Source: a virus | IMG/VR virus record: IMGVR_UViG_3300042296_000801 | Span: 1 to 38,566 of that record | DNA: 38,566 bases | Reading direction: 5' to 3' (one strand) | Part shown: positions 1 through 38,566 of the stretch, piece by piece | Layout of the letters: each line of letters begins with the position of its first letter | How positions within the stretch are numbered: the stretch's first letter is position 1 | Notes under the pieces: generated by a model | What the model was told of the DNA's origin: nothing | Database searches by the model: none | What the model saw: only the letters and a program-made list of their open reading frames with translations | Position numbers and translations under genes: made by a program

Positions 1-827
1 AGAACTTCTTCTCGCATGTCAACATCTGAACTAATAGTTTTGACGAAGTCTTCGATATTAGTATCGGGTGTCATCTTAAAACCATATAATGCTTGTAAAG
101 CTGATTGGTAAGTTCTAATGAACTCTGGTTCGAATTCGTTAGGTATAATTTCGAATGAAATTCCATCTTTAGAAAATATAGTTGATTTATCGCGGTAAAC
201 GCTAGTATCACGATTAACTTTTAAGAACTCAACGACTGCTGTATCGGCTAGTTGCTTAGCAATTTCCTTGATAGCAGATTTGATTTGATAATTTTGGTAC
301 TCATACACAAAACCATGTGTCAAATAACTAGTAGTAATTGCTCTATAAAAGCTAAAATATGTATCATAATTTAGCAACATGATAAAGCGTTTCTTTAAGC
401 CTTGCTTTAAGTGCTCTTCTAAGGCATTGTACGACTCAATATCAAGCGTAGCTTTTGGACTGGTGTCTGACTCTTCAACCATTGGGTCTACACGGAAGTG
501 GTCTGGCATAGCCATACCCATTTCTTCTAAGTCCATTTCGGCTTCGTCAACTCTGACTTGTCCATACAACTCTTCGTTGTTACGATAATCGTCAAAATTA
601 ATCTTACATTTGAAATCTTTTTGAATCATAGACTTTGTAAACTTATCGGTATGAAACCAAGGATTAACTAAGTTATTACCGTAAGGACCTACAAAGTATT
701 TTCTGCGAAGCATTTCACGGTGTTCACCTGTATAATTGTCTAAACGAATAGAGTCTTGAGTTTCGGTTCTTTCCATAGAACCAATGTCTGACAAAAATGC
801 TAAGTTGTCGGCAACTTCTTTTTTCAT
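1..827 (-). CDS. Unknown phage protein, C-terminus cut by window edge
   Basis: An open reading frame with no stop starts at ATG 827 and runs leftward off the window, giving about 275 residues. The start is supported by a good Shine-Dalgarno sequence (AAAAGGAG) about 8 nt upstream. The protein begins MKKEVADNLAFLSDIG and is soluble-looking, with many charged residues and no signal peptide or membrane segment. I see no motif that I recognise. An acidic stretch near residues 105-125 (EAEMDLEEMGMAMPDHF) is followed by a region rich in aromatic residues (NYDTYFSFYRA). It is the farthest downstream gene of the left block, after the folded RNA region. Its 5' leader carries a hairpin and a second ribosome-binding-like sequence. 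Function unknown; the reading frame itself is convincing. Confidence 0.8.
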   Translation of the reverse strand, partial: MKKEVADNLAFLSDIGSMERTETQDSIRLDNYTGEHREMLRRKYFVGPYGNNLVNPWFHTDKFTKSMIQKDFKCKINFDDYRNNEELYGQVRVDEAEMDLEEMGMAMPDHFRVDPMVEESDTSPKATLDIESYNALEEHLKQGLKKRFIMLLNYDTYFSFYRAITTSYLTHGFVYEYQNYQIKSAIKEIAKQLADTAVVEFLKVNRDTSVYRDKSTIFSKDGISFEIIPNEFEPEFIRTYQSALQALYGFKMTPDTNIEDFVKTISSDVDMREEV

Positions 828-839
828 AAATTTTTACTC

Positions 840-925
840 CTTTTGTGTTTTGTTTATGAATACTCACGAAGAGAAGAATAAACAAAACGCCTTTCATATT
901 TGTTATTTATGCTTACTCCTTTTAA
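840..925 (-). promoter_or_regulatory. 5' leader with hairpin and a second Shine-Dalgarno-like sequence
   Basis: Upstream of the leftward gene starting at 827, a perfect 9-bp inverted repeat (TTTTGTTTA at 848-856, TAAACAAAA at 879-887) encloses 22 nt. Just outside it, at 912-920, lies AAAAGGAGTAA (minus strand), nearly a copy of the real ribosome binding site. It has no well-placed ATG after it; the next ATG, at 897, is too far away. This could be a translational control leader, a remnant of a lost start, or an unusual short leader peptide. Only the repeat and the second Shine-Dalgarno are seen; a regulatory role is inferred. Confidence 0.35.
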
Positions 926-1084
926 CTAAGCAAAACAAATCTATGAAAAACGAAATGTAATTCACAAAAAACAAGAACCGCTTTAGCTGAAAGCTTAGTA
1001 GTTTTTAGTTCTATTTCTTTTCTCTTTAAGAAAAGAAATATAAGCGAAACAATTTTGGATGCGCGTGCGCAGACAAACTTGTAA

Positions 1085-1605
1085 GCCTTTGTAACATTTA
1101 AAGACACGGAAGCTCGGTAGCGTAGTGAGCGGTTTAGCGAACGGGCGGACGGCTGTAGTGTCTTAAATGTTTACCTCATCAAGGACCAGAACTGACTGCA
1201 TTTGGCAGGCATTTCTGGGACTGAATGAGTTATGCGTAAGCCTAGCGCTTACACTACATTACAAGCAAAGAGATTACCTGTAGTGTAATGAAGCGGTTTA
1301 GCGTAATGAAACGAAAGGTGTTCTCGGCGCGTAGTAATCTCACCGCCCGCAGACAATCGAGCCTTTAGCGAAGAGTTGTCGAGGATAGAGAATGCGGTGG
1401 ACTATGCGTTAGCTTTGATTGTGAACGGAACCGGTAGTAGCAGAGAACGCAGGACGGTTTAGTCCGAAGTCTATGCGGATACGGGTGTAGTGAACAAAAA
1501 ATCTTGAGGCGTTTAATTGCGAACGACTTTAGTGAGCAAATTAATAAGCCGAATCCATAGGATTATTCCCTGTGCCGAAGGCCTTACGCGCTATGAGCCT
1601 TCAAG
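1085..1605 (+). ncRNA. Candidate large structured non-coding RNA
   Basis: No convincing protein gene occupies this stretch, which is more GC-rich than its surroundings and dense in inverted repeats. Helices seen include: 1091-1107 with 1158-1174 (17 nt, small bulges); CCAGAA 1186-1191 with TTCTGG 1213-1218, enclosing CTGC/GCAG; GTAAGC 1236-1241 with GCTTAC 1247-1252; the 10-bp perfect 1249-1258 with 1279-1288 (alternative to the previous one); CACCGC 1341-1346 with GCGGTG 1394-1399, enclosing GACAA/TTGTC; GGAC/GTCC at 1452-1465; 1513-1518 with 1538-1544; and AATCC/GGATT at 1552-1564. Several hairpins have a GGTTTA or TTTA loop. Two contain tandem G-A/A-G mismatches between GTGAGC and GCGAAC (1125-1142 and 1519-1537), which make sense only for RNA read from the plus strand. 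Size and ornateness recall phage giant RNAs such as GOLLD and ROOL, but I cannot assign a family. Ends and promoter are not resolved. Confidence 0.55.
1339..1347 (+). repeat. CTCACCGCC dispersed motif, copy 1
   Basis: This copy is non-coding and lies inside the candidate structured RNA. Its CACCGC core is complementary to GCGGTG at 1394-1399, so here it may form a helix closing a hairpin domain. Confidence 0.75.
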
Positions 1606-1608
1606 CAT

Positions 1609-1637
1609 AAAAAAAGGTATACTATAAGTATACCTTT
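1609..1637 (-). terminator. Rho-independent terminator of the 1650-1916 gene
   Basis: A perfect 10-bp stem (AAAGGTATAC 1613-1622, GTATACCTTT 1628-1637) has a 5-nt loop. On the minus strand it is followed by seven T (1609-1615 read as A on the plus strand). It lies directly after the leftward gene at 1650-1916. It may also mark the far end of the rightward structured RNA, but the plus-strand T run there is only three bases. Confidence 0.8.
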
Positions 1638-1649
1638 GTAAGCTACATG

Positions 1650-1916
1650 TTATTTAATTTCCTGAATTCTAAATTTTAAATAATTAGGAACATAGTCTTT
1701 AGCAAGGTCTAATAATTCTTCACGGGTGTTACCTTTAGCGACGACTTTATTGTGAACAACTAATTCGTAGACTTTTTCTTCGATAATCGCGTAGTCACCA
1801 CTCTCACCTTCATTTTCTTGCAAGCCAATTAAACCATATTCTTTTAACACTTCTCTACCTTCGTCCATAGTGAACACTCTAGCCACGACTACACTTCCGA
1901 TTATTACTTTGTACAT
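1650..1916 (-). CDS. Small hypothetical phage protein (88 aa)
   Basis: This is a short leftward gene with an excellent ribosome binding site (AAAAGGAGGT, about 6-7 nt before ATG 1916), followed by its own terminator at 1609-1637. The 88-residue product is beta-strand rich at its N-terminus (MYKVIIGSVVVARVF), acidic in the middle, and has a repeated-looking pattern: 'VVVARVFTMDEGREVL' near residues 9-24 and 'KVVAKGNTREELLDLA' near residues 57-72 align in spacing. This suggests two copies of a small beta-alpha unit. I do not recognise the family. Its position among small leftward genes with individual signals suggests an early, possibly host-interacting protein. That is inference only. Confidence 0.75.
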   Translation of the reverse strand: MYKVIIGSVVVARVFTMDEGREVLKEYGLIGLQENEGESGDYAIIEEKVYELVVHNKVVAKGNTREELLDLAKDYVPNYLKFRIQEIK

Positions 1917-2313
1917 AGTTTTAACCTCCTTTTAGGTTTTATGTATTCGTATTATCTATGAAAAAACAATAAATAATACACAAAAGAACAAAACCATTTG
2001 ACGAAAATTGTAAAACCGGGGAATAAAACTTGTTAGTTTATATTACATAGTAATATAACTCTGTGAGTTGGATAGTCTCTGACCTGGGAACACACATTAC
2101 TTATCTCTAGGAATACAAGTATCATAGAGATTAGACAGTAAGTGTATAAAAGATAGATATGGGTTGGATATAAATTACACTAATCTATAAGATACTATAC
2201 ATATGTGTAAAGAGAATTAACTCCTATCCCCCCTATAGTCCCCCCTTTCCTCTGATAAGAGAAAGGATATTCATAGAATCTAGGGGGACACCCTCCTATG
2301 TACCTCCCGGAAT
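1917..2313. other. Non-coding stretch with several hairpins
   Basis: I see no supportable gene here. Inverted repeats include AACTC/GAGTT near 2057-2069, ATCTCTA/TAGAGAT near 2103-2131 nested inside an ACACATTACT/AGTAAGTGT pairing, and GTCCCCC 2238-2244 with GGGGGAC 2283-2289 enclosing CTTTC/GAAAG. C-runs at 2227-2245 and the G-run at 2283-2287 are unusual in this AT-rich DNA. Possible roles are a leader RNA, a replication or packaging site, or a second folded RNA. None can be chosen from sequence alone. Confidence 0.35.
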
Positions 2314-2352
2314 AAAAAAAGGGCTAAGCGTTCCGTTGCGCTTAACCCTTTT
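2314..2352 (-). terminator. Terminator after the 2356-2667 gene
   Basis: Stem AAAGGGCTAAGCG (2318-2330) pairs with CGCTTAACCCTTT (2339-2351) with one C-A mismatch and an 8-nt loop. On the minus strand it runs into seven T, just after the leftward gene ends. The plus strand also continues TTTTGTTTTATTT, so it may work both ways. Confidence 0.8.
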
Positions 2353-2355
2353 GTT

Positions 2356-2667
2356 TTATTTAGAAACTACGGTGCGTGAGATATGTAAGACTTGCTTTGC
2401 CGTAAAGAACTTCAAACCGGGTGTCTTGCCAATGTGAGTATTAGCTACAACCGTTAAGTCTTTGCGTGTGAACTCTTTCTTGAGGTTGTGCATGATGATG
2501 TGCGCATCCGTCAAGTCGTAAATGTTGTAAGCTTTTACTTCGCGGTCGCCAAAGTCATTGATGCCGACTTGGACATACGCGATTAACTTGCTAGGGTCAA
2601 CACGCACGATAACTTTTTCACTGAAATCTTCGAACACTGAAACTGCGACTTCTTTTGCTTTAGCCAT
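2356..2667 (-). CDS. Small hypothetical phage protein (103 aa)
   Basis: I choose ATG 2667 (MAKAKEVAVSVFEDF) because a strong Shine-Dalgarno, GGAGG, sits 9 nt upstream at 2677-2681. An in-frame ATG at 2733 would add 22 residues but has no ribosome binding site. The product has alternating strands and helices (VIVRVDPSKLIAYVQVGIND near residues 18-37, then HIIMHNLKKEF and a basic C-terminus ending in VVSK). No known motif was recognised. The gene has its own terminator just downstream. Its codons are less AT-biased than those of the virion genes (GTC, GCG, CGC and ACC appear), as in the neighbouring small genes, which may point to high early expression or a different origin. Function unknown. 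Confidence 0.7.
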   Translation of the reverse strand: MAKAKEVAVSVFEDFSEKVIVRVDPSKLIAYVQVGINDFGDREVKAYNIYDLTDAHIIMHNLKKEFTRKDLTVVANTHIGKTPGLKFFTAKQVLHISRTVVSK

Positions 2668-2856
2668 TTTCTTATACCTCCAAGGTATGTATAGGTCACG
2701 GATTAACCTATGAGTAAATTTGAGTTTACTCACTAAACAACAAAACCATAATTCACAAACTAGGGGCTAGGGGTCTTAATTGGGTCCCACACCTGTCCTA
2801 AAGGGCCATACATAGGATTGACCTCAACTCATCACTTTTTGATTAAACTAGGAACT

Positions 2857-3033
2857 TTAGACGTTTACTGTCAAAGCTCCATATTGGTCTTGTTTTTGTT
2901 CTGATTCGTAGAACCAGCTAACTAATCCAAGCCCACGGACTGCACTAAGCATTCTGTGACGGCTACCGAATCTGCCGTGAAACTTTGTGCGCCCATACTT
3001 GTCGATGCCGTATAGCGTGTATATGGTTACCAT
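2857..3033 (-). CDS. Small hypothetical phage protein (58 aa)
   Basis: ATG 3033 (MVTIYTLYGIDKYGRTKFHGRF) is preferred over ATG 3048 because GGAGG lies 5-6 nt before it. The 58-residue product has a beta-rich start and a basic middle (GRFGSRHRMLSAVRGLG). It could form a small nucleic-acid-binding fold, but I see no diagnostic motif. It is the first gene of the leftward left block, starting about 200 nt from the tRNA-like element and divergent from the rightward virion block. Function unknown. Confidence 0.65.
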   Translation of the reverse strand: MVTIYTLYGIDKYGRTKFHGRFGSRHRMLSAVRGLGLVSWFYESEQKQDQYGALTVNV

Positions 3034-3113
3034 ATGTACCTCCTGCACGAAGTTTAAGCCAATAAACTAACCAAGTCAATTGTTAAATGTGTGAAACTGC
3101 TTTCAAGTTTTAG

Positions 3114-3137
3114 TTGACAATGGCGGTGAGGTATGAT
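3114..3137 (+). promoter_or_regulatory. Weak candidate promoter overlapping a CTCACCGCC site
   Basis: TTGACA at 3114-3119 and TATGAT at 3132-3137 look like promoter hexamers, but the spacer is only 12 nt, well short of the usual 17. The spacer is occupied by GGCGGTGAG (the dispersed motif in reverse). It could be a poor promoter for the tRNA-like RNA or just a chance match. Confidence 0.25.
3122..3130 (-). repeat. CTCACCGCC dispersed motif, reversed copy
   Basis: The plus strand reads GGCGGTGAG. It is non-coding, lies between candidate promoter hexamers, and sits 11 nt before the segment that pairs with the tRNA-like loop. It points opposite to all copies in the rightward virion block, so a rightward RNA through here would carry the motif's complement. 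Confidence 0.75.
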
Positions 3138-3140
3138 TAA

Positions 3141-3232
3141 CTATGTCCAGTTAGAGAGCATAGCCTAAAGGACCAAGCATAGTTTAAACCCAAACTCCCT
3201 TTATTAGCGTCTATTGCTCTCTAGCAAATCAA
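3141..3232 (+). ncRNA. Structured 5' leader of the tRNA-like element
   Basis: CTATGTCCAGTTA (3141-3153) is complementary over 13 positions (one G-T wobble) to 3263-3275, the enlarged anticodon-like loop of the downstream tRNA-like element. Nested inside it are GAGAGCA+TAG 3154-3163 with CTA+TGCTCTC 3211-3221 (one bulge), TAAAGG 3166-3171 with CCTTTA 3198-3203, and AGTTT 3181-3185 with AAACT 3192-3196. This coherent nested hairpin is unlikely to be chance. It would either remove the anticodon-like loop from the tRNA fold or form a pseudoknot with it. Confidence 0.5.
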
Positions 3233-3311
3233 GGGGTAGTCGGGTAAGTTAACCTATAACCTTAACTGGACGTAGGTTAAAACGTGGGTTCAACTCCCAC
3301 CTACTCCACCA
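3233..3311 (+). tRNA. tRNA-like element with encoded CCA, non-canonical arms
   Basis: The acceptor strand GGGGTAG (3233-3239) pairs with CTACTCC (3301-3307, one G-T), followed by A and an encoded CCA (3309-3311). The T arm is textbook: GTGGG, loop TTCAACT, CCCAC (3284-3300). The body is 76 nt, as for a tRNA. The rest is odd. The D stem GGGT/ACCT (3242-3245/3252-3255) has only a 6-nt loop lacking the usual GG. The anticodon stem TAACCT/AGGTTA (3257-3262/3274-3279) encloses 11 nt instead of 7, so no anticodon can be assigned with confidence. The 11-nt loop is exactly complementary to 3143-3153. It may be a degenerate tRNA, a tRNA mimic or part of a tmRNA-like RNA. Confidence 0.45.
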
Positions 3312-3357
3312 TACTGCATATTATTCCTATAAAAAGAGGTAGAACATTCCTAAGATT

Positions 3358-3642
3358 ATGGTTTACGAAAAACTAAAAAGACAACTTAAAGAACTATTAT
3401 TAACGTGGCAAGGCTGGTTAAGCTGGATAATTGCTAATATCATTACTTCGTTAATCTGGATACTGCCATTAGTCTACGGATTCTTGTTTAAAGATAACAC
3501 CGGCTATACTCTGGCGGCATCTATTTGGACGTTTATCATGTTACCAATTACCCCATTCTGGATATTAAATCTTATCATTGCTTTATGGTTAAAAAACATT
3601 TTGTTAAAAAGTACTAGTAAAAAACAAAACATTGTGCTATAA
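3358..3642 (+). CDS. Small membrane protein with two to three transmembrane segments (94 aa)
   Basis: First gene of the rightward block. The 94-residue product has a basic amphipathic start (MVYEKLKRQLKELLLTW), hydrophobic segments at about residues 21-45 (WLSWIIANIITSLIWILPLV) and 54-78 (AASIWTFIMLPITPFWILNL), and a basic tail (KSTSKKQ). By size and topology it could be a holin, but no endolysin is nearby and it precedes the packaging genes, so I keep it as unknown. ATG 3358 has only a distant AGAGGT before it, so the start is not certain. The promoter for the next gene overlaps its last codons. Confidence 0.6.
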   Translation: MVYEKLKRQLKELLLTWQGWLSWIIANIITSLIWILPLVYGFLFKDNTGYTLAASIWTFIMLPITPFWILNLIIALWLKNILLKSTSKKQNIVL

Positions 3643-3643
3643 T
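3635..3643 (+). promoter_or_regulatory. Extended -10 promoter for the packaging/portal genes
   Basis: TGCTATAAT at 3635-3643 is a perfect extended -10 element. There is no good -35 hexamer. It lies 33 nt before ATG 3676, which has a strong AAAGGAGG site. Confidence 0.6.
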
Positions 3644-3675
3644 ATATTTAGAAGCCCATAAAGGAGGAAACAATT

Positions 3676-4140
3676 ATGGCAAAGAAGAAAGCAGAAAGCC
3701 GCGGTATACACGTTACGCTTAAGACGGACGATGTCGACAATGTTAAGATTAAATTCATTGGAGCAATGTTTACACCAGAAGAGTTTACGTCAATTTTCAT
3801 GGGAGTGCTAGAAGCGTATTCTATTTCTCTGATTGAAAAAAACGGTAAAGTCCCTGTGCATGACCATTGGAATGGTGTGTTCGGTAAATTCCTAAAAAGA
3901 ATTCTTCCAACTAAACAAGTATTCGAAGATTCCGAAGCTCACAAGAATGCTAAAGAAGCCATTGATGCAGCTTTAGGCAAAGAAGACACTCTGCTCACCG
4001 CCCGTAATAACGAAACTAATCGAATTGCCGCTGTGGTGTTAGCAAAAGAAATTCTTTTAGAAGCCGGCATAGAAGAAAAATCAGTCGACGTGTTGATTAA
4101 CAAAAAGATTGGTTTAATTACTCCAAGTAAACCAAACTAA
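3676..4140 (+). CDS. Hypothetical protein before TerL, possible small terminase
   Basis: The start at ATG 3676 is supported by AAAGGAGG about 8 nt upstream. The 154-residue product begins with a lysine-rich, probably beta segment (MAKKKAESRGIHVTLKTDDVDNVKIKFIGAMF) followed by helices (TPEEFTSIFMGVLEAYSISLIEK; ETNRIAAVVLAKEILLEAGI). It lies 3 nt from the large terminase gene. That position, together with a basic start and helical remainder, fits a small terminase subunit, but I see no helix-turn-helix I would stake a name on. The codons for L-T-A at 3994-4002 are CTC ACC GCC, one of the dispersed motifs, whereas the rest of the gene mostly uses A/T-ending codons. Confidence 0.65.
   Translation: MAKKKAESRGIHVTLKTDDVDNVKIKFIGAMFTPEEFTSIFMGVLEAYSISLIEKNGKVPVHDHWNGVFGKFLKRILPTKQVFEDSEAHKNAKEAIDAALGKEDTLLTARNNETNRIAAVVLAKEILLEAGIEEKSVDVLINKKIGLITPSKPN
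3994..4002 (+). repeat. CTCACCGCC dispersed motif
   Basis: In frame as CTC-ACC-GCC (Leu-Thr-Ala) in the gene at 3676-4140. All three codons are uncommon in this block. Confidence 0.75.
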
Positions 4141-4143
4141 TAA

Positions 4144-5844
4144 ATGGCAGATAACAAAAAACTATTAGACACCCTAGCTAAGTTTGAAGCCACTACTACA
4201 GTTTCTTTGACACAATCTGTCAAGGAGACTGTAAAAGAAGTGGTAGAACTAGAAAAATCTAGAGCGTTTACCAAAACTGCTAAAGGAATTTACACTTGTG
4301 AGATAGGTGATACCTGCCCACGGTGTAATTATAGCAAATTCGAAGAAGTAACTTCGTTTAGTGGTAAACAAGCTGAGTTTTTTGTGCACTGCCCTACTTG
4401 TAACTCGTACGTTTGTCGATATAAGCCTATGCCTCATCAAGAAATATTCCATATTGACCAACATATGAAGAAACTATATGCTGGTGGATTCGGTTCTGCT
4501 AAGACTTATACAGCAGGCATGGAGTTTATCGGTACCATCTTACAAATTCCTAACTCTTCAGCCCTAGTTGGTGCTAGCACTTGGGGGCAAGTTAGCGATA
4601 CCTGCTTGAAATTCATTATAGATAATGTTCCAGCTAAGCTAGTCATCAAATCAAATCAAGATAAAGTAAACTGGTACATAGATTTAATTAACGGCTCACG
4701 CATTTCAGCTAAAGCCTTAGACAAAGAAGGTAAGATTCGCTCAGCTAACTTAACCCTTATCTGGGTAGAGGAAGCTAGCGAAGTAGATTACTCTGTCGTT
4801 GCATACATTGCTGCTCGTTTGCGTAATAAGAATGCTTTTTACAAAGGCAAAGACAGATTAAAGATGTTGCTCTCTAGTAACCCTGACGTTGGTTGGTTAA
4901 ATACTAACTGGCTTATGGTTTCTGATAAAATATACTATCACGGTAACGTTCAAGACAGATACGAAGTACCACCTACTGCTAGAGAACAAGCTGTTTCTAC
5001 ACATATTGCAGCCACATCTGCAAACTACTACTTGCCCACTAACTACGAACGTGACTTAGCGGCCAATAAAGAAGAGTGGTGGATTAATCGTTACCTTAAA
5101 GGGTCTTTTAAATATACTGAAGGGTTAGTTTACCCTGATTTCAATAAATGGTTCTGCGACCCGTTTGTAATTCCAGAACATTGGCAACGAATTGCTGGGG
5201 TAGACTTCGGAAGACGTGACCCAACTGCGTATGTCTTAGGGGCTATAGACCCAGGTAAACAAGTTATTTACTTTTACAAGGAAGTTTACATTTCTTTGGA
5301 AGATAAAGACATTACTGAAGCAATTAAACGAATAAAAGATGCAGAAGCTGGAGTTCCTGACTATTTATGGGCATATCCTCGTCAAGGTGACCCAAGAGGA
5401 AGAAACAGAGACCAAGTTTCAGGAAAGTCATGGATAGATGCCTATAATGAACATGGTATAATGATTGTGCCAGCAGAAAACATGGAGCATGACTCATTGG
5501 CTCCAACTATTAGTAAGCTGTCATCATATGCTCGGTATGGAAAGGTAAAGTTCTTCAAGACTTTACATTATTTGTATAAAGAGATGCGTTCTTACAAATA
5601 TCCATCCAGAGGATTAGGGGACGAAAAGAACCAAGGCGAAAAGCCTATGGATTCTAACAACCACTTACCGGATGCGGTAAGATATGCTATGGCTCCGTTA
5701 CCTCCTTTCCCCAAGGACCCCTCAGAGTTTACGGAAATTTGGACACAAATTGCCAACAAAACTAAAACATACAATCCATTATCTACAGATGAAGAAAATG
5801 GAGAAAATGATTTTATAGTTGACAATTGGGATAAATTTAATTAA
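4144..5844 (+). CDS. terL: Terminase large subunit with N-terminal zinc ribbon
   Basis: This is the ATP-driven DNA packaging motor and headful/terminus nuclease. The ATPase domain shows Walker A GGFGSAKT (residues 114-121), Walker B LTLIWVEE (203-210) and a coupling motif LLSSNPD (242-248). The nuclease domain shows AGVDFG with Asp354, Asp416 in GDPRGR, and HLPDAVRYAM with Asp510, fitting the RNase H-like terminase nuclease. Length (566) is normal. An extra N-terminal region before the ATPase holds two CxxC pairs (C58/C61 and C83/C86), a likely zinc ribbon not needed in classical T7-like terminases. There is no clear Shine-Dalgarno; the start follows the previous stop by 3 nt, so translation is probably coupled. 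Confidence 0.95.
   Translation: MADNKKLLDTLAKFEATTTVSLTQSVKETVKEVVELEKSRAFTKTAKGIYTCEIGDTCPRCNYSKFEEVTSFSGKQAEFFVHCPTCNSYVCRYKPMPHQEIFHIDQHMKKLYAGGFGSAKTYTAGMEFIGTILQIPNSSALVGASTWGQVSDTCLKFIIDNVPAKLVIKSNQDKVNWYIDLINGSRISAKALDKEGKIRSANLTLIWVEEASEVDYSVVAYIAARLRNKNAFYKGKDRLKMLLSSNPDVGWLNTNWLMVSDKIYYHGNVQDRYEVPPTAREQAVSTHIAATSANYYLPTNYERDLAANKEEWWINRYLKGSFKYTEGLVYPDFNKWFCDPFVIPEHWQRIAGVDFGRRDPTAYVLGAIDPGKQVIYFYKEVYISLEDKDITEAIKRIKDAEAGVPDYLWAYPRQGDPRGRNRDQVSGKSWIDAYNEHGIMIVPAENMEHDSLAPTISKLSSYARYGKVKFFKTLHYLYKEMRSYKYPSRGLGDEKNQGEKPMDSNNHLPDAVRYAMAPLPPFPKDPSEFTEIWTQIANKTKTYNPLSTDEENGENDFIVDNWDKFN
4207..4223. repeat. Dyad TTGACA-N5-TGTCAA, copy 1
   Basis: TTGACACAATCTGTCAA is a perfect 6+6 dyad with centre CAATC. 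It lies near the start of the terminase gene, in frame as Leu-Thr-Gln-Ser-Val-Lys. Confidence 0.6.
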
Positions 5845-5854
5845 AATATAACTT

Positions 5855-6124
5855 ATGGAAGAAAAATTAAACGAAATACTAAAAATTTTAAAAGAACAAA
5901 ACGAGCAATTGCTTGTTGTTTTAAAAGCTTTGCATTTGATTCCAGTAAGTGAAGAAGAAGAAAAACAGATTCAACTAAGACAACGTCAAAGTCTACGTCA
6001 ATCTGATAAAATATTAGAAGAGCTTGACAAAATGGAAAATATCAAGCAAGATGTTAGAGAAGAACCGTTTGCTACCAAAGATGAAATTTTTTCTGATATA
6101 CTAGGAAATGATTTCAGAGGATAA
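5855..6124 (+). CDS. Short coiled-coil protein between terminase and portal (89 aa)
   Basis: The 89-residue product starts with a leucine/isoleucine heptad pattern (KLNEILKILKEQNEQLLVVLKAL, residues 4-26), then has a Glu/Gln/Arg-rich helix and an acidic tail ending in DFRG. It is probably a coiled-coil oligomer. It lies 10 nt after the terminase stop and 2 nt before the portal start, so it is translated as part of the head operon. A role in packaging or portal assembly is suggested only by position. The Shine-Dalgarno is weak. I do not recognise a family. Confidence 0.65.
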   Translation: MEEKLNEILKILKEQNEQLLVVLKALHLIPVSEEEEKQIQLRQRQSLRQSDKILEELDKMENIKQDVREEPFATKDEIFSDILGNDFRG

Positions 6125-6126
6125 AT

Positions 6127-7995
6127 ATGGACACAAGTAAATACGAGAAGCAAATTGCTGATTCCCAACAAACTACAACTTCAGAAGAAATTCTAAAGGC
6201 TTATGGTATTACGGAATACACGGTTGAAGATTTAATTCGTGAATTCGAAGATGCGATTGCTTACAAAGTTGAACAAGCTCGTGTATTTAAAATTTTAGAT
6301 GCGGCAGACCATTCTGACATTTGGAAAATTTACAATAAAAAAATTCCAGCGTATTATCAAACTCCAACAAACAATCCAATCACTGTTATTAAAGAAGCAA
6401 CTAAAGCAAGCATTATGCCTACTGCTTATGCTGGCATGTTTAAACCAATGACTTTAGAAGGCAAAAAAATTGCAGACACAGCTAACCGTTATATGCAAAT
6501 GAAATGGCAAGCTGCTAGTATGGACTCTATTAATGCACAAGCTGGAGACTATGCGTTCTTGCACGGAACAGCAGGTGTTTTATTTGGATGGAACCAAAAT
6601 ATAATTGATGCTACTGATTACACTGGTTATTTTAATCAAAGTAAAAAATCACAGATTCAAGCTAAAGCACTTCACCCATCTAATTTATTTCCAGACCCAG
6701 GCGCTGCAAGTATTGATGAAGCTCAATTTTTATATATTGCAGAACGTAAAACAAAACAATTCTTAAAACAAATTGCTCGATTTAGTAATTCAATTGCTAA
6801 TATTGAATACTCTTCACAAAATATTGGACAACCTGACAGCAATTATATTTTAGACGAAGCTAAAAATGGAAGTAATAATGTTGTCACATTTATTACTGCT
6901 TATAAAAGATTAATGAGAATGAAGCCAGACCCAACTACTGGTGAAATGCGATTATATCCTTGCGTGGATATTATTTATATGGCAGGGCGTCACATCTTAG
7001 ATATTTCTAAAGACATTCAACCTTCAACTATTCCATTTGTTCCACTTTATGATGAAGAAATCCCAAATAATTTTTGGGGCATTTCTAAATGCTATAAAGT
7101 GTTAAGTTTAGTAATGAGCTTAAACGAAATTGATTCTATTCAAGCAACTTCAATTATTAAAAATCAAAACCCTGCACAGTTTATTAACGCAGCGTCAGGA
7201 TTAAACGTAGCAGAATATCAACGTAAAAAAGAAAATCCAGATAGAGCGTTTACTGTTAATGGTAACCCAACTCAAGTTGTATATACTGAAGCTCGTCCAG
7301 AAGTTTCTAGAGATTTGCTACAATTTAGAGAATATCTAATTCGTAGTATCCAAGAAGTTTCAGGAGTCGACCAAATATATTTAGGAAGTAGCTTTGGTTC
7401 AATTCAAACTACTGGTGGTGTTCAACAAGCTGTTAATCGTTCTACAATGCGAGACAGCGTTCGTATTAAAAACATAGATGTATTTATTCGCAAAGAAATA
7501 GAATTAATGTTACAATTCTATTTAGCAAATTTAAAAACTCCAGAAAATTTCTTTGCTAAACAAAATAACAGCCATGATGATATGGGTGTAAAAATGCGAT
7601 TTGACCCTATGGAATTAATTGGCAGAGAAGATATTGAAATCGTTGTAGAAAATGCTGCTCCTCGTACTACAGCTAGTTACGAAGAAGCTGCAATGAAATT
7701 AATGGAATTAGAAATGAAATACTCTCCTGCAGAAAAAGGATACCCAAGTATTATTACACCAGAAGAAGTAATTCAATGGTTAAATATACCTCAATCACAA
7801 CGTCAAGCTATTATCGACCGTATGGCTCTTCAATATCAAAACTTAAAACTTGAAGAGTATACAGCAGTTCTCACCGCCGTAGGCACATTGACTCAAGGTG
7901 GCATGCCTGTAGAACAAGCGGTGCAAGAAGTAGTTGCTCAAATCCAAGCGTCTACACTTGGGCAATTACCGGCAAAAAAGATGCCACAACAATGA
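6127..7995 (+). CDS. Portal (head-tail connector) protein
   Basis: At 622 residues, following TerL and preceding scaffold and capsid, this is the portal of a podovirus-type head: the dodecameric ring through which DNA enters and leaves. It has the usual portal texture: an N-terminal helical clip region, a long central alpha/beta region (SIQEVSGVDQIYLGSSFGSIQTTGGVQQAVNRST near residue 410, matching the 'sG(v/i)...G......sgvaiq' turn of portals), and a helical C-terminus rich in Gln/Ala. Ribosome binding site AGAGGAT lies upstream. A dispersed CTCACCGCC motif encodes Leu-Thr-Ala near the C-terminus. The identification rests on length, order and this pattern rather than on catalytic residues. 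Confidence 0.85.
   Translation: MDTSKYEKQIADSQQTTTSEEILKAYGITEYTVEDLIREFEDAIAYKVEQARVFKILDAADHSDIWKIYNKKIPAYYQTPTNNPITVIKEATKASIMPTAYAGMFKPMTLEGKKIADTANRYMQMKWQAASMDSINAQAGDYAFLHGTAGVLFGWNQNIIDATDYTGYFNQSKKSQIQAKALHPSNLFPDPGAASIDEAQFLYIAERKTKQFLKQIARFSNSIANIEYSSQNIGQPDSNYILDEAKNGSNNVVTFITAYKRLMRMKPDPTTGEMRLYPCVDIIYMAGRHILDISKDIQPSTIPFVPLYDEEIPNNFWGISKCYKVLSLVMSLNEIDSIQATSIIKNQNPAQFINAASGLNVAEYQRKKENPDRAFTVNGNPTQVVYTEARPEVSRDLLQFREYLIRSIQEVSGVDQIYLGSSFGSIQTTGGVQQAVNRSTMRDSVRIKNIDVFIRKEIELMLQFYLANLKTPENFFAKQNNSHDDMGVKMRFDPMELIGREDIEIVVENAAPRTTASYEEAAMKLMELEMKYSPAEKGYPSIITPEEVIQWLNIPQSQRQAIIDRMALQYQNLKLEEYTAVLTAVGTLTQGGMPVEQAVQEVVAQIQASTLGQLPAKKMPQQ
7870..7878 (+). repeat. CTCACCGCC dispersed motif
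   Basis: In frame as CTC-ACC-GCC (Leu-Thr-Ala) near the 3' end of the portal gene. Confidence 0.75.
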
Positions 7996-8009
7996 AATCA
8001 AAATAATAG

Positions 8010-8026
8010 TTGACAAAAAATGTCAA
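8010..8026. repeat. Dyad TTGACA-N5-TGTCAA, copy 2 (non-coding)
   Basis: TTGACAAAAAATGTCAA overlaps the -35 of the scaffold promoter. It is the only perfect copy outside a gene. Confidence 0.65.
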
Positions 8027-8038
8027 GTATTGTATAAT
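8010..8038 (+). promoter_or_regulatory. Perfect sigma-A-type promoter with overlapping dyad (scaffold/capsid)
   Basis: TTGACA (8010-8015), exactly 17 nt, TATAAT (8033-8038): a full consensus housekeeping promoter in the gap between portal and scaffold genes, with AGGAGG and ATG 8059 following. The -35 hexamer is also the left half of a perfect dyad TTGACA-AAAAA-TGTCAA (8010-8026), an operator-like arrangement. This is likely to boost scaffold and capsid expression. Confidence 0.85.
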
Positions 8039-8058
8039 GATTTATAGGAGGTTCATTA

Positions 8059-8841
8059 ATGAACGACGAAATCACTCAGCTTCCAGCGTTAGACGATGAA
8101 AGTGGATTGCAAAATTTACTGCAGCAAAAAGAAATGCAGTCAATTGGCATTGTGCCACAACCCACATCTCAACCTACGCAGGAACAACCAGCACCAGCTC
8201 CGGTCCAACAAGCTGCTGCTCAGCCTACACAAGGACCAACATACACTGAAGCTCAGGTACAAGCTATCTTGCAGCAATATGCTACAAGACAAACGGCTGG
8301 TTCACAACAACCGGTACCCCAACAACAATTTGCTCCGACTTCGCAATATAGCGAACGTCAAACGCAATTAGTTGTCGAAGCAATGCGACGTGGAATTCCT
8401 TTAGATAAAGTTGTGTCAGCTTTAAACAGTAACCGTCAAAACGGTTCACCAGACTATGCTCAACAACTAATGTCTAAGGTTAATGAATTACAGCAACGCT
8501 TCAATCAAATTGAAGAAAGTAAAATCTCTGAACAATTTGAATCAAAAATGACAGCTTTCGGAGGCAAGTTAAACTTGTCCGAACGAGACCTGTATACTTT
8601 CGGGACTAAAGCTTTGGAAAACGGGATTAATATTCTATACGTGAATGATATTGAAGCCGTATTTAGAGGATTATACCCAGAGCAATATGCATTGCGCATT
8701 CAAAGAGCTCAACCACAAGCGACGTCTCAAATCTACGGCGGTTCTAATGTAGGAACAACAAGTCAAGATACTGACAAATATGCACAGCAATACGCTGAGC
8801 AGTTCCTAAAGAACACTATGCCGAACTACTACAAAAAATAG
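8059..8841 (+). CDS. Scaffolding protein
   Basis: The 260-residue product is very rich in Gln, Pro and Ala in its first half (residues 33-115), then helical with coiled-coil potential (SKVNELQQRFNQIEESKISEQFESKM, about residues 138-163). It lies between portal and major capsid, the usual place of the internal scaffold that shapes the procapsid and then leaves. The family diverges too fast for motif matching; composition and order support the call. It has a strong AGGAGG site and its own consensus promoter. The low-complexity Gln/Pro region is typical of scaffolds. Confidence 0.8.
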   Translation: MNDEITQLPALDDESGLQNLLQQKEMQSIGIVPQPTSQPTQEQPAPAPVQQAAAQPTQGPTYTEAQVQAILQQYATRQTAGSQQPVPQQQFAPTSQYSERQTQLVVEAMRRGIPLDKVVSALNSNRQNGSPDYAQQLMSKVNELQQRFNQIEESKISEQFESKMTAFGGKLNLSERDLYTFGTKALENGINILYVNDIEAVFRGLYPEQYALRIQRAQPQATSQIYGGSNVGTTSQDTDKYAQQYAEQFLKNTMPNYYKK

Positions 8842-8863
8842 CTTTAGGAGGCTATAGAAAACA

Positions 8864-10615
8864 ATGAACGACATTCAGTTGATTAATAACACTGGCGTTT
8901 ATCGAAATCCTGCTCCAACGTCCCCACTTCAAGGGCAAAACGTTATGCAGCCAGCAGCGGTGTACAGCAAAATTATGCTACGTACAATCGAACTTGCTGA
9001 ATCTGATTTCGAATTCGCTAAACTAGCTGTTAAACGCAGCATGCCATCTAACAATGGTTCTAATGAAATTGTGTTTAAGCGCATGCTTTCGCTTGCTGCT
9101 CACACACAACCTTTAGTGGAAGGTATTCCACCAGCGTCAGACCAAGGACGCATGGTCGCTATTAAAGCAGCAACCAAACAATATGGTCGCTATATGGAAT
9201 TCACTGATAAAGTGGATTGGGCAGTTGTTGACCCCCTTATTTCTGAATACACACGTCAACTTTCGTTAAAAGTCCCTGAAACAAAAGACTTAATTGCGCA
9301 ACAAGCTCTATTAGCAGAATGCCAATTATTCTATGCCGCTGAAAAAGAAGTGAGCACTATTGATGGATTCCTCAAGCCAAAAGCTGGTGGAGATGTTACT
9401 CACATTAAATATCTTAGCCCAAACTCCTCGCCAACTATTGACGAATTCCGTAAAATCGTCTTGACGATGGAAGCTGCCAAAGTCCGTCCTATGATGGGCA
9501 AAAACTTCTTAGCGTTAGTCTCGTCAGCTGTCTACTTTGATTTAATTACTGACAAGCGCGTTCAAGAATTTATGAAATACCAACAAACTGGTCAACCATA
9601 TATGGATGACACTGTTGTTGACTTATTCAACCTCGCATTCCGTAAAGCTAAAACGATTAAAACCGATAACACTTTCGTGAATGGCGATGGCGTCACCAAG
9701 TTCCTTTATCACGTGACCACGTTCACTGGTACAGTGGGTAGCGTTGCTTACACTGCTGAATCCGCTAACGTTATTGCTGCTAAAAAGTGGGATGATGTTG
9801 CAGGGTCTGACAATATTATTGTTCAAGTCCTAAAAAAGCCTTTCCCAGCAGAAGCTACATTAACTAAGACTGCTTTCCTTGCTATGATTACTGGTTCAAT
9901 TGATGTCCTCAATGTCCACTACTCTTACGTGTTAGGCGAAGAAGCTTTATTCGAAATTTCCGTTGAAGGTCATGGTGCTCCTCAATTTATCAGTAAGCCA
10001 TTAGGCTCTGCTGGTGTTGCTGACCCATTAAACCAACGTCAATCTATTGGTTGGAAACTTGACTCTATTGGTTTCAAAGTTGCTAACCCAGACGCTGTTC
10101 AAGCCTACTTATCCGTTCCTACACAATACCGTATTACGATTCACAACCGTCCTGACTTAAAGAACGAGTTCACTGAATACGATTATGGTTATGTAAGCGC
10201 AGCTGGTAATTTTTATTGGCCAGAACAAGTCGTTCAATCTTTATTCTGGAATGGTTCTGCTAACGTGATTAAATATCTTGTTAAAGGTACGACTACCGAA
10301 GTTACGGCTCAAAAGTTGACAAAACTTGTCAAAGCTGTTGTTCCAGGACGTATTGATGCTAATGGTAAAAACCAAGTCATCGTTGGTGACTTGCCAACCA
10401 AAGCATATGCTTTATTATCAAACAAACTTGTGCGTTTCTTAGAAGACCAAGTGGTTCTTCACAGTGACGCTAAATTCTATATTAAAGGTTTGGCGGGCAC
10501 CGCGTCTGCTGAAGTCGTCGAACTCCCTGTCGTAATCACTGGTCAAACAGTTGTTAAAGGTGATGGTTCAGGTACAGAAACTCGCACTGTATTAGTTGAC
10601 AAAATCGAAGACTAA
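8864..10615 (+). CDS. Major capsid protein
   Basis: This 583-residue protein follows the scaffold and has more balanced, C-ending codons than its neighbours (GTC, ATC, TTC, AAC), as expected of the most abundant virion protein. The N-terminus (AVYSKIMLRTIELAESDFEFAKLAVKRSMPSNNGSNEIVFKRMLSLA...TQPLVEGIPP) has the pattern of the N4 gp56-like group of HK97-fold capsid proteins: a long helix, then a 'probably basic strand', then 'L.EG..P'. The region after about residue 250 and the C-terminal 120 residues look like inserted or appended surface domains, making it longer than a minimal capsid subunit. The AGGAGG site is 13 nt from the ATG. Confidence 0.85.
   Translation: MNDIQLINNTGVYRNPAPTSPLQGQNVMQPAAVYSKIMLRTIELAESDFEFAKLAVKRSMPSNNGSNEIVFKRMLSLAAHTQPLVEGIPPASDQGRMVAIKAATKQYGRYMEFTDKVDWAVVDPLISEYTRQLSLKVPETKDLIAQQALLAECQLFYAAEKEVSTIDGFLKPKAGGDVTHIKYLSPNSSPTIDEFRKIVLTMEAAKVRPMMGKNFLALVSSAVYFDLITDKRVQEFMKYQQTGQPYMDDTVVDLFNLAFRKAKTIKTDNTFVNGDGVTKFLYHVTTFTGTVGSVAYTAESANVIAAKKWDDVAGSDNIIVQVLKKPFPAEATLTKTAFLAMITGSIDVLNVHYSYVLGEEALFEISVEGHGAPQFISKPLGSAGVADPLNQRQSIGWKLDSIGFKVANPDAVQAYLSVPTQYRITIHNRPDLKNEFTEYDYGYVSAAGNFYWPEQVVQSLFWNGSANVIKYLVKGTTTEVTAQKLTKLVKAVVPGRIDANGKNQVIVGDLPTKAYALLSNKLVRFLEDQVVLHSDAKFYIKGLAGTASAEVVELPVVITGQTVVKGDGSGTETRTVLVDKIED
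10316..10332. repeat. Dyad TTGACA-N5-TGTCAA, copy 3
   Basis: TTGACAAAACTTGTCAA is a 7+7 perfect dyad around 3 nt, inside the capsid gene, in frame as Leu-Thr-Lys-Leu-Val-Lys. Confidence 0.6.
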
Positions 10616-10636
10616 TGATTAACGGAGGAAACAATC

Positions 10637-11236
10637 ATGTCTGAAAAATCTCTCACAAACAAAGAAGCTATCGCTAATGCTGAGAGTAGCGGTGGCCCGA
10701 TTGCAACCTCCGGTGCAGAAAGAATTAAGGTAGCTGGGAAACTGGCTACCGACAATTCTATTTCACAAGCACTGGATGCTGTCATGAAGGAAAATGCTGC
10801 TTTAAAACAGCAAATCACCAATACGTCGGCACAAGCGTCTATTAACCAAATGGCAGAAGCTTTTACAAAAGCTATCTCGTCCATGAAGCCCGAACAGCCG
10901 TCTATTGATACGAACAATCGTGTCAATTCTACCTCTAGTCTTACTAACCGTTTAGATGCAAGCAAAGTCGATGGTCGCGGTTTAATGGAAGCTCAAGAAA
11001 CGCTTATGGCGTTTAAGAGCGAACCAAAAATGCCAATCTCTATTCCACGAAGCTTATCCACATCTGTCGGTCCGTTTTTATCAGTCACCGTTAATGGTGT
11101 CCGTGTTGCAATTCCTTGTGATGGTACTACGTACTACATTAATCGTACCCATTATGAGCACGCTCGTGAACGAATTGCTAAATTAGATTTAATTGGTGCT
11201 GACACTAGTCCTGATATTAAGACTACGTTGGGCTAA
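10637..11236 (+). CDS. Hypothetical virion-block protein after the capsid (199 aa)
   Basis: The start is supported by CGGAGG 8-10 nt upstream. The N-terminal two thirds is low in hydrophobics, Ser/Ala/Asn-rich, with a short helix that could coil (SISQALDAVMKENAALKQQI, about residues 39-58). The C-terminal 65 residues are a compact-looking domain (LSVTVNGVRVAIPCDGTTYYINRTHYEHARERIAKLDLIG) with beta strands and a helix. That domain resembles in layout small phage head or decoration proteins that end in a 'YxINxxHxxxxRER' helix, but I cannot name a family. A terminator-like hairpin follows. Likely a minor head or head-completion protein, by position. Confidence 0.65.
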   Translation: MSEKSLTNKEAIANAESSGGPIATSGAERIKVAGKLATDNSISQALDAVMKENAALKQQITNTSAQASINQMAEAFTKAISSMKPEQPSIDTNNRVNSTSSLTNRLDASKVDGRGLMEAQETLMAFKSEPKMPISIPRSLSTSVGPFLSVTVNGVRVAIPCDGTTYYINRTHYEHARERIAKLDLIGADTSPDIKTTLG

Positions 11237-11243
11237 CTAAATA

Positions 11244-11284
11244 GGAAGGGCCCTAGCTTTCCCTCCTTTCACTAGGGCCTTTCC
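11244..11284 (+). terminator. Strong stem-loop after the capsid genes
   Basis: Stem GGAAGGGCCCTAG (11244-11256) pairs with CTAGGGCCTTTCC (11272-11284), with one G-T pair over 13 positions and a pyrimidine-rich 15-nt loop. It is the strongest hairpin of the virion block, but there is no T run after it. It may be a partial terminator or an mRNA-end stabiliser that raises capsid mRNA relative to tail genes. Confidence 0.65.
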
Positions 11285-11304
11285 AATATATAAAAGAGGT
11301 ATAA

Positions 11305-12087
11305 ATGAGAATTACTGTTGACGAAGTAGTTTCTAAAATTAATAAAAGATTAAATTTTCCAGGATTTGCGTTTGAAGATATGGACGTGTACTTTGACCAA
11401 TCAGTGTCAGAAATTAACACGTTAATGCACATTGGTATTAAACCTATTACTAAACTAGTAACAGATTATGCTAATTCGCAATTAAATATCCCAAACGTTG
11501 TTTTATTAACTTCAGAACCCACTTCCCCAGTAGCATTACCTACTACATCAGCAGGTGATACTAATGTATATTATTTTGACATTTCTACAAACAAGTATAT
11601 GTTAAAAGTAGCAGGTGCTCCTGTTTATACTGCTTTTGATGACCTATATGGAGTTTACATTGATTACACAACTCAAAAGTCTAAATACTTTCAAGCATGG
11701 AAAGTAAATGGATTACCGTTTTGGTTCCCAGACCGTAATCACAACCCATTAGAATTTAACCTTGGTTTATATTTACCTATTGATTGGGTTACTTTATTTT
11801 TAGTGCCATACGTCTGTGCAGCACTAAGTACTAGAGATGGTGGTAACGCAACTGCATTTCAAGATGAATTTATTCAAGGATTTAATCAATTAAAATCTAA
11901 CTACGATGTTCCTTCATTTGCCAGACTTAACGAAGTAGCTGGAGATGAAGTGTACGCAGAAGATGTAGAAGCAAGTATTAACGACCCAAGATTTGCGCAA
12001 ATTATAGTACCTACTAGAGCCATTAAAGGATTCATGAGAATTCCTGATGGTTTAGAAGCAACATACTTTTATACTAAAGGTTGGTAA
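11305..12087 (+). CDS. Head-to-tail adaptor (tail tubular A-like)
   Basis: The 260-residue product lies between the capsid genes and the giant nozzle gene, the place of T7 gp11-like adaptors that bind the portal and seat the tail. The N-terminal helical segment (MRITVDEVVSKINKRLNFPGFAFEDMDVYFDQSVSEINTLM) resembles the first helices of adaptor proteins. A later segment (GLYLPIDWVTLFLVPYVCAALSTRDGG...FQDEFIQGFNQL) matches the helical 'P......lv.ya.a.l....g......e...~y.~l' pattern of the family. The AGAGGT site is 6 nt from the ATG. Good by order and texture, without catalytic residues to test. Confidence 0.75.
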   Translation: MRITVDEVVSKINKRLNFPGFAFEDMDVYFDQSVSEINTLMHIGIKPITKLVTDYANSQLNIPNVVLLTSEPTSPVALPTTSAGDTNVYYFDISTNKYMLKVAGAPVYTAFDDLYGVYIDYTTQKSKYFQAWKVNGLPFWFPDRNHNPLEFNLGLYLPIDWVTLFLVPYVCAALSTRDGGNATAFQDEFIQGFNQLKSNYDVPSFARLNEVAGDEVYAEDVEASINDPRFAQIIVPTRAIKGFMRIPDGLEATYFYTKGW

Positions 12088-12089
12088 TT

Positions 12090-15000
12090 ATGGCTTTAAA
12101 AAGAAGACGTAATGGCAACTCTGGAAGTATAGATTCTGCTAGAACCTCTAGCTATTCTGCTGTCAGAGGAATTAGACGTATTGATAGCCCTACTGATAAG
12201 TCAGGTGTTTTTACTGTTAAAAACTTTGATGTAGATGATGACCGTTCTTTAATCTTAAGAGACCCAATTTTACTTTATAAAAACAAACCTGCAGGAGTTA
12301 CTGGAACATTCTATAAAGTAGTGTATTCTTTTGACGGAAATCGTTTAAATGATTTATACATTACTAGTAATGGTATTTATAATAGCACTGGAACTTTAGT
12401 ACCCATTAAATACAAAGATGTTTATGGTAAAGAAAACATTTTAGTTTATAATGCTAATTTATCTAGCGCATATAATTACAAAATTAATGATACTGTTACA
12501 TATTCTAATTTTTCCACATCTACTATTATTAATAACATTGAAGTAAAACTTCCAGATGGATATATTGGAAGTAGATTTGTTAAACATACAATTGTAGATA
12601 ATCAACATGTATTAGAAGCTCTCATACCTACAGAAATTAACTTAAATAAAACATCTGAAGGCGAAGGTATTATTTTTAATCCTAATTTTTATAATGATGT
12701 GTTTCAAGACGTTAGAGATAATTACAGCTCTCAAACATTTGACGTGTTAGGTATTTTGCAATATGTATTATACGACCACGTTACCAAAAAAGTAATTGCT
12801 ACTCAATTAAACAATTTAAATATAGAAACTTTGCTTAGAAGTAAAGCAAACCCAAGATATACTATTGCCGCATCAGTTCCAGAAGGTACTGGAATATATT
12901 TAAAAGCATTTGTTAACATTAAAAAGTACCCTAAAACTAAAATATATTGTTCTTGGGAAGAAACTATTGACGGCGTTAATTATAACACCTGTCCTGAATT
13001 TAAAACTAAATTTGCTAACTATTTAATTAATTTAAAAGTTAGAAAAGATGAAGTAGATGTAACATCAGAATTAAAAAGCATTAATGTTACTCCATTTGAA
13101 TTATTTTCAGATGCAGATAATGTTTTAAATAGACCAGATGTTTTATTTGTAAAATCGGATAACAAAACACGTAGATTTGTGGTATATGCTTTACCTAGTT
13201 ATGAAATTATTGAAGGTAAAGAAAATAAAACTTACATTCAAGATTTAAAAACTACACCTTCTACTGCAACTAATAGAAGTAGCGATTTAGGTATCAATAC
13301 TAATGACCTTAGACCTTATAGTTTTTCTTCTTATAATCCTATAAGCAATAGCGATTTAGAAGAAAGATTTAAAGTATTTTTAGATACTGGTTTAACTACT
13401 TTACCTCTTTTAAGCGTAGCACAAAATGAAGCTATTAGAAAAACTAAAAACAATTTGCAAGAAATTAGTGTTTTACAAGAAGATAAAACTACACAATATA
13501 CTTTAGAAGGAAATAATTGGTTTATTCGTGCTGAAATAGAATATCAAGCAGGATACCCAGGAGCTCCAAGCCCAAACATTAGATTTGAATATTTAAGAAA
13601 AAGTGGAACTTCTACAACTTTATTAGATTCAAGTATTGAAACTGTAACAGTAGAATTTCCTAATATTCCTCATAAAATTAAAAACCTTTACGTTACTAAT
13701 TGGAAAAAATTACCCTGGGCAGTGTTTCCTTGGAATATTAAAACTAAAACTTCAGGGTCTGAAATTACAAATGAACCGTCTAAATTAAATACCGGTATAA
13801 ATGGTAATAGTACTTTATATGGAGACTTTACAGAAATTAATCCTACATTAGATGTGATTAAAGAAGACCAATATAAAATTTATGGGCTAAGCTCAAAAAG
13901 TATTAAAAAACAAGATTATATTAATTCTAGCTTAAGTGGATTTACTTTATCAAATATAAATGAAATTGACCACAATGCTTTTAATGCTAATTTAGAAGTA
14001 GATGGTTTTAATATTAGTTTTAACAACTCTATTTATCAAAGCTATGAAATAGTAAGCAGTCCTGTTATTGCTACAAAAATAGCAGATACTATTTCTGGAC
14101 AATATGTTTCTTCTCTTCATACTTTAAGCACAATTGATAATATATTTTCAAACTTAGCAGTATTTACTAAACCAAACTATGCTTTACTTAACAAAAATAA
14201 TTTAAATGTTATTAGTGTTCCTAAACAAGAAGTAAACATTTCTAAAGTTTATAACACTGATGTTTACAATAACGTAATGCAAAACTCAGGGTTAACATTA
14301 AAATCTATTACAACTATGATTGAGCAACCATATGTTACTTGGTTAAATCTTTTATCTGTAAGTACAGATATTGAATCTAGAAACTCTAGAATAACTGATG
14401 TTAATTATGGGCATTATTATAGTCTATTAGGAAGAGAAGGAAGTACTTCTTTAACAGATGAATTTATTACTGTAGATACGGTACTTAAAGTTAAAGAAGT
14501 AGGTAATTTTGCAGTGTCAACTCAATTAACTGTAGAAAGACCTAATGTTAAAAGTTTTTATGACAGTTGCTACACTGTTAAAAATAAATCTGAATTTGTT
14601 TACGAAGATGCTAAAAAAGTATTTTATTTTACAAGCTATCCTGCTTCTTCTGTAAATTACCATAGAAGTGGTAATGAATACGAATATGTGGTAGGAACTA
14701 GCGTTCATTCTTTATTATTTAAAGGTAGTCATATAGCTTATATAAATAGAAATCAAATTAATAACATAAAAACTGTAAGTTTTTTAGAAACTGCAAGTCT
14801 TTTATCAAACGAAGTAGTTGTAGATAATGTGGTTATTGAAAAACCAAGTAAAGCTTTAGGATTATTAAATTATAAAAAAGCACTATACGCTTTTGGAAAC
14901 TCCGGATTTAAAAATAACATTTTAGTTTCTAAAACAGATTCATTTGAATTTCCTTTAACTAATGTATTAGACTTAGATGCTAGTCAAGATAACAAAGTTA

Positions 15001-15968
15001 ACAGCTTGGTTCCTTGGAGAGACTATTTAATTGCAGCAACTAATAATGCTATTTATTTAATTACTAAAATAAACAATGGTTTTACAAATAAAGCTGTTAA
15101 TACCTTTACAGGGGTTTCAGAAGTTGATAGAAATACTTTAATGCCTATTTTAAATGGGTTACTATTTAAAAATGGTAGCAAGATATTTTCATTATCTCCA
15201 AATCCAAATTCATCAGTAGATTCTATATTGAGCATATCTGAGTTGTCCAAACCTGTAGGAGAATTATTAAACTTAGAACCTTTAGATACTATTGGATTTA
15301 CTACTGAAACATATTACGGTATATTTTTGACACTTTCTGACAAAACATTATTAATAAAATATGATTATGGGACTAGAGTGTTTACTTTAATGGAATACAC
15401 AATTAGAGTTAAACAAGTGTTTATTGATAATATTCAAAACATTATTATTACAGATATTAATGGTAAACAATACTACTTTAATAAAAAGTTCCCAGATGCT
15501 TTTGTGGATATTATCGGATACGGTGACGTTTTAAATGTAGAATATCCATTAATCGGGGAACTCACCGCCGTGACTCCTATTTCGTTTGAAATTGATAGCG
15601 GTGAAAAGTCAGATGACATGGGGTATGAAAAGAACTTTGTTGAAACTAGAATTACATTTGGTTTAAAGAGTTCTAAAGAAGTAATACCTGTTACATTAGA
15701 CGTATACACAGATGGACATAAACAAATAGCTCACAAAGCTGTAGAAACTGATTCTCCGTTTTGGAATGATAGTCTAGATGATTTAGCTGTTTTAAATACT
15801 GGATTTGACACAAATAACTCACAGATTATTAATACCTTAAAAGAATTACGTATTAGACACCATGGTTTTGGTAAAACTCTTAGACACGTTATTACAGGAA
15901 ACAGCGTTACTAAATTTAAAATTTATGTGGTATATTATAAATATAGAACATTACCAGGAGAAGAATAA
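12090..15968 (+). CDS. Very large tail nozzle protein (tail tubular B-like, 1292 aa)
   Basis: I start at ATG 12090 (MALKRRRNGNSGS); an upstream TTG at 12081 would overlap the adaptor gene. After a basic N-terminus comes IRRIDSPTDKSGVFTVKNFDVDDDRSLILRD, and the long body is beta-rich. A C-terminal half has propeller-like repeats (VPWRDYLIAATNNAIYLITK, LMPILNGLLFKNGSKIFSLS, ETYYGIFLTLSDKTLLIKYDYGTRVFTLME), as in nozzle proteins with a beta-propeller. T7 gp12 is about 800 residues, so this is much longer. The C-terminal region contains a CTCACCGCC motif (Leu-Thr-Ala). Codon use is strongly A/T-ending. It is the tube tip that gates DNA and anchors fibres. Confidence 0.75.
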   Translation: MALKRRRNGNSGSIDSARTSSYSAVRGIRRIDSPTDKSGVFTVKNFDVDDDRSLILRDPILLYKNKPAGVTGTFYKVVYSFDGNRLNDLYITSNGIYNSTGTLVPIKYKDVYGKENILVYNANLSSAYNYKINDTVTYSNFSTSTIINNIEVKLPDGYIGSRFVKHTIVDNQHVLEALIPTEINLNKTSEGEGIIFNPNFYNDVFQDVRDNYSSQTFDVLGILQYVLYDHVTKKVIATQLNNLNIETLLRSKANPRYTIAASVPEGTGIYLKAFVNIKKYPKTKIYCSWEETIDGVNYNTCPEFKTKFANYLINLKVRKDEVDVTSELKSINVTPFELFSDADNVLNRPDVLFVKSDNKTRRFVVYALPSYEIIEGKENKTYIQDLKTTPSTATNRSSDLGINTNDLRPYSFSSYNPISNSDLEERFKVFLDTGLTTLPLLSVAQNEAIRKTKNNLQEISVLQEDKTTQYTLEGNNWFIRAEIEYQAGYPGAPSPNIRFEYLRKSGTSTTLLDSSIETVTVEFPNIPHKIKNLYVTNWKKLPWAVFPWNIKTKTSGSEITNEPSKLNTGINGNSTLYGDFTEINPTLDVIKEDQYKIYGLSSKSIKKQDYINSSLSGFTLSNINEIDHNAFNANLEVDGFNISFNNSIYQSYEIVSSPVIATKIADTISGQYVSSLHTLSTIDNIFSNLAVFTKPNYALLNKNNLNVISVPKQEVNISKVYNTDVYNNVMQNSGLTLKSITTMIEQPYVTWLNLLSVSTDIESRNSRITDVNYGHYYSLLGREGSTSLTDEFITVDTVLKVKEVGNFAVSTQLTVERPNVKSFYDSCYTVKNKSEFVYEDAKKVFYFTSYPASSVNYHRSGNEYEYVVGTSVHSLLFKGSHIAYINRNQINNIKTVSFLETASLLSNEVVVDNVVIEKPSKALGLLNYKKALYAFGNSGFKNNILVSKTDSFEFPLTNVLDLDASQDNKVNSLVPWRDYLIAATNNAIYLITKINNGFTNKAVNTFTGVSEVDRNTLMPILNGLLFKNGSKIFSLSPNPNSSVDSILSISELSKPVGELLNLEPLDTIGFTTETYYGIFLTLSDKTLLIKYDYGTRVFTLMEYTIRVKQVFIDNIQNIIITDINGKQYYFNKKFPDAFVDIIGYGDVLNVEYPLIGELTAVTPISFEIDSGEKSDDMGYEKNFVETRITFGLKSSKEVIPVTLDVYTDGHKQIAHKAVETDSPFWNDSLDDLAVLNTGFDTNNSQIINTLKELRIRHHGFGKTLRHVITGNSVTKFKIYVVYYKYRTLPGEE
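15561..15569 (+). repeat. CTCACCGCC dispersed motif
   Basis: In frame as CTC-ACC-GCC (Leu-Thr-Ala) in the nozzle gene. It stands out in an otherwise A/T-ending codon context. Confidence 0.75.
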
Positions 15969-16720
15969 TGCCAATCCCAGTTAATGCAACATTAGATGAC
16001 ATCATTAACTATTTTGAAAACAATATAGAAGGTTTTAACAACCTTCCTACTTGGTATATTCCTTTATTTAAGACTTTAGCTAGCAAAAGCGTTACTATAA
16101 ATGACTGGAACCAGCTATTTGAACAAGTAAAGCGTAGTCTTAGCCAAGGACTTACTATAACAGAAGTAATGGTTGCTGTAATTGAAAACTTAAAAACTCT
16201 TAGCGACCAAATTGATTATTACAATAAATTAGGAGATATTGGTAAAAACGATAGCAATTTAGACCTTCCAGCCGGAGCTCCAGTAAGTTGGGCAGGAGCT
16301 CAAGGTAGTCATAAACTATTTACTACTGCTATAGCGTCTGACCCGACTAAATCTAAGATGGTTGGAGTTTTACGATATTCGTCAATTAAAAATGCTTTTA
16401 CTCCAGTATTAGTATTTGGAAACGTAGATGTTGCAAATTTTGCAAATATTGTTGACAGTGCTAGTATAAGTGGTATAATGGAAGGTAGTAGATTGTATTT
16501 ATCAGCTACAGAAGCTGCTAAGTACTCAACTACTATTCCAGACAGGCCTAATGCTGCATTATGGTTAGCTACTATTACAGAACTTAAAAACAATGGTAGC
16601 GGTAAAATATTCGTATATGAAATAAACTATAGAGCAGAAGGCGGCTTATGGATTGAAGTAGCTCAAAACGAACCTATAGGTCAAGTTACAGGCGACTTCT
16701 GGTACGATATAAAACCATAA
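15968..16720 (+). CDS. Tail-associated protein of unknown role (250 aa)
   Basis: The start overlaps the nozzle stop by one base (TAATG), with AGGAGA just upstream, so it is translationally coupled to the nozzle gene. The N-terminal 95 residues are helical (LDDIINYFENNIEGFNNLP...). The C-terminal part is beta-rich and globular (GAPVSWAGAQGSHKLFTTAI...GGLWIEVAQNEPIGQVTGDFWYDIKP), with a layout like a capping or collar domain. I think it is a tail appendage or an adaptor between nozzle and fibres, by position. No motif identifies it firmly. Confidence 0.6.
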   Translation: MPIPVNATLDDIINYFENNIEGFNNLPTWYIPLFKTLASKSVTINDWNQLFEQVKRSLSQGLTITEVMVAVIENLKTLSDQIDYYNKLGDIGKNDSNLDLPAGAPVSWAGAQGSHKLFTTAIASDPTKSKMVGVLRYSSIKNAFTPVLVFGNVDVANFANIVDSASISGIMEGSRLYLSATEAAKYSTTIPDRPNAALWLATITELKNNGSGKIFVYEINYRAEGGLWIEVAQNEPIGQVTGDFWYDIKP

Positions 16721-16730
16721 AGGAGAAAAT

Positions 16731-17177
16731 ATGGAATACAAAGATATGAAGAAAAACGAATTGTTAGCTAAAGTTGAAGAACAACGTCATTTAGCATCTG
16801 CTGTAGACGCAAAAGATGCAGAAATTGCTTCTATTTTAAAAGAAAAAGAAGCTTTATTAGCTAAACTAACTGAAACTAAAAATTCTGAGCTTGCAAATAT
16901 TAGCAAACAATATGCTGAGTTTAAAGAAAGAAGCATTAAAGAAAAAAACGAACTTTCTAATAAAATATCAGAATTACAAAACAAAATTAACAGCACTCCT
17001 TCTATTGAAAGATATGAAGATGCTATTAAGAAGTTAGAAGAAGAAAATAAAAAATTAATTTCTTTTTCTAACCAATATATAAATGTATTTAAAAATACTC
17101 TAAAAGCGTTACAAGGTAATTTGGATAATGCTATCGAGTTACAAGACATCTTAGTAAATGATGTTAAGGGAAGATAA
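16731..17177 (+). CDS. Coiled-coil protein in the tail-fibre cluster (148 aa)
   Basis: It is almost entirely charged heptads of Lys/Glu/Leu/Ile from residue 5 to about 110 (KNELLAKVEEQRHL..., KEKEALLAKLTETKNSELANI, KNELSNKISELQNKI, DAIKKLEEENKKL), followed by a short helical tail. This predicts a long parallel coiled coil. It lies between a tail protein and a fibre gene with only a few bases on each side, and has a good AAGGAG site. It may be a stalk or a chaperone for fibre trimerisation. Inference from context only. Confidence 0.65.
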   Translation: MEYKDMKKNELLAKVEEQRHLASAVDAKDAEIASILKEKEALLAKLTETKNSELANISKQYAEFKERSIKEKNELSNKISELQNKINSTPSIERYEDAIKKLEEENKKLISFSNQYINVFKNTLKALQGNLDNAIELQDILVNDVKGR

Positions 17178-17180
17178 AAT

Positions 17181-18509
17181 ATGGCAAATTTAGACATTAC
17201 AATTAAAAGAAAAGTAGGGGCAAGCTATGACGTTTTATACCCTACTACGGTTATTGGTCAGGTTGTAGGATTACAAACTGCACTTGATGCAAAAATTAAT
17301 ACAACTGCACGAGGTGCAGCAAACGGAGTTGCTCCGTTGGATTCAAGCAGCAAAGTTCCTGTTGCGAACCTTCCAGCATTTATTACTGGTGCTGGTCGTG
17401 GTTTTTATCTTGTTGGAACAATCGGTGGAACTGCTTCATTAAGTGCTGCAACTACTGGTTTAGTCGCACAATTAGTAGCTTTATCAGGTGGCGATTATGA
17501 AAATATGTATGGTTATTTTTGGGTTTGTGCTTCAACAACTACATTATCTTGGACAGACCAAACCACCCTTGGTCCAGTATATAGATATCATGTATTAACT
17601 CCAGGTGATGAAGCTGACTCAACTTCACCAGTTACATTAGAAGCCGGAGATATAGTTGTATTTACAAAATACAGCGACACAGCGGGTGATTTAGATGACG
17701 AAGAATTTACTTTCTCAATTATTAATAATACTTATAATGCTGCCTCTGACACTGTGCCTGGTATTGCAACCTTATCTGATGGCAATGGTGGAATCTTAAC
17801 TGGTTTAACTGGAAGCACGGTTATCACTGAAGGAAACTTATTAGGATTAACTTATACTGCTGGAACTGATTTAAATGGTATTACTGCTGATAAACTTGCT
17901 AGAGCAAACCATACGCACTCTCAATACCTTGGGATAAGTTCTACTGCAGCTGCTGCTTCTAAATGGGCTACTGCAAGAACTCTTACTCTTAACGGAGATG
18001 CTTCAGGCAGTGTGTCTATTGATGGCAGTACTGATGTAACTTTAACAGTTGCAGTTGCAGACGATTCACACGCTCACGCATTTGCTAATATTACTAGCAA
18101 ACCCACTACATTAAGCGGATATGGCATTACAGACGCAGTAGTAGCAAATGCTGCAATTACGGGTGCTACAAACACTAAGATTACGTATGATGCTAAAGGT
18201 TTAGTTACTGCAGGTACTACTTTAGCTGCTACAGATATTCCTGCATTAGACACAGCTAAAATTACTACTGGTACGTTTGCAATTGGTCGTATTCCTACAG
18301 GTACTACTTCTACTACAGTTTCTTTAGGTGACCACACTCATACCTTTGCTTCATTAACTTCTAAACCAACAACTCTTGCTGGTTATGGAATTACGGATGC
18401 TGCGTCAAGCACTTCTTTAAACAATCGCCCAGAAATATACTATAACGCTGCTGCAGATAGCGATGGCGATTTAGTCTTAGACTTAGATGCTACAACCCCA
18501 GACTTTTAA
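17181..18509 (+). CDS. Tail fibre protein, first of two with a shared N-terminal anchor
   Basis: The first 22 residues (LDITIKRKVGASYDVLYPTT) recur in the next gene, so they probably attach to the tail. Residues 30-60 resemble the 'Lxxaldaki....g...G.apLdssgKvp..~lP' segment common at the start of phage fibres and appendages. Later there are two copies of a fibre repeat: HAHAFANITSKPTTLSGYGI (about residue 296) and HTHTFASLTSKPTTLAGYGI (about residue 387), the His-x-His/'KPTTLxGYGITDA' unit of phage tail-fibre repeat families. The C-terminus is short and acidic (DGDLVLDLDATTPDF). It is likely to be a trimeric receptor-contacting fibre. Confidence 0.85.
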   Translation: MANLDITIKRKVGASYDVLYPTTVIGQVVGLQTALDAKINTTARGAANGVAPLDSSSKVPVANLPAFITGAGRGFYLVGTIGGTASLSAATTGLVAQLVALSGGDYENMYGYFWVCASTTTLSWTDQTTLGPVYRYHVLTPGDEADSTSPVTLEAGDIVVFTKYSDTAGDLDDEEFTFSIINNTYNAASDTVPGIATLSDGNGGILTGLTGSTVITEGNLLGLTYTAGTDLNGITADKLARANHTHSQYLGISSTAAAASKWATARTLTLNGDASGSVSIDGSTDVTLTVAVADDSHAHAFANITSKPTTLSGYGITDAVVANAAITGATNTKITYDAKGLVTAGTTLAATDIPALDTAKITTGTFAIGRIPTGTTSTTVSLGDHTHTFASLTSKPTTLAGYGITDAASSTSLNNRPEIYYNAAADSDGDLVLDLDATTPDF

Positions 18510-18519
18510 GGATTAATTA

Positions 18520-19068
18520 ATGGCCCTTTTAGATATTACATTAAAACGTAAAGTAGGTGCAGTATATGATGTACTGTATCCTACTACTACTTGGGGACAA
18601 ATAGACAGTAAACCTACTACTTTTACGCCTACTTCTCATAATCACACGTTATCCGACTTACCAACAAACACCCTTACTGGAAGTACCTTTCCTGGTGCTT
18701 ATAGCGCTCCTGGTGGTGGAAGTAATCAAGGTGTTATTCTTTTTGGAGATTATTATGGTTGGCATACAAGAAGTATTGGAACAACTGGACAAGTTTTAAC
18801 TGTTAGTGGTGGTGTTCCAACTTGGGCAACTCCTTTAGTTTCTACAACCGTTACGATTGCTTCTGGCGATTGGTCTGCTAATTCTGCCACAAAAACAGTA
18901 AGTGGTGTGACTGCTTCAAGTTTTTTATGGATTAGTCCTGCTTCTGCAAGTTATACCAATTTTGTTTCAGCTGAAGTTCGTGCAACAGCACAAGGAACTA
19001 ACTCAATTACCTTTACTTGCTCAATAACACCCACAGCAAGTATTGATGTTGTAGTGGTGAGGGGTTAA
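18520..19068 (+). CDS. Second short tail fibre protein with the same anchor (182 aa)
   Basis: The start LLDITLKRKVGAVYDVLYPTTTWGQI is a clear paralogue of the previous gene's N-terminus. A fibre-type 'SKPTTFTPTSHNHTLSDLP' segment follows (residues 31-49). The C-terminal 70 residues (VTIASGDWSANSATKTVSGVTASSFLWISP...NSITFTCSITPTASIDVVVVRG) are a beta-sandwich-like tip resembling the C-terminal tips of many phage receptor-binding proteins. It is short compared with the first fibre; the two probably occupy equivalent attachment sites. AAGGAT serves as ribosome binding site. Confidence 0.8.
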   Translation: MALLDITLKRKVGAVYDVLYPTTTWGQIDSKPTTFTPTSHNHTLSDLPTNTLTGSTFPGAYSAPGGGSNQGVILFGDYYGWHTRSIGTTGQVLTVSGGVPTWATPLVSTTVTIASGDWSANSATKTVSGVTASSFLWISPASASYTNFVSAEVRATAQGTNSITFTCSITPTASIDVVVVRG

Positions 19069-19071
19069 CAT

Positions 19072-20409
19072 ATGCCAATAATTAATAGCGTAGTAGGTGG
19101 AGGTTTACCTTCTATTCAAACACAAGGTATCTTTACAGGGGCAACAGTTCCAATCACTGCAAAAGATAATAATATATCTTACGAAAACAATTATGAATAT
19201 AAATCCTTAACGCATAACATTACGATTACAGGTTTAACTGGCAGAGCAACCATAATCAATAACGGAACACGAAACGTTACCGTGAATTTTATCGTTACAA
19301 GTGCTACAAACTCGTTGAAGTTTTTTGACATTACTTGTGTCAAAGATAGTCAAAGTATTACTTATAGAGGACTTCATGCACATTATGGAACAACTTTAAC
19401 AGGGGTAGAAAACCTAACGTTTGCTTATTTGAACATTACCAAAGATGGAACTGAAGGAACTGTAGGCACAGCGACCACAGGAACAAACTATCGGTTTATC
19501 GTAAGCACGACTTTGCCCAATTTTTCAACCACCACAACTTTATATAATAATATATATGCGTATCAAGTCTTAAATGTTTTAATTGGAAGAGCAACATCGT
19601 TAAACGTTAGTGCTGTTTTGTCTAATTGCACTTTGTTTAACCAACCATTAACATTACCAACACCGACAAGTTCAACAATAATTGGAGCAAGTTTTTTAAG
19701 TAATACAAGTTCTTTCAATCAACCACTAATTATCCCTTCTAATATAACATCTATTGGGCAAAGTTTTTTAAGTAATGCAAGTTCTTTCAATCAGCCACTA
19801 ACTCTTCCCTCAAGCCTAACAGCCGTTGGGTCTGGTTTTTTATTTAGCTTAGCATCATTCAACCAACCACTAACTCTTCCCTCAAGCCTAACAACCATTG
19901 GGCAAAGTTTTCTTGGGCAGATGAAAAATTTTAATCAACCTGTAACGATTCCTTCGGGTATAACTTCTCTTCCAAATTTTTTTTTAGCAGATGGCGATTC
20001 TTTCAATCAGCCACTAATTATTCCTTCTTCAGTAACATCTATTGGAAGTAATTTTTTATCTGCTTCAAGAGTTTTTAACCAACCACTAACTATTCCTTCT
20101 TCAGTAACATCTATTGGAAATACTTTTTTAAACTCTGCAGGAAATTTTAACCAACCACTAACTATTCCTTCTACAGTAACATCTATTGGAACTTTTTTTT
20201 TAGGCAGTTGTATTTCCTTATCTACAATTACTTATAACGCTTCGGTATATCCTACGGACAATAACTCTTTGTCGCAATTACCCAATTCAAAAACAAGTGC
20301 AAGTGGAACTGGTATTATTGTGTATGGAACAGGTAGAGCAGGTCTTATTGCTGCATTGCCCGATAGAGCAGTATCACCGTTTAGAAAACTAATTAACGGA
20401 GGAAGTTAA
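19072..20409 (+). CDS. Tail tip protein with tandem leucine-rich repeats
   Basis: The N-terminal 180 residues are beta-rich (IINSVVGGGLPSIQTQGIFTGATVPI...). Residues 189-382 are eight repeats of about 24 residues with consensus SFNQPLTIPSSVTSIGxxFLxxa, matching the surface leucine-rich repeats of the BspA type and the FNQPL unit seen in mycoplasma-type surface proteins. The C-terminus (NNSLSQLPNSKTSASGTGIIVYGTGRAGLIAALPDRAV...) is a cap. GAGGGG lies before the ATG. Following two fibre genes, it is most likely a receptor-binding protein. Its tandem DNA repeats could change copy number by recombination. Confidence 0.75.
   Translation: MPIINSVVGGGLPSIQTQGIFTGATVPITAKDNNISYENNYEYKSLTHNITITGLTGRATIINNGTRNVTVNFIVTSATNSLKFFDITCVKDSQSITYRGLHAHYGTTLTGVENLTFAYLNITKDGTEGTVGTATTGTNYRFIVSTTLPNFSTTTTLYNNIYAYQVLNVLIGRATSLNVSAVLSNCTLFNQPLTLPTPTSSTIIGASFLSNTSSFNQPLIIPSNITSIGQSFLSNASSFNQPLTLPSSLTAVGSGFLFSLASFNQPLTLPSSLTTIGQSFLGQMKNFNQPVTIPSGITSLPNFFLADGDSFNQPLIIPSSVTSIGSNFLSASRVFNQPLTIPSSVTSIGNTFLNSAGNFNQPLTIPSTVTSIGTFFLGSCISLSTITYNASVYPTDNNSLSQLPNSKTSASGTGIIVYGTGRAGLIAALPDRAVSPFRKLINGGS
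19636..20217 (+). repeat. Tandem 72-bp coding repeats (eight units)
   Basis: The Phe codon of the FNQP box recurs at 19636, 19714, 19786, 19858, 19930, 20002, 20074 and 20146: one 78-nt step, then exact 72-nt steps. Units starting at 20002, 20074 and 20146 are nearly identical around the segment 'cttcagtaacatctattgga', showing recent duplication. Confidence 0.9.
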
Positions 20410-20411
20410 CT

Positions 20412-20651
20412 ATGATAATCAGAGAAGTTATTACCATATTAGAAGATACCATCTATCGTAACTACAGCGATAAACACGTTTATATTAAAAACAAAGAAAC
20501 TGGTATATTGTATAGCGATGTTAATAGTAGTATTGATTATGAGTATGAAGAAACAGATATAAAAATAGAAGAAGACAAAAAACAAAAACTTCAACGGTTA
20601 GTAGACAGTGGCGCAATTACTGAAGAAGAAATGTTGGAGTTATTAAAATAA
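20412..20651 (+). CDS. Small hypothetical protein after the LRR gene (79 aa)
   Basis: Strong ribosome binding site CGGAGG 9 nt upstream, 2 nt after the previous stop. The product is a small alpha/beta, acidic protein: MIIREVITILEDTIYRNYSDKHVYIKNKETGILYSDVN, then a helical C-terminus (KKQKLQRLVDSGAITEEEMLELLK) of the type 'ii~sGaITeeE~~~LL' found in short phage proteins next to tail-fibre genes. Possibly a fibre assembly or accessory factor. A promoter for the next gene overlaps its end. Confidence 0.65.
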   Translation: MIIREVITILEDTIYRNYSDKHVYIKNKETGILYSDVNSSIDYEYEETDIKIEEDKKQKLQRLVDSGAITEEEMLELLK

Positions 20652-20662
20652 TATGTTATAAT
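20634..20662 (+). promoter_or_regulatory. Promoter before the 20681 gene
   Basis: TTGGAG (20634-20639), 17 nt, TATAAT (20657-20662), with a TG one base before the -10 (extended -10). It lies over the last codons of the preceding gene and 18 nt before ATG 20681. Confidence 0.7.
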
Positions 20663-20680
20663 CTATAAAGGAAAATAAAT

Positions 20681-20974
20681 ATGGCACAAGATAAAAAAGA
20701 ATTATACAACGTTTTAAAGAGAGCAGGAGTTAGTGGGTTTAATAAACCTAAACGTACTCCAGGGCATCCTACTAAATCTCACGTAGTAGTTGCACGTTCT
20801 GGTGGAACAACTAAAACCATTAGATTCGGTCAACAAGGTGTTAGTGGAGCAGGCGCAAATCCTAAATCTTCTGGTGAACAAGCAAGACAACGTTCGTTTA
20901 AAGCTAGACATGCAAGCAATATAGCTAAAGGGCCTATGTCGGCAGCTTATTGGGCAGATAAGGTAAAATGGTAA
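20681..20974 (+). CDS. Small basic conserved-type phage protein (97 aa)
   Basis: The 97-residue product is strongly basic. Its C-terminal half has the pattern KTIRFGQQG...QRSFKARHASNIAKGPMSAAYWADKVKW, that is 'FKARH' followed by a 'YWAdKvkW' end. This combination is familiar from small phage proteins of unknown function found in several marine and gut phage groups, where the usual form is 'FRARHGC...KARYWSCKMW'; here the cysteines are missing. I cannot assign a function. A consensus-like promoter and AAAGGA site suggest high expression, so a structural or DNA-binding virion protein is plausible. Confidence 0.7.
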   Translation: MAQDKKELYNVLKRAGVSGFNKPKRTPGHPTKSHVVVARSGGTTKTIRFGQQGVSGAGANPKSSGEQARQRSFKARHASNIAKGPMSAAYWADKVKW

Positions 20975-20975
20975 T

Positions 20976-21185
20976 ATGGCACTAGATAAGATTGAAATCC
21001 CAAACGTAGACTACGATAACAATACGGCTATTAGGATTTTTATTAGCACGTATGGCGCTTTAATTAATAGACTTGTAGAGACGGTCAACGCTCAAACAAT
21101 ATTAATTCAGGCACAAGCAGAACAAATACAAAGTTTGACAGAAGCTGTCCAAACACTTGGGCAAACCCTAAATGATGGGTTATAG
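20976..21185 (+). CDS. Small coiled-coil protein (69 aa)
   Basis: The start follows the previous stop by one base. The 69-residue product has a short N-terminal head (MALDKIEIPNVDYDNNTAIRIFI) and then a regular heptad helix (LINRLVETVNAQTILIQAQAEQIQSLTEAVQTLGQTL), which predicts an oligomeric coiled coil. No membrane segment. It precedes a membrane protein that also has a coiled coil, so the two may interact. It overlaps a near-dyad at 21135-21152. Confidence 0.6.
   Translation: MALDKIEIPNVDYDNNTAIRIFISTYGALINRLVETVNAQTILIQAQAEQIQSLTEAVQTLGQTLNDGL
21135..21152. repeat. Imperfect dyad TTGACA-N5-TGTCCAA
   Basis: TTGACAGAAGCTGTCCAA differs from the perfect dyads by one extra C in the right half. 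It is in frame as Leu-Thr-Glu-Ala-Val-Gln. Confidence 0.4.
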
Positions 21186-21194
21186 GAGATATTT

Positions 21195-21689
21195 ATGGAT
21201 TTATTAGCAATTGTAGACAACATTACTATGTGGCTTACCGAAAATTGGAGTGTTATTTCTGTTACAGTAGTAGCAGTAGGTGGCATTTTAGCTAATCTTA
21301 GAGAACTTAAACGTAAAGCAGCTTTAAAAATTACTTTAGATAAACTATCCAGCAATGGAGCTGTTATTACTACAGCAGACGCTAAGATTGCAACTTTAGA
21401 AGCAAAGATTGATACTTTAGAAACTACTATTCAAAAAGTAGGTCAAATCGTATATGCTGGATTTTTAAATTCAGGCATTAAAAATAAAAACGATTTAGCT
21501 AAAATATGGAACAATGTCAAAGACGCACCTGTAAAAGAAACTATTTCTGAAGTAAAGCAGGTCATTGAAAATGTACAAGGGATTAGCAATATTGTAGCTA
21601 AAACTATCGAAACTGTTAAAACGTTAACAATACCTAAGATAGAAACTAATCAGTATATTGAAGCTGCTAAAAATAAATATGGTAACTAA
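21195..21689 (+). CDS. Single-pass membrane protein with coiled coil (164 aa)
   Basis: It has a clear ribosome binding site (AGGAGA). After a short N-terminus, a hydrophobic segment lies at about residues 18-36 (WSVISVTVVAVGGILANL), then Arg/Lys-rich residues (RELKRKAALK), a coiled coil (KIATLEAKIDTLETTIQKVGQ, about residues 68-88) and a second helical region with Val/Ile/Thr heptads. One membrane anchor plus a long helical cytoplasmic or periplasmic part is compatible with a holin or spanin-like partner, or an ejection-related membrane protein. I cannot decide, since no endolysin is present. Confidence 0.6.
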   Translation: MDLLAIVDNITMWLTENWSVISVTVVAVGGILANLRELKRKAALKITLDKLSSNGAVITTADAKIATLEAKIDTLETTIQKVGQIVYAGFLNSGIKNKNDLAKIWNNVKDAPVKETISEVKQVIENVQGISNIVAKTIETVKTLTIPKIETNQYIEAAKNKYGN

Positions 21690-22227
21690 CGAACACGAAT
21701 TTAAATTACTAAAACTAAAATATTCTATTGCAGAATATGGTTTTTGGTTTTTATTTATCTTGTTTTATGTGTTTATACCTTTAGGGTACTTATATTTTAG
21801 ATACTTTTTACCGGTAGCAAACCCTGCTGCACAAGTTAGTTCTATTTTCTTTTTTATGTTGTTTATAGCTTATTTAGTATTTAACAAACAATTAAAAGAA
21901 CTTATTGTTAAGCTAGAACCTTCGTTGTTTAAAAGCATTATTACTGTAATACCTAAAATATTACCCTTATTAATTGTAGTAGGAGTGCTTAGCGTTGCTG
22001 AAATTAAATTAGATTTTGTAGGGGTACTTAGACATATTTTTACAAATATATTTGTTTCTGCTTTTATTGGAATAGTATTTTATGTGTTACATGACACTTA
22101 TTCACAAAAGAAAAAACAACTAATTACTCAATATAAAGCAACTAAAGCTGTAGAAGCTAATAACGTTACGTTATTAACTGAAATTGAAAAAAGAATTGAA
22201 AAGATTAATGGGCTAATCATAAAGTGA
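21679..22227 (+). CDS. Four-pass membrane protein (182 aa)
   Basis: I start at ATG 21679 (MVTNEHEFKLLKLKYS), overlapping the previous gene by 11 nt; a TTG at 21658 is less likely. Four hydrophobic segments lie at about residues 20-43 (FWFLFILFYVFIPLGYLYFRYF), 54-70, 86-106 (VIPKILPLLIVVGVLSVAEI) and 117-138 (FTNIFVSAFIGIVFYVLHDTY). A charged helical tail follows. The two neighbours are also membrane proteins. This could be a holin-like pore or part of a membrane complex used during infection. Ends in TGA, which shows the standard code is used. Confidence 0.6.
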   Translation: MVTNEHEFKLLKLKYSIAEYGFWFLFILFYVFIPLGYLYFRYFLPVANPAAQVSSIFFFMLFIAYLVFNKQLKELIVKLEPSLFKSIITVIPKILPLLIVVGVLSVAEIKLDFVGVLRHIFTNIFVSAFIGIVFYVLHDTYSQKKKQLITQYKATKAVEANNVTLLTEIEKRIEKINGLIIK

Positions 22228-22234
22228 GGAAATT

Positions 22235-23179
22235 ATGAAAAGAAACTTATTTGGGCTATTTATAAGTATATTTATGGCAATAATCTTTGTTGCTGTAAAT
22301 ATATTTTCTCAAATTGTAGCTGTAGGGTTTAGATTAGATGTCTTTACTTCAGCAGATTTTTGGTTCCTTACTGTTTCTAGTACGTTTACTCATATTATGG
22401 CATGGTATATAGCTAGCCGTAATACAGTAGATGCAGAAAAGATTTCTAATACAAAATATGTCAAAAAAGCAGAAGTAGTAGAATTTATTGTATTAAATAA
22501 GCTAGAAGAAGATTTTGATGACTTCTTAATTGAATTAAACAGAGAACGTCGTATACAAGCATGGATAAACAAGATTAATCGTAAACTATTCTATTTAGAT
22601 TGGTTTGCAACTGCAAAAGCATTAATTACTCACCGCCGGTTGGTTCAATTGTTTATTAAAGAACGCCCAGCTACGTCTCGTTATGAGTTTATTAAAAAGC
22701 ACACCTTAAGATTGTATCCAAGACTTAAAGAAAAGTATTTATATTTAAAGTCTCAAGAATATACTTCAGAAAATATGGATAACCTTAGAGTTTTCTTTTT
22801 TCAACCTTATACAAGAATACATTTAACTAATGTTAATCCAGATGTAATTAGATTAGATGATAGATTTGAATATAGAAGTTTATTTGATTTAAACAAAGGA
22901 TTTGGCAAATTACTATACGGACTAATTCTTAGTATTTTTATGAATACATTACTAGTTAGTTTTGTAGAATTTAATATAGGATTATTATTAAACATTATTA
23001 CTTCTTTGGCAACTTTAGGAATGAACACTTACTTTGGTATTACACACGGTAAAGCCGTTGTAGAAAACGTTTATGTGTATAACTTAACGTTAGCTCAACA
23101 AGTTTTTGATAAGTACTTAGCTATGAAAGCTAAGGTTCTTCCTTTAAGTCTTGACAAATCTTTGACAAATAATGTATAA
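22235..23179 (+). CDS. Multi-pass membrane protein with large soluble middle (314 aa)
   Basis: Hydrophobic segments lie at about residues 5-31 (LFGLFISIFMAIIFVAVNIFSQIVAVG), 42-60 (DFWFLTVSSTFTHIMAWYI) and two near 226-268 (LLYGLILSIFMNTLLVSFVEF, GLLLNIITSLATLGMNTYFGI). Between them is a basic soluble region of about 150 residues, rich in Arg/Lys/Tyr (ERRIQAWINKINRKLFYLDWF..., HTLRLYPRLKEKYLYLKSQEYTS). A CTCACCGCC motif is read here in a different frame (ACT CAC CGC CGG). The GTGAGG site precedes the ATG. Unknown function; with the two genes before it, it forms a membrane-protein cluster between the tail and ejection genes. Confidence 0.6.
   Translation: MKRNLFGLFISIFMAIIFVAVNIFSQIVAVGFRLDVFTSADFWFLTVSSTFTHIMAWYIASRNTVDAEKISNTKYVKKAEVVEFIVLNKLEEDFDDFLIELNRERRIQAWINKINRKLFYLDWFATAKALITHRRLVQLFIKERPATSRYEFIKKHTLRLYPRLKEKYLYLKSQEYTSENMDNLRVFFFQPYTRIHLTNVNPDVIRLDDRFEYRSLFDLNKGFGKLLYGLILSIFMNTLLVSFVEFNIGLLLNIITSLATLGMNTYFGITHGKAVVENVYVYNLTLAQQVFDKYLAMKAKVLPLSLDKSLTNNV
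22629..22637 (+). repeat. CTCACCGCC dispersed motif, shifted frame
   Basis: Here the codons are aCT-CAC-CGC-Cgg (Thr-His-Arg-Arg), a different frame from the Leu-Thr-Ala copies, so the conservation is not due to a peptide. Confidence 0.75.
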
Positions 23180-23180
23180 T
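23151..23180 (+). promoter_or_regulatory. Promoter before the first ejection-protein gene
   Basis: TTGACA (23151-23156), 18 nt, TATAAT (23175-23180), just before ATG 23201. A second TTGACA lies inside the spacer (23162-23167), too close to the -10 to act as a -35. Confidence 0.75.
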
Positions 23181-23200
23181 AATATATAGGTAAACAAAAT

Positions 23201-24100
23201 ATGGCAGCAACTAGAACAAATCAACCAAATTGGTTAAAATTATTAGGTAACGCTCTGTTTCTTCCAGCCAGTGCCGGTGTAGCTGGGGTTCAGAGTTTAT
23301 TTGCTAATGAATTTGGCGGAGATACTAGACGAAGAAAAGAAGAAATTGCTGATTTAAGAACCAATCAGCCTGATAACGCATTTTTACAAAGTTTAACTGA
23401 TGATGAACTATTAGGAATGTTTGAACAATATGGCGAAGACAGAGGTTTTGGCGATTTTTTTATGGGGAATGATACAGACTTTCTTGGAACAGAAGACTTT
23501 TTAGCAGATTTACAAAGAGTTCAAGAAGCTGCAGAAGATAGACCTGAAGATTTAAATAGAGAAGACATTAATGCACGTGCTGCTGGAGATATAAGTTTAG
23601 ACGATGCTAGAGCTAGACAATTTGCTCAAGAAGAAACTGGCAACTTACAAAAAACTTACGACGTAGCTAGACAAGATATTTTAGGAAGTCAAGCAGAACA
23701 AAACAAAGCTACCTTAGGTGAAATTGGTTCACAAATGGAAAAAGGAAGAATGGGAGCTTTAGAAGCAGGAGCTTCTGCCGGTTTAAGATTAGCTAATAAC
23801 GTTAACGTATTATTGTCTGCTCAAAACAAACAACGTTCTACTTCTTTAGATACTGCTAACAATTTAACCCAAATGTTGTTAAATCAACAAAACCAAGCAA
23901 TGGGTTTACGTAAAGATGTTAATGACAGAGATGCTACTAGAGCTCAACGTACTACCGGATATCAACAACAACAATACGATAAAGAAAGAAACATCTATAA
24001 TCAAGAACTAGGTGATTGGCAAAATAGATATAGCGAATCTACTAAAAATGTAGACCCATCGTTAAGAGATGCTTACACTGGATTTACGTCAACAAGATAG
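23201..24100 (+). CDS. Internal virion (ejection) protein, 299 aa
   Basis: First of four consecutive genes resembling the internal core proteins of podoviruses, which are ejected with the DNA to form a trans-envelope channel. The N-terminus has a hydrophobic Gly/Ala/Leu patch (WLKLLGNALFLPASAGVAGVQSLFANEFGG, residues 11-40). The remainder is helical and Gln/Arg/Asp-rich (DVARQDILGSQAEQNKATLGEIGSQMEKGRMGALEAGASAGLRLANNVN..., LLNQQNQAMGLRKDVNDRDATRAQR). The helical 'ALEAGASAG' centre resembles the middle of T7-type inner core proteins such as gp14. Its own consensus promoter precedes it. Confidence 0.65.
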   Translation: MAATRTNQPNWLKLLGNALFLPASAGVAGVQSLFANEFGGDTRRRKEEIADLRTNQPDNAFLQSLTDDELLGMFEQYGEDRGFGDFFMGNDTDFLGTEDFLADLQRVQEAAEDRPEDLNREDINARAAGDISLDDARARQFAQEETGNLQKTYDVARQDILGSQAEQNKATLGEIGSQMEKGRMGALEAGASAGLRLANNVNVLLSAQNKQRSTSLDTANNLTQMLLNQQNQAMGLRKDVNDRDATRAQRTTGYQQQQYDKERNIYNQELGDWQNRYSESTKNVDPSLRDAYTGFTSTR

Positions 24101-24108
24101 GATAAATT

Positions 24109-25170
24109 ATGACAAACGAACAATTATTAAGATTAATAGCTCAAAGTAAAAGAGCTATTGGAATGACTCCACAAGATGAAATGGATTTTCTTAATCAAAT
24201 AAATAGCGGAACTAATTTTTCGGTACAACCTGGGGGAGATGAACTATTAGATTTGTTAAAAAACGTAGATAGTAGTACACCCGCTAATATTCCAGCTCCA
24301 CCTACCGCAGGGGCTAATATATTAAGTCAAGCAAATCCGATGAATAGCATAGATGAAGTGTTAGCTAAAGCTCCAGCAGCTATAACTAGAAACGCTGAAG
24401 CGGTTAACGTTAATAAGATTAGTCAATTAAAAGGTGGGCTACCAAATGTTTTTGGAGATAGCCCAATAAATATTTTAAATAACCCAAGCGGAGTTAACCC
24501 TGTAACTAGTGCTCCTGGTGGTCAATTTCCATTAGCTCTCGTTGATGATGTTGCTAATGCTGCTGCTACAGCTGCTCCTTCTACGGGTAAATTTCCATTA
24601 GCACTTGTAAATAGTCCTGCCGCTGGTGCTGCAAAAGCTTCTGGAGCTGCTGGTAAAATGGGTGGTTTATTTGGTAAATTAAAAGGAGCTGCAGGAAAAG
24701 CAGGTGGCGTATTAGGAAAAGGTTTAAATGCTTTAAATAAAGCTGCTCCTGTTATTGGGGGAGTAACTCAAGGTATTGATAGCGCATTTGCTTTAGGAGA
24801 TTTAGCTAATACTTCAGGAGATGTTGGAGAATTAGAAAGATTAATATTAGCAGAAGCTGCAGGAGCTAAGAATTACTCAGGAATGTCTGTAGATGACGAA
24901 AGAATGATTCAAGGTATGCGAAGAGGAATTAAGCCTTATAATAAAGGTAAACTTGGAGAATTCTTAAAAGGAGCAGGTAAAGGATTAGGAGGAGCTGCAA
25001 TAACTGGAGGATTAGGTTTAATCCCAGGTATGCAATTCCTACTTCCAATCGCTGCTGCTCAATTAGCTACTTCAGGTGTTAAAGGTATAACTCAAAGTAA
25101 AGAAACTGACATTGCAGATTTACAAGGCTTATATCAAAGACTACAACAAAACAAAGGAAGAATTGCTTAA
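24109..25170 (+). CDS. Internal virion (ejection) protein, Gly/Ala-rich, 353 aa
   Basis: The AGGAT site precedes the ATG by a normal distance and the gene follows the previous stop by 8 nt. The N-terminal half is polar with Pro/Asn-rich stretches. The middle (residues 175-220) is Gly/Ala/Lys-rich and amphipathic (AAGKMGGLFGKLKGAAGKAGGVLGKGLNALNKAAPVIGG), and near the C-terminus a hydrophobic Gly-rich segment follows (GLGGAAITGGLGLIPGMQFLLPIAAAQLATSG, about residues 291-322), ideal for membrane insertion. This fits podovirus ejection proteins that form a pore in the cell envelope. Not assigned to a named family. Confidence 0.65.
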   Translation: MTNEQLLRLIAQSKRAIGMTPQDEMDFLNQINSGTNFSVQPGGDELLDLLKNVDSSTPANIPAPPTAGANILSQANPMNSIDEVLAKAPAAITRNAEAVNVNKISQLKGGLPNVFGDSPINILNNPSGVNPVTSAPGGQFPLALVDDVANAAATAAPSTGKFPLALVNSPAAGAAKASGAAGKMGGLFGKLKGAAGKAGGVLGKGLNALNKAAPVIGGVTQGIDSAFALGDLANTSGDVGELERLILAEAAGAKNYSGMSVDDERMIQGMRRGIKPYNKGKLGEFLKGAGKGLGGAAITGGLGLIPGMQFLLPIAAAQLATSGVKGITQSKETDIADLQGLYQRLQQNKGRIA

Positions 25171-25193
25171 GCAATTCTATATAGGAATTTAAT

Positions 25194-25556
25194 ATGAACG
25201 CACAATTAATGCAATTAATTAATATGTTAAAACAAGGAGCAGGCCCAGCTATGGAAGCTGGTAAAGGTTTGCTTAAAGGCGCTGGCGGTATGGTCGGTCA
25301 AGGAGCTCGTGGTTTACGAGACATTGCAGGCCCAGCTTTAACTGGAGTTTCTAAGTTTGCTACTGCTAATCCAATGGCCGCAGGTGGTATTGGTGCAGGG
25401 GCAGCAGCAGGAGCTGGTGGTTTAGGAATTGCAGCATTATTACGAATGTTACAAGGCGAACAAGAAGAAATGCCTGAAATGGGCGAAGAGTTATTAAAAA
25501 CACTTTTAATGAAACAACAAGGAATGCCTCAGATGCCTCAAGGCGGAAATATCTAA
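25194..25556 (+). CDS. Short Gly/Ala-rich membrane-active virion protein (120 aa)
   Basis: The product is dominated by Gly, Ala and Met. Its central 65 residues (AGKGLLKGAGGMVGQGARGLRD... FATANPMAAGGIGAGAAAGAGGLGIAALLRML) form a glycine-zipper-like segment of about 20 hydrophobic residues at positions 62-84. An acidic/Met/Gln-rich tail follows (EEMPEMGEELLKTLLMKQQGMPQMPQGG). It lies between two ejection proteins and resembles, in composition, the Gly-rich segment of the previous gene. I infer that it is a pore or channel component of the ejected complex. Ribosome binding site is weak (AGGA). Confidence 0.6.
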   Translation: MNAQLMQLINMLKQGAGPAMEAGKGLLKGAGGMVGQGARGLRDIAGPALTGVSKFATANPMAAGGIGAGAAAGAGGLGIAALLRMLQGEQEEMPEMGEELLKTLLMKQQGMPQMPQGGNI

Positions 25557-25562
25557 TATCCA

Positions 25563-25591
25563 TTGACAAAATTATACAAATAATGTATAAT
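25563..25591 (+). promoter_or_regulatory. Perfect consensus promoter giving a possibly leaderless mRNA
   Basis: TTGACA (25563-25568), exactly 17 nt, TATAAT (25586-25591). ATG 25598 begins 7 nt after the last -10 base, where transcription would start. No Shine-Dalgarno lies between, so the transcript from this promoter should begin at or next to the start codon. Confidence 0.85.
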
Positions 25592-25597
25592 TAGATT

Positions 25598-28500
25598 ATG
25601 GCTATTAATAAATTTAATGAAATAATTCCACGTCTTCAAGAAGGACCTCAAGGTGTAACATCTACACCCGGGTATTATATTGATGACATGTTTGACCCTA
25701 TATTTAATAAAGCTGCTAGAGAGTATTTAAGTAATAAATACGGACCTAGCATTTTAAATATTCCAGCAGGGTATATTGAAGGCATAACTAATGCTTGGGG
25801 AAATAAACAAGGTAAAGGTATTCTTGGACCTGCAATGGGTGTGCTTGGATATTTTGGTCGTTCATTAGATAAAGCAGACGACGCTTTGTTAGGAACGTTA
25901 ATAGAAGCTACAGACCCTACTGGATTTAATAATCCTATAGAACAAATATTTTTAGAAGATAGGCCTTATGAAGGTAAAGAGTTAATTAAAAATTTACTCA
26001 ATCAATCTCGTAAAGACCCTAATAAACAAATAACAGATGAAGATTTAAAAGGACTTTTACCTACTCTTGGTGGATTAGCTATTGATTTAGCTACTGACCC
26101 AGGTATTCTTGGTAGTACTTTAGCAAGAATTGGAACTAAATCTACTAAACCTATTATTAAAAACTTAGGTCAAGTTGGACAATTAATGTCTGACTATGAT
26201 GATGCAGCGGCTATGTTAGCTTGGAATGCAGTAGCCCCAGGTTCTACTTTTGCTGCTAAAAAGTTTTTAGGTAAAGCCGGACAAATATTAAATTGGGATA
26301 AATCTAAAGACGTTGTAAACGTAACTACTAAAGATTCTACAGCTAAAACTGTTGCAGATACTTTTAAACCTAAAGGCCCTGATATCCCAGCGCCTATTAT
26401 TCGTAAAGAACTATTACCTCAAGGCACTCCTGTTGTTAAAAATGCTAAAACAGTTCAAGAAGGACTTAAAAAAGCACCTAAGGTTGCAGCAGCACCTGTT
26501 GCTCCTAAAGATAATTTGACACAATTTGTAGAAAATGGGGTTGAAAAAGTTAAACAATCTTATAAACCTAAAGATGTTGTTAACCCTGCTGTTGAAGAAG
26601 TAGCAGATGCTGTTGCTAAACTAGAAGCTAAACCTAAGGTTACAGATAGCGTAGTTGAACCTGTTGCTAAAAATGTTCCTGAACTTACAACATACGAAGA
26701 TGCTGTTAAAGAAGTTCAAGATTTAGGTGCGCCTACAATGGAAAGCCAAGTTAAAAACATTGGTAAATATACCGAAGTTGAAAACATTGGTGGGCGTAAC
26801 GTTGTTATGGGAATAAAAGGTGTTGAAGGAGGTCAAGGAATGCCTCTCACCGCTCCTTCCGGTTCTTTTGTAAATCAAAATGTTATTACGTCAGATAGAA
26901 TAGAAGATGCTTTAAAACAAATAGATGACGACGAAATTCGTCCTATACTTGAAGAAATTAAAGAAGCAGGTGGATGGGATAGATACGTAGAACAAAACTG
27001 GGATGGTTCTGTGTTAGATTATCCAGAAATAGAAGCTCTTCAAAATAAAGTTTTAAATATTTTAGAAGAGTTTGAAGGAAATAGTTTTACATATCTTAAA
27101 TCTGGAGGAACTGAAAGATTTATTGTTAGACCTAGTCAATATTATCCTTTAAAACAATATGCTCCTGTTAAAAGATATGTAGATTCTTGGGTTGCTGTTT
27201 TAAAAAATAACATAGAAACTTCTTTAGGACGTAAAGTCGGAGTTAAAGAGTTTCGTACAAAAATATTTGAAGCTTTTGGTTGGGCAGAAAAAGATATAGA
27301 TTCTTTAATATCTAATTATAAAAAAGCTTGGGAATACCAACGCAAAAACAAATTAATACTAAAAGAATTTAATAGAATACCTAAAACAAACAAAGTTGCA
27401 AGAACTCAATATATAAAAAATTTATCTATTATAGACCCTGAAATGGCTAAAGCTGTTGATTTTATATCTAAATATAATGAAGCTTATTTTTTTGTTAAAG
27501 GATTAGACGATTTTATTAAAGTTTCTTTTTTAGAAGAAGTTCCTTCAATTAAAAGAGTTAGCAAAGCAGGTAAACGTTTTGAAATTTTAAATACTTATGA
27601 AGCTTACAAAGCTTCTACTGAGTCTTTTGTTAAAGCAATGAATTCTAAGTATGCTAAAAAAATCTTATCTAAAGGTAAATCTTTAGGAGATGATTTTTCT
27701 AGAAGTATTGTTTTTGCTTTAGATGAATTATCAGACAATTTAAGTAATTTAAATAAAAAAATTGTAAGTGTGACAGGAAGTGGATTTTCTTCTGATGCTT
27801 TTGAAACTGTTTCTAAAGAAATAGGAGATATTTTACCTCCAAACACTTTAGTAAAGTCTTTTTTAGAAAGTATTCCTTTTGCAGCTACAAGAGCTATAAG
27901 AAGTGGATTAGTGGAAATAACTCCAGAAATATTAGCAGTTGCTCAAAAAGAAGAAGCTGTTATTCGTAAAATTTTAGAAGATTTTCCTGAACTTGAGGTT
28001 ATTGACCGTTTAACCGGTAAAAAAATTCAAACTTTAATTAAAAGCGAATTAGATGCTACTAAAGTTGCTGCTGGTCAAGTCAGTCCTTTACAATTTGTTA
28101 AACGTAATTATAATCCAGCAACTGTTCCTAGTAAGGTTACTGAAGAAAAATTGACACAAGCTGTCAACGAAGTGTTGACAACTCCAACTAAAGAGTTACC
28201 TCCAATTGTTCCTAACGCTACTGTACCAGACCCTATTAAAGCTGCACAAAAAACTTTAGAAGCGGGACCAGTAGAAGAAGCGTTAAACACTGCTATTGAA
28301 ACAGCAATGAAACAACAATATCCTACTACTCCAGTAAGCTTTGCTAAAGAAGTAGATGTTTATAGAACAACTACTAAAAAAGAAACTTTATTTAGCAGAC
28401 TATCTAGAGCTATTACTACTTCTAGTAATGTAGTTTCTAAAAATTTTTCAGCTAGCTTAGATAACCCTAAAGTTAGAGAAATTATAGCTAAAATAGCTAG

Positions 28501-31051
28501 TATTAAAGATATTCCTATGGTTAAAAGATTTATTAAGAGCATGGATGAAGCTCAACCTTATATAAGCAAAAAACAAACTGTTCTTGTAGATTTAATTAAG
28601 TCTAACGGTTTTAAATTAACTGTGGTAAAAGATGCTGCAGAACGTGCTGCATTACGTAAACAACTACAAAAATTAGCAAACCTTGTTAACGAGGCTGCTC
28701 GTAAAATGGGAGCTACGGGTGACATTTTGCTTTTAAATAAAGAAAACCCAGATAACATTGTTGGTATATTTTTAAACGAAAGCGTTGACGGATTCCAAAA
28801 TTATTTTACAAAAATTGCCAAATCTCAAATAGATGGCAAATTTATATTTGACGAAGATATCCTTTGGTATAACAATAAAGGCGCAAAAGCATTTGCTGAA
28901 GAAGGTGCAGAAGCTGCTTTATTAAAACAAACTTACGCGGAAGGTATTGACGAAGTTAGAAAACATGTCACTAAACTTGGGCATAAAGATGAATTAGACG
29001 CCTTGTTAGAAAATGGTACTCCATATTTACACCACACTGCTGTAGCTAATGACAAGCTTAGTAAGAAAATGTTAGGAAGTTTTGTTTATCTAGATAAAAC
29101 AGGTAAGCAAGTAGTAATGAATGTTGAAGAGTTAGGAAAATATTCTAATTCTATGGGTAACTATTTAAACTTAAATAAGAAGTTTAGAAGTATATTTACT
29201 GGCAGGTCTTACGAAGGGCCTATGAGTTTATTCCAAGATAACGAACTTGGTAAATTATTTGAAGACGACGATTTAGCTAAAATAATGAATGGTACTTTAT
29301 CAGAAGGTGTGTTAGCTAATAAAAATTATCAACTATTTTTAAACTTATTTGAAAACGATAATCTTAAAGTTAGTAAAATGTTTAACTCTAGTAAAGAATT
29401 AAAAGCGGCTTTATTTGCTGTAGACCCTATTACTAAAAGTGTTGGGGGTAACGTTAATCAACTAGACGTATTAATTCCTGTATATAAAGATGGTACGTTA
29501 AAGTCTTTCAAAAGAGTAGACAAATTTAGCGACAAAGCTTTAGAAGAAGCATTTTCAACAGGAGAAGCAGTGTTACTACCTAGTACTTTGTACGCTCCTT
29601 TAGACCGTTTACTTAAAAAAGATGCTATATTATCTAATAAAGCATATTTAATACTTAATAAATACTTTACTTTACCGTTTAAATTTGGAGTTTTAACTAA
29701 CCCCGCGTTTCCAATTGGTAATATAAACGACGCATTTTTTAAGACTGCTACAGAGTTAGGTGCTAAATACGACAGAAGTTTTGTAGAAACATCTATTAAA
29801 ACTACCGGTGCTATGATAGACGTTGTTAAATTAGAAAACACTATGACAGATATCGTAGAAAACTTTTTAAAAACTTGGGGTAAACCTGGAGAACTTTTTA
29901 CTCCTCAAATGTTAATTAAAGATGGAAAAGCTCGTAAACGGTTTTTTGAGTATTTAGATGCCGGAGCTTCTAGCAAATTAATTACTCCAGAACAAGCTGA
30001 ACAATTTAAATCTATTTCAATGTTGTATATGTTAATGAATAGAGTACAAGACACCACGGTAACTAATTTCTTTTCTAAGAAAATGTTAGATAGACTTAAG
30101 GCTTTTGATTTAGAACAGTATGGAATTGGACAAGAATTGTCAAAAGGTTTAGATGCAGTAGATGTTATTTCAAAGTACAGTGTTCAAACTAATGCTTTTG
30201 AAAAAATTATCTATGGTAACAAGAAAACTTTTGGTTTATTTTTTAATAATCCTATTAACAATGGAATTATGGCCGCATCTAGTAGTATTGAAAACATGAT
30301 GCGTTCAGCTCATATATTAGCCATTCTTAAAGAAGAAGGTATTATTGAAGAGATAGGTAAACGTAGCCCAGGTATTAAAAAGTCATTATTTGGTGACTCT
30401 GAAAAATTAAATATTGCTTTTCAAAACGCGGCTAACAGTATGAACGCTGCTCATTTTAATTATGATAATATTACAGATTTAATGGCAGGGATATCAACTG
30501 TTATTCCATTTCCAACTTTTATGGTTAAGAATTTAGGCTTTTGGTTAAATAAAGCTATTGAAAATCCTCAAATTATAGATAATGTTATTTCCGTACACGA
30601 AAATTTATGGGATGATAAAAACAAAGCAGCTCAAAAAGATGAGTTCTTAGCAGAAGCTAAAGGACGTGGAGCAGTACCTGCTTTGGGTTCATTATTTAAA
30701 CCTACCCCGTACGGGTCACTATTTAGTGCTTTTGATACTTTAAACAACCCAGTTCCTAACCTAGCATATAGATTAAATCCACTAACTAAAATATTGACTC
30801 AAGCAGCATTACCGTCAGAAGATGTTAAGTACAGACCATATACTACAGATGTTTATACGCCAAACGTCAAACGAGGAGACCCTAACTTTAGCTACATGCG
30901 CTACTTATTACAGTCTGCCAACCCGTTTGAACGTCAAATACAAAGTGCTTTACGATTACCGTCTAAATTAGAACAAGGTAATATACAACCGGCTGATGTG
31001 TTACCTTCAGTATTCCAGCCAGATTTTAGCAACAAGAAGCGTAAGAAATAG
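25598..31051 (+). CDS. Giant internal virion (ejection) protein, 1817 aa
   Basis: The largest gene in the window, at the end of the virion block, where T7-like phages keep the gp16-type protein that is ejected and spans the envelope. The N-terminus (residues 1-230) is helical with a Gly-rich patch, followed by a Lys/Pro/Val-rich linker (about 250-400). The long middle is helical, with a second low-complexity linker near 840-910. The C-terminal 350 residues include AHFNYDNITDLMAGISTVIPFPTF, then FWLNKAIENPQII, a helix pattern shared by large phage internal proteins. I see no lytic transglycosylase motif. A dispersed motif (CTC-ACC-GCT) and a dyad lie inside. ATG 25598 has no Shine-Dalgarno. 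Confidence 0.75.
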   Translation: MAINKFNEIIPRLQEGPQGVTSTPGYYIDDMFDPIFNKAAREYLSNKYGPSILNIPAGYIEGITNAWGNKQGKGILGPAMGVLGYFGRSLDKADDALLGTLIEATDPTGFNNPIEQIFLEDRPYEGKELIKNLLNQSRKDPNKQITDEDLKGLLPTLGGLAIDLATDPGILGSTLARIGTKSTKPIIKNLGQVGQLMSDYDDAAAMLAWNAVAPGSTFAAKKFLGKAGQILNWDKSKDVVNVTTKDSTAKTVADTFKPKGPDIPAPIIRKELLPQGTPVVKNAKTVQEGLKKAPKVAAAPVAPKDNLTQFVENGVEKVKQSYKPKDVVNPAVEEVADAVAKLEAKPKVTDSVVEPVAKNVPELTTYEDAVKEVQDLGAPTMESQVKNIGKYTEVENIGGRNVVMGIKGVEGGQGMPLTAPSGSFVNQNVITSDRIEDALKQIDDDEIRPILEEIKEAGGWDRYVEQNWDGSVLDYPEIEALQNKVLNILEEFEGNSFTYLKSGGTERFIVRPSQYYPLKQYAPVKRYVDSWVAVLKNNIETSLGRKVGVKEFRTKIFEAFGWAEKDIDSLISNYKKAWEYQRKNKLILKEFNRIPKTNKVARTQYIKNLSIIDPEMAKAVDFISKYNEAYFFVKGLDDFIKVSFLEEVPSIKRVSKAGKRFEILNTYEAYKASTESFVKAMNSKYAKKILSKGKSLGDDFSRSIVFALDELSDNLSNLNKKIVSVTGSGFSSDAFETVSKEIGDILPPNTLVKSFLESIPFAATRAIRSGLVEITPEILAVAQKEEAVIRKILEDFPELEVIDRLTGKKIQTLIKSELDATKVAAGQVSPLQFVKRNYNPATVPSKVTEEKLTQAVNEVLTTPTKELPPIVPNATVPDPIKAAQKTLEAGPVEEALNTAIETAMKQQYPTTPVSFAKEVDVYRTTTKKETLFSRLSRAITTSSNVVSKNFSASLDNPKVREIIAKIASIKDIPMVKRFIKSMDEAQPYISKKQTVLVDLIKSNGFKLTVVKDAAERAALRKQLQKLANLVNEAARKMGATGDILLLNKENPDNIVGIFLNESVDGFQNYFTKIAKSQIDGKFIFDEDILWYNNKGAKAFAEEGAEAALLKQTYAEGIDEVRKHVTKLGHKDELDALLENGTPYLHHTAVANDKLSKKMLGSFVYLDKTGKQVVMNVEELGKYSNSMGNYLNLNKKFRSIFTGRSYEGPMSLFQDNELGKLFEDDDLAKIMNGTLSEGVLANKNYQLFLNLFENDNLKVSKMFNSSKELKAALFAVDPITKSVGGNVNQLDVLIPVYKDGTLKSFKRVDKFSDKALEEAFSTGEAVLLPSTLYAPLDRLLKKDAILSNKAYLILNKYFTLPFKFGVLTNPAFPIGNINDAFFKTATELGAKYDRSFVETSIKTTGAMIDVVKLENTMTDIVENFLKTWGKPGELFTPQMLIKDGKARKRFFEYLDAGASSKLITPEQAEQFKSISMLYMLMNRVQDTTVTNFFSKKMLDRLKAFDLEQYGIGQELSKGLDAVDVISKYSVQTNAFEKIIYGNKKTFGLFFNNPINNGIMAASSSIENMMRSAHILAILKEEGIIEEIGKRSPGIKKSLFGDSEKLNIAFQNAANSMNAAHFNYDNITDLMAGISTVIPFPTFMVKNLGFWLNKAIENPQIIDNVISVHENLWDDKNKAAQKDEFLAEAKGRGAVPALGSLFKPTPYGSLFSAFDTLNNPVPNLAYRLNPLTKILTQAALPSEDVKYRPYTTDVYTPNVKRGDPNFSYMRYLLQSANPFERQIQSALRLPSKLEQGNIQPADVLPSVFQPDFSNKKRKK
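26846..26854 (+). repeat. CTCACCGCT dispersed motif
   Basis: In frame as CTC-ACC-GCT (Leu-Thr-Ala) in the giant ejection-protein gene. Confidence 0.7.
28151..28167. repeat. Dyad TTGACA-N5-TGTCAA, copy 4
   Basis: TTGACACAAGCTGTCAA is a perfect dyad, in frame as Leu-Thr-Gln-Ala-Val-Asn; another TTGACA follows at 28175. Confidence 0.6.
30126..30143. repeat. Imperfect dyad TTGGACA-N5-TGTCAA
   Basis: TTGGACAAGAATTGTCAA has one extra G in the left half, the mirror of the variant at 21135. It is read in a different frame from the other coding copies. Confidence 0.4.
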
Positions 31052-31054
31052 TTC

Positions 31055-31063
31055 CTCACCGCC
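31055..31063 (+). repeat. CTCACCGCC dispersed motif, intergenic
   Basis: Four bases after the last virion stop codon. Its CGCC end pairs with GGCG at 31068-31071 (loop CAAA), a small hairpin ahead of the terminator. Confidence 0.75.
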
Positions 31064-31090
31064 CAAAGGCGTAAAAGGAGACCAGAAATA

Positions 31091-31127
31091 AAAAAACCCT
31101 ATGGGGTCTCCATAGGGTCTTTGTTTT
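31091..31127. terminator. Bidirectional terminator between the convergent gene blocks
   Basis: Perfect 9-bp stem ACCCTATGG (31096-31104) / CCATAGGGT (31110-31118) with a 5-nt loop, preceded by a run of A (31089-31096) and followed by CTTTGTTTTATT. It thus has a T-rich tail on both strands. It ends the rightward virion block (stop at 31051) and the leftward replication operon (stop at 31129). Confidence 0.9.
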
Positions 31128-31128
31128 A

Positions 31129-32169
31129 TTACTTTTTAGATTTTTTAATATTCCATTTAACATAAGTAGATGGATTAATGTATTTTTGATACAAATCAGG
31201 GTTTTCTTCTTTAAATTTAGCAGAATCAAACGCTGGTCGTGTAACTTTTGAGTAAGATATAATAGATTTAGATGTTTCTGTAGGTCTAGCGCCTTCGATA
31301 TATTTAGTTACGATGTTATCCTTCAAAATGTTTAAACGTAGTTCAGAAGCTCTAATAACACCATCTAATGAGTTATAGTCTTCTAACATCTTATTTAGTT
31401 CTTCGCTAGATACAGTAGGAGTGTTTTCGATGTCTGGTAAAATATTAGTAATTTCATCAGAATCTATAGATGGAGTAGGAGTAGGAGGAATATTCATTAA
31501 CAAATGATTATTGTAAAAATCTTTAGTTTCAGGCAATAGTCTAATATGAATAAAATCTAAATCTTTAGGAATTTTATAAGTTTTTAATTCCCAATTAGAT
31601 TCAAACATAGCACAAACATAAAATACTTCTATACCTGTAATTGCCATATATGTTTGAACTTGAACATAATAATAAGATGGAATACCTTCGTAATCAGGAC
31701 CGTTCCATGCTGCTTCACCGTATTCGGTAATTAACTTTATTTCAATACCAATAGTATCTTTTAAAGCGTTGTAAGTTTTATCTTTTAAAGTACCAATACC
31801 ATCTAAGTTACCCATTAACCAAGGATAGTTAATGTTTTTAAACATATGGTCTGGCTTAATAAGGTTGTATTCTGGGAATAAAGGTTTAACTTTATTGTCT
31901 AAAATCCATCCTTCTAATTCTCTACCTTTTTTAACACTAGGCAATCTACCAAGCATGTCTTGTGCATGTTCGTTGTCTTCGGTTTTAGCTCGGTAGATTT
32001 TAAGCGGTGAGGAGTACTTGTTAAGTCCTAATATAGCTGCTGCTTCAGAACCACCTATAGTTTTTTTACGGTCTTTTTTCCAGTCAGATTCGTCTTTAGG
32101 AACTGGAATTATTTCAATTTCAGAACCTTTATCTATAATACCATAACTGTTATATAAAGTTATATCCAT
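31129..32169 (-). CDS. YqaJ-type exonuclease/recombinase (346 aa)
   Basis: A PD-(D/E)xK nuclease of the YqaJ viral recombinase (lambda exonuclease-like) family, which resects double-stranded ends for recombination and repair. Motifs seen: TIGGSEAAAILGLNKYSSPLKIY (residues 37-59), GRELEGWI with Glu86, GNLDGI with Asp123, GIEIK with Glu143 and Lys145, and YYVQVQTYMAITG with Gln residues (168-180). I prefer ATG 32169 because GGAGG (32176-32180) then has a 6-nt spacing; ATG 32175 would be directly adjacent to it. The start overlaps the preceding stop (TAATG). The C-terminal 100 residues (EELNKMLEDYNSLDGVIRASE...) are helical. Last gene of the operon. Confidence 0.9.
   Translation of the reverse strand: MDITLYNSYGIIDKGSEIEIIPVPKDESDWKKDRKKTIGGSEAAAILGLNKYSSPLKIYRAKTEDNEHAQDMLGRLPSVKKGRELEGWILDNKVKPLFPEYNLIKPDHMFKNINYPWLMGNLDGIGTLKDKTYNALKDTIGIEIKLITEYGEAAWNGPDYEGIPSYYYVQVQTYMAITGIEVFYVCAMFESNWELKTYKIPKDLDFIHIRLLPETKDFYNNHLLMNIPPTPTPSIDSDEITNILPDIENTPTVSSEELNKMLEDYNSLDGVIRASELRLNILKDNIVTKYIEGARPTETSKSIISYSKVTRPAFDSAKFKEENPDLYQKYINPSTYVKWNIKKSKK
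32003..32011 (-). repeat. CTCACCGCT dispersed motif, leftward
   Basis: Read on the minus strand as tcC-TCA-CCG-Ctt (Ser-Ser-Pro-Leu) in the YqaJ gene, a third reading frame. It is oriented with transcription. Confidence 0.7.
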
Positions 32170-32378
32170 TAACATCCTCCACCCTCTCCTACTTCATCTT
32201 CAAATTCAATTTCATTAATTTCAGTATATTTTTCTACCAACTCTGCCATTTTATTAGAATATTCTTCAAAAGTAGCATCTTCATCTAATATAACGTTACC
32301 TTCTTCATCTGGAACCCAATAAATATTTATTTTAATGGTTTTAGGAAGTAGTTTATTCTTCGGTTTTTTTTGTTGCAT
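32169..32378 (-). CDS. Small acidic protein (69 aa)
   Basis: I start at ATG 32378 (MQQKKPKNKLLPKT), inside the end of the zinc-finger gene; TTG 32384 is possible. The product has a basic start and then a very acidic body (DEEGNVILDEDATFEEYSNKMAELVEKYTEINEIEFEDEVGEGGGC). It could be a DNA mimic or a partner of a replication protein. It lies between the zinc-finger gene and the exonuclease gene, overlapping both, so co-translation is likely. Unknown family. The tail codons also contain the GGAGG site for the next gene. Confidence 0.6.
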   Translation of the reverse strand: MQQKKPKNKLLPKTIKINIYWVPDEEGNVILDEDATFEEYSNKMAELVEKYTEINEIEFEDEVGEGGGC

Positions 32379-32529
32379 AAGCAATCCAATCTAGACACCC
32401 CGAACATACGTAACGGCTGTGTCTATCTTCACCTTTCTCTTTTTTAAAATGTTTTACAAGACTGGGGTTACATTGTTTAAAATTACAAAATAAACACTGT
32501 ACACATTCTTTTTTAGCTTTAATACTCAT
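32353..32529 (-). CDS. Small zinc-finger protein in the recombination operon (58 aa)
   Basis: Start ATG 32529 overlaps the resolvase stop (ATGA). The 58-residue product MSIKAKKECVQCLFCNFKQC... has cysteines at 9, 12, 15, 20, 42 and 45, forming CxxC pairs C9/C12 (or C12/C15) and C42/C45 around a basic middle (LVKHFKKEKGEDRHSRY). This suggests a treble-clef or ribbon zinc site binding nucleic acid or protein. It has the operon's normal overlaps on both sides, so it is a real gene despite its length. Its place after a RuvC-like resolvase and before an exonuclease suggests a recombination or replication accessory. Function not known. Confidence 0.75.
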   Translation of the reverse strand: MSIKAKKECVQCLFCNFKQCNPSLVKHFKKEKGEDRHSRYVCSGCLDWIAYATKKTEE

Positions 32530-33026
32530 TTTGTTCTCCCATAATTAATATAGTATAGCAAATGCTTTAAACTATCTCTAACGTGGTCGTTAGTCATTTT
32601 ACCGTTTAAGTAATAACGATTATTAAGATAGGTCATATTTGGCACTTTTCGTAAAAGAATGTCATCTTTAAACCTTACTTTAGCCTGACTTGGGGTTTGG
32701 AATATATAAGGTATTTTGTCTTTTTCCAATTCCCAAGTCAAAGCTCCAATAAGCATAATGGTTTCCGGCATGGTTCCCATTAAGAATCCATCCGTACGAA
32801 TCATGAAACTCTCAATAATGACTTGATTAGCACCATGTGCTTTTTTCATTATTTCTGCCCAGTATTCATGACGCGATTTATAATCTTTAGCAGACACTGT
32901 GTCTAACCTAAGAGTGTCCCACATTAATTCATTCTTTTCATCATCGTATACAATGTAAGATACGCCTGTTTTACCTTTACCGGAGTTAAAGTTACCAGAA
33001 GGGTCTATAACGCATAATGTAATCAT
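32526..33026 (-). CDS. RuvC-like Holliday junction resolvase (166 aa)
   Basis: RNase H-fold resolvase cutting four-way DNA junctions so that replicated, recombined genomes can be packaged. Visible acidic residues: Asp8 in CVIDPSG (first beta strand), Glu72 in QVIIES, and the C-terminal helix NDHVRDSLKHLLYY with Asp147 and Asp151, matching the RuvC 'D..DA..~a' helix. Length 166 is typical. The start overlaps the previous stop by ATGA, and the gene is followed by another ATGA overlap. TPSQAKVRFK (residues 111-120) is the region that in RuvC proteins binds DNA. Confidence 0.85.
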   Translation of the reverse strand: MITLCVIDPSGNFNSGKGKTGVSYIVYDDEKNELMWDTLRLDTVSAKDYKSRHEYWAEIMKKAHGANQVIIESFMIRTDGFLMGTMPETIMLIGALTWELEKDKIPYIFQTPSQAKVRFKDDILLRKVPNMTYLNNRYYLNGKMTNDHVRDSLKHLLYYINYGRTK

Positions 33027-33478
33027 TTAAATGTACCATAATAAGCATAGTTTTCATCGCTAAGATTAATAGCTATTCCAACTGCTTGTCCTTTTTGAAC
33101 ATGTTCAGCAAACAACAGACTCTTTGAAAAGATTCTAAGCTTACTAATGTATCTAGTCTCATTAACGACTATCGACGCTTTAGATGTAATTTTAGTACCT
33201 CCTATGTAGAATTCAACAGTATCCCTAGAGTTATACTCTTCAATCTTGCTGGATAAAGGAATTACTAGTACTCTATCAGTATAAGGGTTTGAGTCTTGTA
33301 ATACAAGTCCCAAGTGTCTACCTGATAATTCGGAACCAACATTCTCACCAAAATCAATCTCATAAATTTCGCTTTTATAGCAATTATATTTAGGTATTTT
33401 ATTAGTTGACCAATAGCTACGTTCTCTTTGAATCCAAGCTTCACGTTTGTAAGCTTTGTCGCTTCGATAATCACTCAT
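33023..33478 (-). CDS. MazF/PemK-like protein without antitoxin (151 aa)
   Basis: The fold signature of the MazF/PemK endoribonuclease family is visible: YEIDFGENVGSELSGRHLGLVLQD (residues 39-62; MazF 'v...lg...GsEq.g.RPalVv'), LVIPLSS (71-77; 'v.v.PlTs') and SIVVNETRYISKLRI (102-116; 's.v....~r.i...Rl'). Arg54 and Ser76/Ser77 sit where MazF has its catalytic Arg and Thr/Ser. An N-terminal basic helical extension of about 30 residues precedes it. It overlaps the polymerase stop by 8 nt and the resolvase start by 4 nt, and no antitoxin gene is adjacent. It may cleave host or phage RNA, or have become a non-toxic RNA-binding protein. Confidence 0.75.
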   Translation of the reverse strand: MSDYRSDKAYKREAWIQRERSYWSTNKIPKYNCYKSEIYEIDFGENVGSELSGRHLGLVLQDSNPYTDRVLVIPLSSKIEEYNSRDTVEFYIGGTKITSKASIVVNETRYISKLRIFSKSLLFAEHVQKGQAVGIAINLSDENYAYYGTFK

Positions 33479-35573
33479 GTTTATCTCCCCAACTTGTCTT
33501 ACTAATAGAAGCTTCAGTTGTTAAAGGAACTATACCTTTATATGTGTTTTCCATAATTTGTTGAATTTCTGGTATGATATTTTGCTCATCTTTATGAATT
33601 ACAAAACAAAGTTCATCGTGAATACACGCTTGCAATTTACTCTTTTTATTTTGCAAGTACTCATCAATTTTACAAATTACTTCTTTTAAAATGTCTGCGG
33701 CACTGCCTTGAATAACATAGTTATTTAATTTGTAAGCGTCTCTAGGCTCTTCAATAAAGTATCTACGGCCTTTAAGATTTTCAACATAACCGTTATACCC
33801 ATATTCTTTTTTAATCCATAAACGATAAGCGTTAATGTCTTTAAAAGCTTGACCAAATCCATAGTATAATTTTTTAACTACGTCTGGGTCTGTATCTGCT
33901 AAAGTTTCTTGTACTTTCTTTAAACTAGCTCCGTAAATAATAGCAAAGTTAACTTGCTTACCTACTTTACGTAGTTTCTTAAATACATCTGATTTAGGGT
34001 CAATGTCTGGGAAAGCCATAAGTGTAGTTTGAGTATGTACGTCAACAGGTGTCCATTCTTTAGTAAGGTCTTCTTCGTAATAATATTTACTATCTTTTTG
34101 AACACATCTAAATGGTATGTAAGCTCTAAGCATATTAACATCGCCTTGACCTTGGGTACAGCGGTGAGTATACTCTGCTTGTAATCGCAACTCAATTTGT
34201 GAATAATCAACATAGGCTAATACTGGGTATTCGTTACTTTCTATTACAAACATCTTACGAGGATGAAATAACTCAAAGTTACCTAGTTTTGAATAGACAG
34301 CTTCTTTAGGAAACTGTTGAAAGTTGCTAGTAAAACGACCTGAGACTGCACCGGCACTGTTAAATTGGGTATAAACCTTGTTATCTTTAGAGTTATTAAG
34401 TCTATATAGCATACTATTAATATACGTAGATATAAACTTTTCTAAGGTTCTTAGATACATAACGTTTTCTAAATACTGTTTAACTTCATTAGGCATAGTC
34501 TTATCAGTAATCATTTTAATGTGTAAAGACTTTTTATCAGTATTTTCTAAGTCATAGGCATATTTAGCTTTAATAGCTTTTTTAATTTCAGCATGTTGAT
34601 TAGGTGTTAAAGAAACTCCTAACAACTTATCATTAATAGCTTTTATACTATTAATTTCAAATATAAGTGCTTGCTTTGAACGAATAAGATACTTTTTATC
34701 AACAACATATCCTGTACGTTCCATGCGTACTAATGGCATAATAAGATTCATTTCCATACGTAGCACTTTTAACATACCTTTGTCTGCAATTTTAGGAAGT
34801 AATAGTCTAAATAGCTCTAAAACAATAATTACGTCCATTCCCGCATAGCTAAGTAACAACTTACGGTCTAAATCTGCATAAGATATTTTAGAATTAATAA
34901 TCCAGTTAACCCAAATTGTTTGTACATCTAAAGAGTATTCTTCTAAAGAACCTGTTACATCTTTTAGAGTTTCATCTATTTGAGCTCTAGATACCCCATA
35001 GGGTTTAAGTAAATCTCTTAATTGTTTAAGCTTTTCAGTCCAGAGTCTGCTAAGTTCAGCGTCGACTTGTTTGCCTAGATTAGCGTAAGCTGAACCTAAT
35101 AATCTAGCTGCTAGTGGTTTTAAACCCATAGGGTAACCACCTTCACGTTCGGTTTTAGATTCTAAAGCTAATCTAGCTACAGTCATAGAGTCACAAGCAT
35201 TAGTAGTATGAAATACATAGCCTTTATTCCACAACATGTTAATGTCAAACTTAATGTTATGGGCGGTCACAAACGTACTTCTTAGACACATTTCGTCAAA
35301 TAATTTAAATACAGACTTTGTAAGTTCATCAGAAACTGTTAAGTCTGCGATGTACACTACATTGTCGTATCCAAATTGTAATAATATAGGCAAGTCATTA
35401 CCTAAGTCAATAGTAGAACCATCTGACTTAGTCATATCAATTTTGGTATTACTTTCGGTATCAAAAGCTAAAATAGATATGTTTGTAGGAAGACTATTTA
35501 AAATTTCATTAGCCTTAGCTAAACTATCAATAATTATAAATTGATAGTTCGCTAAGATTTCATGATGACTCAT
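33471..35573 (-). CDS. polA: DNA polymerase, family A, with 3'-5' exonuclease
   Basis: The replicative polymerase. The exonuclease domain shows FDTE (Asp38, Glu40), NIKFD (Asp110) and YAGMD (Asp246), so proofreading is probably active. The polymerase domain shows motif A DYSQIELRL (Asp455 region), motif B RKVGKQVNFAIIYG (residues 534-547) and motif C HDE (651-653). Length of 700 matches T7-like polymerases. A reversed-strand dispersed motif lies at 34160-34168 in the region coding THRC. The gene starts 2 nt after the primase-helicase stop, with AGGT upstream. It works with the primase/helicase and SSB-like protein of the same operon. Confidence 0.95.
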   Translation of the reverse strand: MSHHEILANYQFIIIDSLAKANEILNSLPTNISILAFDTESNTKIDMTKSDGSTIDLGNDLPILLQFGYDNVVYIADLTVSDELTKSVFKLFDEMCLRSTFVTAHNIKFDINMLWNKGYVFHTTNACDSMTVARLALESKTEREGGYPMGLKPLAARLLGSAYANLGKQVDAELSRLWTEKLKQLRDLLKPYGVSRAQIDETLKDVTGSLEEYSLDVQTIWVNWIINSKISYADLDRKLLLSYAGMDVIIVLELFRLLLPKIADKGMLKVLRMEMNLIMPLVRMERTGYVVDKKYLIRSKQALIFEINSIKAINDKLLGVSLTPNQHAEIKKAIKAKYAYDLENTDKKSLHIKMITDKTMPNEVKQYLENVMYLRTLEKFISTYINSMLYRLNNSKDNKVYTQFNSAGAVSGRFTSNFQQFPKEAVYSKLGNFELFHPRKMFVIESNEYPVLAYVDYSQIELRLQAEYTHRCTQGQGDVNMLRAYIPFRCVQKDSKYYYEEDLTKEWTPVDVHTQTTLMAFPDIDPKSDVFKKLRKVGKQVNFAIIYGASLKKVQETLADTDPDVVKKLYYGFGQAFKDINAYRLWIKKEYGYNGYVENLKGRRYFIEEPRDAYKLNNYVIQGSAADILKEVICKIDEYLQNKKSKLQACIHDELCFVIHKDEQNIIPEIQQIMENTYKGIVPLTTEASISKTSWGDKHE
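34160..34168 (-). repeat. CTCACCGCT dispersed motif, leftward
   Basis: Minus strand reads aCT-CAC-CGC-Tgt (Thr-His-Arg-Cys) within the polymerase gene, oriented with transcription. Confidence 0.7.
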
Positions 35574-35574
35574 A

Positions 35575-38364
35575 TTAAGTACCTGCGCTTTCGTTTAACT
35601 TTCTTAAAGTCATAAGAAGCTTAGGTGTAGGAAATACTCTGTCCCTAGATAACTCAATAAAGTAATCTTTAGACAAGTTTTGCATAACGTCATTAAAAAC
35701 AGTTTGGTCAACACCTGAAATAGTAAATAACGTGCTTTTTGAAATTGTGCTGTTATTTTCTAAGTATTGCATAACTGCTGGAAAACGTACGCGTAAATCG
35801 CGAATTTTCATTGTGTCTCCAGTACTTGAGTAAAGCTTTTTACGTTCTTCGTCTGTGTATTGCTTTAATTTAAAGATATCATTATCGTAAATACTTTTAA
35901 GTAATGTCCCAGCAATGTTAACGTGATGTTCGGTAACAATAATATTATTGTATTCCATGTCTGTGCTAACAGTGTAACCTGCAATAGCAATGGCTAGACG
36001 TGTTAGTTTTTTCCAAGTTTCTGTACTAAAGATTTTAGTGCTATTCATATAAATTTCATTGTATTCTTTAGATTTTGTTACAATATGGTCTTGGACTTTA
36101 TTTGGAATAATAATTTGATTTTCTTTACGACTCCAAACCCAACGGATACGACTTTTAAGTTGAGCAATTGTAAAACCTTCTGGAGGAGTCCAAGAAGGGT
36201 TAATAGTTTGAGGCTCAGTTCCTAAAATATAGGCAAAGTCAAAACGTGCAATATCTTCTACGGTACCAATAAGGTCTTTAATAATTTCTAATCCATTAGG
36301 ATATGCAATAATTGGACGAATTGGACCTTCTTCAGTAGCTTTAGGATTAGATAAAAATAACATACGAACACTAGCTGGTAATGTTAAATCGCCAGTTGCA
36401 CGATTAATTCGAACCATTCCTGAGCTACGAATGTCTGTAAGTTCAGGTAATAAAGAATATTTAGCTTTAGCTAACTCTTCAAATATAATAGAACGATTGT
36501 GATTACGTGGAATAAGACCTGGGCGAATTTGAGAAGAATTACCGACTTTAACACTACCTCCAATTAAACCAGCTGGCGTAGCGGCACTACCTGCTAATGA
36601 AGCAATTGCACCAACTTCATATATTTCAGAAAGTGCTTTTGCTGTAGAAGACTTACCTACACGTGATTCTGCAATAATAAGACCATCTAAATAGCCACGA
36701 ACTCCTTTATGATAACCAAAAGAAAATGAAGGTGGGGTATGGTACCACAAATCAATAAATTCTAACAAACGATTGTCAACGTCAAATTTAATATACGCTT
36801 TTTGCTTTGTAACTAAATCTAAAAATGGCATCCCTTGAAAAGCTTTTAAATCATTAATAGTGTGCTCATTAACTTCAAATGAAGTAACAGTATCACTAGA
36901 TTCTTTAACAGAAATAGCCACTAGTACTTGTTGCTGACCACGATAAGCATGTGGAACAATTTTATAAATTAACTGATAATTTTTACCAGCTTCTAGTTTC
37001 ATATCAGTATAGCAAGTAAATTCTGTACGTTTAATATCTTGAGTTGTAACAGATTCTGTATTATCTGCAACTTGTGCTTTAAATATAGTTTTAGGATTTG
37101 AAGTAGTGACACTAACATTTTCTTCTAATCCCCAACCGACTAAAGACTTTAAATTGTCTGTAATTTGACTTTTCTTAAGATTATTTTCGACTAAAACTAA
37201 AACATCATCAAAGTTATATTTAGTTAAGGTCCAGTATTCTGTAGTTCCAACTGGAATACGATTAAGTTCGTCTTTACCGCCAGTTTTTTCTTTTTTAAAA
37301 GTAGCATAGCTAGGAACTGAATATTGGTCTTCATAAGTAGCCATTACTTGAATGTCACTACGAACTACTTTACCTAAATGGGTTGTAGATGCTTCGTTTA
37401 ATGTGACTTTAGGATAGCTTTCTTTAATATATTGTTCTTGAGAAGTAGTATCAAACACTTTAGCAGTGTCTAACATTTCTTGAAACTGGTCTTTAGTACC
37501 TTTATATTTTGTAAAAAAATCTGTAATATCTTCTTTATTTTCTTTGACATACTTACTAATGTCTGCAATATGGACATTTTTAGTAACTTCGTATAACGCT
37601 GAAGCAAGTTTAAGTGCTCCTGCACGTCCAGCGTTGTCATTGTCATAAACAATATAAACTGAACGGTCTGTAAAAGACTTTAAGAAAATTGCTGGAAGAT
37701 TATTACAACCGCCTAAACTAATGGCGTTAAATCCTGCATTTCTAGCAAAGGTCATATCTTTTTCACCTTCGCAAACAACTGTAGGATTATCGTCAGATTC
37801 CCATAAATGATATGGTAAAACCATACCTGCAGGTGCTCCAACTTTAGATTTTGACTTAGGCAAAGTGCCTTTAGCAATTGTATAAGCTCTTAAATCTAAA
37901 ATGCGATTTTTAACAATAATAGGCCAAACTAAACGCGTGCTATCAGTATTAGGAACAAAATCAAAGTTACCGGTATCAGGGTCTCTAACGACATTTACTT
38001 CAATACCAACTTTTAAATTATCTAATAAAGTTTTAGAAATTCCTAATTTGACAAGTGAGTCATAAGTAAAATTACGTTCTAAATCTTCTTGATTTCTAGA
38101 GAAGTGTTCATAGTCTTCAACTAATTCTGATTTATATAACGCTTCTTTAAATGCTGCAATATTTTCTTTAGAAATACCGTAGTATTGTTCAATAAAGTCA
38201 TTTTCGTTACCATGGGCTCCGCATCCAAAACAATGATAAATTTTTTGTACTGTGTTGATATTCATACTTGGCGTTTTTTCGAAATGGAATGGGCAGAGAA
38301 CAGTGTTCTCGCCCATTGCCATTCCTGGAAATACCAAGTCGAATATGGTTTCTGAGTTAACCAT
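35575..38364 (-). CDS. Primase fused to MCM-like AAA+ helicase (929 aa)
   Basis: It primes and unwinds DNA at the fork. Domains in order: CHC2 zinc finger (C24-x2-H27, C45-x2-C48); TOPRIM (EGEKD 199-203, DNDNAG 241-246); a beta-rich region about 325-530 (LGKVVRSDIQVMATYEDQYSVPSYATF...) with the look of an MCM N-terminal/OB domain; an AAA+ ATPase with Walker A AESRVGKS (565-572), SAATPAGLIGGS (593-604, like MCM 'SSAAGLTA'), Walker B IIFEE (626-630), sensor LSNP (671-674) and ARFDF (706-710, like the MCM arginine-finger 'sRFDL'); then a C-terminal winged-helix-like end. T7 gp4 and most phage primase-helicases use a RecA-fold DnaB-type motor, so this combination is unusual. Confidence 0.85.
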   Translation of the reverse strand: MVNSETIFDLVFPGMAMGENTVLCPFHFEKTPSMNINTVQKIYHCFGCGAHGNENDFIEQYYGISKENIAAFKEALYKSELVEDYEHFSRNQEDLERNFTYDSLVKLGISKTLLDNLKVGIEVNVVRDPDTGNFDFVPNTDSTRLVWPIIVKNRILDLRAYTIAKGTLPKSKSKVGAPAGMVLPYHLWESDDNPTVVCEGEKDMTFARNAGFNAISLGGCNNLPAIFLKSFTDRSVYIVYDNDNAGRAGALKLASALYEVTKNVHIADISKYVKENKEDITDFFTKYKGTKDQFQEMLDTAKVFDTTSQEQYIKESYPKVTLNEASTTHLGKVVRSDIQVMATYEDQYSVPSYATFKKEKTGGKDELNRIPVGTTEYWTLTKYNFDDVLVLVENNLKKSQITDNLKSLVGWGLEENVSVTTSNPKTIFKAQVADNTESVTTQDIKRTEFTCYTDMKLEAGKNYQLIYKIVPHAYRGQQQVLVAISVKESSDTVTSFEVNEHTINDLKAFQGMPFLDLVTKQKAYIKFDVDNRLLEFIDLWYHTPPSFSFGYHKGVRGYLDGLIIAESRVGKSSTAKALSEIYEVGAIASLAGSAATPAGLIGGSVKVGNSSQIRPGLIPRNHNRSIIFEELAKAKYSLLPELTDIRSSGMVRINRATGDLTLPASVRMLFLSNPKATEEGPIRPIIAYPNGLEIIKDLIGTVEDIARFDFAYILGTEPQTINPSWTPPEGFTIAQLKSRIRWVWSRKENQIIIPNKVQDHIVTKSKEYNEIYMNSTKIFSTETWKKLTRLAIAIAGYTVSTDMEYNNIIVTEHHVNIAGTLLKSIYDNDIFKLKQYTDEERKKLYSSTGDTMKIRDLRVRFPAVMQYLENNSTISKSTLFTISGVDQTVFNDVMQNLSKDYFIELSRDRVFPTPKLLMTLRKLNESAGT

Positions 38365-38385
38365 ACCGATTATATTTCCTTTCTA

Positions 38386-38566
38386 TTAAAATGGTAATTC
38401 GTCGTCTTTAATTTCTTCAGCAGTTTCTTCAACTTGTGCTTTCGCCATCTTATTTAAAGTAGGACGAAGGTCAATGTTTCCAAATTGCTTAGTAACATCT
38501 TCAACAGTTGTAGTAGATGAAGTAGTAGGAATAAACTTTAAAACATCATTGTAGTCATTACCGTTA
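38386..38566 (-). CDS. SSB-like protein, C-terminal part only (cut by window edge)
   Basis: The reading frame enters from the right edge and ends at TAA 38386-38388, giving 59 residues ending EETAEEIKDDELPF. The acidic tail with terminal hydrophobics is the hallmark of single-stranded DNA-binding proteins (SSB 'DDDIPF'), which recruit replication partners through it. The visible upstream part (NGNDYNDVLKFIPTTSSTTTVEDVTKQFGNIDLRPTLNKMAKAQVE) shows no fold by itself. It is the first visible gene of the leftward replication operon, separated from the primase start by about 20 nt that include AAAGGA. The OB domain lies beyond the window. Confidence 0.7.
   Translation of the reverse strand, partial: NGNDYNDVLKFIPTTSSTTTVEDVTKQFGNIDLRPTLNKMAKAQVEETAEEIKDDELPF

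Follow-up and report, generated by a model that had tools for sequence, protein, structure and literature searches.

A polar nine-base-pair DNA word with lineage-specific spellings in a clade of podovirus-like phages

The phage and its repeated word

The stretch of DNA analysed here (the window) covers 38.6 kb of an uncultured podovirus-like phage that encodes a large terminase (4144..5844, plus strand), an SU10-type portal and a head protein. The window is present near-identically, with one difference, in the 52,767-bp IMG/VR contig G001, and a second record of the same phage is G006. The nearest named phages are the Paenibacillus larvae phages API480 and SV21, with a terminase identity of 37%. 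The phage has recombination genes of its own, namely a YqaJ/RecE-like recombination exonuclease (31129..32175, minus strand), a Sak4-like AAA_24 protein and an SSB. A PemK/MazF-like protein (33023-33478, minus strand) is encoded inside the replication operon, and an antitoxin/mRNA-endonuclease pair is also found in API480 and SV21. Within a BspA-type leucine-rich-repeat gene (19072-20409) there are 72-bp tandem repeats at 19674-20203. At 3233-3308 (plus strand) Rfam gives a tRNA match of 46.6 bits with a CCA end and an enlarged anticodon arm, for which ARAGORN makes no call. Outside the window, at 46501-52640 of G001, an AAA plus M41-peptidase protein (FtsH-like), an AAA_5 (MoxR-like) ATPase and a CobT/VWA-domain protein are encoded side by side, a set that is unusual for a phage, and another VWA gene lies at 75-647 of that contig.

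Ten copies of the word CTCACCGCY are dispersed over the window, at exactly the places and on the strands where the first-pass annotation had put them. On the plus strand the spelling CTCACCGCC occurs at 1339..1347 in a structured non-coding region, at 3994..4002 in the gene immediately before the large terminase (a probable small terminase, judged by position only), at 7870..7878 in the portal gene, at 15561..15569 in a 1295-aa gene, at 22629..22637 in a 314-aa gene and at 31055..31063 between converging operons; the plus-strand copy at 26846..26854, in an 1817-aa gene, reads CTCACCGCT. Three copies lie on the minus strand: an intergenic, reversed CTCACCGCC at 3122..3130, 1.0 kb upstream of the large-terminase start, and two of the form CTCACCGCT, at 32003..32011 in the YqaJ/RecE-like exonuclease gene and at 34160..34168 in the DNA polymerase A gene. 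The region around the first copy (1080-1650) comprises about 570 nt of non-coding and strongly structured sequence (fold z-score -3.8) in which TAGCGAA/GTAGTGAGCG-like elements recur, and has no match in Rfam.

The 8-base core CTCACCGC had been described as rare by chance, and this was borne out: ten copies are seen against 0.13 expected from dinucleotide shuffles (the largest count in 100 shuffles was 1), and of all 8-mers in the window it ranks first in over-representation (trinucleotide model, p about 1e-16). Among all 9-mers CTCACCGCC is the most over-represented. The near-complete 52.8-kb genome holds 13 copies of the core, every one in the form CTCACCGCY, and G006 has 8 in 36 kb. Sequences one letter away from CTCACCGC are not enriched (3 seen, 4.8 expected) and the signal is thus exact. 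Flanks are unrelated between copies of this spelling, as had been noted. The coding copies in the window encode Leu-Thr-Ala (four), Thr-His-Arg (two) or Ser-Pro-Leu (one), and three copies are non-coding. Shuffling synonymous codons while keeping the proteins and the genome's codon usage yielded 0.14 coding copies where 10 are seen, the most in any shuffle being 3-4, which excludes codon drift. The near relative G002 (9 kb, 77% nucleotide identity) has the word unaltered at two homologous places in coding DNA, corresponding to 3994..4002 and 7870..7878, and one new copy. Of 9-mers that are similarly rich in GC, only about 9% are the same in both phages. A codon-keeping shuffle and a look at relatives had been proposed at the outset as ways to expose chance or codon drift, and together the 0.14 copies and the matching places in G002 refute both.

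Lineage spellings and homologous sites

In relatives with a terminase identity of 56-66%, the long genomes examined contain no CTCACCGC and another word tops each genome. The word CTCGCCACC occurs 8 times in G004, 11 times in G007, 10 times in G008 and 8 times in a phage contig binned in a Clostridia metagenome-assembled genome (MAG), where 0.01-0.03 copies are expected; CTCACCACY is found 14 times in G036 and 10 times in G032. These spellings combine to CTCRCCRCY, which reads RGYGGYGAG on the opposite strand. Enrichment of the lineage word was detected in all seven near-complete or long members of the clade (p 1e-16 to 1e-27), and 12 long distant podoviruses of the same head-protein superfamily showed no comparable word (best p 1e-6 to 1e-14). 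When conserved flanks of greater length were sought across dialects, they amounted chiefly to a T after the word in two of them. A possible fourth spelling, ATCGCCGCC, is present in G031 with 4 copies in 7 kb against 0.01 expected; one of these is reversed and lies 232 nt upstream of the called terminase start. In G007 a second word, GGAACACC, is also strongly enriched besides CTCGCCACC (15 copies, 0.7 expected). Several of the relatives are fragments.

The spellings follow the terminase tree, of which we used the ingroup branching alone: CTCACCACY and CTCACCGCY each correspond to one supported branch, and CTCGCCACC to the remaining basal lines and one line beside the CTCACCACY branch. Homologous sites mapped through protein alignments showed the change of spelling directly. 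At the same codons of the AAA_24 gene G001 has CTCACCGCC, G004, G007, G008 and the MAG phage have CTCGCCACC, and G036 has CTCACCACC. In the AAA-M41 gene the same codons carry CTCACCGCT, CTCGCCACC or CTCACCACC depending on the lineage, with a loss in G007, and in the giant late gene four phages have CTCGCCACC, G036 has CTCACCACC and G001 has lost the site. The AAA_24 and AAA-M41 sites, which are the most widely kept across lineages, are both antisense to their genes; their antisense codons are Gly-Gly-Glu (Ser-Gly-Glu in one) and the switch takes place in the Gly third letters. The codons that the word requires there are uncommon in these genomes: roughly 13% of the codons for Glu are GAG, and roughly 14% of those for Gly are GGC.

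Since homologous sites are kept while their spelling switches, codon drift as well as a peptide signal can be excluded; the latter had already been rejected by the first-pass annotation from the use of three reading frames, and the switches, which include codons of the opposite strand, agree with it. The clade carries an exact asymmetric 9-bp site about every 4-5 kb whose lineage spellings have changed in concert. The simplest cause of such switches would be a reader acting at the level of DNA whose preference has changed, and a concerted change of spelling at many places is what marks a DNA site as being read by a protein, as Chi is by bacterial repair enzymes.

Polarity and the terminase start

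When genomes are laid out from the terminase start with the late genes rightward, the C-rich word points rightward nearly everywhere, including several places in early genes that are transcribed in the opposite direction. Leftward copies are limited to the final section ahead of the terminase and to the terminase start, apart from three more exceptions in the early block of G001. By a hand count in which homologous sites were counted once, 36 of 49 independent sites point rightward (p 0.0014) and about 39 of the 49 run along transcription (binomial p 4e-5), so that the two biases are inseparable by counts. The orientation with transcription that the first-pass annotation reported is correct inside the window and does not extend to the rest of the genome, where two copies (5393-5401 and 47370-47378 of G001) are antisense to genes, nor to the relatives, in which many are.

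Over most of the genome the site keeps one direction, and this is reversed where the terminase gene starts. Of 19 contigs, 14 have a left-pointing copy in the interval from -73 to +66 nt around the terminase start codon, and five short contigs have no copy but this one. We noticed this site after the data had been seen, and it recurs in independent lineages. These copies occupy several independent places. One is within the N-terminus of the terminase, another is where the upstream gene ends (G028 having CTCGCCACC there and the G036 group CTCACCACC), and in G003 the place is a different one. Within the window, the left-pointing copy closest to the terminase start is the reversed one at 3122..3130, probably their counterpart. 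A pac or cos site would be a unique site near the terminase at which the cuts for packaging begin; the reversed copy has the position in those 14 contigs, but the word as such is not unique.

A possible Chi-like function and its alternatives

Taken together these properties suggest that RGYGGYGAG, the G-rich strand, could be a sequence-specific polar DNA signal of Chi-like character with a role in end-processing, recombination or packaging, a reading to which we give nearly even chances. Like Chi, the word is a short, exact, asymmetric, dispersed and over-represented sequence. Its density, the phage's own recombination genes, the lack of a detectable Gam and its Chi-like letters make a Chi-like function the best single reading. 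Thirteen copies in 52.8 kb amount to 0.25 per kb, and Chi density in phages is 0.2 per kb, about that of the host (PMC3784561). Chi is enriched in phages that have recombinases and no inhibitor, and in lambdoid phages of this kind it is concentrated toward cos, just before the terminase (PMC3784561). The letters GGTGGTG, GGTGGCG and GGCGGTG resemble the candidate Chi variants GGTGGTGG, GCTGGTGG and GCTGGCGG (PMC8022716). The likeness to the Chi of RecBCD (GCTGGTGG in E. coli with the candidate variants GCTGGCGG and GGTGGTGG, GCTGGCGC in P. syringae) extends from a short exact asymmetric G-rich polar word to a density of about 0.2 per kb, occurrence in coding and non-coding DNA, exchange of T and C between dialects, enrichment in phages without an inhibitor, and a place near the terminase. 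The phage word differs in that it has 9 bp ending in GAG, was found in one phage clade and is not enriched in the candidate host. Polarity alone does not single out Chi, because the C-rich strand also follows transcription.

Chi is read by RecBCD on the strand that has its 3' end at the entry point, and the G-rich arrow points toward the end where the enzyme entered. A helicase-nuclease of the AddAB/RecBCD type, from the host or from the phage's recombination set, might likewise read the G-rich strand on entry from a DNA end and change at the site from degrading to recombining. If the genome ends, or a packaging cut, were close to the terminase start, the enzyme would meet a correctly oriented site from either side, the bulk copies serving one end and the reversed copies the other. 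Incoming or concatemeric DNA would then be protected by sites toward both ends, and these would also feed recombination-dependent replication and packaging. Divergence of the reader protein would have made the preferred spelling drift, with the sites following.

Several observations limit this comparison. The likely host phylum is Bacillota, given that relatives infect Paenibacillus and one phage was binned in Clostridia, and the AddAB/RexAB Chi sites of this phylum (AGCGG, GCGCGTG, GAAGCGG) share with the phage word a G-rich sequence and polar reading but have other letters. Bacillota Chi sites known so far are of 5-7 nt (PMC5959072). The Clostridia MAG that holds the 54.6-kb CTCGCCACC phage is the sole candidate host, although the phage may belong to a different one. 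The MAG encodes an AddA-like protein, and its 393 kb contain 1 copy of the word where 0.6 are expected. Among a further 290 genomes of Clostridia, none was found with a phage-like word density beyond GC effects, and we rejected a host Chi in these genomes and in the bin, the apparent excess in those inspected being GC composition. No convincing spacer or prophage matches were obtained in the bin's family. Enrichment is known to miss some real Chi sites (PMC8022716). Gam is present in the Paenibacillus relatives API480 and SV21, both without the word, and was not detectable in the word-bearing phages tested; this contrast is weak because it rests on two Paenibacillus phages and the distant podoviruses lack Gam and the word alike, so that Gam is not a general switch for the word. 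Given that it is not enriched in the sole candidate host, the word cannot be filed as Chi.

A serious alternative, possible in our view if not favoured, is that the reader is phage-encoded and the word is the phage's own signal for replication, packaging or translocation: a guide resembling the FtsK-orienting polar sequences (KOPS), a priming or primosome-loading site, or a set of packaging sites in which the reversed terminase copy marks pac or cos. That the spellings follow the phage tree, that the sole candidate host lacks enrichment and that the site nearest the terminase start is most often kept, and stands alone in five contigs, all agree with such a signal, as do core genes that include a primase-helicase, an SNF2 helicase and the terminase. 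We know of no described packaging or priming signal that is a dispersed 9-mer every few kb; moreover the ten or so other copies point opposite to the terminase copy, and no candidate for the reader protein was identified. AAA_24 or SNF2 genes in unrelated phages, which could separate a host from a phage reader, were sought and none was found outside the clade. KOPS, too, are short words with a polarity that reverses at a landmark; they converge on a resolution site and are read by an FtsK-like translocase. The phage word turns near the terminase, but there are only about ten copies of it, and profile scans of the phage proteins revealed no such translocase. DNA uptake sequences of Neisseriaceae and Pasteurellaceae are 9-10 bp exact words whose lineage dialects are kept genome-wide, but they are bacterial, number hundreds to thousands of copies and imply a role in uptake that is implausible for a phage. 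Of the roles offered by the first-pass annotation, a Chi- or KOPS-like polar DNA motif has gained from the exactness, density, polarity and dialects of the word, and a link to packaging from the reversed copy at the terminase start. The third, an mRNA site, has fared badly.

If a phage RNA or protein bound the word in late mRNA, alignment with transcription would be explained, and indeed about 39 of the 49 independent sites and every coding copy in the window are sense. A regulatory site in mRNA is expected on the transcribed strand, however, and the two most widely kept sites, those in AAA_24 and AAA-M41, are antisense and carry the lineage spelling, which argues strongly against an mRNA signal; the terminase-start copies are antisense to the terminase mRNA and several others are intergenic, making this explanation highly improbable. 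We consider it equally improbable that the word is a modification- or restriction-related site, such as a phage methylation target or a site with the orientation bias of type III restriction sites. The asymmetric word and its strand bias would suit such a role, but restriction selects against sites and not for them, a continuous asymmetric modification site of 9 bp would be unusual, and scanning the genes with profile libraries revealed no methyltransferase. Explanations by chance, by codon usage or by a small mobile repeat are refuted. Nothing was found in their favour, although the word does sit in comfortable codons (Leu-Thr-Ala, Leu-Ala-Thr), and against them stand the protein- and codon-keeping shuffles with at most 4 copies, flanks unrelated save for the T preference, and the spelling switches at homologous sites.

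Returning to the Chi-like signal, we may speculate, with considerable doubt, that the clade has a Chi-like system of its own, in which a phage-encoded end-processing or packaging complex would read the polar 9-bp word for self-recognition against host DNA, reader and word having co-evolved, with a concerted change of every copy, into at least three dialects. A literature search with the exact words returned nothing relevant. Related phages with matching gene sets spell one polar DNA signal in different ways, and this natural series would allow the reader protein and its specificity to be searched for by co-variation. Should the word be Chi, it would reveal the Chi of a bacterial lineage and show in phages how such signals change genome-wide; should the reader be phage-encoded, the phage would be marking its own DNA in a manner that is new.

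Some distant podoviruses have frequent words of other kinds. In L134, L067 and G018 the top word is TGAAGCGG, with 7 copies in 4.3 kb of L134 and 9 against 0.8 expected in G018. The Staphylococcus aureus Chi, GAAGCGG, forms part of this word. In another distant podovirus, G020, CTTCAGGA occurs 16 times, 15 of them on one strand, and could reflect codon use or another polar word.
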